Origin: Mayamaea pseudoterrestris
Lineage: Eukaryota; Bacillariophyta; Bacillariophyceae; Sellaphorales; Sellaphoraceae
Direction: 5' to 3'
NCBI GenBank assembly: GCA_027923505.1
Contig: BROI01000027.1
Location: 62,001 to 126,000 of the forward strand
Length of the DNA stretch: 64,000 nucleotides
In this document: positions 1-64,000 of the stretch, in pieces
Layout: the number at the start of each line of letters is the position of its first letter
Position numbering within the stretch: the first letter of the stretch is position 1
Program-made: the position numbers and the translations under genes
The notes under the pieces: model-generated
What the model was told of the DNA's origin: nothing
What the model saw: only the letters and a program-made list of their open reading frames with translations
The model's database searches: none

Positions 1-1
1 A

Positions 2-115
2 GTCATGGATGAAGAGAAGGAAGAGTTTCAAGAGCAACAAATCTTCATGTACTCTGCGTTTCGCTTGATTACGGCTGTATGCTCAACATCGCTTGGATGG
101 TTATCGCTACAATAA
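2..115 (+). CDS. possible 3' end of a gene cut by the window edge
   Basis: A 37-codon open stretch runs from the window edge to a TAA at 113-115. It begins with an acidic, charged segment (MDEEKEEFQEQQ) and then becomes mixed and partly hydrophobic. It could be the last exon of a gene lying to the left or a chance open frame. No domain is recognisable at this length. The only support is its position and the absence of a stop. Confidence 0.22.
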   Translation, partial: VMDEEKEEFQEQQIFMYSAFRLITAVCSTSLGWLSLQ

Positions 116-834
116 GGAGACCTTTTGGGAATCCTAACATCAGCTTAACTAAAAATTGTGGCTTGTAAAGCTTGCAGTCTAGTCGTGTAGTAACTTTCTA
201 ATTCCGCGGCTATCCAGCATGCAATTAATGATTAAAGGCATCGTCCGCTTGCATTAGGACTCTCAATGAGCAATCGCCATCAAGGACCTGTCGCTCACTT
301 GACCTCGGCCAGCAATTTGCAGTTGATTAGGCAATTAAACTAAACACATACCAGGACTTTCGCATGTGCTTATAATGATTTGGTATTGAACGACATGCAC
401 TACATTTCTACTGCTGATAAGCCACCATGTTGTTACAAGCGTAGGTGCAAAGTCACTGTCAGATAACACAACCATGCCGTAAACTGGGCTTAGATGCGAC
501 GCGCTACTTAAGCAGAGGAAAACATTGGACTTCGAACACAATCTGGCTCAATACTGGCTGACAGTGAATGCCAATCCCGCGGGCATGCCAACAGGCAAAG
601 TATTGAGTTAAAAGAGGTAGCTACCTGATCAACACGCGGGCCATGCAATCCAACGGATGATTTGACACCGATGCGACACCAATCGGAACCATTCATCTTG
701 CCGGATCATCGAAAAGATGTTGCTGACCCGCCAACCTCAAATTGATCGGCTCTCTTGTCCCTCGACCTTCGCACAACCATCTCACTATCACAAAATCAAG
801 AGCGTTACTTCATCTCGCTAGCATACTTTTCAGC
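116..834. other. intergenic, no gene seen
   Basis: Short open frames on the minus strand here have no recognisable motif and look like chance. The last 100 bases are the presumed promoter and 5' leader of the secreted cysteine-rich gene starting at 835. I see no repeat or RNA gene. Confidence 0.5.
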
Positions 835-1998
835 ATGACGTTCTTTCCTCGCTCTAGTCTCGCCGCAGCTCTCGTTGCCGCCGCTTGCGTCTCGTTCGTT
901 CCGTCCACGCTCGCCCAAGACACTTGCCAACTTTGCCCTTCCGGATCAACCATGAACAATGTCGACAAGCCCTTTTACGGAACCGGCGATAACGCGCCTG
1001 CAACCTGCGGAGGTTTCGATGAGTTGCTGGCGCTCATTCCGGCTGATTCCTGCGAGGCGACGCTCGAATCGCAGGGCGTGCTGAGTCCAGTGAACTTGCG
1101 CGTCTACTGCGAGTGCTCCGGCGTGGACGCTCCCAATGTGTGCGACTTGTGCAATGGCGGCGATCTCATTGCAGGGTCCGATGAGCCGTCGCAAATCTTG
1201 GCGGGCTACACGTGCAATCAAATCAATGACTTGTTTGCCAGTTCGACCGAGGCGGATAACTGCGGTGAAAACGACTTGTCGGCTGCTGCGGCACTATGCT
1301 GCGAGGGAGGAACTGGACTTAATATTACCTTTTCGGATGATGACGCCGTTACAGGAGGAAACATGACAGCCATGCCTGACTCCAACAGCACCATGGCTCC
1401 GACCTCGAATGGTGGCGACGAAAACGCGACTGCCATTTGCCAAATTTGCGCCGACGGAAGCGACCCTACCAACGACGCCACTATTCCTCTATTGGAAATG
1501 TCTTGCTCCGTCTTTCAAGCCTTTCCAATCCCTGTAGCAGTGTGCAGTGAACTCAAGTCGCAGATTGCGATTGGAGCGCTCTGTGGATGCGCCGGCGAGG
1601 AACCTCCCAATGCTTGTCCCTTGTGCGGCGACGGACAAGTTTCCAACTCGTCGGATCTTGTCAATGTACCAAACGGGGGCTCATTGACCTGCCAAGATGC
1701 TTTAATGTTGTCTATGTTTGCGGGTGAGAACCTTTGCAACTCGAGTGTCCAGGAGCTGGAGGCTGTTTGCTGCGTGGATGCTTCCGCAGCGACAGTAGCA
1801 CCTACTCCAGCCGAAGCGGATTCCCCTGTGGCGGCGCCAACGGCCGGAAGCGGCAGCGATACGTCGGAACCTACTGCTGCGCCAATTGGAGCTACCAATG
1901 AACAAGACTCTAGTACAAGTATGGCTGCCCAGCCGAATCACGGCTTGACGTCAATGGTCGGCGGATTTTTGATTGCCGTTGTGGCTGCAATGATGTAA
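835..1998 (+). CDS. secreted cysteine-rich protein with four C-x2-C-x-G modules, probable GPI anchor
   Basis: A 387-residue protein. The ATG at 835 is chosen because it starts a clear signal peptide (MTFFPRSSLAAALVAAACVS, cleavage near STLA-QD); the upstream in-frame TTG would bury it. The mature part holds four cysteine modules opening with CQLCPSG, CDLCNGG, CQICADG and CPLCGDG. Each is followed by further spaced cysteines and closes with a CEC, CC, CGC or CC element. Asn-x-Ser/Thr sites are frequent. A Ser/Thr/Ala/Pro-rich stalk (roughly residues 325-365) leads to a hydrophobic C-terminal tail (GFLIAVVAAMM) with no cytosolic residues after it, the usual form of a GPI-anchor signal. It probably sits on the cell surface or in the frustule/cell-wall space. 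I recall similar modules from diatom secreted proteins, but their function is unknown. No intron is apparent. Confidence 0.8.
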   Translation: MTFFPRSSLAAALVAAACVSFVPSTLAQDTCQLCPSGSTMNNVDKPFYGTGDNAPATCGGFDELLALIPADSCEATLESQGVLSPVNLRVYCECSGVDAPNVCDLCNGGDLIAGSDEPSQILAGYTCNQINDLFASSTEADNCGENDLSAAAALCCEGGTGLNITFSDDDAVTGGNMTAMPDSNSTMAPTSNGGDENATAICQICADGSDPTNDATIPLLEMSCSVFQAFPIPVAVCSELKSQIAIGALCGCAGEEPPNACPLCGDGQVSNSSDLVNVPNGGSLTCQDALMLSMFAGENLCNSSVQELEAVCCVDASAATVAPTPAEADSPVAAPTAGSGSDTSEPTAAPIGATNEQDSSTSMAAQPNHGLTSMVGGFLIAVVAAMM

Positions 1999-2362
1999 AT
2001 GGTTTTCCCGGCGGATGAAGTATGATTTTGTGGTTGTTTGTGCGGAAGACGGTATTTGCGATTCGTATTGAGCGATAGCAGCGGAGAGCTATTTATGGTT
2101 AACTTTAGCTTCTCTGTTACTCGTATACCGGAGTTGATTGTAGTGTATCAACCCTATCCAGACGTGGTACTTGTAGTAGCAAGCAGTCGATGATGATGCA
2201 TATCAATATGAAGCCCGAGTTTGAACGTCATATACAATTTATCTACGTCTACACCTTCAGCGTTTCGCGCGTATACGTGCACAAGAGCGGGTTTATGTTC
2301 ATGCTATTCCTAACCCCTGTTGTTTTGTGTGTTCTCTTTTAACTGATCTTTGTATAATTTTA
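1999..2362. other. convergent 3' intergenic region
   Basis: This stretch separates the 3' ends of two convergent genes, so it holds both 3' UTRs and polyadenylation signals. No gene or repeat is visible. Confidence 0.5.
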
Positions 2363-4111
2363 TCAATCAAACGACTTGCAGCTATGATTCGATCGTCCCA
2401 AACTCTGCTGCGAGTCATGTCGATTTATGCCGCGCATGGGATGCTGCAAATGGTACTTGGCCGCGCTTGACGACCGTCTGACTGGAACAGCCCGACCATT
2501 CGACGACTCGTTGTCCATCAAACTTCTCGAAGAGTTTTGACTATGCATCGAGTTGGTCCGACCAACGCCGCTGCGAGCTGCTGATTGACCCGTTGACAAG
2601 CTCCGATTGGAAAGTTGCTTGACAAAGTTGCGGCTCATGGCGGACCGACGCATGCTTTCGCATAGTTGCGACATGGCTTCGTTTAATTGAGGGGCACCGC
2701 CACCAGCCGGAACAGCTCCCGCGGATAAGACTGGCATGACCAAATTGCCGGACGGCATGGCGTGAAAGGAGGTGCCGCGTCGTTGCATACTTGCAGGGTC
2801 GTGCAAGGACTGACTCAGCGATTGGTTCATCGCGGAACGCGATTGGAACGGTTGACGTTGAGTTTGGTGTTTGTAGGGGTTTCCATGAAGTGAGTGCGAA
2901 AGGGAACTATTGTTCGCTGCACGCATTATGATGGAAGCATCTTGGTCGAGCCCTTGCGAAAATGGTGGAGCTTGTTGGTTCTGCATAAGAACAGTCCTCA
3001 TTTGCGATAACTGACTCATACTGGCTGAGCTTTGAGGAACGTACGCTCTTCCTCCAGGGGAGATTCGAACGGATCCAGGGATTGCTTGATTGTATACAAT
3101 CGGAGCAGGAGCAAGAGCATAAGATTGCTGCTGCATGGGCTGCTGCTGCACAAACTGCTGCTGAGGCTCCAATGATGTCGACGCCATGTACTGCTGCTGC
3201 TGCTGCAGCTGCTGCATCGAGTTGCTATATTGATTTGTCTGGCCTCCTTGATTCATGGTCGCTTGCTGCTGTTGTTGCTGCTGCATTTGCATCAACTGCA
3301 AGGTCTGCATGTCGTTGAACTGCTGCGACGTTGGCATTTGAGGAGGCATGCCAATGGGAGCTGGTTCAAACTGCCGATGCATCTGAGATGTTTGCTGCAT
3401 GTAACTGGCCGGCTGCTGCTGATGCGTTTGCTGATGATGCTGGCCAAGTAAGCTATCATTTGCCATATACGCTTGCATCGCCGGCTGAAGCGCCTGATTT
3501 GTATTGTAGCTGTTGTATCCATTCATATTTTGATGATCACTAGACACCATCATGGGAGAAGCCTTCGCCATTCTTCCAGTCGGAATGTTCAGTTGCGACA
3601 CCGAAGGTCCTAGGAATTGAAAGTCCTCGGTTGAAGGCTCCGGAGTCGCGCCATCGTTTGCGAAGGAATCAACCGTTTCCGGACTGCTATTCGTGTTCAT
3701 GCTCGTATTCATGGCACTTGAAGCTGCCATTGGAGTCTTCATGACATTACTGTCCCCGATAGAATTGTATGGGCTATAGCGCTGATAATTACTGCTCGAC
3801 CTTGGAGAGAAGTCTTCATTCGTATCGCGACACGAGGGGAGCGAGTCGTCCTGAAACGTTCCAAATGAGAGTTCGTTCGTGAAACTCTCCTGATACTTGT
3901 CATACAGCGGCAAATTAAGCAGCGCAATGGGATCGAAATCGTCATTCATGCTGCCACCAAGAGCTTCTTCCATCGCGGAGCTCTTCAAGCCTCGCTCCAC
4001 GGCAGCGGCCGCTTCTGCCGACAATTCTTTCTCATCCTTCATCGAGTTGCTTGTAGATTCTTCCTCTACTGATGTATGGAGAGAAGCCTCGAGGCCAACC
4101 ATGGTATTCAT
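2363..4111 (-). CDS. Q-, S- and N-rich low-complexity protein, probably nuclear or RNA-granule associated
   Basis: A 582-residue open frame read from the ATG at 4111. An in-frame GTG five codons upstream is less likely, and a stop lies shortly before it. The N-terminus is acidic (EEESTSNSMKDEKELSAEAAAA). The middle has long glutamine and methionine runs written with CAG/CAA repeats (about 3080-3440). The C-terminal third is serine/arginine-rich, with a helix-like conserved-looking block (LNEAMSQLCESMRRSAMSR followed by FVKQLSNRSLS) and then many RxxS sites suited to phosphorylation. No catalytic domain is visible. Poly-Q proteins of this build are often transcription cofactors or RNA-granule scaffolds, but that is inference. 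The CAG runs make the gene prone to length variation. It is convergent with the cysteine-rich gene. Confidence 0.7.
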   Translation of the reverse strand: MNTMVGLEASLHTSVEEESTSNSMKDEKELSAEAAAAVERGLKSSAMEEALGGSMNDDFDPIALLNLPLYDKYQESFTNELSFGTFQDDSLPSCRDTNEDFSPRSSSNYQRYSPYNSIGDSNVMKTPMAASSAMNTSMNTNSSPETVDSFANDGATPEPSTEDFQFLGPSVSQLNIPTGRMAKASPMMVSSDHQNMNGYNSYNTNQALQPAMQAYMANDSLLGQHHQQTHQQQPASYMQQTSQMHRQFEPAPIGMPPQMPTSQQFNDMQTLQLMQMQQQQQQQATMNQGGQTNQYSNSMQQLQQQQQYMASTSLEPQQQFVQQQPMQQQSYALAPAPIVYNQAIPGSVRISPGGRAYVPQSSASMSQLSQMRTVLMQNQQAPPFSQGLDQDASIIMRAANNSSLSHSLHGNPYKHQTQRQPFQSRSAMNQSLSQSLHDPASMQRRGTSFHAMPSGNLVMPVLSAGAVPAGGGAPQLNEAMSQLCESMRRSAMSRNFVKQLSNRSLSTGQSAARSGVGRTNSMHSQNSSRSLMDNESSNGRAVPVRRSSSAAKYHLQHPMRGINRHDSQQSLGRSNHSCKSFD

Positions 4112-4543
4112 ATTACCGATGTCCACGGAACGTATCTAATAGTCGAATGAAGTGAAGGAAAATGGCCGAGTCGTTTGCTCTCACCTCTCCGGCTGTCGGA
4201 GATCAGAGTGAGGCAGCCTCAAGACGTTCCGCCGCGCTCACGTAAGCTCAGTACCGTTAGCTACATGCCAAGACCTGCACGCGCACTAACATGTGCCTAC
4301 TCGTAGAATGCCGAACGACGCCCACCATAGTCGTACACCATAAATGGAAGGCAGTCAGTCATGCTTCAACGTCATTGCCCCCGAACAGCTGACTTGTGCG
4401 TCAACAATGCTATGTACTGTACAGGGGGGAACAATAACAGCAGGTTGCAAACGAAAAACAGCAACTGCAGCGGTACCTTTACTTGTCATAGTGCATGGTG
4501 CCTTGTATGCAGGAAATAGTAAACATGCAGACAAGAAAGAAGC
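4112..4543. other. upstream region of the Q-rich gene, no gene seen
   Basis: This region holds the presumed promoter and 5' leader of the minus-strand Q-rich gene. Small open frames on either strand show no motif. Confidence 0.45.
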
Positions 4544-4603
4544 AGCATGATTAGAGTGATATAACCAGTTATCCTCGGTTTGATTCCGAGGCATGCTACT
4601 TTT
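4544..4603 (+). pseudogene. tRNA-like relic with T-arm, acceptor and oligo-T
   Basis: A T-arm-like hairpin (CCTCGG, loop TTTGATT, CCGAGG) contains a near match to the pol III B box (GGTTTGATTCC). It is followed directly by GCATGCT-A and a short oligo-T. A 5' segment AGCATGA at 4544-4550 can pair with GCATGCT at six of seven positions, as an acceptor stem would. The total is only about 55 nt and there is no good A box or D arm, so this is not a normal tRNA. It may be a tRNA with an internal deletion, or a chance hairpin. An alternative 5' arm AACATGC at 4522 would give 77 nt but leaves no recognisable D or anticodon arm. Confidence 0.3.
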
Positions 4604-4740
4604 TAGGGGATAGTGTGACTACATTTCATTGCATACCTGTTAATAATGACGTCAATGCTATACTGTCCTCTACCCATCTATTCTATTGACAACTAACTTT
4701 GATCTCAACTTAGGATTCATACAAACATTGTATGTGGGTT

Positions 4741-5104
4741 GCAATGGCATGCTTAAAACCATGTTGGCAAGGTTGAACCATCATACAAATCCCAACTGAA
4801 AATGAGCTGCATTTGGCCACTTGGAGGAATCTAATTGTCTCCATCTACCATGGCAACTAACTGAATGGCTGCTGTTTTCAATATCAGTGAGGGTTGTGGA
4901 GAAAAGTTCCGGATATGATGGCAAGGTAGGATCAGTTCACAAATCCCATCTGATAGTTTGGAGTGTTTGACCTTTTGGAGGAAAACTTACTTACCATAAT
5001 CATATTTACTGACTGATTTTCAAACATCTTATCATTAGAGCTATACATACACCTTATGAGAAATGCAATGGCATGCTCAGAATCATGTTGGTAAGATTGA
5101 ACAA
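4741..5104 (+). repeat. degenerate copy of the 370-bp satellite
   Basis: This stretch aligns by eye with the 370-bp units near 26.0 and 38.7 kb. Shared landmarks are GCAATGGCATGCT, a -CAAGGTTG- block, AAATCCCATCTGATAGTTT and GACTGATT. It is much more diverged than those copies and marks the left edge of the satellite block. A perfect TGACGTCA lies just outside it at 4647-4654. Confidence 0.6.
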
Positions 5105-5460
5105 AGTTCAGGCGGTCCTAGTGGCAGAGTTGGGTTGGGATACTGAATGGGCTTGAAATGAAAGCATTGCACTTTCTACATCATGATACACTGCCTATCA
5201 ACTGCCAGCCATCAATGTATATAACATTGGCATTTTGAGTGGGTCATGGTAGCCTGCTACTATGGACAAGCCAGATGGTCCTACTGGCATGACTTAGGAA
5301 CAAGGTAGGCTAGAGATGAATGCATTGCACTTTCTACATCATGAAACAATGCCTGTCAGCTGCCAGCCATCAATGTATACAACATTGGCCGTTGGAGGGG
5401 GTCATGGCAGCCTGCTATTATGGACAAGTTTGGGGCCACAAAATTCAGCCAGTCCAAATG
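5105..5460 (+). repeat. pair of about 158-bp repeats
   Basis: The block beginning GCATTGCACTTTCTACATCA occurs at 5164 and again at 5322, each followed by a matching run ending in a GGTCATGG-AGCCTGCTA element. Two imperfect copies with a 158-bp spacing are visible. It is not obviously the same sequence as the neighbouring 178-bp family. Confidence 0.65.
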
Positions 5461-6452
5461 GCAGAACATCCATAGCTGACTACTAGCAGCCGCTGTATGG
5501 GAGGGCACTTCAGACATCCACACAGGAACCAGCACCATGGTGCTACCGGTACAGTGCATGGCCTTCCAAATCTACTCCCAATTTTTCTCCATCAATCCTG
5601 TTTGGCTATGCTTGGGGACATGCCTGCGGTGAGATTGGTGAAAAAAATCATCCATAGCGGATTCCTAGCAGCTACGGTATGGGAGGGCAGTTCAGACATT
5701 TACACAGGAACCAGCACCATGGCGCTACAGTGCATGGCATTCAAACCTTACCCCAATTGTAGTCTTGCTCCATCAATTCCATTTGGCTATGCTTGATAAC
5801 ATGCTTGCAGTGAGATTGGTAAAAATTATCCATAGCTGTTTCCAAGCAGCTATGGTATGGGAGGGCAGTTCAGACATTTACACAGGAGCCAGCACCATGG
5901 CGCTACAGTGCATGGCATTCAAACCTTACCCCAATTGTAGTCTTGCTCCATCAATTCCATTTGGCTATGCTTGATAACATGCTTGCAGTGAGATTGGTAA
6001 AAAAACATCCATAGCTGTTTCCAAGCAGCTATGGTATGGGAGGGCAGTTCAGACATTTACACAAGAACCAGCACCATGGCGCTACAGTGCATGGCATTCA
6101 AACCTTATCCCAATTGTATTCTTGCTCCATCAATTCCATTTGGCTATGCTTGATATCATGCTTGCAGTGAGATTGGTAAAAAACATCCATAGCTGTTTCC
6201 AAGCAGCTATGGTATGGGTGGACAATTCAGACATCCACACATGAACCAGCTCCAAGTGCATGGCCTAATTGTAGTATTGCTCATCAATCCTGTATTGCTA
6301 TGCTTGGGGACATGCTTGCGGTGAGATTGGTGCAAAAAATTCATCCATAGTGAATTTCTAGCAGCTATGGTATGGGAGGGCAATCCAGACATCCACACAG
6401 GTACTGCAATATGGTGCTACAGTGCATGGCCTTCCAAACCTACCCCCAATTG
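5461..6452 (+). repeat. 178-bp tandem satellite, left array (about 5.5 copies)
   Basis: The GGGAGGG landmark recurs at 5499, 5681, 5859, 6038, 6216 (as GGGTGG) and 6374, giving spacings of 182, 178, 179, 178 and 158. Several copies carry a hairpin with 9-bp arms, CCATAGCTG and CAGCTATGG, around an 8-nt loop (5830-5855). The same family reappears in the same orientation at 40.87-41.80 kb. Open frames across the units are not kept in phase. Confidence 0.9.
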
Positions 6453-9400
6453 TCATGTATACATTGTGTAAAGGTGGCAATGGCTGAAAAGGCAATAAGG
6501 GCCATAGTTTGACTGGTTCGGATTCATAGACTGCGCTTATGTTCTATCTGGCCCATTTACTCCCACAGCCTTTCCAAAACTTGAGCTTGCCAGATTCGTT
6601 TGTGTTTGTTGGCCTCATTGATAGCTTGGCCAATGGTGGCAATGTTGGTAAGTGATGGGGATGCCCAGCGGACCTGGTGGTGTGATGTGGCGACATACGG
6701 GATACTTAGCTATGTGGAAGCTAGCATGTCTACTCACAAAACTAAACGGATTTGCATAACCGCCAAGGTTGTAGAGGTTGATTGACCTTACCAAAAGCTT
6801 TTTGAAAGGTGGGAATGCTTCCAATGAGGGGGACGGCCTAAGTTCTGTGGGTGCTGCCACTGCTGCTGCGGGACATACGGTCGCACAAAATACAGCGTAT
6901 CTACTCCTGTTTTGCCAGGAACACATAAGTTGTCCAACATTGTATGTGTCATAGTACCTCATGTATACCCTGTTGAAAGGTGGCAATGGCTAAAAAGACA
7001 ATCACAGCCATAGTTTGATTGGTTCGGATTCATAGACTGCGGCCAGATTCGTTTGTGTTTGTTGGCCTAATTGATAGCTTGGCCAATGGTGGCAATGTTG
7101 GTAAGTGATGGGGATGCCCAGCGGACCTGGTGGTGTGATGTGGCGACATACGGGATACTTAGCTATGTGGAAGCTAGCATGTCTACTCACAAAACTAAAC
7201 GGATTTGCATAACCGCCAAGGTTGTAGAGGTTGATTGACCTTACCAAAAGCTTTTTGAAAGGTGGGAATGCTTCCAATGAGGGGGACGGCCTAAGTTCTG
7301 TGGGTGCTGCCACTGCTGCTGCGGGACATACGGTCGCACAAAATACAGCGTATCTACTCCTGTTTTGCCAGGAACACATAAGTTGTCCAACATTGTATGT
7401 GTCATAGTACCTCATGTATACCCTGTTGAAAGGTGGCAATGGCTAAAAAGACAATCACAGCCATAGTTTGATTGGTTCGGATTCATAGACTGCGCTGTTG
7501 TTCTATTTGGCCCATCTACTCCCACAGCTTTCCCAAAACTTGAGCTTGCCAGGTTTATTTGTCTTTGTAGGCCTCATGGATAGCTTCGCTGATGGTGGCA
7601 ATGTTGGTAATTGATGGGGATGCCCAGTGGACCTGGTGGTGTAGTGTGGTGACATACGGGATACTTAGCTATGTGGAAGCAAGCATGTCTACTCCCAAAT
7701 CTTGAAGGATTTGCATGACCACCAAGGTTGTAGTGGATGATTGACTTTATAAAAAGTTTTTTGAAAGGTGGGAATGCTTCACATGATGGGGATGGCCAAT
7801 TTATGCAGGTGCTGCCGCTGCTGCTGTGTGACATACAGTCGCACAAAATACAGTATATCTACTCCTGTTTTGCCAGGAACACATGAGTTGTCCAACATTG
7901 AATGAGTCATAGCTGCTCACGTATATCTTGTTGAAAGGTGGCATTGGCTAAAATGACAGTCAGAGCCATAGTTTGATTGGTTTGGATTCATAGACTGCGC
8001 TGTTGTTCTATTTGGCCCATCTACTCCCACAACTTTCCCAAAACTGGAGCTTGCCAGGTTTGTTTGGTTTTGTTGGCCTCATTGATTGCTTGGCCAATGG
8101 TGGCAATGTTGGTAATTGATGGGGATGCCCAGCGGACCTGGTGGTGTGATGTGGCGACATACGGGATACTTAGCTATGTGGAAGCTAGCATGTCTACTCA
8201 CAAAACATAAAGGATTTGCATAACCGCCAAGGTTGTAGAGGTTGATTGACCTTACCAAAAGCTTTTTGAAAGGTGGGAATGCTTCAAATGACGGGGACGA
8301 CCTAAGTTCTGTGGGTGCTGCCGCTGCTGCTGCGGGGCATATGGTCGCACAAAATACAGCGTATCTACTCCTGTTTTGCCAGGAACCCATAAGTTGTCCA
8401 ACATTGTATGTGTCATAGTACCTCATGTATACCCTGTTGAAAGGTGGCAATGGCTAAAAAGACAATCACAGCCATAGTTTGATTGGTTCGGACTCATAGA
8501 CTGCGCTGTTGTTCTATTTGGTCCATCTACTCCCACAGCTTTCCCAAAACTTGAGCTTGCCAGGTTTGTTTGTCTTTGTTGGCCTCATTGATAGCTTGGC
8601 CAATGGTGGCAATGTTGGTAATTGATGGGGATGCCCAGTTCACCCAGCAGACCTGGTGGTGTGATGTGGCGACATACGGGATACTTAGCTATGTGGAAGC
8701 TAGCATATCTACTCACAAAACTTAAAAGATTTGCATAACCGCCAAGATTGTAAAGGTTGATTGACCTTACCAAAACCTTTTGAAAGGTGGGAATGATTCA
8801 AATGAGGGGGACGGCCTAGTTCTGTGGGTGCTGCCGCTGCTGCTGCGGGACATACGGTCGCCCAAAATACAGCGTATCTACTCCTGTTTTGCCAGGAACA
8901 CATAAGTTGTCCAACATTGTATGTGTCATAGTACCTCATGTATACCCTGTTGAAAGGTGGCAATGGCTAAAAAGACAATCACAGCCATAGTTTGATTGGT
9001 TCGGATTCATAGACTGCGCTGTTGTTCTATTTGGCCCATCTACTCCCACAGCTTTCCCAAAACTTGAGCTTGCCAGGTTTGTTTGTCTTTGTAGGCCTCA
9101 TGGATAGCTTGGCCGATGGTGGCAATGTTGGTAATTGATGGGGATGCCCAGCGGACCTGGTGGTGTAGTGTGGTGACATACGGGATACTTAGCTATGTGG
9201 AAGCAAGCATGTCTACTCCCAAATCTTGAAGGATTTGCATGACCACCAAGGTTGTAGTGGATGATTGACTTTATAAAAAGTTTTTTGAAAGGTGGGAATG
9301 CTTCACATGATGGGGATGGCCAAAGTTTTGCAGGTGCTGCCGCTGCTGCTGTGTGACATACAGTCGCACAAAATACAGTATATCTACTCCTGTTTTGCCA

Positions 9401-10321
9401 GGAACACATGAGTTGACCAACATTGAATGAGTCATAGTTGCTCACGTATATCTTGTTGAAAGGTGGCATTTGCTAAAATGACAGTCAGAGCCATAGTTTG
9501 ATTGGTTTGGATTCATAGACTGCGCTGTTGTTCTATTTGGCCTATCTACTCCCACAGCTTTCCCAAAACTTGAGTTTGCCAGGTTTGTTTGTCTTTGTAG
9601 GCCTCATTGATAGCTTGGCCAATGGTGGCAATGTTGGTAATTGATGGGGATGCCCAGCGGACCTGGTGGTGTGATGTGGCGACATACGGGATACTTAGCT
9701 ATGTGGAAGCTAGCATGTCTACTCACAAAACATAAAGGATTTGCATGACCGCCAAGGTTGAAGTGGATGATTGACTTTATAAAAAGCTTTTTGAAAGGTG
9801 GGAATGCTTCACATGATGGGGATGGCCAAAGTTTTGCGGGTGCTGCCGCTGCTGCTGTGTGACATACAGTCGCACAAAATACAGTATATCTACTCCTGTT
9901 TTGCCAGGAACACATGAGTTGACCAACATTGAATGAGTAATAGTTGCTCACGTATATCTTGTTGAAAGGTGGCATTTGCTATAATGACAGTCAGAGCCAC
10001 AGTTTGATTGGTTTGGATTCATAGACTGCGCTGTTGTTCTATTTGGCCCATCTACTCCCACAGCTTTTTCAAAACTTGAGCTTGCCAGATTTGTTTGGTT
10101 TTGTTGGCCTCATTATGGTGGGGGGGCATGTTGGTGATTGGGGGATGCCCAGCGGACCTGGGTGTGTGCGTTGGCCTCATTGATAGCTTGGCCAATGGTG
10201 GCAATGTTGGTAATTGATGGGGATGCCCAGCGGACCTGGTGGTGTGATGTGGCGACATACGGGATACTTAGCTATGTGGAAGCTAGCATGTCTACTCACA
10301 AAACTTAAGGGATTTGCATAA
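6453..10321 (+). repeat. 506-bp tandem satellite, a trimer of about 169-bp monomers (about 8 copies)
   Basis: The landmark GATACTTAGCTATGTGG recurs at 6701, 7154, 7660, 8165, 8680, 9184, 9690 and 10263. The typical spacing is 504-515. The first spacing is 453, from a loss of about 53 bp between copies 1 and 2; the last is 573, from an internal duplication near 10.1-10.2 kb. Each unit contains three related thirds. TCTACTC recurs at about 8020, 8193, 8364 and 8526 (spacings 162-173), and each third has a variant of TTGAAAGGTGGCAATG. It is a higher-order trimer. Minus-strand open frames of about 123 codons recur because the copies are similar; 506 is not a multiple of three. Confidence 0.9.
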
Positions 10322-11388
10322 CTTATGGAATCATACTACTACAATGCCCCGTGCCCTGATCACCCAACAACCCAATGAGTCATGCAAAACATGTCCAGGG
10401 TGTGCCATTGACATGAGGATGGTCTGGCATGGTGCAAAACGGACTGCCTTGAGGCCTACAGCATGGAATGATCTGCAAGATGGGTGTGGCCAACACCCCA
10501 AATTATGGAACCATACCACTACAATGCCCCATGCCCTGGCCAACCAACAACCCAAGGAGTCAGGCAAAACATGTCCAGGGTGTGCCATTGACATGAGGAT
10601 GGTCTGAAATGGTGCAAAAGAGACTGCCTGGAGGCCTACACCCTCTGCAAATTGGGTGTGGCCAACACCCCAAATTATGGAATCGTACCACTACAATGCC
10701 CCATGCCCTGATAACCCAACAACCCAATGAGTCATGCAAAACATGTCCAGGGTGTGCCATTGACATGAGGATGTTCTGACATGGTGCAAAACAGTCTGCC
10801 TAGAGGCCTACAGCATGGAATGGTCTGCAAGATGGGTGTGGCCAACACCCCAAATTATGGAATCATACCACTACAATGCCCCATGCCCTGGAAACCCAAC
10901 AACCCAATGAGTCATGCAAAACATGTCCAGGGTGTGCCATTGACATGAGGATGGTCTGACATGGTGCAAAACGGACTGCCTGGAGGCCTACAGCATGAAA
11001 TGGTCTGCAAGATGGGTGTGGCCAACACCCCAAATAATGGAATCATACCACTACAATGCCCCATGCCCTGGCCACCCAACAACCCAATGAGTCAGGCAAA
11101 ACATGTTCAGGGTGTGCCATTGACATGAGGATGGTCTGACATGGTGCCAAACGGACTGCCTGGAGGCCTACACCATCTGCAAAATGGGTGTGGCCAACAC
11201 CCAAATTATGGAATCATACCACTACAATGCCCTGTGCCCTGATCACCCAACAACCCAATGAGTCATGCAAAACATGTCAAGGGGGTGATTTGACATGAGG
11301 ATGGTCTGACATGGTGCAAAACGGACTGCCTGGAGGCCTACAGCATGGAATGGTCTGCAAGATGGGTGTGGCCAACACCCTAAATTAT
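10322..11388 (+). repeat. 180-bp tandem satellite (about 6 copies)
   Basis: TATGGA landmarks at 10324, 10504, 10676, 10856, 11036 and 11207 give spacings of 180, 172, 180, 180 and 171, so two length variants are interspersed. Each unit ends with a 17-nt odd-centred palindrome (for example 10482-10498, GGGTGTGG-C-CAACACCC) that has one mismatched pair. The array changes into the 169-bp family within a few bases at 11386-11389. A relic of the same family lies at the other end of the 169-bp array. Confidence 0.9.
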
Positions 11389-14300
11389 GAGACTGGTGAC
11401 AAGTTGTCACCAAATACATTGCCATCCCCTGAGACACCAGCCAAGCCTACCATCTTGTAGCGCAGCCTGAATAAGGATGTTGGCACCATTCTGGTGTATT
11501 TTGGGCACCTACAGCGCTTGCTGTAGGGGTGTATGATTGTCATGGTGTTTGTGGGCTGAGACTGGTGACAAGTTGTCACCAAATACATTGCCATCCCTTG
11601 AGACACCAGCCAAGCCTACCATCTTGTAGCGCAGCCTGAATGATGATGTTGGCACTATTCTGGTGTATTTTGGGCACCTACAGGGCTTGCTGTAGGGGCA
11701 TTTGAATGTCATGGCATCTGCGGGCTGAGACTGGTGACAAGTTGTCACCAAATACATTGCCATGCCCTGAGACACCAGCCAAGCCTACCATCTTGTAGCG
11801 CAGCCTCAATAAGGATGGTGGCACCATTCTGGTGAATTTTGGGCACCTACTGGGCTTGCTGTAGGAGCGTTTGAATGTCACAGCATCTGCAGGCTGAGAT
11901 TGGTGACAAGTTGTCACCAAATACATTGCCATCCCCTGAGACGCCAGCCAAGCCTACCATCTTGTAGCGCAGCCTGAATTATGATGTTGGCACCATTCTG
12001 GTGTATTTTGGGCACCTACAGGGCTTGCTGTAGGGGCGTTTGAATGTCACAGCATCTGCGGGCTGAGACTGGTGACAAGTTGTCACCAAATACATTGCCA
12101 TCCCCTGAGACACCAGCCAAGCCTACCATCTTGTAGCGCAGCCTGAATAATGATGTTGGCACCATTCTGGTGTATTGTGGGCACCTACAGGGCTTGCTGT
12201 AGGGGCATTTGAATGTCACGGCATCGGCGGGCTGAGACTGGTGACAAGTTGTCACCAAATACATTGCCATGCCCTGAGACACCCGTCAATCCAACCATCT
12301 TGTAGCGCAGCCTGAATTATGATGTTGGCACCATTCTGGTGTATTTTGGGCACCTACAGGGCTTGCTGTAGGGGTGTATGATTGTCATGGTGTTTGTGGG
12401 CTGAGACTGGTGACAAGTTGTCACCAAATACATTGCCATCCCTTGAGACACCAGCCAAGCCTACCATCTTGTAGCGCAGCCTGAATAAGGATGTTGGCAC
12501 TATTTTGGTGTATTTTGGGCACCTACAGGGCTTGCTGTAGGGGCATTTGAATGTCATGGCATCTGCGGGCTGAGACTGGTGACAAGTTGTCACCAAATAC
12601 ATTGCCATCCTGTGAGACACCAGCCAAGCCTACCATCTTGTAGCGCAGCCTGAATAATGATGTTGGCACCATTCTGGTGTATTTTGGGCACCTACAGGGC
12701 TTGCTGTAGGGGCGTTTGAATGTCACGGCATCTGCGGGCTGAGACTGGTGACAAGTTGTCACCAAATACATTGCCATCCCCTGAGACAACAGTCAAGCCT
12801 TCCATTTTGTAGCGCAGCCTGAATAATGATGTTGGCACCATTCTGGTGTATTTTGGGCACCTACAGGGCTTGCTGTAGGGGCGTTTGAATGTCACGGCAT
12901 TCGCGGGCTGAGACTGGTGACAAGTTGTCACCAAATACATTGCCATCCCCTGAGACACCAGCCAAGCCTACCATTTTGTAGCGCAGGCTAAATATTGATG
13001 TTGTCACCATTCTGGTGTATTTTGGGCACCTACAGGGCTTGCTGTAGGGGCGTTTGAATGTCACAGCATTTGCGGGCTGAGACTGGTGACAAGTTGTCAC
13101 CAAATGCATTGCCATCCTGTGAGACACCAGCCAAGCCTACCATCTTGTAGCGCAGCCTGAATAATGATGTTGACACCATTCTGGTGTAATTTGGGCACCT
13201 ACAGGGCTTGCTGTAGGGGGGTTGAATGTCACGGCATTTGCGGGCTGAGACTGGTGACAAGTTGTCACCAAATACATTGCCATCCCCTGAGACACCAGCC
13301 AAGCCTACCATCTTGTAGCGCAGCCTGAATAATGATGTTGGCACCATTCTGGTGTATTTTGGGCACCTACAGGGCTTGCTGGAGGGGCGTTTGAATGTCA
13401 CGGCATCTGCGGGCTGAGACTGGTGACAAGTTGTCACCAAATACATTGCCATCCCCTGAGACACCAGCCAAGCCTACCATCTTGTAGCGCAGCCTGAATA
13501 ATGATGTTGGCACCATTCTGGTGTATTTTGGGCACCTACAGGGCTTGCTGTAGGGGCGTTTGAATGTCACGGCATTCGCGGGCTGAGACTGGTGACAAGT
13601 TGTCACCAAATACATTGCCATCCCCTGAGACACCAGCCAAGCCTACCATCTTGTAGCGCAGCCTGAATAATGATGTTGGCACCATTCTGGTGTATTTTGG
13701 GCACCTACAGGGCTTGCTGTAGGGGCGTTTGAATGTCACAGCATTTGCGGGCTGAGACTGGTGACAAGTTGTCACCAAATACATTGCCATCCCCTGAGAC
13801 ACCAGCCAAGCCTACCATCTTGTAGCGCAGCCTGAATAATGATGTTGGCACCATTCTGGTGTATTTTGGGCACCTACAGGGCTTGCTGTAGGGGCGTTTG
13901 AATGTCACAGCATTTGCGGGCTGAGACTGGTGACAAGTTGTCACCAAATGCATTGCCATCCTGTGAGACACCAGCCAAGCCTACCATCTTGTAGCGCAGC
14001 CTGAATAATGATGTTGGCACCATTCTGGTGTATTTTGGGCACCTACAGGGCTTGCTGTAGGGGCGTTTGAATGTCACGGCATTTGCGGGCTGAGACTGGT
14101 GACAAGTTGTCACCAAATACATTGCCATCCCCTGAGACACCAGCCAAGCCTACCATCTTGTAGCGCAGCCTGAATAATGAGGTTGGCACCATTCTGGTGT
14201 ATTTTGGGCACCTACAGGGCTTGCTGTAGGGGCGTTTGAATGTCACGGCATCTGCGGGCTGAGACTGGTGACAAGTTGTCACCAAATACATTGCCATCCC

Positions 14301-17300
14301 CTGAGACACCAGCCAAGCCTACCATTTTGTAGCGCAGCCTGAATAATGATGTTGGCACCATTCTGGTGTATTTTGGGCACCTACAGGGCTTGCTGTAGGG
14401 GCGTTTGAATGTCACAGCATTTGCGGGCTGAGACTGGTGACAAGTTGTCACCAAATACATTGCCATCCCCTGAGACACCAGCCAAGCCTACCATCTTGTA
14501 GCGCAGCCTGAATAATGATGTTGGCACCATTCTGGTGTATTTTGGGCACCTACAGGGCTTGCTGTAGGGGCGTTTGAATGTCACGGCATTTGCGGGCTGA
14601 GACTGGTGACAAGTTGTCACCAAATACATTGCCATCCCCTGAGACACCAGCCAAGCCTACCATCTTGTAGCGCAGCCTGAATAATGATGTTGGCACCATT
14701 CTGGTGTATTTTGGGCACCTACAGGGCTTGCTGTAGGGGCGTTTGAATGTCACAGCATTTGCGGGCTGAGACTGGTGACAAGTTGTCACCAAATACATTG
14801 CCATCCCCTGAGACACCAGCCAAGCCTACCATTTTGTAGCGCAGCCTGAATAATGATGTTGGCACCATTCTGGTGTATTTTGGGCACCTACAGGGCTTGC
14901 TGTAGGGGCGTTTGAATGTCACGGCATCTGCGGGCTGAGACTGGTGACAAGTTGTCACCAAATACATTGCCATCCCCTGAGACACCAGCCAAGCCTACCA
15001 TCTTGTAGCGCAGCCTGAATAATGATGTTGGCACCATTCTGGTGTATTTTGGGCACCTACAGGGCTTGCTGTAGGGCGTTTGAATGTTACAGCATAGCGG
15101 GCTGAGACTGGTGACAAGTTGTCACCAAATACATTGCCATCCCCTGAGACACCAGCCAAGCCTACCATCTTGTAGCGCAGCCTGAAATGGGTGGGCACCA
15201 TTCTGGTGTATTTTGGGCACCTACAGGTCTTGCTGTAGGGGCGTTTGAATGTCACGGCATCTGCGGGCTGAGACTGGTGACAAGTTGTCACCAAATACAT
15301 TGCCATCCCCTGAGACACCAGTCAAGCCTACCATTTGTAGCGCAGCCTCAATAATGATGGTGGCACCATTCTGATGTAATTTGGGCACCTACAGGGCTTG
15401 CTGTAGGGGCGTTTGAATGTCACGGCATCTGGGGGCTGAGACTGGTGACAAGTTGTCACCAAATACATTGCCATCCCCTGAGACACCAGCCAAGCCTGCC
15501 ATCTTGTAGCGCAGCCTGATTAATGATGTTGGAACCATTCTGGTGTATTTTGGGCACCTACAGGGCTTGCTGTAGGGGCGTTTGAATGTCACAGCATTTG
15601 CGGGCTGAGACTGGTGACAAGTTGTCACCAAATACATTGCCATCCCCTGAGACACCAGCCAAGCCTACCATCTTGTAGCGCAGCCTGAATAATGATGTTG
15701 GCACCATTCTGGTGTATTTTGGGCACCTACAGGGCTTGCTGTAGGGGCGTTTGAATGTCACGGCATCCGCGGGCTGAGACTGGTGACAAGTTGTCACCAA
15801 ATACATTGCCATCCCCTGAGACACCAGCCAAGCCTACCATCTTGTAGCGCAGCCTGAATAATGATGTTGGCACCATTCTGGTGTATTTTGGGCACCTACA
15901 GGGCTTGCTGTAGGGGCGTTTGAATGTCACGGCATCTGCGGGCTGAGACTGGTGACAAGTTGTCACCAAATACATTGCCATCCCCTGAGACACCAGCCAA
16001 GCCTACCATCTTGTAGCGCAGCCTGAATAATGATGTTGGCACCATTCTGGTGTATTTTGGGCACCTACAGGGCTTGCTGGAGGGGCGTTTGAATGTCACA
16101 GCATTTGCGGGCTGAGACTGGTGACAAGTTGTCACCAAATACATTGCCATCCCCTGAGACACCAGCCAAGCCTACCATCTTGTAGCGCAGCCTGAATAAT
16201 GATGTTGGCACCATTCTGGTGTATTTTGGGCACCTACAGGGCTTGCTGTAGGGGCGTTTGAATGTCACGGCATTTGCGGGCTGAGACTGGTGACAAGTTG
16301 TCACCAAATACATTGCCATCCCCTGAGACACCAGCCAAGCCTACCATCTTGTAGCGCAGCCTGAATAATGATGTTGGCACCATTCTGGTGTATTTTGGGC
16401 ACCTACAGGGCTTGCTGTAGGGGCGTTTGAATGTCACAGCATCTGCGGGCTGAGACTGGTGACAAGTTGTCACCAAATACATTGCCAACCCTGAGACACC
16501 AGCCAAGCCTACCATTTTGTAGCGCAGCCTGAATAATGATGTTGGCACCATTCTGGTGTATTTTGGGCACCTACAGGGCTTGCTGTAGGGGCGTTTGAAT
16601 GTCACGGCATTCGCGGGCTGAGACTGGTGACAAGTTGTCACCAAATACATTGCCATCCCCTGAGACACCAGCCAAGCCTACCATTTTGGAGCGCAGGCTG
16701 GATATTGATGTTGTCACCAATCTGGTGTATTTTGGGCACCTACAGGGCTTGCTGTAGGGGCGTTTGAATGTCACGGCATCTGCGGGCTGAGACTGGTGAC
16801 AAGTTGTCACCAAATACATTGCCATCCCCTGAGACACCAGCCAAGCCTACCATCTTGTAGCGCAGCCTGAATAATGATGTTGGCACCATTCTGGTGTATT
16901 TTGGGCACCTACAGGGCTTGCTGTAGGGGCGTTTGAATGTCACAGCATCTGCGGGCTGAGACTGGTGACAAGTTGTCACCAAATACATTGCCATCCCCTG
17001 AGACACCAGCCAAGCCTACCATCTTGTAGCGCAGCCTGAAGAATGATGTTGGCACCATTCTGGTGTATTTTGGGCACCTACAGGGCTTGCTGTAGGGGCG
17101 TTTGAATGTCACAGCATCTGCGGGCTGAGACTGGTGACAAGTTGTCACCAAATACATTGCCATCCCCTGAGACACCAGCCAAGCCTACCATCTTGTAGCG
17201 CAGCCTGAATAATGATGTTGGCACCATTCTGGTGTATTTTGGGCACCTACAGGGCTTGCTGGAGGGGCGTTTGAATGTCACAGCATTTGCGGGCTGAGAC

Positions 17301-20300
17301 TGGTGACAAGTTGTCACCAAATACATTGCCATCCCCTGAGACACCAGCCAAGCCTACCATTTTGTAGAGCAGCCTGAATAATGAGGTTGGCACAATTCTG
17401 GTGTATTTTGGGCACCTATAGGGCTTGCTGGAGGGGCGTTTGAATGTCACAGCATTTGCGGGCTGAGACTGGTGACAAGTTGTCACCAAATACATTGCCA
17501 TCCCCTGAGACACCAGCCAAGCCTACCATCTTGTAGCGCAGCCTGAATAATGATGTTGGCACCATTCTGGTGTATTTTGGGCACCTACAGGGCTTGCTGT
17601 AGGGGCGTTTGAATGTCACGGCATTTGCGGGCTGAGACTGGTGACAAGTTGTCACCAAATACATTGCCATCCCCTGAGACACCAGCCAAGCCTACCATCT
17701 TGTAGCGCAGCCTGAATAATGATGTTGGCACCATTCTGGTGTATTTTGGGCACCTACAGGGCTTGCTGTAGGGGCGTTTGAATGTCACAGCATCCGCGGG
17801 CTGAGACTGGTGACAAGTTGTCACCAAATACATTGCCATCCCCTGAGACACCAGCCAAGCCTACCATCTTGTAGCGCAGCCTGAATAATGATGTTGGCAC
17901 CATTCTGGTGTATTTTGGGCACCTACAGGGCTTGCTGTAGGGGCGTTTGAATGTCACGGCATCTGCGGGCTGAGACTGGTGACAAGTTGTCACCAAATAC
18001 ATTGCCATCCCCTGAGACACCAGCCAAGCCTACCATTTTGTAGCGCAGCCTGAATAATGATGTTGGCACCATTCTGGTGTATTTTGGGCACCTACAGGGC
18101 TTGCTGTAGGGGCGTTTGAATGTCACGGCATTGCGCTGGGCTGAGACTGGTGACAAGTTGTCACCAAATACATTGCCATCCCCTGAGACACCAGCCAAGC
18201 CTACCATCTTGTAGCGCAGCCTGAATAATGATGTTGGCACCATTCTGGTGTATTTTGGGCACCTACAGGGCTTGCTGTAGGGGCGTTTGAATGTCACGGC
18301 ATCTGCGGGCTGAGACTGGTGACAAGTTGTCACCAAATACATTGCCATCCCCTGAGACACCAGCCAAGCCTACCATCTTGTAGCGCAGCCTGAATAATGA
18401 TGTTGGCACCATTCTGGTGTATTTTGGGCACCTACAGGGCTTGCTGTAGGGGCGTTTGAATGTCACGGCATCTGCGGGCTGAGACTGGTGACAAGTTGTC
18501 ACCAAATACATTGCCATCCCCTGAGACACCAGCCAAGCCTACCATCTTGTAGCGCAGCCTGAATAATGATGTTGGCACCATTCTGGTGTATTTTGGGCAC
18601 CTACAGGGCTTGCTGTAGGGGCGTTTGAATGTCACTGCGGGCTGAGACTGGTGACAAGTTGTCACCAAATACATTGCCATCCCCTGAGACACCAGCCAAG
18701 CCTACCATCTTGTAGCGCAGCCTGAATAATGATGTTGGCACCATTCTGGTGTATTTTGGGCACCTACAGGGCTTGCTGGAGGGGCGTTTGAATGTCACAG
18801 CATTTGCGGGCTGAGACTGGTGACAAGTTGTCACCAAATACATTGCCATCCCCTGAGACACCAGCCAAGCCTACCATCTTGTAGCGCAGCCTGAATAATG
18901 ATGTTGGCACCATTCTGGTGTATTTTGGGCACCTACAGGGCTTGCTGTAGGGGCGTTTGAATGTCACGGCATCTGCGGGCTGAGACTGGTGACAAGTTGT
19001 CACCAAATACATTGCCATCCCCTGAGACACCAGCCAAGCCTACCATCTTGTAGCGCAGCCTGAATAATGATGTTGGCACCATTCTGGTGTATTTTGGGCA
19101 CCTACAGGGCTTGCTGGAGGGGCGTTTGAATGTCACGGCATCTGCGGGCTGAGACTGGTGACAAGTTGTCACCAAATACATTGCCATCCCCTGAGACACC
19201 AGCCAAGCCTACCATCTTGTAGCGCAGCCTGAATAATGATGTTGGCACCATTCTGGTGTATTTTGGGCACCTACAGGGCTTGCTGTAGGGGCGTTTGAAT
19301 GTCACGGCATCCGCGGGCTGAGACTGGTGACAAGTTGTCACCAAATACATTGCCATCCCCTGAGACACCAGCCAAGCCTACCATCTTGTAGCGCAGCCTG
19401 AATAATGATGTTGGCACCATTCTGGTGTATTTTGGGCACCTACAGGGCTTGCTGTAGGGGCGTTTGAATGTCACGGCATCCGCGGGCTGAGACTGGTGAC
19501 AAGTTGTCACCAAATACATTGCCATCCCCTGAGACACCAGCCAAGCCTACCATTTTGTAGCGCAGCCTGAATAATGATGTTGGCACCATTCTGGTGTATT
19601 TTGGGCACCTACAGGGCTTGCTGGAGGGGTGTTTGAATGTCACGGCATCCGCGGGCTGAGACTGGTGACAAGTTGTCACCAAATACATTGCCATCCCCTG
19701 AGACACCAGCCAAGCCTACCATCTTGTAGCGCAGCCTGAATAATGATGTTGGCACCATTCTGGTGTATTTTGGGCACCTACAGGGCTTGCTGTAGGGCGT
19801 TTGAATGTCACGGCATCTGCGGGCTGAGACTGGTGACAAGTTGTCACCAAATACATTGCCATCCCCTGAGACACCAGCCAAGCCTACCATCTTGTAGCGC
19901 AGCCTGAATAATGATGTTGGCACCATTCTGGTGTATTTTGGGCACCTACAGGGCTTGCTGTAGGGGCGTTTGAATGTCACGGCATCTGCGGGCTGAGACT
20001 GGTGACAAGTTGTCACCAAATACATTGCCATCCCCTGAGACACCAGCCAAGCCTAACATTTCGTAACGCAGCCTGATTTATGATGTTGGCGCCATTCTGG
20101 TGTATTTTGGGCACCTACAGGGCTTGCTGTGGGGGGGCGTTTGAATGTCACGGCATCTGCAGGCTGAGACTGGTGACAAGTTGTCACCAAATACATTGCC
20201 ATCCCCTGAGACACCAGCCAAGCCTACCATCTTGTAGCGCAGCCTGAATAATGATGTTGGCACCATTCTGGTGTATTTTGGGCACCTACAGGGCTTGCTG

Positions 20301-23300
20301 TAGGGGCGTTTGAATGTCACGGCATCCGCGGGCTGAGACTGGTGACAAGTTGTCACCAAATACATTGCCATCCTGTGAGACACCAGCCAAGCCTACCATC
20401 TTGTAGCACAGCCTGCATAATGATGTTGGCACCATTTCGTGTGTATTTTGGGACCTACAGGGCTTGCTGTAGGGGCGTTTGAATGTCACAGCATCTGCGG
20501 GCTGAGGCTGGTGACAAGTTGTCACCAAATACATTGCCATCCCCGAGACACCAGCCAAGCCTACCATCTTGTAGCGCAGCCTGAATAATGATGTTGGCAC
20601 CATTCTGGTGTATTTTGGGCACCTACAGGGCTTGCTGTAGGGGCGTTTGAATGTCACGGCATCTGCGGGCTGAGACTGGTGACAAGTTGTCACCAAATAC
20701 ATTGCCATCCCCTGAGACACCAGCCAAGCCTACCATCTTGTAGCGCAGCCTGAATAATGATGTTGGCACCATTCTGGTGTATTTTGGGCACCTACAGGGC
20801 TTGCTGTAGGGGCGTTTGAATGTCACGGCATCCGCAGGCTGAGACTGGTGACAAGTTGTCACCAAATACATTGCCATCCCCTGAGACACCAGCCAAGCCT
20901 ACCATCTTGTAGCGCAGCCTGAATAATGATGTTGGCACCATTCTGGTGTATTTTGGGCACCTACAGGGCTTGCTGGAGGAGCGTTTGAATGTCACGGCAT
21001 CCGCGGGCTGAGACTGGTGACAAGTTGTCACCAAATACATTGCCTTCCCCTGAGACACCAGCCAAGCCTACCATCTTGTAGCGGAGCCTGAATAATGAGG
21101 TTGCCACCATTTCTGGTGTATTTTGAGCATCTACAGGGCTTGCTGTAGGAGCGTTTGAATGTCACGGCATCCACGGGCTGAGACTGGTGACAAGTTGTCA
21201 CCAAATACATTGCCATCCCCTGAGACACCAGCCAAGCCTACCATCATGTAGCGCAGCCTCAATATTGATGGTGGCACCTTTCTGGTGTATTTTGGGCATC
21301 TACAGGGCTTGCTGTAGGAGCGTTTGAATGTCACGGCATCCGCAGGCTGAGACTGGTGACAAGTTGTCACCAAATACATTGCCATCCCCTGATACACCAG
21401 CCAAGCCTACCATCTTGTCGCGCAGCCTCAATAATGATGGTGGCACCATTCTGGTGTATTTTAGGCACCTACAGGGCTTGCTGTAGGGGCGTTTGAATGT
21501 CACGGCATCCGCGGGCTGAGACTGGTGACAAGTTGTCACCAAATACATTGCCATCCCCTGAGACACCAGCCAAGCCTACCATCTTGTAGCGCAGCCTGAA
21601 TAATGATGTTGGCACCATTCTGGTGTATTTTGGGCACCTACAGGGCTTGCTGGAGGAGCGTTTGAATGTCACGGCATCCGCGGGCTGAGACTGGTGACAA
21701 GTTGTCACCAAATACATTGCCATCCCCTGATACACCAGCCAAGCCTACCATCTTGTAGCGCAGCCTGAATAATGATGTTGGCACCATTCTGGTGTATTTT
21801 GGGCACCTACAGGGCTTGCTGTAGGAGCGTTTGAATGTCACGGCATCCACGGGCTGAGACTGGTGACAAGTTGTCACCAAATGCATATCCTCCCTGAGAC
21901 ACCAGCCAAGCCTACCATCTTGTAGCGCAGCCTGCATAATGATGTTGGCATCATTCTTGGTGTATTTTGGGCACCTACAGGGCTTGCTGGAGGGTGTTTG
22001 AATGTCAAGGGATCTGCGGGCTGAGACTGGTGACAAGTTGTCACCAAATACATTGCCATCCCCTGAGACACCAGCCAAGCCTACCATTTTGTAGCGCAGC
22101 CTGATAATGATGTTGGCACCATTCTGGTGTATTTTGGGCACCTACAGGGCTTTGCTGGAGGGCGTTTGAATGTCACACGGCATCGCGGGCTGAGACTGGT
22201 GACAAGTTGTCACCAAATACATTGCCATCCCCTGAGACACCAGCCAAGCCTACCATCTTGTAGCGCAGCCTGAATAATGATGTTGGCACCATTCTGGTGT
22301 ATTTTGGGCACCTACAGGGCTTGCTGGAGGGGCGTTTGAATGTCACAGCATCTGCGGGCTGAGACTGGTGACAAGTTGTCACCAAATACATTGCCATCCC
22401 CTGAGACACCAGCCAAGCCTACCATCTTGTCGCGCAGCCTGAATAATGATGTTGGCACCATTCTGGTGTATTTTGGGCACCTACAGGGCTTGCTGGAGGG
22501 GCGTTTGAATGTCACGGCATCTGCGGGCTGAGACTGGTGACAAGTTGTCACCAAATACATTGCCATCCCCTGAGACACCAGCCAAGCCTACCATCTTGTA
22601 GCGCAGCCTGAATAATGATGTTGGCATCATTCTGGTGTATTTTGGACACCTACAGGGCTTGCTGTAGGGACATTTGAATGTCACGGCATCCGCGGGCTGA
22701 GACTGGTGACAAGTTGTCACCAAATACATTGCCATCCCCTGAGACACCAGCCAAGCCTACCATCCTGTAGAGCAGCCTGCATAATGATGTTGGCACCATT
22801 CTGGTGTATTTTGGGCACCTACAGGGCTTGCTGGAGGGGCGTTTGAATGTCACGGCATCTGCGGGCTGAGACTGGTGACAAGTTGTCACCAAATACATTG
22901 CCATCCCCTGAGACACCAGCCAAGCCTACCATCTTGTAGCGCAGCCTGAATAATGATGTTGGCACCATTCTGGTGTATTTTGGGCACCTACAGGGCTTGC
23001 TGTAGGGGCGTTTGAATGTCATGGCATCTGCAGGCTGAGACTGGTGACAAGTTGTCACCAAATACATTGCCATCCCCTGAGACACCAGCCAAGCCTACCA
23101 TCTTGTAGCGCAGCCTGAATAATGATGTTGGCACCATTCTGGTGTATTTTGGGCACCTACAGGGCTTGCTGTAGGGGCGTTTGAATGTCACGGCATCTGC
23201 GGGCTGAGACTGGTGACAAGTTGTCACCAAATACATTGCCATCCCCTGATACACCAGCCAAGCCTACCATCTTGTAGCGCAGCCTGAAAAATGATGTTGG

Positions 23301-25712
23301 CACCATTCTGGTGTATTTTGGGCACCTACAGGGCTTGCTGGAGGGGCGTTTGAATGTCACAGCATTTGCGGGCTGAGACTGGTGACAAGTTGTCACCAAA
23401 TACATTGCCATCCCCTGAGACACCAGCCAAGCCTACCATCTTGTAGCGCAGCCTGAATAATGATGTTGGCACCATTCTGGTGTATTTTGGGCACCTACAG
23501 GGCTTGCTGTAGGGGCGTTTGAATGTCACGGCATCTGCGGGCTGAGACTGGTGACAAGTTGTCACCAAATACATTGCCATCCCCTGAGACACCAGCCAAG
23601 CCTACCATCTTGTAGCGCAGCCTGAAAAATGATGTTGGCACCATTCTGGTGTATTTTGGGCACCTACAGGGCTTGCTGGAGGAGCATTTGAATGTCATGG
23701 CATCCGCTGGCTGAGACTGGTGACAAGTTGTCACCAAATACATTGCCTTCCCCTGAGACACCAGCCAAGCCTACCATCTTGTAGCGGAGCCTGAATAATG
23801 AGGTTGCCACCATTTCTGGTGTATTTTGAGCATCTACAGGGCTTGCTGTAGGAGCGTTTGAATGTCATGGCATCTGCGGGCTGAGACTGGTGACAAGTTG
23901 TCACCAAATGCATTGCCATCCCCTGAGACACCTGCCAAGCCTACCATCTTGTAGCGCAGCCTGAATAATGATGTTGGCACCATTCTGGTGTATTTTGGGC
24001 ACCTACAGGGCTTGCTGGAGGGGCGTTTGAATGTCATGGCATCTGCGGGATGAGACTGGTGACAAGTTGTCACCAAATACATTGCCATCCCCTGAGACAC
24101 CAGCCAACCTACCATTTTGTAGCGCAGCCTGAAAAATGATGTTGGCACCATCCTGGTGTATTTTGGGCACCTACAGGGCTTGCTGAAGGGGTGTTTGAAT
24201 GTCACAGCATTTGCGGGCTGAGACTGGTGACAAGTTGTCACCAAATACATTGCCATCCCCTGAGACACCAGCCAAGCCTACCATCTTGTAGCGCAGCCTG
24301 AATAATGATGTTGGCACCATTCTGGTGTATTTTGGGCACCTACAGGGCTTGCTGGAGGGGCGTTTGAATGTCATGGCATCTGCGGGATGAGACTGGTGAC
24401 AAGTTGTCACCAAATACATTGCCATCCCCTGAGACACCAGCCAACCTACCATTTTGTAGCGCAGCCTGAAAAATGATGTTGGCACCATCCTGGTGTATTT
24501 TGGGCACCTACAGGGCTTGCTGAAGGGGTGTTTGAATGTCACAGCATTTGCGGGCTGAGACTGGTGACAAGTTGTCACCAAATACATTGCCATCCCCTGA
24601 GACACCAGCCAACCTACTATTTTGTAGCGCAGTCTGAATAATGATGTTGGCACCATTCTGGTGTATTTTGGGCACCTACAGGGCTTGCTGGAGGGGCATT
24701 TGAATGTCACGGCATCCGTGGGCTGAGACTGGTGACAAGTTGTCACCAAATACATTGTCATCCCCTAAGACACCAGCCAAGCCTACCATTTGTAGCGCAG
24801 CCTAAACAATGATGTTGGCACCATTCTGGTGTATTTTGGGCACCTACAGGGCTTGCTGGAGGGGTGTTTGAATGTCATGGCATCCGCGGGCTGAGACTGG
24901 TGACAAGTTGTCACCAAATACATTGCCATCCCCTGAGACACCAGCCAAGCCTACCATCTTGTAGTGCAGCCTGAATAATGATGATAACACCATTCTGGTG
25001 TATTTTGGGCACCTACAGGGCTTGCTGGGAGGGGCGTTTGAATGTCACAGCATTTGGGGGCTGAGACTGGTGACAAGTTGTCACCAAATACATTGCCATC
25101 CCCTGAGACACCAGCCAAGCCTACCATCATGTAGCGCAGCCTGAATAATGATGTTGGCACCATTCTGGTGTATTTTGGGCACCTACAGGGCTTGCTGGAG
25201 GGGCGTTTGAATGTCACAGCATTTGCAGCCTGAGACTGGTGACAAGTTGTCACCAAATACATTGCCATCCCCTGAGACACCAGCCAAGCCTACCATCTTG
25301 TAGCGCAGCCTCAATAATGATGTTGGCACCATTCTGGTGTATTTTGGGCACCTACAGGGCGTGCTGTAGGGGCGTTTGAATGTCATGGCATCTGCGGGCT
25401 GAGACTGGTGACAAGTTGTCACCAAATACATTGCCATCCCCTGAGACACCAGCCAAGCCTACCATCTTATAGCGCAGTCTGAAGAATGATGTTGGCACCA
25501 TTCTGGTGTATTTTGGGCACCTACAGGGCATGCTGGAGGGGGGTTTGAATGTCATGGCATCCGCAGGCTGAGACTGGTGACAAGTTGTCGCCTAATACAT
25601 TGTCGTCCCCTGAGACACCAGCCAAGTCTACCATCTTGTAGCGCAGCTTGAATAATGATGTTGGCACCATTCTAGTGTATTTTGGGCACCTACAGGGCTT
25701 GCTGTAGGGGCG
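11389..25712 (+). repeat. 169-bp tandem satellite, main array (about 85 copies, 14.3 kb)
   Basis: Uninterrupted head-to-tail units of 169 bp start at GAGACTGG (11389) and end with a partial unit at about 25712. Every unit carries the palindrome GGTGACAA-G-TTGTCACC, just after GAGACT. The stretch at about 13.2-20.0 kb is nearly uniform. Units at the left end (11.4-12.9 kb) and right end (20.0-25.7 kb) are more diverged. Rare variants recur at multiples of the unit: 845 bp (5 units), 2,703 bp (16 units) and 337 bp (2 units). Minus-strand frames of 88 codons appear in almost every unit, but 169 = 3x56+1, so each runs through one unit in one frame and the next in another. I read the array as non-coding. 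Confidence 0.97.
11395..11411. other. first copy of the 17-nt odd-centred palindrome of the 169-bp family
   Basis: The arms GGTGACAA and TTGTCACC flank a single G. The same element is repeated about every 169 bases through 25.6 kb. As RNA it would form only a very tight hairpin. As DNA it is a two-fold symmetric site with two GGTGACA half sites, fitting a dimeric DNA-binding protein. Confidence 0.9.
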
Positions 25713-25866
25713 ACACCATGGAATGGTCTGCAGGCTGGGTGTGGTGACAAGTTATGGAGTCATACCACCAATGCCCCAACGGCCATCCAACAATCCAATG
25801 AGTCACGGCAATGCCGTTGCCATTGTGCAGAACAAGTGCAGGTCTGCCTGGGGCTGACATGGGTTA
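25713..25866 (+). repeat. 180-bp family relic fused to the end of the 169-bp array
   Basis: After the last partial 169-bp unit the sequence resumes recognisable 180-bp family text (ATGGAATGGTCTGCA, ATGGAGTCATACCAC, CCAACAATCCAATGAGTCA). Where that family normally has GGGTGTGGCCAACACCCC, this copy reads GGGTGTGGTGACAAG, so it looks like a chimera with the palindrome of the 169-bp family. Divergence is higher than in the left 180-bp array. Confidence 0.75.
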
Positions 25867-26612
25867 CGGCCCCAGCTGTGGGTGTTGGATCATTACATAA
25901 ATCCCATCTGAAAGTTTGATGTGGTTGACCACTTGAAGGAACCTACTTGCTACAATCACGCACATCCACTGACTGATGTGCTTCCTTTTTGGACCATCTC
26001 AGCCTTTGACTTTGTCAAACAACTTATGCTGATTGCAATGGCATGCTCAGAATAATGCTAGCAAGGTTGAATTGTCACACTAAACCCAACTGAAAGTTTG
26101 CTGTGTTTGCCACATGGTAAAGCCTACTTGTCTCAGTCTCGGTTGCACTGCAGCCACTGACTGAACTGCTGCCGTTTTCAAAGATCCAAGCTTGGACCTC
26201 GTCAAGTACCGTCTGCAGATTGCAGTTGCAAGTTCGGATTCATGGTGACAAGTTTGGATCATTTCATAAATCCCATCTGAAAGTTTGATGTGGTTGACCA
26301 CTTGAAGGAACCTACTTGCTACAATCACGCACATCCACTGACTGATGTGCTTCCATTTTGGACCATCTCAGCCTTTGACTTTGTCAAACAACTTTTTCTG
26401 ATTGCAATGGCATGCTCAGAATAATGCTAGCAAGGTTGGATTATCACACTAAACTCAACTGAAAGTTTGATGTGTTTGCCACATGGTAAAGCCTACTTGT
26501 CTCAGTCTCGGTTGCACCACAGCCACTGACTGAACTGCTGCCGTTTTCAAAGATCCAAGCCTTGGACCTTGTCAAGTATCAACTGCAGATTGCAGTTGCA
26601 GGTTTGGATTCA
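25867..26612 (+). repeat. 370-bp satellite, left pair (dimeric units)
   Basis: Two copies are spaced 369 bp (landmark GATCATT at 25888 and 26257). Each unit consists of two related halves of about 185 bp that share AAGGTTGGAT, CTGAAAGTTTG, CCTACTTG, CACTGACTGA, a -TTGTCAA- stretch and a -TTGCAATGGCA/TTGCAGTTGCA- end. The second copy ends in GGTTTGGATTCA and is joined directly to the 346-bp array at 26613. The matching pair lies on the far side of that array. Confidence 0.9.
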
Positions 26613-27069
26613 CCTGCTAAGCCATCCAACCCCTTTCCACTAATGTTTGTTGATATTTTGGTCCAATGCTGGGGTGACTATCACCCCAATATCCACCAGC
26701 CTGGCTGCCATGGTGAGACTCAGCAGATCCAATAACTTGTTGGATCTGCCAGCGGTGCACCTCAGCTGGTACACAGACAGCCAGGATGGCCTGCAGACCC
26801 AAGAATATCAAAACCAAAATACATATGATACAATTGGACCAATAGTCATATCAATTGTGGTGTGGAACGCAGCATTGTGCCATGAGGCTGCGCACATTCA
26901 ACAAGTTGTTGAATGTGCTAGCAGTGAACCATGCTTTAACTACAGGATCATCAATCTTGCCTGCTAAGCCATCCAACTTGTTTCCTATGATGTTGGTTGA
27001 TATTTTGGTCCAATGCTGGGGTAACTATCACCCCAATATCCACCAGCCTGGCTGCCATGGTGAGACTCA

Positions 27070-27096
27070 GCAGATCCAATAAGTTGTTGGATCTGC
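27070..27096. other. 27-nt palindrome, half A of the 346-bp unit (example)
   Basis: The arms GCAGATCCAATAA and TTGTTGGATCTGC flank a central G. Twelve of 13 pairs are Watson-Crick and one is T-G, which an RNA stem would tolerate. It is preceded by GAGACT, as in the 169-bp family, and repeats about every 346 bp from 26.7 to 38.1 kb. Confidence 0.85.
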
Positions 27097-27238
27097 CAGT
27101 GGTGCACCTCAGCTGGTACACAGACAGCCAGAATGGCCTGCAGACCCAAGAATATCATAACCAAAATACATATGATACAATTGGACCAATAGGCATGTCA
27201 ATTGTGGTGTGGAACGCAGCATTGTGCCATGAGACTGC

Positions 27239-27265
27239 GCACATTCAACAAGTTGTTGAATGTGC
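27239..27265. other. 27-nt perfect palindrome, half B of the 346-bp unit (example)
   Basis: The arms GCACATTCAACAA and TTGTTGAATGTGC flank a central G, giving 13 perfect pairs. Flanking CTGC and GCAG can extend the stem past a 2-nt bulge. It repeats every 346 bp. The diverged copy near 39.5 kb has CAACCA-A-TGGTTG in the core, a paired change that keeps the symmetry. Confidence 0.88.
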
Positions 27266-30200
27266 TAGCAGTGCACCCATTTTGGCTTTAGGATCATCAG
27301 CCTTGCCTGCTAAGCCATCCAACCCCTTTCCATTATTGTTTGTTGACATTTTGAGCCAATGCTGGGGTGACTATCACCCCAATATCCACCAGCCTGGCTG
27401 CCATGGTGAGACTCAGCAGATCCAATAAGTTGTTGGATCTGCCAGTGGTGCACCTCAGCTGGTACACAGACAGCCAGAATGGCCTGCAGACCAAAGAATA
27501 TCAAAACCAAAATACATATGATACAATTGGACCAATAGTCATGTCAATTGTGGTGTGGAACGCAGCATTGTGCCATGAGACTGCGCACATTCAACAAGTT
27601 GTTGAATGTGCTAGCAGTGAACCATGCTTTAACTACAGGATCATCAATCTTGCCTGCTAAGCCATCCAACCTGTTTCCTATGATGTTGGTTGATATTTTG
27701 ATCCAATGCTGGGGTGACTATCACCCCAATATCCACCAGCCTGGCTGCCATGGTGAGACTCAGCAGATCCAATAAGTTGTTGGATCTGCCAGTGGTGCAC
27801 CTCAGCTGGTACACAGACAGCCAGAATGGCCTGCAGACCCAAGCATATCATAACCAAAATACATATGATACAATTGGACCAATAGGCATGTCAATTGTGG
27901 TGTGGAACGCAGCATTGTGCCATGAGACTGCGCACATTCAACAAGTTGTTGAATGTGCTAGCAGTGCACCCTTTTTGGCTTTAGGATCATCAGCCTTGCC
28001 CGCTAAGCCATCCAACCCCTTTCCATTAATGTTTGTTGACATTTTGAGCCAATGCTGGGGTGACTATCACCCCAATATCCACCAGCCTGGCTGCCATGGT
28101 GAGACTCGGCAGATCCAATAAGTTGTTGGATCTGCCAGTGGTGCACCTCAGCTGGTACACAGACAGCCAGGATGGCCTGCAGACCAAAGAATATCAAAAC
28201 CAAAATACATATGATACAATTGGACCAATAGTCATGTCAATTGTGGTGTGGAACGCAGCATTGTGCCATGAGACTGCGCACATTCAACAAGTTGTTGAAT
28301 GTGCTAGCAGTGCACCATGCTTTAACTACAGGATCATCAGTCTTGCCTGCTAAGCCATCTAACCCCTTTCCACTAATGTTGGTTAATATTTTGATCCAAT
28401 GCTGGGGTGACTAACACCCCAATATCCACCAGCCTGTCTGCCATGGTGGGACTGAGCACCTCCAACAACTTGTTGGATATGCCAGTGGTGCACCTCAGGT
28501 GGCAACCAGACTGCCAGAATGGCCTGCAGACCCAAGAATATCATAACCAAAATACATATGATACAATTGGACCAATAGTCATGTCAATTTTGGTGTGGAA
28601 CGCAGCATTGTGCCATGAGACTGCGCACATTCAACAAGTTGTTGAATGTGCTAGCAGTGCACCCTTTTTGGCTATAGGATCATCAGCCTTGCCTGCTAAG
28701 CCATCCAACCCCTTTCCACTAATGTTTGTTGACATTTTGATCCAATGCTGGGGTGACTATCACCCCAATATCCACCAGCCTGGCTGCCATGGTGAGACTC
28801 GGCAGATCCAATAAGTTGTTGGATCTGCCAGTGGTGCACCTCAGCTGGTACACAGACAGCCAGGATGGCCTGCAGACCAAAGAATATCAAAACCAAAATA
28901 CATATGATACAATTGGACCAATAGTCATGTCAATTTTGGTGTGGAACGCAGCATTGTGCCATGAGACTGCGCACATTCAACAAGTCGTTGAATGTGCTAG
29001 CAGTGAGCCATGCTTTAACTACGGGATCATCAGCCTTACCTGCTAAGCCATTCAACCTGTTTCCTATGATGTTTGTTGACATTTTGAGCCAATGCTGGGG
29101 TGACTATCACCCCAATATCCACCAGCCTGGCTGCCATGGTGAGACTTGGCAGATCAAATAAGTTGTTGGATCTGCCAGCGGTGCACCTCAGCTGGTACAC
29201 AGACTGCCAGGATGGCAACCAAAGAATATCATAACCAAAATACATATGATACAATTGGACCAATAGTCATGTCAATTTTGGTGTGGAACGCAGCATTGTG
29301 CCATGAGACTGCGCACATTCAACAACTTGTTGAATGTGCTAGCAGTGCATCCTTTTTGGCTATAGGATCATCAGCCTTGCCTGCTAAGCCTTCCAACCCC
29401 TTTCCACTAATGTTTGTTGACATTTTGAGCCAATGCTGGGGTGACTATCACCCCAATATCCACCAGCCTGGCTGCCATGGTGAGACTCGGCAGATCCAAT
29501 AAGTTGTTGGATCTGCCAGTGGTGCACCTCAGCTGGTACACAGACAGCCAGAATGGCCTGCAGACCAAAGAATATCATAACCAAAATACATATGATACAA
29601 TTGGACCAATAGTCATGTCAATTTTGGTGTGGAACGCAGCATTGTGCCATGAGACTGCGCACATTCAACAAGTTGTTGAATGTGCTAGCAGTGCACCCTT
29701 TTTGGCTATAGGATCATCAGCCTTGCCTGCTAAGCCATCCAACCCCTTTCCACTAATGTTTGTTGACATTTTGAGCCAATGCTGGGGTGACTATCACCCC
29801 AATATCCACCAGCCTGGCTGCCATGGTGAGACTCAGCAGATCCAATAAGTTGTTGGATCTGCCAGTGGTGCACCTCAGCTGGTACACAGACAGCCAGAAT
29901 GGCCTGCAGACCAAAGAATATTAAAACCAAAATACATATGATACAATTGGACCAATAGTCATGTCAATTTTGGTGTGGAACGCAGCATTGTGCCATGAGA
30001 CTGCGCACATTCAACAAGTTGTTGAATGTGCTAGCAGTGCACCCTTTTTGGCTTTAGGATCATCAGCCTTGCCTGCTAAGCCATCCAACCCCTTTCCACT
30101 AACCTGCTAAGCCATCCAACCCCTTTCCACTAATGTTTGTTGATATTTTGGTCCAATGCTGGGGTGACTATCACCCCAATATCCACCAGCCTGGCTGCCA

Positions 30201-33200
30201 TGGTGAGACTCAGCAGATCCAATAACTTGTTGGATCTGCCAGCGGTGCACCTCAGCTGGTACACAGACAGCCAGGATGGCCTGCAGACCCAAGAATATCA
30301 AAACCAAAATACATATGATACAATTGGACCAATAGTCATATCAATTGTGGTGTGGAACGCAGCATTGTGCCATGAGGCTGCGCACATTCAACAAGTTGTT
30401 GAATGTGCTAGCAGTGAACCATGCTTTAACTACAGGATCATCAATCTTGCCTGCTAAGCCATCCAACTTGTTTCCTATGATGTTGGTTGATATTTTGGTC
30501 CAATGCTGGGGTAACTATCACCCCAATATCCACCAGCCTGGCTGCCATGGTGAGACTCAGCAGATCCAATAAGTTGTTGGATCTGCCAGTGGTGCACCTC
30601 AGCTGGTACACAGACAGCCAGAATGGCCTGCAGACCCAAGAATATCATAACCAAAATACATATGATACAATTGGACCAATAGGCATGTCAATTGTGGTGT
30701 GGAACGCAGCATTGTGCCATGAGACTGCGCACATTCAACAAGTTGTTGAATGTGCTAGCAGTGCACCCATTTTGGCTTTAGGATCATCAGCCTTGCCTGC
30801 TAAGCCATCCAACCCCTTTCCATTATTGTTTGTTGACATTTTGAGCCAATGCTGGGGTGACTATCACCCCAATATCCACCAGCCTGGCTGCCATGGTGAG
30901 ACTCAGCAGATCCAATAAGTTGTTGGATCTGCCAGTGGTGCACCTCAGCTGGTACACAGACAGCCAGAATGGCCTGCAGACCAAAGAATATCAAAACCAA
31001 AATACATATGATACAATTGGACCAATAGTCATGTCAATTGTGGTGTGGAACGCAGCATTGTGCCATGAGACTGCGCACATTCAACAAGTTGTTGAATGTG
31101 CTAGCAGTGAACCATGCTTTAACTACAGGATCATCAATCTTGCCTGCTAAGCCATCCAACCTGTTTCCTATGATGTTGGTTGATATTTTGATCCAATGCT
31201 GGGGTGACTATCACCCCAATATCCACCAGCCTGGCTGCCATGGTGAGACTCAGCAGATCCAATAAGTTGTTGGATCTGCCAGTGGTGCACCTCAGCTGGT
31301 ACACAGACAGCCAGAATGGCCTGCAGACCCAAGCATATCATAACCAAAATACATATGATACAATTGGACCAATAGGCATGTCAATTGTGGTGTGGAACGC
31401 AGCATTGTGCCATGAGACTGCGCACATTCAACAAGTTGTTGAATGTGCTAGCAGTGCACCCTTTTTGGCTTTAGGATCATCAGCCTTGCCCGCTAAGCCA
31501 TCCAACCCCTTTCCATTAATGTTTGTTGACATTTTGAGCCAATGCTGGGGTGACTATCACCCCAATATCCACCAGCCTGGCTGCCATGGTGAGACTCGGC
31601 AGATCCAATAAGTTGTTGGATCTGCCAGTGGTGCACCTCAGCTGGTACACAGACAGCCAGGATGGCCTGCAGACCAAAGAATATCAAAACCAAAATACAT
31701 ATGATACAATTGGACCAATAGTCATGTCAATTGTGGTGTGGAACGCAGCATTGTGCCATGAGACTGCGCACATTCAACAAGTTGTTGAATGTGCTAGCAG
31801 TGCACCATGCTTTAACTACAGGATCATCAGTCTTGCCTGCTAAGCCATCTAACCCCTTTCCACTAATGTTGGTTAATATTTTGATCCAATGCTGGGGTGA
31901 CTAACACCCCAATATCCACCAGCCTGTCTGCCATGGTGGGACTGAGCACCTCCAACAACTTGTTGGATATGCCAGTGGTGCACCTCAGGTGGCAACCAGA
32001 CTGCCAGAATGGCCTGCAGACCCAAGAATATCATAACCAAAATACATATGATACAATTGGACCAATAGTCATGTCAATTTTGGTGTGGAACGCAGCATTG
32101 TGCCATGAGACTGCGCACATTCAACAAGTTGTTGAATGTGCTAGCAGTGCACCCTTTTTGGCTATAGGATCATCAGCCTTGCCTGCTAAGCCATCCAACC
32201 CCTTTCCACTAATGTTTGTTGACATTTTGATCCAATGCTGGGGTGACTATCACCCCAATATCCACCAGCCTGGCTGCCATGGTGAGACTCGGCAGATCCA
32301 ATAAGTTGTTGGATCTGCCAGTGGTGCACCTCAGCTGGTACACAGACAGCCAGGATGGCCTGCAGACCAAAGAATATCAAAACCAAAATACATATGATAC
32401 AATTGGACCAATAGTCATGTCAATTTTGGTGTGGAACGCAGCATTGTGCCATGAGACTGCGCACATTCAACAAGTCGTTGAATGTGCTAGCAGTGAGCCA
32501 TGCTTTAACTACGGGATCATCAGCCTTACCTGCTAAGCCATTCAACCTGTTTCCTATGATGTTTGTTGACATTTTGAGCCAATGCTGGGGTGACTATCAC
32601 CCCAATATCCACCAGCCTGGCTGCCATGGTGAGACTTGGCAGATCAAATAAGTTGTTGGATCTGCCAGCGGTGCACCTCAGCTGGTACACAGACTGCCAG
32701 GATGGCAACCAAAGAATATCATAACCAAAATACATATGATACAATTGGACCAATAGTCATGTCAATTTTGGTGTGGAACGCAGCATTGTGCCATGAGACT
32801 GCGCACATTCAACAACTTGTTGAATGTGCTAGCAGTGCATCCTTTTTGGCTATAGGATCATCAGCCTTGCCTGCTAAGCCTTCCAACCCCTTTCCACTAA
32901 TGTTTGTTGACATTTTGAGCCAATGCTGGGGTGACTATCACCCCAATATCCACCAGCCTGGCTGCCATGGTGAGACTCGGCAGATCCAATAAGTTGTTGG
33001 ATCTGCCAGTGGTGCACCTCAGCTGGTACACAGACAGCCAGAATGGCCTGCAGACCAAAGAATATCATAACCAAAATACATATGATACAATTGGACCAAT
33101 AGTCATGTCAATTTTGGTGTGGAACGCAGCATTGTGCCATGAGACTGCGCACATTCAACAAGTTGTTGAATGTGCTAGCAGTGCACCCTTTTTGGCTATA

Positions 33201-36200
33201 GGATCATCAGCCTTGCCTGCTAAGCCATCCAACCCCTTTCCACTAATGTTTGTTGACATTTTGAGCCAATGCTGGGGTGACTATCACCCCAATATCCACC
33301 AGCCTGGCTGCCATGGTGAGACTCAGCAGATCCAATAAGTTGTTGGATCTGCCAGTGGTGCACCTCAGCTGGTACACAGACAGCCAGAATGGCCTGCAGA
33401 CCAAAGAATATTAAAACCAAAATACATATGATACAATTGGACCAATAGTCATGTCAATTTTGGTGTGGAACACAGCATTGTGCCATGAGACTGCGCACAT
33501 TCAACAAGTTGTTGAATGTGCTAGCAGTGCACCCTTTTTGGCTTTAGGATCATCAGCCTTGCCTGCTAAGCCATCCAACCCCTTTCCACTAATGTTTGTT
33601 GACATTATGAGCCAATGCTGGGGTGACTATCACCCCAATATCCACCAGCCTGGCTGCCATGGTGAGACTCAGCAGATCCAATAAGTTGTTGGATCTGCCA
33701 GTAGTGCACCTCCGCTGGTACACAGACTGCCAGAATGGCCTGCAGACCCAAGAATAACCAAAACCAAAATACATTTGGACCAATAGTCATGTCAATTGTG
33801 GTGTGGAACGCAGCATTGTGCCATGAGACTGCGCACATTCAACAAGTTGTTGAATGTGCTAGCAGTGCACCCTTTTGGCTATAGGATCATCAGCCTTGCC
33901 TGCTAAGCCATCCAAGCCCTTTCCAGGCATGCTGGGGTGACTATCACCCCAATATCTACCAGCCTGGCTGCCATGGTGAGACTCAGCAGATCCAATAAGT
34001 TGTTGGATCTGCCAGTGCTGCACCTCAGCTGGTACACAGACAGCCAGAATGGCCTGCAGACCCAAGAATATCATAACCAAAATACATATGATACAATTGG
34101 ACCAATAGTCATGTCAATTTTGGTGTGGAACGCAGCATTGTGCCATGAGACTGCGCACATTCAACAAGTTGTTGAATGTGCTAGCAGTGCACCCTTTTTG
34201 GCTATAGGATCATCAGCCTTGCCTGCTAAGCCATCCAACCCCTTTCCACTAATGTTGGTTGATATTTTGGTCCAATGCTGGGGTGACTATCACACCAATA
34301 TCCACCAGCCTGGCTGCCATGGTGAGCCTCAGCAGATCCAATAAGTTGTTGGATCTGCCAGTGGTGCACCTCAGCTGGTACACAGACAGCCAGAATGGCC
34401 TGCAGACCCAAGAATATCAAAACCAAAATACATATGATACAATTGGACCAATAGTCATGTCAATTTTGGTGTGGAACGCAGCATTGTGCCATGAGACTCT
34501 GCACATTCAACAAGTTGTTGAATGTGCTAGCAGTGCACCCTTTTTGGCTATAGGATCATCAGCCTTGCCTGCTAAGCCATCCAACCCCTTTCCACTTAAT
34601 GTTGTTGACATGATGGTGACTATCACCCCAATATCCACCAGCCTGGCTGCCATGGTGAGACTCAGCAGATCCAATAAGTTGTTGGATCTGCCAGTGGTGC
34701 ACCTCAGCTGGTACACAGACAGCCAGAATGGCCTGCAGACCCAAGAATATCATAACCAAAATACATATGATACAATTGGACCAATAGTCATGTCAATTTT
34801 GGTGTGGAACGCAGCATTGTGCCATGAGACTGCGCACATTCAACAAGTTGTTGAATGTGCTAGCAGTGCACCCTTTTTGGCTATAGGATCATCAGCCTTG
34901 CCTGCTAAGCCATCCAACCTGTTTCCTATGATGTTGGTTGATATTTTGATCCAATGCTGGGGTGACTATCACCCCAATATCCACCAGCCTGGCTGCCATG
35001 GTGAGACTCGGCAGATCCAATAAGTTGTTGGATCTGCCAGTGGTGCACCTCAGCTGGTACACAGACAGCCAGAATGGCCTGCAGACCCAAGAATATCATA
35101 ACCAAAATACATATGATACAATTGGACCAATAGTCATGTCAATTTTGGTGTGGAACGCAGCATTGTGCCATGAGACTGCGCACATTCAACAAGTTGTTGA
35201 ATGTGCTAGCAGTGCATCCTTTTTGGCTATAGGATCATCAGCCTTGCCTGCTAAGCCATCCAACCCCTTTCCATTAATGTTTGTTGACATTATGAGCCAT
35301 TGCTGGGGTGACTATCACCCCAATATCCACCAGCCTGGCTGCCATGGTGAGACTCAGCAGATCCAATAAGTTGTTGGATCTGCCAGTAGTGCACCTCCGC
35401 TGGTACACAGACAGCCAGAATGGCCTGCAGACCCAAGAATATCATAACCAAAATACACATGATACAATTGGACCAATAGTCATGTCAATTTTGGTGTGGA
35501 ACGCAGCATTGTGCCATGAGACTGCGCACATTCAACAAGTTGTTGAATGTGCTAGCAGTGCACCCTTTTTGGCTATAGGATCATCAGCCTTGCCTGCTAA
35601 GCCTTCCAACCCCTTTCCACTAATGTTTGTTGACATTTTGAGCCAATGCTGGGGTGACTATCACCCCAATATCTACCAGCCTGGCTGCCATGGTGAGACT
35701 CGGCAGATCCAATAAGTTTTTGGATCTGCCAGTGGTGCACCTCAGCTGGTACACAGACAGCCAGGATGGCCTGCAGACCAAAGAATATCAAAACCAAAAT
35801 ACATATGAAACAATTGGACCAATAGTCATGTCAATTTTGGTGTGGAACGCAGCATTGTGCCATGAGACTGCGCACATTCAACAAGTTGTTGAATGTGCTA
35901 GCAGTGCATCCTTTTTGGCTATAGGATCATCAGCCTTGCCTGCTAAGCCTTCCAACCCCTTTCCACTAATGTTTGTTGACATTTTGAGCCAATGCTGGGG
36001 TGACTATCACCCCAATATCTACCAGCCTGGCTGCCATGGTGAGACTCAGCAGATCCAATAAGTTGTTGGATCTGCCAGTGCTGCACCTCAGCTGGTACAC
36101 AGACAGCCAGAATGGCCTGCAGACCCAAGAATATCAAAACCAAAATACATTTGATACAATTGGACCAATAGTCATGTCAATTGTGGTGTGGAACGCAGCA

Positions 36201-38580
36201 TTGTGCCATGAGACTGCGCACATTCAACAAGTTGTTGAACGTGCTAGCAGTGAACCATGCTTTAACTACAGGATCATCAATCTTGCCTGCTAAGCCATCC
36301 AACCTGTTTCCTATGATGTTGGTTGATATTTTGATCCAATGCTGGGGTGACTATCACCCCAATATCCACCAGCCTGGCTGCCATGGTGAGACTCGGCAGA
36401 TCCAATAAGTTGTTGGATCTGCCAGTGGTGCACCTCAGCTGGTACACAGACAGCCAGAATGGCCTGCAGACCCAAGAATATCAAAACCAAAATACATATG
36501 ATACAATTGGACCAATAGTCATGTCAATTTTGGTGTGGAACGCAGCATTGTGCCATGAGACTGCGCACATTCAACAAGTTGTTGAATGTGCTAGCAGTGA
36601 GCCATGCTTTAACTACAGGATCATCAGCCTTGCCTGCTAAGCCATCCAACCCCTTTCCACTAATGTTTGTTGATATTTTCATCCAATGCTGGGGGTGACT
36701 ATCACCCCAATATCCACCAGCCTGGCTGCCATGTTGAGACTCGGCAGATCCAATAACTTGTTGGATCTGCCAGCGGTGCACCTCAGCTGGTACACAGACC
36801 GCCAGAATGGCCTGCAGACCAAAGAATATCATAACCAAAATACATATGATACAATTGGACCAATAGTCATGTCAATTGTGGTGTGAAACGCAGCATTGTG
36901 CCATGAGACTGCGCACATTCAACAAGTTGTTGAATGTGCTAGCAGTGCATCCTTTTTGGCTATAGGATCATCAGCCTTGCCTGCTAAGCCATCCCACCTG
37001 TCTCCTATGATGTTGGTTGATATTTTGATCCAATGCTGGGGTGACTATCACCCCAATATCCACCAGCCTGACTGCCATGGTGAGACTCAGCAGATCCAAT
37101 AAGTTGTTGGATCTGCCAGTGGTGCACCTCAGCTGGTACACAGACAGCCAGAATGGCCTGCAGACCAAAGAATATCAAAACCAAAATACATATGATACTA
37201 TTGGACCATAAGACATGTCAATTTTGGTGTGGAACGCAGCATTGTGCCATGAGACTCTGCACTTTCAACAAGTTGTTGAATGTGCTAGCAGTGAGCCATG
37301 CTTTAACTACAGGATCATCAGCCTTGCCTGCTAAGCCATCCAACCCCTTTCCACTAATGTTTGTTGATATTTTGATCCAATGCTGGGGGTGACTATCACC
37401 CCAATATCCACCAGCCTGGCTGCCATGGTGAGACTCGGCAGATCCAATAACTTGTTGGATCTGCCAGTGGTGCACCTCAGCTGGTACACAGACAGCCAGA
37501 ATGGCCTGCAGACCAAAGAATTTAAAAACCAAAATAGATTTGATACAATTGGACCAATAGTCATGTCAATTGTGGTGTGGAACGCAGCATTGTGCCATGA
37601 GACTGCGCACATTCAACAAGTTGTTGAATGTGCTAGCAGTGCACCCTTTTTGGCTATAGGATCATCAGCCTTGCCTGCTAAGCCTTCCAATCCCTTTCCA
37701 CTAATGTTTGTTGACATTTTGAGCCAATGCTGGGGTGACTATCACCCCAATATCCACCAGCCTGGCTGCCATGGTGAAACTTGGCAGATCAAATAACTTG
37801 TTGGATCTGCCAGTGGTGCACCTCAGCTGGTACACAGACCACCAGGATGGCCTGCAGACCCAAGAATATCATAACCAAAATAGATTTGATACAATTGGAC
37901 CAATAGTCATGTCAATTGTGGTGTGGAACGCAGCATTGTGCCATGAAACTGCGCACATTCAACAAGTTGTTGAATGTGCTAGCAGTGCACCCTTTTTGGC
38001 TATAGGATCATCAGCCTTGCCTGCTAAGCCTTCCAATCCCTTTCCACTAATGTTTGTTGACATTTTGAGACAATGCTGGGGTGACTATCACCCCAATATC
38101 CACCAGCCTGGCTGCCGTGGTGAGACTCGGCAGATCCAATAAGTTGTTGGATCTGCCAGTGGTGCACCTCAGCTGGTACACAGACTGCCAGAATGGCCTG
38201 CAGACCCAAGAATATCATAACCAAATTACACATGATACAATTGGACCAATAGTCATGTCAATTTTGGTGTGGAACGCAGCATTGTGCCATGAGACTGCGC
38301 ACATTCAACAAGTTGTTGAATGTGTTAGCAGTGCACCCTTTTTGGCTATAGGATCATCAGCCTTGCCTGCTAAGCCATCCAACCTGTTTCCTATGATGTT
38401 GGTTGATATTTTGATCCAATGCTGGGGTGACTATCACCCCAATATCCACCAGCCTGGCTGCCATGGTGAGCTCGGGTCATAAGTTGTTGGATCTGCCAGT
38501 GCACCTCAGCGGTACACGAGAGATGGCCTGCACCGACAAAACCAAAATACATATGATACAATTGGACCAATAGTCATGTA

Positions 38581-39320
38581 AATGGTGACAAGGTTGGATC
38601 ATTTCATTAATCCCATCTGATAGTTTGATGTGGTTGACCACTTGGAGGAACCTACTTGCTACAATCATGCACATCCACTGACTGATGTGCTTCCTTTTTG
38701 GACCATCTCAGCCTTTGACTTTGTCAAACAACTTACGCTGATTGCAATGGCATGCTCAGAATAATGCTAGCAAGGTTGGATTGTCACATTAAACCCAACT
38801 GAAAGTTTGCTGTGTTTGCCACATGGTAAAGCCTACTTGTCTCAGTCTCGGTTGCACCGCAGCCACTGACTGAACTGCTGCCGTTTTCAAAGATCCAAGC
38901 CTTGGACCTTGTCAAGTACCATCTGCAGATTGCAGTTGCAGGTTTGGATTCATGGTGACAAGGTTGGTTCATTACATAAATCTTATCTGAAATATTGATG
39001 TGGTTGACCACTTGGAGGAATCTACTTGCTACAATCATGCACATCCACTGACTGATGTGCTTCCTTTTTGGACCATCTCAGCCTTTGACTTTGTCAAACA
39101 ACTTATGCTGATTGCAATGGCATGCTCAGAATAATGCTAGCAAGGTTATATTATCACACTAAACCCAACTGAAAGATTGCTGTGTCTGCCACATGGTAAA
39201 CCCTACTTGTCTCAGTCTCAGTTGCACAGCAGCCATTGACTGAATTGCTGCTGTTTTTAGAGATCCAAGCCTTGGACCTTGTCAAGCACCGTCTGCAAAT
39301 TACAGTTGCAGGTTTGGATT
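38581..39320 (+). repeat. 370-bp satellite, right pair
   Basis: Two dimeric units in the same orientation as the pair at 25.9-26.6 kb (landmarks GATCATT at 38597 and GTTCATT at about 38967). The second ends in GGTTTGGATTCATAGACT (39311-39328), an 18-mer also found within the 506-bp array (7979-7996). Confidence 0.9.
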
Positions 39321-40032
39321 CATAGACTCAACGTCCCAACAACTTGTTGGATCTGCTAGCAGTGCACCTCAAGTGGCACTTCAGACTGCCAGAATGGCCT
39401 ATCAATTCTGTAATACAAAAACATTGTGTTTCAAATTGAATGGGACTCAAAGGCTTGTCATCTTGGGTGTGGAACCCATCCCTTTGCCATGAGACTCCGC
39501 ACATTCAACCAATGGTTGAATGTGCCAGCGGTGCACCCTTTTTGGCTACAGGAATCATCAGTGCTGCGTTCTAAGCCCTGAAAGCCTTTCCAATTCAAGT
39601 ATGGTGTCATGATGGGCCAATGATTTGGTCAGTTGCACCCATTCCAGTCTCCACCACCATGTATGCCATGGTGAGACTCAGCTTGCAGATCCAAAAACTT
39701 GTTGGATCTGCTAGCAGTGCACCTCAAGTGGCACTTCAGACTGCCTGCATGGCCTGCCAATACTGGAATACAATGAGCATTGTGGTTTTCATTCATTAAG
39801 GACTCAAAGGCTTTGCTTGTCACATTAGGTATGGAACCCATCCCTTGGCCATGAGACTTTGCACATTCAACCAATAGTTGAATGTGCCAGCGGTGCACCA
39901 TTTTTGGCTACAGGGATCTTCAGTGCAGCCTTCTGAGCCCTGAAATCCTTTCCAATTCATGTGTGTGTCATGATGAGCCAATGATTTGGTCAGTTGCACC
40001 CATTCCAGTCTCCACCACCATGTATGCCATTG
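39321..40032 (+). repeat. diverged 355-bp relatives of the 346-bp dimer (two copies)
   Basis: The order of landmarks is that of the 346-bp unit: a TTGTTGGATCTG palindrome half, CTAGCAGTGCACCTCA, GCCATGAGACT, the GCACATTCAACC palindrome, GTGCACC-TTTTTGGCTA, and GCCATGGTGAGACTCAG. The spacing is about 355 bp and many substitutions and small indels separate it from the main array. It looks like an older layer of the same satellite. Paired changes preserve the half-B palindrome in the first copy; the second copy carries one mismatch. Confidence 0.85.
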
Positions 40033-40870
40033 TGAAATGTCCATACCTTGAGCCATGTGTATGCCCAGATCAAGCTTGAATGGTGCTAACATCCTTATTT
40101 CAGATGAGCTACAAGATAAGTGGCCTGGCTGGCCCCTCGGTAGACTGCAATGTGACTGGTGTGAAATTCTCACCAGTCTCAGCCAGCAGATGTCGAAATT
40201 TTCAAATGTCCATACCTGAGCCATGTGTATGCCCAAATCAAGCCAGAATATTGCTAACATCCTTATTTCAGATGCGCTACAAGATGTTTTGCCTGGCTGG
40301 TCCCTCAAGGGATTGCAATGTGACTGGTGAGAAGTTCTCACCAGTCTCAGCCAGCAGATGCTGTTATATTTGAAATTCCCCCATACCTTGAGCCATGTGT
40401 ATGCCCAAATCAAGCCAGAATGGTGCTAACATTTTTATTTCAGATGCGCTACAAGATGGTTTGCCTGGCTGGTCCCTTGGTAGACTGCAATGTGATTGGT
40501 GGCAACTTGTCACCAGTCTCAGCCAGCAGATGCCGTAATTTTCAAATGTCCACACCGTGAGCCATGTGTATGCCCAAATCAAGCCAGAATGGTGCTAACA
40601 TCCTTATTTCAGATGCGCTACAAGTCAACTTTACAGGATAGTGTCTCCGTGGACTGAAATGTGATTGGTGACAACTTGTCACCAGTCGCAGCCAGCAGAT
40701 GCCATGCCCATACCTTGAGCCATGTCTATGCCCAAACCAAGCCAGAATGGTGCTAACATTCTTATTTTCGGTGCACTAAAATTGGATTGCCTGGCTGGTC
40801 CCTCGGTAGACTGCAATGTGACTGGTGAGAAGTTCTCACCAGTCTCAGCCAGCAGATGCCGTAATTTTTA
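40033..40870 (-). repeat. diverged 169-bp-family satellite in opposite orientation (five copies)
   Basis: CCATACC or CCACACC landmarks at 40041, 40210, 40381, 40550 and 40708 give spacings of 158-171. The reverse complement follows the main 169-bp unit along its length: GCTGAGACTGGTGA, the palindrome, the GTAGCGC- and ATTCTGG-like stretches, and the -GGGC- segment. Identity looks like roughly three quarters. Each copy has a 25-nt odd-centred palindrome. This is the only place where a family in the block appears inverted. Confidence 0.85.
40322..40346. other. 25-nt perfect palindrome of the inverted 169-like family
   Basis: The arms GACTGGTGAGAA and TTCTCACCAGTC flank a G. Sister copies read GGTGACAA-C-TTGTCACC (about 40.66 kb), so a C-G pair has become a G-C pair while symmetry is kept. 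Other copies have G-T wobbles (about 40.5 kb) or one mismatch (about 40.16 kb). Confidence 0.88.
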
Positions 40871-41800
40871 AATGTGTCAATCCTGTTTGGCTATGCTTGG
40901 AAACATGCTTGCGGTGAGATTGATGCATAAAAAATATCCATAGCTGATTTTTAGCAGCTACGGTATGGGAGGGCAGTTCCTACATTTACACAGGAACCAG
41001 CTCCATGGTGCTACAGTGCATGGCCTTTCAAACCTACCCTCAATTATAGTCTTGCTCCATCAATCCTGTTTGGCTATGCTTGGGGGCATGCTTGCAATGA
41101 GATTGGTGCAAAAAAGTTATCCATAGCGGATTCCTAGCAGCTACAGTATGGGAGGGCAGTTCAGACTACATACAGGAACCAGCTCCATGGTGCTACAGTG
41201 CATGGCCTTCCAAACCTATCCCCAATTGTAGTCTTGCTCCATCAATCCTGTTTGGCTATGCTTGAGGATATGCTTGCAATGAGATTGGTGCAAAAAAATT
41301 ATCCATAGCAGATTCCTAGCAGCTACAGTATGGGAGGGCAGGGCAGACATCCACACAGGAACCAGTTCCATGGTGCTACAGTGCATGGCCTTTCAAACCT
41401 ACCCTCAATTATAGTCTTGCTCCATCAATCCTGTTTGGCTATGCTTGGGGACATGCTTGCGGTGATCCATAGCATATTCCTAGCAGCTACAATTTGGGAG
41501 GGGCAGGGCAGACATCCACACAGGAACCAGCTCCATGGTGCTACAGTGCATGGCCTTTGCAAACATCAGATCTGTTGCGCTATGCTTGGTGACATGTTTG
41601 CAGTGAGATTGGTGCCAAAAAAAGTTTAGCTGACTTCAAGCAGCCATTGTATGGGAGGGCAGGGCAGACATCTCCACAGGAACCAGCTTCATGGTGCTAC
41701 ATTGCATGGCCTTCGCAAACATCGGATCTGTGTGGCTATGGTTGGGGATTTGTTTGCAGTGAGATTGGTTACAGTAGTAAACTCCTACGAAGTCAATGAA
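40871..41800 (+). repeat. 178-bp tandem satellite, right array (about 5 copies)
   Basis: GGGAGGG landmarks at 40967, 41150, 41332, 41496 and 41653 give spacings of 183, 182, 164 and 157. The sequence and orientation match the left array at 5.46-6.45 kb (CTGTTTGGCTATGCTTGG, CTTGCGGTGAGATTG, CACAGGAACCAG). It closes the satellite block about 55 bp before the 3' end of the aldo/keto reductase gene. Confidence 0.9.
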
Positions 41801-41855
41801 ATTACTCCACATCAACCTTCGGCCATTATATTTATGCTACTTGAGTTTTAATTGA

Positions 41856-42943
41856 CTAGTTAAAGACAGCCATGGCAGCGGCTGCCCACCACTCTTCTGG
41901 CCGAAAAAAACGGTAGTTGTAATTTAAGCGTGCAATTGCCTCCATGTCCTCATCCTCCAACGTTAGTTTGCTTGCATTCCAGTTGTCTTGTTGATGCTCG
42001 ACTAAAGTGCTCTTGACGACGATGCTGGTTCCGCGCTGCAAAGCCCAGGCAATGCAAATTTGCGCCGGTGTTGCCTTGTATTTGCTCGCCAAGTTAATGA
42101 TGGCAGCATCCTGCAAAAGCAAGACGGATTCCTCACTGCTAGGTGATGCTCCCAAAGGAATGTAGGCTTGAAAGTGGATATTTCGATGGTTGCAGTAGGC
42201 CATGAGCTTTGTATTCTGCAAGTATGGGTGGGCTTCGCACTGGTTAATGACTGGCAAAGGTTCCTTGCCTTGACTCAGTAGCTCATGCAGCAACATGACT
42301 GGAAAATTCGAAACGCCAATATGCCGGACGAGTCCCTTGCGTACCAGTTCCTGCATGCTTGCCCTACGGTATGGAAGGAATGATTGCGTTTGAGAAGGGT
42401 GCAATACGGATGCATAGCGTAGGCTCGCCGTTCGTCGTCGCTGTAACGGACAGTCGCTCACCATGTTTCATGTATGCTCACTGTCGGATCAATCCTGCTC
42501 CCGTTTGCACTGTCATCAATGTCTTCATTATCATAACCTCTCTTGTCAAACTGAACCATTCCTTCCTTGTAGTAGAATGCGACTGGCCAATGAATAAGGT
42601 ACAAGTCCAAATACTCCAGTCTCAAGTCGCTCAGAGTCTTTTTTACAGCCAGTTCCACATGCCGATGCATTGGACAAGGAAGCTTGCTGACAATGAACAA
42701 ATCTTGGCGTGAAACAATCCCTTCCTGAATGGCTTCCAGTAAGGCATCACCGACTGCGTCTTCGTTAAAGTAAACGGGTGCCGTGTCGATTCGTCGATAG
42801 CCAATCTCAAGAGCCGATCGAATGGCAGACCGTACTTGAGACTTTTCCATCAGATACGTTCCTAGTCCAATTTGGTGGGCGGGATTGTTGAACACGGCGT
42901 TACAAGATGCAGCAGGTGCCGCGACCGAAGTATTGGACGACAT
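41856..42943 (-). CDS. aldo/keto reductase, two exons
   Basis: An NAD(P)H-dependent oxidoreductase of the AKR superfamily that reduces aldehydes or ketones. Exon 1 is 42943-42462, a 98-nt intron (GTGAGC...TAG) is 42461-42364, and exon 2 is 42363-41856. Together they encode 329 residues, the usual family length. The splice joins SIHETW to ASMQELVRKGLVRHIGVSNF, the expected family sequence. The catalytic tetrad is visible: Asp53 (YRRIDTA), Tyr58 (VYFNE), Lys87 (IVSK) and His118 (LIHWP). The -VVKS- cofactor-binding stretch is near the C-terminus. In-frame ATGs at 43027 and 43093 would add a hydrophobic or basic leader (IPLPSTKKHKFLAPLSLLNF), so a mitochondrial or plastid form is possible. The substrate cannot be told from sequence. 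The gene is divergent from the four-domain fusion gene. Confidence 0.88.
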
Positions 42944-43290
42944 GCTCGCTGCGGACGAATATACGAAGTTAAGTAATGACAATGGGGCTAGAAATTTGTG
43001 TTTTTTGGTACTCGGAAGTGGAATCATCTGATAAGGATGTCGTCGGGCTAGCCAGAGACATCCATGTTGCGTTTTGTGTCGGCAAATCTTCATGGTGACA
43101 CGCGAAGGAAAGCAGCCGCGCCGTTTCTTTCCAAGCAGTGTCGTAGCGGTGTTCGCGTATGAATCAAAGAGTACGAGCGACTCCGCGTGACAAGGTGCGC
43201 CGCTCCGCCATCTTTCGCAGCGGCAGCAGCAGCAGCGCATCACTATGTTCCAAGTTGGGAGAATAGACACACCCAATTGGATCCAGCATA
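42944..43290. promoter_or_regulatory. bidirectional promoter region between AKR and fusion gene
   Basis: The 347 bp between the two divergent start codons must hold both promoters, unless the AKR starts further upstream at 43027 or 43093. I see no clear TATA box or tandem operator. The assignment rests on gene orientation only. Confidence 0.4.
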
Positions 43291-46200
43291 ATGTTTACAG
43301 GTCTTTTAAAGACTACAAACTCCTCGGTCCGTAGCGGCGTCGACATGGCGGCTCCACCGCCTCCTTCGCAGGACTTGGAGGATACGAATAGTCCGCCATC
43401 AGCCGAAGGCTTGAACATTCACCTCAAAGTCATCACTCCAGTCCTCCAAGACTTTCATGGAGCGCAACTAATCGACAAGACGGAAGAATTGATCCAAAGT
43501 ACTAGTGTATTGATTTTTGGAAGAAGCTGGTGTCCTCTTTACAAGGATGCAGTGGAACTCTTGACGCAAGCCTTGACGATTGATACCAGTGTCATTCTCC
43601 TGGATGAAATGGAGCATCGACAAGCCAAGTTAATTTTGAATTACCTGAAGAAACGAGTCGATAAATTCAAGTCGACTCCAGTCATATTCATTCGCGGCAA
43701 TTGCATTGGCGGCTGCCGCGAGCTCTTTGATCTTTACACGTCAAATCATTTGGAGCGCTACACGCTGCGCGGACTCTTTCAGCGCGTCCGGGCGCTGCAT
43801 ACGGAGCGAGTGGAAACATCCAAGCTGCTTCCAAAGTATCGCGGCAAGGCGGTTCTCTTGCCAGCGTGGTTTCCGGCCCATGTCAATGACTATGAGGTTC
43901 GACTTTCGTCGGCAGTTTTGGCATGTTTGAGTCTTGTGGCGGCGGCCATGGTGTTTACAAATATTGACTCGGCGCGATGGATTGTGTTCGTCATGGCGCT
44001 TGATCAGTTTGCCTGCGCGCTTGCTGGACCGTCTATTTCACCGTTTGGATCGATTGCAATGGCATTTGTGGCGCGTAAGAAACCTGATTTGTATCCGGGT
44101 GCATGTAAGCAGGTGACGGCAATCGCTGGCTGCGCCTTGGCTAGTGTTGCATGTATCGTATTCTTTCTTGGCCATAAAAATGAGGCGAGTAGTCCAGAAG
44201 CGTCGGTCGGGGCAGTCGGCTACTTTGGGTGTGGTGTTATGATTATTTTGGCAGTCATGTGGGGTCTTGAAGCTTCTTCGGGAGTCGAAGTTGGAAAGCG
44301 TGTTTTGAACATTGGTTTTCGCATCGGCCTTCTCCCTGACAAGCTGTATCGAACGCATTTGCTGACTCACAAGGAAGCTCTCGATACGTGGTTGTACCGC
44401 TTCACTCTTTCCGATTCACCCAAGCCGATTCTCGGGCAACCAAATCGTTATAACCCGCTTGCGTTAAAGTATAAGAAGAAGTCAGAGGAGTGGGGTAAGG
44501 ACGACTTTGATCCTATACGCCACATGCGCATCACATACTTTGTAATGCCGGCGTCGATTGCTGGTTTGGCTCTTGTTTACAAGATTGGTGGCTCGCTCAA
44601 CACAAGCAAACTAATTCCTGTTTCGGACGACACGTTGACGATTCTTCGGATTCAGGATGCTTGGTTCCAAGCCTTCTCTTCTGTTGCTGCCTTTATCTTC
44701 ATCTTCATGATGTTCATGTATTTTACCAAGGCACTAATCTTTGTCGACAAGGTTAAAAAAGAGTGGTACTGTCCTGAGCAAGCCACATCGTTTAGCTACA
44801 TTTTCATTTCCTGCATAATTTTTGGATTTCTGCTTTACGGCAACGGTGACGCGAACGTGGATCCCAATCACGACTCTTCTACTCAAGTTCTAGGCCGTGT
44901 CTTGTATTGGGTCGGCTCTCTCGCGCATGTCATCTTTTCTATAATGAAATTGGCAGAATGGATCGGTCGCCGCTTGGAGCTTGACCATATTCATGCCAAC
45001 TGGGCCCTTCTTCCCATTGGACTGGCATTGGCTGGATTTTGCACTCCGATTGTTGGCGCTTTGTCACACCATGGGCCATTCAACAACGGAAACGCATGGC
45101 TCGGTCGATTTTATCTGGCGTTTGCGCAAATCATTTTCACACCAATCTATGTCATTACGCTATACAGGGCATTTACAAGCCACAACAGCGACTTTCGTGA
45201 GCGACATGGAATGTGGTTGTGGGTTGCCGCTCAGTGTATGCTTGGCTTGTCTGACTACACCATTTGCGAATATGACTACAGCAATCGAGTTAGTGACTCG
45301 GCCCTTGGAACTCCGGGATCGGCTCCGTTGAACCCGCTCCTCTGCGGGGATCGCCCAGTAAGAACAGTCGCTGGCGGCGTCTTTCTCTTTCTGGTCTTGT
45401 GTTGGGCCACGCTTCCAAGAAATGGTTTTTTCTTTCGTGAAGAATTCCACATGGGGTACTGGACGATTTGTTTCGCTCTCAATATACTGTCCGCCGCCGC
45501 AACATTTTTCTACACGACGAATGGATGGTATCTTGGCCTGATTGCCGAAATGATAACCATCGTTTGTTCTGCCTTTGCCCACGTTGTTGTCTTTATGCAT
45601 ACGGTAACCGGTTTGATTCGAAAGCATGGTGTATGCACGTCGGCTGATAGATATGGTCCGCTCAGCATTATAAGGTACACACATTCTGCCATGCGAGAAT
45701 CTCGGGAGAAATTGGAGTACTTTCTTTTGACAATAGATCTTGACGACGAGTCGCCAGAGAGTCGTGATAATCTTGGCATCTTTGCGGCGCATTTTAATCA
45801 CTTCCGCATTGTTCACGAGGAGCACATGCTGCACGACCAGATTCTCATCAATGCGGTTCGTGAACTCTTTCCACGACGTGGGAGAAGGTGCGACGATGAC
45901 CATCGAGATTTGGAGGCAGCGGTTGTCGAGTTTAGCGCGTTGATCAACATGGTGCTAGATCCAGATGTTGCTTTAGACCAGCGCAAGGATATAGTAGCGC
46001 AGCTGCAGCTACAGCTTCCGTCATTTTTTCACCGGCACGAACGGCATTTAATGAGCGAAGAATTCGACGTGCTTCCAGTTGGCGAAAAGTACTTGTCGCT
46101 TTCAATGACTGTTGAGCTGGTGCGGGAAATGTGGAAGGTGACTCCGCCGGAGAAGTGGGACGGTAAGTTGATGATATTAACAACGAGTGGATATGCTCCC

Positions 46201-46455
46201 ATCCTAATCTTACAGTACTGACCATTGCCTTTTCCAATCTCCTCAGTGATCATTGACTTCACTTTGAACAACTTGCCTCGTCACACGCAACGAGTTCGGT
46301 TTTTAAAGGTGCTCATCTGGTGCATGCCGGAAAGATCGCAACAAATTGGTTCCATGGCCTATCGAAACGTTGACGCAATCATGTGGGAGCGATTGCGTTG
46401 TGACGTTCCGGCGATTGTCCCTCGTGGGCTGCCGCACTGGAGACGCGACTACTAG
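43291..46455 (+). CDS. glutaredoxin - DUF4395-like - TDT/SLAC1-like channel - hemerythrin fusion protein
   Basis: A two-exon gene. Exon 1 is 43291-46162, an 84-nt intron (GTAAGT...CAG) is 46163-46246, and exon 2 is 46247-46455, giving 1,026 residues. Residues about 55-165 form a glutaredoxin domain with a monothiol-type CPLY site (Cys81) and the TPVIFIRGNCIGGCREL glutathione-binding region. Residues about 200-370 are membrane helices resembling DUF4395 (DQFACALAGPSISPFG). Residues about 400-780 are a polytopic segment resembling the TDT/SLAC1/TehA anion-channel family (NWALLPIGLALAG, then WYLGLIAEMITIV). Residues about 790-1000 are a hemerythrin-like helical domain with candidate metal ligands in NHFRIVHEEHMLHD, DDDHRDLE and FFHRHERHLMSEE. 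The second exon completes this domain (VIIDFTLNNLP...QRVRFLKV). It is probably a membrane channel or transporter gated by redox, iron or oxygen; that role is inferred. Met19 (43345) is an alternative start. Confidence 0.8.
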
Positions 46456-46508
46456 TTTCGCGCATTCTAATGATGAATAATATTATGCATGTTGTATGTT
46501 TGCTTATT

Positions 46509-47351
46509 CTATGTTTGTGAAACAATTAGTTGGCGAGCCTTTTCAATCTCAGTCGGCGGAACAATCTTCAAGTACTGCTGCATGGCATTCACAGCTTGCT
46601 GCGAATACTTGTACAAGTCGTCCTTTGATTCCTCAGAGTGTGCAATTAAATAGTCGATTTCGGCTTGCATTGCCTCGACGGCAGTGAGAAAATCGTTTCG
46701 GAGTAAATACGCCAGTGACTGACTGCTATTTGGAACTGCTCCTCCTGCCAAGTAGACATTGGCTCGGTCTGGATCCGAAAAGTAGATATTGTCGGCAAAA
46801 GAGTTGAAAACTTTCTTCATTTGAATCTTTTCGTATTTTGGCTGCAACAAAATCCGTTGCGCCTCTGATAGCTGCGGTTCCTCCTTGTGGACTAGCGCAT
46901 CAATCTTTTGCATGTCGTCAACCATGAATAGAATGGGTACAAGAAGCTTGGCATACTGTTCGGCGCTGGATAATTTGGCATCTCCACGTTCCAATTCGCC
47001 ACCATACTTTACTTGGTCAGCTTCCGCTTGGTTCCATATTCGAAACTGCTCCAGCACCGAGTTCGTCAATGGATTGGCTCGAAAGAGACGGTCGTCGGCA
47101 GCGCACGAGGAGCGTGGAAGCGATACAGTCAAACCAAGCGCTAGACAAGCTCCCTTTATAAGATTTCGACGATGAGGAATATTGAATGCATCGTTGTGGT
47201 CTTGCGCGTGTAAATTATCATTCGAGGCTTTAGCTGCTAAGAATGTTTTGGAAGCGTGACCGCAAGTGGAAAACCGTGGTCCAGCGATTAGTGCGGATGC
47301 GAACGGCAAAAGGTTCAGCATTCCAAATGCAATTGCGCTAGTAATTCTCAT
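46509..47351 (-). CDS. thylakoid-lumen protein with bipartite twin-arginine leader
   Basis: A 280-residue intronless protein. Residues 1-20 are a signal peptide (MRITSAIAFGMLNLLPFASA), followed by a short transit-peptide-like stretch starting LIAGPRFS. This is the layout that sends proteins into the complex plastids of stramenopiles. A second leader at residues 60-85 (HRRNLIKGACLALGLTVSLP, cleavage near SCAA-DD) has the twin arginine of Tat-dependent thylakoid targeting. The mature part is about 195 residues, helix-rich and free of cysteine. It resembles small lumenal photosystem II-associated helical proteins (PsbQ-like) in size and style, but I cannot assign it to a named family. It ends 53 bp after the stop of the convergent fusion gene, so the two 3' UTRs must be short or overlap. 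Confidence 0.75.
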   Translation of the reverse strand: MRITSAIAFGMLNLLPFASALIAGPRFSTCGHASKTFLAAKASNDNLHAQDHNDAFNIPHRRNLIKGACLALGLTVSLPRSSCAADDRLFRANPLTNSVLEQFRIWNQAEADQVKYGGELERGDAKLSSAEQYAKLLVPILFMVDDMQKIDALVHKEEPQLSEAQRILLQPKYEKIQMKKVFNSFADNIYFSDPDRANVYLAGGAVPNSSQSLAYLLRNDFLTAVEAMQAEIDYLIAHSEESKDDLYKYSQQAVNAMQQYLKIVPPTEIEKARQLIVSQT

Positions 47352-47784
47352 TCTAAGCTTCTGTCTAATGCCAATGCTGATTACCAGGAGCTCCAGCGAG
47401 GTGATGGCGATTGACTAAAACAAACCGACAATTTCGTGCATCAAGACACGGACGTTCGTTCCTGCCGCGCTGATGGCATGAGTCAGTATCCAAGTACCGC
47501 TACGACTTTACGTAGTTGGGCGACGTTGGCAGCACCTCCCGCCCCAAGTTCGCAAAGGTAAGCACTACCCGTACCTCTCGAGATAGAAAGCGAACAAGAG
47601 TGCATGCTTGTGCCTTGACAAATTGCTCGTTGTCCCGCCGAAGCTTGAATAGCAGTCATCAGGGACGGTTCTTGGATGAAGGCAAAGACTACCTATTGGA
47701 AATAATACGCATCGACGCAACTTATACCGCTGTATCACCAAAACTTTCAGTCATTAATATATGTATGTTAAAGCTCAACCCAAC
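47352..47784. other. promoter of the lumen protein gene and 3' region of the ABC transporter gene
   Basis: The two flanking genes are on the minus strand. Plus-strand open frames here have no recognisable content. No repeat or RNA is seen. Confidence 0.45.
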
Positions 47785-49946
47785 TTAAAGAAACTTTGTT
47801 GCCTTCTTCTGGAGAATGAAGAGACCCAACAGGCGGAAGAAGAGAAACAAGCAGCAGAGAACGATCCAATACCACCAGGTATCATCCGGTTCGGCTCCAA
47901 CTTGGTCCAACAATTGATCACACGCCAAGCTCGCCTCCAAATCCTTTGTCGCCGCACCGCAATTCTCAAACTCGGCCACCAAAATGATGCGCAGCGAATA
48001 GGTGAGAGTGCACAAGTACTGCGGCCAACGCAGCCACACTGGAATCAAGTCTGGCGCAACGAAAAAGCCAGCAAACAACATTTGCGGCACAAACAGCAGC
48101 GGCACCAATTCTTGACCAAGCTTGGGATCACCCACCGAGCAGCCCAGACAGACGGCCAACGCAGTGCTTGCCATGCCCAACATGTAGACGCTGACAAAGA
48201 ACATGCCGAACGATGTTTGGAATCCAATCATAAAGTAGGCAATGATGCACTGGACCAATACTTGAGCCGCAGTAATGGCCGCTTCCACAATGAACTTGGA
48301 AATAAAGTACGAAATGACGGAATAGTGGGACGTTGAGTATTCACGAAGAAAGACCGGACGCTCGGCGGGAAAAGCAAGAAGGGTTGGTTGGGCCTGATAA
48401 AAGTAGAAGAGGATAGTGTGAACAACGAGTTGGCATATCGGCACCTGCCGTCGTAACCTTTGACTCGCAATTAATGCAACGTACCGTTCCGAACATGGCC
48501 ATGAGCATAGTCATGATCAGCGCTCCAAAATGACTCTGCAAGTTGGTCGGCTTCAAAGGATCCGTCTCTCCAACGTTCAGAAATAACGTTCCCACCAAGG
48601 TTGCTAGGAAAATGGTAATGGAGAAGCGCGCAATGAGCGCCACAGTGTCGCGCGTCAAATTCTTGAACTCGCGCTCAAACAACATGATTGTCTGCGTCAC
48701 AACGCCTGGCGGTGGGGCATCCGTTCCGGGGCTCGTGCCGCCCGCCATGCTGCGACGCTTAGTAATGGTCATGCCGAGGGCATTCTTGGAGCTGTCGGCT
48801 TCAAACGGTTCCTCAATGTCGCGGTCGTCCGCTGGAAAGAAGTCGGCCTTGTTCAATTCCTCCAAAGGTACGGACTGGGCCACATTCATGATCCAATCAG
48901 CCGGATTGTAGTGGGGAGGACAAGGCTGTCCTCTGGCACCAAAGTAATCAGGTACACCTCCGACGGATCCCTGGTACATGCAGCGACCCTTGTTCAACAA
49001 AATTAGGTGATCAAATGAGTTGAAAATTTCAGACGACGGCTGATGAATGGTGAACAAAACACTAGCGCCAGCGTTCGCCACCTTCTTCAGCACCTGACAG
49101 AGCTGAACCGCGCTGAACGAATCCAAACCTGCAGAAGGAAATGAGCAGGTGATGAGACGACAGTAGTGATTATCGTTAAACCATACAATGATTGCCAACA
49201 TAACGTACCACTCGTCGGCTCATCCAAAAAGACTAGCGCTGGCTTGGTCACCAACTCGACTCCAACACTAGTACGCTTGCGTTCACCGCCCGAAATACCC
49301 TTGATGAGTGCGCCTCCGACAATGGTATCGGCGCAGCTTGTCAGACCAAGCTCGGTCAACATGCGACTCGTCAACTTGTCCAGCTGCGAGTTCTTCGTTG
49401 TTCGTGGCAGCCGCAGCTTGGCCGAGAAGCGAATCGCTTCACGAGGTGTCGCCGTGACTTGGAGTGAGTCATCCTGCGCGACGAAGGCAATGTACTGACG
49501 AACCTCAATGTTGGTGGGGTCGACCGAGTAGTTGTTCAGGCGAATGTCCGATGAAATGGAGAGGCGACCGCGGGAACTGGCGCGTCCGGCAAGAATGTTC
49601 AACAGCGACGATTTTCCTGTAAAAGGATTGATTATAATGAGAATCATTTTGTGTAGATATAACCAGCTCATTGCATATTCTGTAGCTTACCTGCCCCAGA
49701 AGGACCCATGATGGCCGTCGTTTCCTTGGCGGGAACCTCTCCCCAAACATTGTCCAACAAGACGCGCTCCTTCTCCTTGCCAGAGGCGGCTAGCTTCATG
49801 TTAACATTGCGCCAAACAAGTGTTTTGCCCTCGCGAGGGGCAAAGGGATCCGTGGATCGTTCAAGCATGCTTTCGTTCCGACGAAATCCCTTGCCTCCGC
49901 CCTCAGCGTCATCAAGATTCTTGTTCATGTCAATGTTGGGAGACAT
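47785..49946 (-). CDS. ABCG (white/WBC-type) half transporter, four exons
   Basis: A membrane exporter, with the ATPase domain first and the membrane domain second as in the ABCG subfamily. Exons: 49946-49691, 49616-49209, 49128-48485 and 48393-47785. Introns are 74, 80 and 91 nt (GTAAGC, GTACGT and GTACGT donors). The product is 638 residues, a normal half-transporter length. Splicing rebuilds Walker A across intron 1 (GPSGAGKSSLLN) and Walker B across intron 2 (LVFLDEPTSGLDS). The signature is GISGGERKRTSVG and the H-loop is TIHQPSSEIF. The C-terminal part has about six membrane helices, with the family hallmark ERPVFLREYSTSHYS and a last helix ending LQKKATKFL. It must dimerise to work. 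The cargo (sterol, lipid or xenobiotic) is unknown. Confidence 0.93.
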
Positions 49947-50604
49947 TTATACAGTCTTGTTTTGTTCCTCTTCTTCTGACTACCTGTGAATTGTGAGTTT
50001 GGCCAGAAATTGCTTTGATGGCCAAGGAGGATGTTCGTTGGCAGGAACAATCAGGAACGCGGACGTGGTCATCATCATCATCATCATCATCACACATCAG
50101 GCAATGAAGAGAAAGTCGCTGCGGTACTCGGTACGACACTAGCTATGTATCGCTAAAGCTATCCATCACAATGGGATTGACAACGTCGGTTGCAGTAGTA
50201 CATTTCACTATTTGCCATCAATCTTAGTTTATATATGTGCATACTATATATGAATATTACTGATTGCAGCTATGTGCAGCAAAAGACAGGTCTTCTGCGA
50301 ATGACGACTCAAAGAACTGCAAATTCAGTGATTGGCTTATCAACAACTCCACAAGATTTACATGCTCTATTTGCCGCCAGTATAAGATCCGCTACCATGT
50401 GACAAACTGCACGAGAGAGAACATAGTGTATCATTATACTGTGGACACCATCCGTTGACTCTCGCCAAGCTGTCTCGCTCGGACTCGCGGCGCCTTGCGC
50501 CTCCTTCTAACTGTTTGACTGCGAAATAGAACAGCACGATGAAAGGCGCATAAGAATGAGCCAATTGAATATATAAAACCTGTATATAAACGGCATGATT
50601 TGAC
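49947..50604. other. intergenic region with a (TCA)n microsatellite
   Basis: This is the promoter and leader of the ABC transporter and the 3' side of the minus-strand metalloprotease. A run of about eight TCA triplets lies at 50069-50093. The part next to 50604 may hold a further exon of the protease, since a consensus donor GTAAGT sits at that gene's apparent stop. Candidate acceptors are at about 50557 and 50522. Confidence 0.45.
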
Positions 50605-52294
50605 TTACCTTCGACAAAGAATCGATTGACAACCAGGTTCCACTACTGGCGGTTTGGCGCCACCTCCAGTCGCCTTTGGCTTTGCCTTGCAGACCCCAGC
50701 TTGGCAGGTCAAGCCGCTGCAGCAGTTTAGGTTGCGGACGCAAGTTGCTCCTGTAAATTTGCAAGCTGGCGCAGTACTCGAGCATTTGCCTACTGTTTTG
50801 TTAGTAGATTTGACGCACTGTGAAACTCCGCAACATTCAAATGACTCCCGACAGGTTGCACTGGATGACTTGCACTTCCATGGACTAGCTAATCGAAACT
50901 GCTCGTAAATAGCCAGCATGCGCAAGTTTTGACCGGGTGTAAATTCGCCATGCTCCTCCCAGCATTTGGGTGGGACAAAGTTCATGTCTATAATCAGGCA
51001 GCGTAAAGGTGAGGTGAGAGGCTCGTTTCAAGCGCGCTATGGTATATGACACCACCGTTCAGTACTTACAGTTCGTCACAGGATCATTTCCTGGATCAAT
51101 TAGTGGATTCTTCACGTCGTCACAAGTGTCAATCGTAACATTTTGCCAGCACGTATCCATTCCCGATACTATATCCGAGGTTTGCGTTGCATGAGCCGGC
51201 GTATCCTGCACTCCATCCCCGTCGCTGACCACCATGTTTTCAAACACTCGCTCTTTACTTGTGCAGCCACCAGCATATGTATGCAATAGTCCCATCCAGT
51301 GACCTGCCTCGTGAATGGTATACTGCTGCGTTCCAACCGGGCCGTAGTACTTTGGATGAGGAATGACCAAGCCGTCGACAACATTATTGGCGTTTGTCGG
51401 CCAGGAACTAAAACCTTGCGACTCAACGGCGGCACCATTGGTAGTCACGTACGTGGGACGACAGTAGAAAATGTTAAGTGCATTTGATCCGCTCACGTAC
51501 AAGGGAGTTTTCCATTCGTTTTGGTTGTTGACGGTGCAATTGTGCCAAAAGGCTCCAGTCCGTCGCTGAATGCCCTGCAAAACAAATTGAAAGTTTGTTT
51601 GGTTATAGGCACTATTCATGAGTCGTAGAATTTTCGTTAACTGAACATCTGCCATGGTTCCTTCCGTTTCAGAGAGTGCAAGAACATTGAAAAAGACTGG
51701 AATAATGTAGCGTTTGCTGGTCGATGCCAGGTATCGAAGCAGGCGAACGTTATTGGCGGATGAAGTATTCGAAGCATCAGTTACATTCTCGTCAATGGAA
51801 GGAATATCACTACTGTTGCTCGTCATGTTGATCAAAGCCCAAGTATTGTTCGTTGCCCAATCTTCGACTTCAAAGCTCATTATCCTGAGATCCATTTCAC
51901 TGGGATCATGCGTTCCGCAACTTCTATGAAAGTGAGCCAGACGATGCGGCTTGATTTGACTCGTCGTTGATGTAGTAGTAGAGAAAGGCGGTTCTACAAG
52001 TGCTGTGCTTGATTGATTCCAGGCGAAGGAGGAGGGAGGTGCCGTTGCAATCGCTGATGCATTGGGTTGAGGGGTGGCGAATGATGTGTTCAATTGGTTC
52101 ACAGAGGCAAAAGCATTACTTGCATTAAACGTCGCATTGGATGAAGGATTGAAAACTGTAGTGTTGGTTTGGTCCAATGAGGTGGAGGATAAAGAAATCG
52201 TTCCATTCGTGCTACTAGTATTCAGAAACTCGCCAGCTGCGCTGATTCGAGCAATAAGAGTTGCAGCCAGCAAGCAAACCTCTAGTTGTCTCAT
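50605..52294 (-). CDS. secreted M43/pappalysin-like zinc metalloprotease with cysteine-knot tail, paralog 1
   Basis: A secreted zinc endopeptidase. Exon 1 is 52294-51070, an 82-nt intron (GTAAGT...TAG) is 51069-50988, and exon 2 is 50987-50605, giving 535 residues. The signal peptide is MRQLEVCLLAATLIARISAAG. Residues about 25-120 are Ser/Thr/Asn-rich with many N-glycosylation sites. The catalytic domain starts near CGTHDPS, has the zinc motif HEAGHWMGLLH at about residue 328, and then C...GDGVQDTPA, as in pappalysins. The splice rebuilds the Met-turn (NYMNF), followed by GEFTPGQNLRMLAIYEQFR. The tail has two short modules of the form C-x6-C-x4-CC-x(4-5)-C-x(4-9)-C, as in knottin-like binding modules. 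The last codons read CGAAG then GTAAGT, a good splice donor across the stop, so another 3' exon is possible. Confidence 0.88.
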
Positions 52295-52975
52295 TGCAGT
52301 AGCAGGGAAGTGGTTATGCAGTAGGAGATCAAGCTATCGACGGCTTGTTGGTTGTCTAAATCGCCTGGTGCCCGGCCAATTTTGTGCAAGACTTTGCGTT
52401 GCGCTCGGTCATTTTCGGCTGTGCGGGGCCGAGATGAGTCATCGAAAAAACCATTCGTGTCAAACAAGACTGCCGAAATGACTCTTAAAGCGCTCGGAGT
52501 GAATCACCATTATCTACACCCCAATCCTTAGCGTTCCGCGACGCACCACTGAAGTGATAGTTAGAGCGAGAGCCTGTAAATGATAGCAAGCTGAACCATG
52601 AGTTTTGGGGTGCTATGACGACCCCATGGTTGGTGAACGACAAGGAGCTCAGGGCGTGACAATATGGTTCTGCAAAGAGGTGCGGGTGCCGCTTTCATTT
52701 AACGCCTATTGACGCCTCTTTATAGGAAGACAACACAACATCGAAGACTTGATTTGATCGCAGGGAGTTGTAATGCAGGAATCGCTTGACTGTGAAAACC
52801 GATGCCAGTTCCTCCTAGCTGTACTGCGAATGACCATGCGTTCGAGCTCGACGTTTGACACGATCGATTTCGAAATTCTGCGCGACCAATCGTCACCATG
52901 AATGAGACTGTCATTACGCCGGCACTTCTATACCAGTGTCGCTTACTTCACAAACATTTTCAACAGAGCAAAACC
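52295..52975. promoter_or_regulatory. shared upstream region of two divergent metalloprotease paralogs
   Basis: A 681-bp gap lies between start codons on opposite strands and must carry both promoters. No repeat or clear inverted operator is seen. Open frames crossing it do not resemble proteins. Confidence 0.45.
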
Positions 52976-54265
52976 ATGTGTAGGCAAGTTGTTCTTTCAT
53001 GCCTGCTATTCGCCGTGCTCGCAAGAGAATGCTGGAGCCACGAACATCATAACAAGTTTCACGAGCGTCACAAACATGACGGACCGCGCAGCTCGGACGC
53101 TGCTTGCGGAACGCACGATCCTTTGGACTTTGACATGATGCTTATGAATGCACAGGAACAAGCATGGGAGCAAAATAATGCAAATGTGATGGATGACGGA
53201 CAAAGAAACCTTGCAGCGAAACGGGGCTACGTGATTCCAGTCTTTTTCCACGTACTCGCGCAATCTGACAGTCTCGGTACCATGACGAATAAAGGGCTGA
53301 AATTATACATCAAAAACTTGAATCACATATACCGAAATTCCAACTTTCAATTCCAGTTTCAAGGGGTCCAGCGCCGCACAGGAAGTGGTTGGCATTCGTG
53401 CGACTACGATGATCGAGCAAGGTGGATGAGTCGGCTGCATATTTCAGGCACAAATGCGTTGAACATTTACATTTGCAAACCATTCTACACGGCTCCTAAT
53501 GAAAACTACAAGGAATTGTACGGTTTTAGTTCGTGGCCCACCAACGCTGACGAAACCATTGACGGAGTCGCCATTCCGCACGAATACTACTATGGCCGCA
53601 ACGAAAGCATTCAATTTTTGGCGCATGAACTTGGCCACTACTTTGGCTTGCTTCACACATTTGCCAACGGTTGCTCATCGCGACCGCTTGTCTTTGAGGA
53701 CATGCCAATCTCGGATGGAGATGGAGTGCAGGATACGCCGGCGCAAGCGGCTGCAACATGGGAGTATGCTGGATTTGCAACGTGCTGGCAAGCGTCGCAA
53801 CTGGATACTTGCAATGATACATTAATTGATATTGATCCTGGATTGGACCCGGTTTCGAATTACATGAACTATGTCGATCCGGTCTGTTGGGCCAACTACG
53901 GTGAATTTACCAGGGGTCAGAATCGTCGAATGCTGGCCATGTTTGAGCAGTTTCGTTTGTCAAGCCCTTGGACTTGCACGAACGTCGGGGAAAAGTGTCG
54001 CGACTCCTTTGAATGCTGCAGCCCAAGAACTGTTAGCTGCGTCAAGGCGCCTGGAAGGAGAAAGGGCAAGTGCGTAAAAAACTGCGCGAGTGCTGGAGAC
54101 CGCTGCCGGCGTAATTTGGATTGCTGCGGAGAGTTCGTATGTAGCTCTGGAACTTGCGTTCGGTCCGTGAAGCGGGTTAACGACAACAATGGTGGTGGTG
54201 CTGGGGCTGTTGGCGGCGCTGATGATGATGGATGTTTCTCTGTGCTCTGCAATAAAGGCTGGTGA
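52976..54265 (+). CDS. secreted M43/pappalysin-like zinc metalloprotease with cysteine-knot tail, paralog 2
   Basis: 429 residues without an internal intron. The ATG at 52976 is chosen over the upstream in-frame ATG at 52898 because it opens a signal peptide (MCRQVVLSCLLFAVLARECWS). Next comes a short His-rich stretch (HEHHNKFHERHKHD), and then the catalytic domain from CGTHDPLDFD. The zinc motif is HELGHYFGLLH (residues 217-227), followed by SDGDGVQDTPA and the Met-turn SNYMNYVDPVCW. The GEFTRGQNRRMLAMFEQFR block and two C...CC...C modules match paralog 1, which lacks the His-rich stretch and has instead a long glycosylated one. Paralog 1 has an intron at the Met-turn and this gene does not. 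TGGTGAGT at the stop contains a donor-like GTGAGT, so a further exon cannot be excluded. Confidence 0.88.
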   Translation: MCRQVVLSCLLFAVLARECWSHEHHNKFHERHKHDGPRSSDAACGTHDPLDFDMMLMNAQEQAWEQNNANVMDDGQRNLAAKRGYVIPVFFHVLAQSDSLGTMTNKGLKLYIKNLNHIYRNSNFQFQFQGVQRRTGSGWHSCDYDDRARWMSRLHISGTNALNIYICKPFYTAPNENYKELYGFSSWPTNADETIDGVAIPHEYYYGRNESIQFLAHELGHYFGLLHTFANGCSSRPLVFEDMPISDGDGVQDTPAQAAATWEYAGFATCWQASQLDTCNDTLIDIDPGLDPVSNYMNYVDPVCWANYGEFTRGQNRRMLAMFEQFRLSSPWTCTNVGEKCRDSFECCSPRTVSCVKAPGRRKGKCVKNCASAGDRCRRNLDCCGEFVCSSGTCVRSVKRVNDNNGGGAGAVGGADDDGCFSVLCNKGW

Positions 54266-54791
54266 GTATTGTCGCCATGCATCATCGGGTTGAATTTATT
54301 GGGCCGACAACGACAGACACTGGCACATCGCACACCAAGCTTCTCTCACATGCTTTTTAAGACAGATGAGACAGATGACTTTAAGAATCATCCCAACGTA
54401 TGTTGCAGTGACAACCAGCTGCGATGTGCCGTCATTGGTGTGTTTGCTAATGCCCTGCAGCTGAGTACTCTCTGAGGTATTTCACGATCGGAAAATTGAA
54501 ACTAGACCAGACCTTTGTGATTTGATATTAAAGTAGCTATATCGTTGATGCTTCGTACACGTATTAGTGAAAGTGATGTAGTGGCTGGAATATCGAGCCG
54601 GCAAGGTGCCTTCAAACATTGAGGTATTGCTCAGTCCATTCGGCGACCTATCTTAATTAGCATCAACTCGTGGCGCGGCGTCATGCAAAGATGTTCTTTC
54701 TTGCTCGAGAAAGCAGCGCCTATCATTCAAAGGCTTTATATCTCAGTCGGTACAAACGCTACTGGGTTGTACAACATTTATTAATAAGGCA
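54266..54791. other. convergent 3' intergenic region
   Basis: This lies between the 3' ends of paralog 2 and the JmjC gene. No recognisable gene, RNA or repeat. Confidence 0.5.
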
Positions 54792-56486
54792 TTAGAGCGA
54801 AAAGCCAAATGTGAAGGCAGCGTCCTCTTTGGCATTCGTCATGATGCTCTTCGATCCCAATTGTTCTGCGCCAACAATGTTCAGCCCATTATTCTCATTC
54901 TCGCCGACCTCGACGACTTTGTCTCTCCATGCATCGCATGCCCACGCGTCGTTCTGCAGCGCCTCGTCAATCAGTTTCGGATACTTCTTTTTCAACTCAT
55001 CAACAAACTCGTCGTACAAGTGCTCTGGCTTGATACTTTCCGGGCGATCGCGGCAGCCCGATACCTGGTCGTTTCGTTCGCGAATAAATTTCAAAACACT
55101 CGACAAGTTGCTGCCACTACAGTAATTGTGCGTCACGGCAATGTTCGTCTCGTCCAAGTTGATTACCAAGTGCCAGTATCCGTGTGGAACAAAGACCACG
55201 TCTCCAGGAAAGGCAGTGAACTCAATAGGCCGCTTGTCTAATGGAGCATTCGTTAGTCGCTTCACGTGTTCATCATAAAACTGGAGCAACCATTCACCCA
55301 ATGAAAGTGGCAATGTAACTTCATCTCCATCATCGCTCGGCATGACACCAGGTGGCGTGACTCCGGGCGGGTAAAAGATCCAACGCTTCCTGCCAACAAT
55401 GGTTGCATTCCAAGCGTGCGTCGCGTTCGGGTCAATGTGAAAGACGGATCCACTTCGGCGCGGCCCGCAAATGAGCCACGTGTGATCCGGTCTACGTCCC
55501 TCTCCAAGCACTTTGAACAAGTCATGAGTCGTATCAGTGCGTTCTGGATCCCAGTATGGACAATCTCTTTGCAAGTCGAGCATGTAATCCTTCCAAAGCA
55601 CTGATCGAGGTTGTAGCGCGGTGCGATCAAACAAGTATACGGGTCCTTCCTCGAGCGATTCAGATCTGCAGTATTCTTGATAGGCTTGAAACGTAAAGTT
55701 GGCCGAAAGCGGCGCCGTTCCACTGGTTGCTCGAAAGGTTCGACCATTGGTTTTTTGGAGCAAGTAGTCTTGGTCAGTCCATCGTTTAAATGCGCGCCAC
55801 GACTTGCAGCCCCCTTGGATGACGACTGGGCGATTCTTTGCCTCGTACTCGCGTTCAAATCTTTCAATCGTCATGCTTTTATAATGCACCCGATCAATTA
55901 AAGCGTTATTTAGATTTTCTGAATCGTTTTGCTCAAGCCATTGTTGCGGAATGGAAAAGCTGCGGCAAGCGTGCAGTCGATGAAGGTAATCGCTGTAAAT
56001 TCCTCGCACGCGCAGAGGTTTATGCAAGACAAAATGTTTTTGATTCTGCATACCAACGTAACAATCCTTCCAGGTAGGTCCTGCTTTCGTAATGACTTGA
56101 TTGATTCGTAACACCAAGTCTCTCCACAGCGATGGCTCGTGCGAAACGACGTAAAAGTATTTGCATGATTGTCCGACGCGAGCCAAGGAAGCGCCGTCGC
56201 AATATTCCAAGGCGTTATACCAGCATTCATCCGATAGTAGCTGATTTGGGGATGAGAAATCCTTACTCTCCGCAGCTGCTTGATCAAACAAACGATTCCC
56301 CGATGGCAAGACTCCGTACAGATGAGGTTGAATGGTGCAAAAGTCTGTCGAGGAAACAAAAGCCTTTCGCTTCTTCTTTGTGGCAATAGAAGCGTTTGAA
56401 AATCGAGCCTTTTTCATTGGAGATTTCGACACGGACGAACATTCCATAGTTTCGCTACTGCAGTGCAGACTAGTGATGGTTGGCAT
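54792..56486 (-). CDS. F-box/JmjC protein, JMJD6-like 2-oxoglutarate/Fe(II) oxygenase
   Basis: A 564-residue intronless protein. A basic KKKRK at 37-41 is a likely nuclear signal. Residues about 84-124 look like an F-box (LSDECWYNALEYCDGASLARV...SLWRDL), which would link to an SCF ubiquitin ligase. The JmjC domain spans about 195-460. Fe(II) ligands are His350 and Asp352 (SVFHIDPNATHAWN) and His439 (GYWHLVINL). Lys367 (GRKRW) fits the 2-oxoglutarate-contacting lysine region of JMJD6-type enzymes. The FPGDVVFVPHGYWH block is typical of JMJD6/FIH relatives. It is likely a protein (lysyl) hydroxylase or histone-modifying oxygenase; which substrate is unknown. All key residues are present. Confidence 0.9.
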   Translation of the reverse strand: MPTITSLHCSSETMECSSVSKSPMKKARFSNASIATKKKRKAFVSSTDFCTIQPHLYGVLPSGNRLFDQAAAESKDFSSPNQLLSDECWYNALEYCDGASLARVGQSCKYFYVVSHEPSLWRDLVLRINQVITKAGPTWKDCYVGMQNQKHFVLHKPLRVRGIYSDYLHRLHACRSFSIPQQWLEQNDSENLNNALIDRVHYKSMTIERFEREYEAKNRPVVIQGGCKSWRAFKRWTDQDYLLQKTNGRTFRATSGTAPLSANFTFQAYQEYCRSESLEEGPVYLFDRTALQPRSVLWKDYMLDLQRDCPYWDPERTDTTHDLFKVLGEGRRPDHTWLICGPRRSGSVFHIDPNATHAWNATIVGRKRWIFYPPGVTPPGVMPSDDGDEVTLPLSLGEWLLQFYDEHVKRLTNAPLDKRPIEFTAFPGDVVFVPHGYWHLVINLDETNIAVTHNYCSGSNLSSVLKFIRERNDQVSGCRDRPESIKPEHLYDEFVDELKKKYPKLIDEALQNDAWACDAWRDKVVEVGENENNGLNIVGAEQLGSKSIMTNAKEDAAFTFGFSL

Positions 56487-56944
56487 GTTTGACGCAACAA
56501 AGGAGGCGGAGGTGATGTATGCACAATCAAGCTCACTTTTTCTTTCGCACCCGGTTCGTTTCGTGGTCCTTGTTGAAACGCGTCAGTTGCGATGCGACAT
56601 ATGGCTAAATGAAGGCCTTGAAGGCCATGGTACTGTGCCAACGTAAATCCAAAATCCACTACATACAGCCAATTTATGCATACGAGAGGACCCAATGCTT
56701 TATGCCTTTATTGAAAACATTTAGCAACAAGCCTTATGGAGCGGAGCTAGCTAACAACTCTGTGAAGTCGCCAATCTTTGGAAGTCGATGTGGCACTGCC
56801 GGCTCGTCAATGACGTCACAAAGTTTCCGTGCAAGATCGCGGCGCGGTGGGAATTCGAGGCGGAAGGCTCACACCTAGACCAAAACTGTTGGTCGCTCTC
56901 GGTACCCTCTCAAGTTGCCTGGTCCATCCATTGCAACAACCAAG
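56487..56944. promoter_or_regulatory. bidirectional upstream region with a palindromic TGACGTCA element
   Basis: This lies between the divergent JmjC and NTF2-like genes. A perfect CRE-type TGACGTCA is at 56811-56818, 127 bp before the ATG at 56945. In diatoms TGACG-type elements are known from CO2/cAMP-responsive promoters (established for carbonic anhydrase genes of Phaeodactylum). A role here is inference, because an 8-mer occurs by chance fairly often. Confidence 0.45.
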
Positions 56945-57898
56945 ATGAAGCGCTTCCTCAAGAATCTTACTGGAAAGTCTGATGGCAGCAAGAATGGTAA
57001 TCACAAGCATCCGCAATACCCGTCTCAGCAGAACTATCATCAGCCACAGAATTCACACCAGCAGCAGCAGTCTCCTCCTCGAAGTTACGGAGCATCGCAG
57101 GGTCAGCAGGAGCAGCAGACCGAAGAAAACATTACATATCTCTATCCAAATCATATTGCTCCAGCAGTACTACAAGCGCAGCAGCAACAGCCTCTGCCGC
57201 CGCCACAGTCACAACCCTCGCCTCCTCGGGCCTCTCCTCCCCGACCAACCAATGGAAGCAAGAGTCGCGTCGTCACCACGACGGTTCAGCGCGTGCCTCC
57301 ACCGCCGAAGCAAACGTCCCTTGTTGCTGCGAACGATGCATCATCACCCTCACGAGCAGTGACAAACTACCAGCATACGAATACTCCAACGACTCCAAAC
57401 TCTGCAGCCACACCAGAACAGCAACAACAAGAAGATTCTCCATTCAACGATTCTACTCGCAACTTGGTCAAGCGCTTCATTGCCGACGTGTGGAACCGGG
57501 GCGAGATTGACGTCATTCCCGACGTTTGTAGTCCGCAGTTGCGCTTCAACGGCAACGCCGGTTTCGATCGCATTGGTCACGATGGATTGGCGCGCATGGT
57601 GGCCACCATTCGCGGCGCGCTCGATGACTATCACTGCGAGATTCATAGCATGGTGGTGGAGCATAACAAGGCCTTTTGTCGATTGAGGTTTACTGGCAAG
57701 CATGTTGGAACATTGCTTGGCTATGAGCCAACGCGCAAGGTGGTGGCGTGGATGGGAGCGACTGAGTTTACGTGCTTGAATGGCAAGATTTTAAAGGTTT
57801 GGGAGCTTGGCGATATGAAGAGTTTGGAGGAGCAGCTCATGCCGGATCATGATCGAGATGCGAGGAATGGGACGGGTGCGGATGGAATGGAAATTTGA
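56945..57898 (+). CDS. NTF2/SnoaL-like domain protein with Q/P-rich N-terminus
   Basis: 317 residues from the ATG at 56945; the upstream frame opens only with TTG. Residues 1-12 are basic (MKRFLKNLTGKS). Residues about 20-165 are low-complexity, rich in Gln, Pro and Ser, with several poly-Q and PP stretches. Residues about 168-300 form a compact alpha+beta domain of the SnoaL-like/NTF2-like type: NLVKRFIADVWNRGEID, IGHDGLARMVATIRGALDDY, then the strands HCEIHSMVVEHNKAFCRLRF and GATEFTCLNGKILKVWELGD. Such domains bind small hydrophobic ligands or act as cyclases/isomerases. The catalytic residues of known cyclases cannot be mapped by eye. The Q/P-rich extension is unusual for the family and may mediate protein contacts. 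Confidence 0.78.
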   Translation: MKRFLKNLTGKSDGSKNGNHKHPQYPSQQNYHQPQNSHQQQQSPPRSYGASQGQQEQQTEENITYLYPNHIAPAVLQAQQQQPLPPPQSQPSPPRASPPRPTNGSKSRVVTTTVQRVPPPPKQTSLVAANDASSPSRAVTNYQHTNTPTTPNSAATPEQQQQEDSPFNDSTRNLVKRFIADVWNRGEIDVIPDVCSPQLRFNGNAGFDRIGHDGLARMVATIRGALDDYHCEIHSMVVEHNKAFCRLRFTGKHVGTLLGYEPTRKVVAWMGATEFTCLNGKILKVWELGDMKSLEEQLMPDHDRDARNGTGADGMEI

Positions 57899-58761
57899 AA
57901 CGGCACAGAAACCCATGTACAAGTAAATGTTAATTATGTAGCATTAATCCCTTTACCATATTTGTCACTAAACTATTTGTTATCGCTTAACTCAAGGTGA
58001 TATGTAACGCATTGTTTGTCGCTGCTTACCAAATGCAGTCGGTAAAATGTGTCATCTGTGTGTGACATGTACTCGAAGCACATGCAGGCGACTTGCCTTG
58101 CCTTGCCTTGGGGAAACACTTGTACTCTTTCGACTCCGTCTATGTGCACTGGCGCTTATGATCGTGTGCGCCTTTAGATGCGTTTACCTTGCAGCAGTGA
58201 CAAAGCTCCCTTCAAAGTTGTCTTCCACATTTCACAGCCGGTATTGCCGCGAGCTGGTGGCACCCTTGCTGTGTGCTGGCGAATGACCTAAAGTCTTCTC
58301 AGTTTCGTTGTCCTTATGAAAGTGATAAGCTTGTCCACTGACGGATGGCGAAACTTTAGACTCCTTCGATGGAATTCTTGAACCGCATCGACACCACACA
58401 CCACGCGTGCTCCGCCATTGAAACAATCTTGGTTTCCAAACATCATTGCCAAATCGTTTGCGAATTTCCCAGGTAGGGCGATCAACTGAAGAAAAAGCTA
58501 GTGTTCGTTGGCGTGAATGGTTTGGGTGGACGAGGAGGCATTGTTGTCAAGGCGTCGGTCCAGATCCGCTCCGAGCCTGACGAAATGAGCAACACTTTAT
58601 CGACCCTATGAAGCGTTTGCTGGAATAAAATGACGCACGACGCTATCACTCGCCGCCCCTGCATGTACATGATACAAAGGAAACAACGCATCTCTCAATA
58701 TTCCTGCTTGAAGGCTGGCAAGATGCGGAAGATGAAGATTCGACTCGTGTAACAATCGTGT
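57899..58761. other. intergenic, no gene seen
   Basis: This holds the 3' UTR of the NTF2-like gene and sequence without a supported gene. Open frames of 60-80 codons occur on both strands without motifs. No RNA gene was recognised. Confidence 0.5.
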
Positions 58762-58970
58762 GAAACGAGTGCCAGTGAAAACCTCGTCACCAGGCAATAG
58801 TACGAAACGAGTGCCAGTGATAACTACGTCAGAAGGCCATAGTACGAAACGGGTGCCAGTGATAACTACGTCAGAAGGCTATAGTACGAAACGGGTGCCA
58901 GTGAGAACTACGTCACAAGGCAATAGCACGAAACGGGTGCCAGTGAAAACTACGTCACACGCGTGCTCCG
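58762..58970 (+). repeat. 42-bp minisatellite, five copies, each with ACGTCA or a variant
   Basis: GAAACG landmarks at 58762, 58804, 58846, 58888 and 58930 are spaced exactly 42. The unit contains GTGCCAGTG and CTACGTCA (CCTCGTCA in the first). Because 42 is a multiple of three, one frame reads a 14-residue repeat (STKRVPV-TTS-G-). That frame has no ATG, so I do not call a gene. It lies about 340-550 bp upstream of PAN2. Confidence 0.9.
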
Positions 58971-58978
58971 CGAGGCAC

Positions 58979-59145
58979 CACTGTTTGGGATATAGTGCCA
59001 ATAACGTTCAAATCAAAGTTTTTGTACTACTGTTTGAACCACAGTGCCAACAACTTTGGAAATAAAAGTTTTTTGTACTACTGTTTGAGTCACAGTGCTT
59101 TGAAAATCAAAGTTATTGGCAGTACTGTTTGGGACACAGTGGGTT
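58979..59145 (+). repeat. about 50-bp imperfect tandem repeat, four copies
   Basis: CTGTTTG landmarks at 58981, 59030, 59081 and 59125 (spacings 49, 51 and 44), each followed by -CAGTGCCAA- or similar and an AATCAAAGTTTT-like stretch. Adjacent to the 42-bp minisatellite and just upstream of PAN2. Confidence 0.75.
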
Positions 59146-59306
59146 ATTGACGACGTGAGTCGAAGCGACACGAGTGAGCGCTCGCGCTTCATCTCGACGC
59201 CAAGTCTCGACCATGACGATGGTGCCAACAAAGTTGCGCACATTACACTGTAATTTATAGCTGTATTATATACTTAATGTGCACATAAACAATCATCTTG
59301 TCATTC

Positions 59307-62300
59307 ATGAATCCAATAGCGTCTGATTACAAATTCGGCTACAGCAACCCACCATATTACTACGCTGAATCGCAGGGCGGTGCAGCAGCTGATGATGGAT
59401 ATGGTTACGAGCCGCCTTCGTATTACGATTCATCACTAAATTATCAGCAAGATCTGGAATGGAACGAAGCATCAGATCCTGCTATTAACATTGTCGCGGC
59501 AGACCCCGGCTACTTTACTCCAGTCACTTCGCTCCAGGCTTCCTTTGTCGGCGATCCAGTCACTGCAGTCGCCTACAGCGAAACGTACTCGGCAATCCAC
59601 TTGGCATCTGCCGCAAAACCAATGTCGACGAAGCGATTCAATGATCACAAAGCATCCATGCTCGTGACGCAATCGACAGATGATGGGTCCGTCTATAGCT
59701 CCGTGGCTGGACATCCGCAGGCGTCATCCAGTACGCTGGCGGCTGTTTATGATGCATTGTATGGAGCAGCAGTTTCGCCGTCGACGACATTGGCACCTGC
59801 AAGTCGAGCATCAATGACCATTCCGGCGCATGCGTATCGTCCCTACTATGGAGCCGCAGCTGCAGCGTCCCTAACGTTTGATGCAGCCAGTAGCAGCGCC
59901 AAGCAATACAACATTGGCATTCACACTTTGCTGGCGCACTTGCCACAAGCCTACGTGGCGTCTGTGTCTCCATCTGGCGTTCGACTCCATTCCCATGGTG
60001 GCTTTCAGGCGACGGATCGTCACTTGGAAGGCATGCTATGTGGAGCAACCCATCCAAACAGTATGGCGACGCATTTGACAGTGGGTGGAGTTGCTGGTTG
60101 TGAGCAAGGGCAGGCGAGTGGCTACAACATTAGTAAACACAATCAAAACAACTTGAACAATAATCATTTGCTGTGCATGGATATTTGGCAAGGCTTTAGG
60201 ACTGTCGCTTCGCATGATTTGAATCGAAATTCTAAAGCAGGTAATAACAACGACAAAATTGCCGTAACTGCGCTAGCAACGAGTGACACGAACAACAGTC
60301 TCTTGGCAGGCTGCTCGGACGGTCAAGTCCGCATGTTTGACGCGTCGCTACGGCCTTTGGCTACCATCAAGAGTCATGTTGGCGGCGTCACTGCCGTCAC
60401 CGTTTCCGATGATGGAACGCTCATTGCAACGACGGGCTACGGCGCTCGGGCGCGACGAACAACCAACTCGCCTCTGTACGCGTTTCCCGATCCAATGGTT
60501 TTGGTATATGATGTACGCTACTTGGGACGAGGAGGCATTTCGCATGCATTTGCAGCGTCGCGAGGTGGGCCCAGGCATGTCACGTTTCTGCCGAATGTCG
60601 AAGGACTGAGCTCCAATCGCTTGCTCGTGGCAAGTGGACAAGGAGGAGGAGGGATGCAGATTATCGATCCGTTTCAGGAAGCATCAGATCATTCAGCAAA
60701 TTTCATTTTGCCTCCTTTGGATCGGGATGCGATTACCAGTATGTGCACGGCAGATGACGGCCTTGCGCTTGGAACTTCATCGGGTATGGTTTTGCAGTAT
60801 CGCTTGGAAGGAGTTCATGCAACCTCGTCGCTTGGAAAGATACAAGGCGGTGTATTTCTGCCATCAAATTCCATGCAGGCCAGTACATCGTCGGGCACAA
60901 AGCCAGCAGCATTGTCGCCTGGTAAAACCAAAACGCCACTTGTCGCCCCTTCGCTTGTTCCTCCAGCGCCTGCGCTCTCGCTCGGGCCTGAGTTGCTGCA
61001 AAGTCACGACTCGAACATGCGTGTCGGAGCCGACGACAGGATGAGATCTATCTTTTCTGCCTACATTCTCTCTCACGACCCATCGGTCTCGTCGATGGGA
61101 AATCCAAGCAGCAAGCACCTCACGTCTTTTGGACACTTGGCCACTAATCCCCTGGTGGCTCCCTGTCGGCTGAATGTTTTGCCTCAATTCGTGGCGAAAG
61201 GGAGTCATGCAGTTGATTTTCTGCATACGATTGCGACGACGGAGCTGGGAGTAGACGTGTTGGATGATCATCGGCCAGATCAAGTGAAAGAACGAGTCGA
61301 CAATCATCGCGAACCGTTGCCTAACGCAAACAAACTCATGCACACAAGCAAACTGTTCCCTCTGGCTTATGAAGAAAGTCTCATCAGGACAAAAAAGATG
61401 GGGAAGAAGGGCAAAAAGGAGGGGCTTTTAGAGAGCAACGGCGAAGAAATACGTATTCCAGACCGTTATCGACTATTTCTTAGACAAACGCACAAGACAC
61501 CGGCGTCATTCAACCATAGTGCCTACAATGAGACAGGATTTGTTCCTGGTTGGGATTATGCGGCAACAATGCCCAACGCTTTTGTTCCTCCCGTTATAAT
61601 GTTGCTCTACTTCATTCCGGAGGTGAGGCAGATCGTGTCGTCATCGTTAATGATCACACAGGATCGACTCCAAGACGAGCACAGCCTCTTGCCGGAACTC
61701 GGATTTGTGATGGCGCGCATCGACAATATAGCTCGACTTGCCATGCTGTTTCCGCCATCAGCTGGCAGTTCCCCGTCTACGACCCGCGTGGGCGCATGGG
61801 CTCCTACGAACTTCATCTCGTGTTTGTCCGACTTGAAGGAAGCGGAACAATTACAGATTCTTGATGGATCACCTGCCGCAGTTGACTTGCCTCGTCGTCC
61901 GGAAGCATTCTATCGCTTCTTACTTCACCATGTTAACAAAGAGACGTCCACCGGCATGCCCAGGGACCGACTGGAAGATTCCGTCGGTGCCACGTTTCTA
62001 AGTGTAAATCAGTATATAAATGGGTCAGATCCGCCAACGCAGACATCGTCACGTCTCATGACGATTGACTTGTGCTATGACAATTTTCTAAATGCCAACA
62101 GGAAAAACGACAGTCTCCCGACTTTTGCCGACGTTTTGCAAAAGACCCTGTTTCGTGAAACTCGACTCCGAGCTTGGAGTTCCGGTTCGAAGGCGTATGA
62201 AACAATTACTCAACGTAAAGTCATGACGACGCTTCCCAAAATACTGTCCCTCTCGTGCGCCTGCGCTGGCCGCGATTCCGAGCAAGGTCTCAGCCTCTGG

Positions 62301-63689
62301 CGTACTGTTGCAGACCATGGTCACTTTCTGCCTGAATGGATTGAAATAGAACTGACCGAATCAGGCGCTGTCATTGTGCGCGAGCTGTTGAAGAATGAGC
62401 AAACTGGCGTTGAAACATGGAGTGAAACCAAGAGCAACGAAAACCTGCCTATTTCGATATCGGAAATACTTGTTAACTTTAAGAGGGAAGCAACAATTCG
62501 CAAACAGCGGTATAGACTAGACATTGTTTTGTCAGCGGTGAGAGATGATTTGGATAGCAGCAATGCCGAAATCATGGAGCTGATCGGTGATGGGCCCTTA
62601 GCGCATCATGTTGTGCACGCAAGGATTCCCAAGGGCCGCGAAATTCAAATATTTGAGAAGCAGTGTACCGCCTTGGAGGAGCTTCTTGATTTAAATCACC
62701 GAAGCAACCTCGCCATGTTATCCGCTCCCACATGTGAAGATCAGTTAAAACTCCGATTGAAAGCGGCTCAAGCCCGGCTTGCAGATCTTCAGGCGCAGGA
62801 ACCAAAGGACGACTGGGTCGCTATCAATGGTTTTATCGTTTCCAAAACAAATGTAGATGATGCTCGAGCTTTCCATATCAAGTTCAAAGAACCATCGCTA
62901 ATTATTTTCCGAGCCATGGACGAAACGGATTCACTACCCAGCTCTGAGCCCACTATGGATCATTCACTTGTTCCCATGGAAGTCATGCATACATTTTCAT
63001 TGTCGAATGGTTCTCCCTCCCTGTTGTTTACGAATCAATGGACATTGCCGCCTCCAGGAGATTTACTTGCGTTCGATGCCGAATTTGTTTCGGTTGGCGA
63101 TGAGGAATCAATCTTGACCGACAAGGGATCCAAGCTCGTGGTCCGCGAAATGCGGTACGCGGTCGCTCGCATTTCTGTCATCCACTGCCGGACCGGCGCC
63201 GTCGTCTTGGACGACTATGTGTTACCGCGCGAACCAATCGTTGACTATCTGACTCGCTTCAGCGGAATTGTAGCCAAGGATCTTGATCCAAAGTACAGTT
63301 CGCATCACTTGATCAGCACACGAGCTGCCTACTTGAAGTTGCGCTATCTCATGGAACGTGGATGCATATTCATTGGCCATGGACTGCAAATGGACTTTTG
63401 GACGCTCAACTTGACCATTCCCTCGCATCAAATTATTGATACAGTCGAAATATACCACAAGCCGGCGCAGCGCTACGTCTCACTGCGCTTTGCTACCAAC
63501 TTTGTGCTGAAGCGTGACATGCAAATGGACGTTCATGATTCCATTGAGGATGCGCTGGCGGCGTATCAACTGTACGAAACGGCGGTGGAGCTCAAGGCCA
63601 AGGGCGAGTTTGACAAGCTGCTTGACGATTTGTACGAGTTTGGATTCAAAAACGACTGGAAACTTGGTGTAGATGATACAGAGTTATAA
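59307..63689 (+). CDS. PAN2: PAN2, catalytic subunit of the PAN2-PAN3 poly(A) deadenylase
   Basis: 1,460 residues in one exon. The ATG at 59307 is the first in frame; an AT-rich TATTATATACTTAA stretch lies about 40 nt upstream. PAN2 starts mRNA decay by trimming poly(A) tails in the cytoplasm together with PAN3. Residues about 300-520 hold WD40 repeats (LLAGCSDGQVRMFDASLRPLA, SDDGTLIATTGYG). Residues about 690-1130 are the ubiquitin-hydrolase-like domain, which in PAN2 has no peptidase role. The C-terminal DEDDh exonuclease spans about 1245-1430: Asp/Glu in LLAFDAEFVSV (about 1256-1258), Asp in GHGLQMDFW (about 1362), and HDSIEDALAAY (about 1410-1420). All catalytic residues are present. The N-terminal 300 residues (Tyr/Ser/Ala-rich, NPPYYYAES) are longer than usual. 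Confidence 0.94.
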   Translation: MNPIASDYKFGYSNPPYYYAESQGGAAADDGYGYEPPSYYDSSLNYQQDLEWNEASDPAINIVAADPGYFTPVTSLQASFVGDPVTAVAYSETYSAIHLASAAKPMSTKRFNDHKASMLVTQSTDDGSVYSSVAGHPQASSSTLAAVYDALYGAAVSPSTTLAPASRASMTIPAHAYRPYYGAAAAASLTFDAASSSAKQYNIGIHTLLAHLPQAYVASVSPSGVRLHSHGGFQATDRHLEGMLCGATHPNSMATHLTVGGVAGCEQGQASGYNISKHNQNNLNNNHLLCMDIWQGFRTVASHDLNRNSKAGNNNDKIAVTALATSDTNNSLLAGCSDGQVRMFDASLRPLATIKSHVGGVTAVTVSDDGTLIATTGYGARARRTTNSPLYAFPDPMVLVYDVRYLGRGGISHAFAASRGGPRHVTFLPNVEGLSSNRLLVASGQGGGGMQIIDPFQEASDHSANFILPPLDRDAITSMCTADDGLALGTSSGMVLQYRLEGVHATSSLGKIQGGVFLPSNSMQASTSSGTKPAALSPGKTKTPLVAPSLVPPAPALSLGPELLQSHDSNMRVGADDRMRSIFSAYILSHDPSVSSMGNPSSKHLTSFGHLATNPLVAPCRLNVLPQFVAKGSHAVDFLHTIATTELGVDVLDDHRPDQVKERVDNHREPLPNANKLMHTSKLFPLAYEESLIRTKKMGKKGKKEGLLESNGEEIRIPDRYRLFLRQTHKTPASFNHSAYNETGFVPGWDYAATMPNAFVPPVIMLLYFIPEVRQIVSSSLMITQDRLQDEHSLLPELGFVMARIDNIARLAMLFPPSAGSSPSTTRVGAWAPTNFISCLSDLKEAEQLQILDGSPAAVDLPRRPEAFYRFLLHHVNKETSTGMPRDRLEDSVGATFLSVNQYINGSDPPTQTSSRLMTIDLCYDNFLNANRKNDSLPTFADVLQKTLFRETRLRAWSSGSKAYETITQRKVMTTLPKILSLSCACAGRDSEQGLSLWRTVADHGHFLPEWIEIELTESGAVIVRELLKNEQTGVETWSETKSNENLPISISEILVNFKREATIRKQRYRLDIVLSAVRDDLDSSNAEIMELIGDGPLAHHVVHARIPKGREIQIFEKQCTALEELLDLNHRSNLAMLSAPTCEDQLKLRLKAAQARLADLQAQEPKDDWVAINGFIVSKTNVDDARAFHIKFKEPSLIIFRAMDETDSLPSSEPTMDHSLVPMEVMHTFSLSNGSPSLLFTNQWTLPPPGDLLAFDAEFVSVGDEESILTDKGSKLVVREMRYAVARISVIHCRTGAVVLDDYVLPREPIVDYLTRFSGIVAKDLDPKYSSHHLISTRAAYLKLRYLMERGCIFIGHGLQMDFWTLNLTIPSHQIIDTVEIYHKPAQRYVSLRFATNFVLKRDMQMDVHDSIEDALAAYQLYETAVELKAKGEFDKLLDDLYEFGFKNDWKLGVDDTEL

Positions 63690-63907
63690 CAAAAGTGTAA
63701 GATGTGAACCTTTTCTTTGAATCCTGTTCAGCGCTTTTGCATTGCAAATGGAAACGGACATCGTTTTAGTATACTTAGTACCGGTACGATAGTTTGTGAC
63801 AAGGTCATCATCTTGCACGAGATTTTAAATCGACAGATCATGCTGCGGCTGTACAACTAGTGTTTGCATCATCGCACGTCCAAGCATTGCCTGGTGAACG
63901 CAAAACA

Positions 63908-64000
63908 ATGAGACTCTTCACTCGTAGACGGAGATGGTCATTTACAATTTTGCTATTTGCAACATGCTTGGCACTTCACACTACACGGGCCGACGAGGCC
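63908..64000 (+). CDS. start of a secreted or membrane protein, cut by window end
   Basis: The last 31 codons of the window open with an ATG at 63908 and encode a strong signal peptide: a basic start (MRLFTRRRRW), a hydrophobic core (SFTILLFATCLAL) and a likely cleavage site at TTRA-DEA. The rest lies outside the window, so no function can be given. Confidence 0.6.
   Translation, partial: MRLFTRRRRWSFTILLFATCLALHTTRADEA

What the first reader, a model, noticed from the sequence alone, without database searches (positions are those of the whole stretch)
11395..40860. One odd-centred palindrome per monomer, conserved by paired base changes
The 169-bp family has GGTGACAA-G-TTGTCACC. The 346-bp halves have 13+1+13 palindromes. 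The inverted 169-like copies have 12+1+12. All share an AA-(G/C)-TT core and often a preceding GAGACT. Diverged copies keep symmetry with paired changes: GACAA/TTGTC versus GAGAA/TTCTC (about 40.3, 40.66 and 40.83 kb), and CAACAA-G-TTGTTG versus CAACCA-A-TGGTTG (27.2 versus 39.5 kb). Some remaining changes are G-T pairs. Retention of symmetry while the rest drifts suggests the palindrome itself matters: a site for a dimeric protein, a cruciform, or an RNA hairpin.
Basis: partly seen in the sequence, partly recalled or inferred. Interest (0 to 1): 0.85.

Follow-up and report, generated by a model that had tools for sequence, protein, structure and literature searches.

The report
Mirror-symmetric box in diatom satellite DNA
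In a diatom genome, long runs of repeated DNA keep one short mirror-symmetric box almost unchanged while the rest of each repeat drifts, which looks most like the docking site of a paired DNA-binding protein, although no such protein has been shown.

Summary
The palindromes are real: 84 odd-centred ones in the 169-bp array and 68 in the 346-bp array, against 0.4 and 0.8 in shuffles. The organism is a diatom; GGTGACAAGTTGTCACC occurs 7671 times in its 30.6-Mb assembly.

The strongest signal is constraint, not covariation. In the window array the 17 bp vary at 0.07% per base, the rest at 3.1%. The two halves of the 346-bp unit align detectably only across a 52-bp box around the palindrome.

Paired changes exist but are restricted. 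At the third pair from the centre, 46 of 50 double changes genome-wide are complementary (about 0.5 doubles expected), beside 131 single changes. At the fifth pair there are no doubles. The 346 halves differ by two more complementary pairs.

G.T mismatches are no commoner than A.C in the sampled loci (31 versus 30), against an RNA hairpin. In two of three box types the centre changes mostly between G and C.

Best reading: the recognition box of a two-fold symmetric DNA-binding protein in a conserved-box satellite family. The protein is unidentified; template switching between arms remains a live contributor.

The parts
11388..25712 (+). Array of 169-bp monomers, 84.9 copies; one box per monomer: TGAGACT + GGTGACAA-G-TTGTCACC + AAATACATT
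   Evidence: array; 85 monomers aligned; 17 bp vary 0.07%, rest 3.1%; 84 exact palindromes, first at 11395, last ends 25423
26613..38583 (+). Array of 346-bp units, 34.7 copies, each with an A box (GCAGATCCAATAA-S-TTGTTGGATCTGC) and a B box (GCACATTCAACAA-S-TTGTTGAATGTGC) 169 and about 177 bp apart, each preceded by TGAGACT
   Evidence: palindromes vary 2.6% and 2.9%, rest 7.6%
39325..40034 (+). Diverged single copies of A- and B-type boxes: A-type at 39336 and 39685, B-type with A-T to C-G at pair 2 at 39499 and 39861 (the one at 39861 has one broken pair)
40035..40875 (-). Five old 169-type monomers in inverted orientation; boxes at 40154, 40322, 40497, 40666, 40820, of which 40322 and 40820 are perfect 12+1+12 with GAGAA/TTCTC
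   Evidence: flank identity to the 169 consensus 0.70-0.75 for the three GAGAA monomers

Best explanation
The palindrome is the core of a conserved box, about 25 to 50 bp, in a family of diatom satellite DNAs with units near 170 bp. Most likely it is read as double-stranded DNA by a two-fold symmetric (dimeric) nuclear protein. Shown: constraint on the box; symmetry of the arms; conservation of the box where the rest of the A and B half-monomers no longer aligns; preference for G or C at the centre in two of three box types. Inferred: that a protein reads it; that monomers keeping the box are retained or amplified because of that binding; that the few paired changes are shifts to another symmetric half-site read by both protomers. 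The role (centromere, heterochromatin, array packaging) is not shown.
For: Window array: one variant in 17 bp over 85 monomers against 3.1% per base outside. Sample of 406 monomers from loci not chosen by the palindrome: 357 exact 17-mers where flank divergence predicts about 139 (sums by hand). 346 array: A and B palindromes 2.6% and 2.9% against 7.6%, with the centre the most variable site of each (7 and 5 of 35). A against B: box 38 of 52 identical, z 8.5; flanks z 1.7 and 1.4; of 5 differences in the 27 bp, 4 form two complementary pairs. Pair 3 of the 169 box: 46 of 50 doubles complementary, 0.5 doubles expected. Innermost pair A-T in 197 of 200 A and B boxes. Centre: A boxes G 37, C 60, A 1, T 1, 7 of 9 tree changes C-G against 14 of 244 in flanks; 169 boxes C 44, A 32, T 13 copies among about 6900, whereas flank G/C sites show 1.75% transitions, 0.36% G>T, 0.30% G>C, so A and T are suppressed and C is not.
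Against: No protein is identified. Single changes outnumber paired ones at pair 3 (131 against 46 copies) and no doubles occur at pair 5. In the 169 family the centre as a whole is no freer than pair 3 (89 variants against 48 and 83), and the B centre is G 87, A 10, T 2, C 2. Conserved blocks can occur without a palindrome: the 180-bp satellite has a 17-bp window at 0.7% against a median of 4.6%. TGAGACT outside the palindrome is conserved too, so symmetry is not the whole signal.
Confidence: 0.55

Rival explanations
1. Template switching at the inverted repeat: in replication one arm is copied from the other, which homogenises the arms and inverts the spacer. Symmetry, paired changes and centre flips would be by-products of mutation.
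For: Known to homogenise arms and invert spacers in yeast (PMC8604942, passages read) and to make compensatory changes in stems (PMC8794818, abstract and start of introduction read). Centre G to C is in excess: 26 of 57 loci against 8 of 45 at the right base of pair 3, p = 0.003. On C26 a T-A double at pair 3 (193838, 194007) lies about 0.7 kb from single C.A copies (192614, 193113). Doubles with G-C have centre C in 25, G in 16, T in 3.
Against: It does not slow change in the arms. It predicts doubles at other pairs too, but pair 5 has none. A T.G mismatch at pair 3 has persisted in 85 of 99 A boxes from several arrays, and the centre flipped in copies that kept it.
Confidence: 0.2
2. RNA hairpin or cruciform: the single strand folds into a stem, and the structure is what is kept.
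For: Arms of 8 to 13 pairs; the fixed mismatch of the A box is T.G, which can pair in RNA of the + strand; the innermost pair is the one most often broken in old 169 boxes (6 of 53), as a loop would allow.
Against: G.T and A.C mismatches are equal, 31 and 30 distinct locus-pair cases; at pair 3 genome-wide C.A is commoner than T.G, 28 against 14 loci, p = 0.04, the opposite strand to the A box. No Rfam match in the arrays. The innermost pair is kept in 197 of 200 A and B boxes.
Confidence: 0.13
3. Founder effect: the palindrome is only the oldest, best-preserved part of a few amplified founders, and the paired differences are ancient subfamily markers without present function.
For: The GAGAA/TTCTC copies are mostly an old subfamily with right flank AGTCACATTG (19 of 26); about five distinct paired events in all. 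On the flank tree they need 20 changes for 26 copies, shuffled 24 or more.
Against: Founders do not explain why the box drifts 44-fold less than its own monomer within one array, or why only the box aligns between A and B.
Confidence: 0.12

Closest known systems
Conserved-box satellite DNAs of Meloidogyne nematodes: CENP-B box-like motif (PMC3694981 and PMC9673304, passages read) and 19-bp box (Despot-Slade et al. 2021, PMC8097292: not held, seen only as cited in PMC9673304 and PMC11538461)
   Same: A short box stays conserved in satellites whose remaining sequence has diverged; arrays are spread along chromosomes; a protein-binding role is proposed.
   Different: Here the box is an odd-centred palindrome of 17-27 bp with complementary changes between box types, in a diatom; no similarity to the CENP-B box above shuffled level. 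Nothing is known here of the centromere histone. The passages seen of the nematode papers do not mention palindromes ('palindrom' 0 occurrences in both).
CENP-B box of human alpha satellite
   Same: 17-bp conserved site in a near-170-bp satellite (recalled; box as printed in PMC9673304).
   Different: The human box is not a palindrome; match 7 to 9 of 17, not above shuffles; no CENP-B_N domain found in this assembly.
Short dyad symmetries of centromeric satellites (PMC11538461, PMC13081366, passages read)
   Same: Inverted repeats in satellite monomers.
   Different: Those are proposed as non-B structure enriched at centromeres; here one fixed box per monomer, sequence-conserved, at many places and of unknown centromere status.
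Template-switch homogenised inverted repeats (PMC8604942, PMC8794818)
   Same: Arm symmetry and spacer inversion.
   Different: Low rate of change of the arms and no doubles at pair 5 are not predicted.

Membership tests
Conserved-box satellite DNA (Meloidogyne type) | Box varies much less than the rest of the monomer | tested here: met
   0.07% against 3.1%; 2.6-2.9% against 7.6%
Conserved-box satellite DNA (Meloidogyne type) | Box shared by satellites that otherwise do not align | tested here: met
   A and B halves of the 346 unit: box z 8.5, flanks z 1.7 and 1.4. Not met between 169 and 346: no profile match; they share only TGAGACT and a core like ACAASTTGT, by eye
Conserved-box satellite DNA (Meloidogyne type) | Association with the centromere histone (19-bp box) | not testable with these tools
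   needs ChIP or CUT&Tag
CENP-B / CENP-B box | Similarity to the 17-bp CENP-B box | tested here: not met
   7-9 of 17, shuffled means 8.7-9.0
CENP-B / CENP-B box | CENP-B-type DNA-binding domain in the genome | tested here: inconclusive
   PF04218 none, control rang in 2 of 14 genomes; PF03221 none, but nothing rang in the controls either
Structured RNA | Match to a known RNA family | tested here: not met
   only two sub-threshold matches, both outside the arrays
Structured RNA | G.U tolerated more than A.C on one strand | tested here: not met
   31 against 30
Template-switch product | Spacer (centre) inversion in excess | tested here: met
   169 centre C against A+T 26:31 loci, arm 8:37; A centre 7 of 9 changes C-G. 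Not seen in B
Template-switch product | Double changes at further pairs | tested here: not met
   pair 5: 0 doubles; in 53 old boxes only pair 3. Other pairs not counted genome-wide

The most novel reading that the evidence does not exclude
The box-bearing arrays, seen at 116 places on 35 of 41 contigs (a lower bound), are docking sites of a dimeric chromatin or centromere protein that marks this diatom's chromosomes at many places (a repeat-based poly- or holocentromere in a protist), and the symmetric half-site changes record co-evolution of that protein with its satellite.
Probability: 0.07. Interest if true: 0.85.

Novelty: new variant of a known kind. Interest (0 to 1): 0.5.

Why it matters
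Satellite DNA is usually taken to drift freely. A dyad box of 17-27 bp kept through thousands of drifting copies in a unicellular alga is a ready-made bait for the protein that reads diatom satellites. It is also a test case for telling selection on a symmetric binding site from palindromes kept symmetric by template switching: arms constrained, the centre moving mainly between G and C in two box types, paired changes confined to few pairs.

Tried and rejected
RNA families: two sub-threshold matches, both outside the arrays. Recombination site: hybrids of 169- and 346-type boxes occur at some array edges, but of 60 edges 43 were usable (16 at model ends and 1 at a masked stretch left out) and 11 of these lie in the box, which is 23% of the monomer; counted by hand, no enrichment. 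Terminal inverted repeats of a tandem transposon: rejected by inspection, because in the 346 unit the arms around one junction match each other while the two ends of one unit would not. Phage contigs with the same 17-mer: 24 stretches, two with two sites 39 bp apart; read as chance or repressor operators, not followed; the 346 word had none. Two places on C1 listed with a single anchored word proved to lie in diverged 169 arrays; other places were not checked. CENP-B-type domains: none found, one of the two searches uninformative. Papers: no description of this satellite in the listings (open-licence papers only; the species is not known to me), so this is no claim that it is unpublished.

Rows dropped or biased: of 508 profile hits 466 were usable and 447 entered the tree. 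The bins leave out 18 loci (L034-L051) picked by the word GGTGAGAASTTCTCACC; those loci do enter, so the share of GAGAA copies there is inflated. Without them, monomers below 0.82 flank identity have pair 3 as C-G 14, G-C 8, unpaired 5 of 27. Hits were found with a profile that includes the box, so copies with a lost box are under-sampled. In one search the flank spectrum uses only G/C columns at least 85% uniform. One search stopped with an error after its hit table and was redone; one search stopped after its main numbers and its last part was redone.

Full report
What is there. The window is bases 62001-126000 of contig C27 in a 30.6-Mb, 41-contig assembly. The protein at 46509-47351 has its best named relative in the diatom Seminavis robusta and further ones in other diatoms, so the organism is a diatom; I did not settle the species. 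Between ordinary genes (aldo-keto reductase, SLAC1-type channel, ABC transporter, JmjC/cupin protein and others) lie about 36 kb of tandem satellites with units of 169, 346, 180, 182/183, 370 and 453 bp.

The observation. Repeated odd-centred palindromes are confined to the 169 and 346 families and their old relatives: 84 and 68 against 0.4 and 0.8 in shuffles, 4 in the inverted copies and 3 in the single A/B copies. The coordinates of the finding hold. Genome-wide GGTGACAAGTTGTCACC occurs 3747 + 3924 times, its reversed control never; at 169 bp each that is at least 1.3 Mb, about 4% of the assembly (arithmetic). GCACATTCAACAAGTTGTTGAATGTGC occurs 144 times. The variant copies alone mark 116 separate places on 35 of 41 contigs, so the arrays are dispersed.

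Constraint. In the 85 monomers of the window array the 17 bp hold one variant altogether, the lowest of all 17-bp windows together with the window one base to the left; TGAGACT before it and AAATACATT after it are almost as quiet. Across 466 usable monomers 380 have the exact 17-mer; among the 406 from loci not chosen by the palindrome 357 do, where the flanks' own divergence predicts about 139. Per-column changes on a flank tree: flanks 11.8 on average, arms 6.4 (dominated by pair 3 with 25 and 23), centre 19. In the 346 array the arms vary at about 2% (by hand), the rest at 7.6%, the centres at 7 and 5 of 35. The A and B halves align above shuffled level only over a 52-bp box. So the box has outlived the monomer around it. 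Cautions: the 180-bp satellite also has a quiet 17-bp window, and the profile used to collect monomers includes the box.

Paired changes. With GAGACT as anchor I counted pair 3 over the whole genome: 6801 copies with the consensus pair and centre, 48 left singles, 83 right singles of which 22 lie in one array on C4, and 50 doubles, of which 46 are complementary (44 G-C, 2 T-A) and 4 are not. Independence predicts 0.5 doubles. By locus it is 36 complementary against 84 single. The G-C doubles mostly belong to an old subfamily with AGTCACATTG on the right (19 of 26 sampled), where the palindrome is 12+1+12. At pair 5 there are no doubles. In 53 distinct old boxes only pair 3 covaries: 19 cells against 8.4 shuffled, score 0.118 against 0.054, slid versions at most 0.064. 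By mutual information pair 3 ranks 3 of 990 column pairs; the next ring ranks 183. In the 346 family pairs 7 and 10 differ between A and B in a complementary way, and pair 2 of B is A-T in 89, C-G in 5 and unpaired in 7 of 101 boxes. I see about five distinct paired events in all.

The centre. To a symmetric dimer, G and C at the central base pair are the same site seen from two sides. In A boxes the centre is G 37, C 60, A 1, T 1 of 99, and 7 of 9 changes on the flank tree are C-G against 14 of 244 in flanks. In the 169 family the centre variants are C 44, A 32, T 13 copies, or 26, 21 and 10 loci; C is in excess compared with the right base of pair 3 (26:31 against 8:37 loci, p = 0.003). Against the flank spectrum A and T are suppressed and C is not. 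Results that do not fit: B boxes have G 87, A 10, T 2, C 2; the 169 centre as a whole is no freer than pair 3; the 296 monomers hold two G to T and no G to C at the centre. Template switching also predicts G to C flips by spacer inversion (PMC8604942) and may contribute.

Dimer, RNA or cruciform. G.T and A.C mismatches are equal in the sampled loci, 31 and 30, although at pair 3 genome-wide C.A is commoner than T.G, 28 against 14 loci, p = 0.04. The only fixed mismatch, T.G at pair 3 of 85 of 99 A boxes, would pair in RNA of the other strand. No RNA family matches in the arrays. The innermost pair, which a hairpin does not need, is kept in 197 of 200 A and B boxes but broken in 6 of 53 old 169 boxes. 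On balance recognition of double-stranded DNA is favoured. Template switching alone does not explain why arms hardly change or why pair 5 never changes in pairs. I put the symmetric DNA-binding protein at 0.55; I lowered this from 0.6 on rechecking the innermost pair.

What is known. Satellites that share a conserved box while the rest diverges are known in Meloidogyne (PMC3694981, PMC9673304; passages read), whose authors propose protein binding. The diatom box works like that, but it is a long palindrome, resembles the CENP-B box no more than shuffled sequence does, and no CENP-B_N domain was found. I file it as a new variant of the conserved-box satellite.

Limits. One species and one assembly, partly of low quality (L076). 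About 0.27 Mb was read besides the window; genome-wide statements rest on exact-word counts. No phylogenetic null was run. The binding protein and any function are inferred.

Noticed in passing
window 11385-11389 and 25752-25756: The 169 array sits inside 180-bp-family DNA with TTATG at both junctions; the right junction carries half a box, GGTGACAAG, next to it, as if the array had been inserted there.
   Followed up: partly
window 38582-39323: The 370-bp family starts ATGGTGACAAGGTTGGATC, which looks like the left half of the 169 box joined to the right half of the 346 A box.
   Followed up: no
window 10323-11389; L024: The 180-bp satellite has its own low-variability 17-bp window, GCAAAACATGTCCAGGG, 0.7% against a median of 4.6%.
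   Followed up: partly
window 5830-6212: The 182-bp family holds CCATAGCTG...CAGCTATGG inverted repeats with a longer loop, 3 exact copies.
   Followed up: no
window 58762-59141; L014; L018 2281-2422; L025 7241-7439: Dispersed 42-51 bp minisatellites, and an 18+1+18 palindrome AGTGCCAAAAACTTTGA... in L014, on several contigs.
   Followed up: no
L076 (G000:C1:1691400-1692299): A 169-type array with many dropped bases, suggesting unpolished assembly there.
   Followed up: no
L027 (G000:C40:1-10000): By eye GC-rich and unlike the other contig starts; possibly a bacterial contaminant.
   Followed up: no
L053, L059 (viral contigs): The same 17-mer occurs in 24 viral stretches, twice as two sites 39 bp apart; perhaps phage repressor operators.
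   Followed up: no
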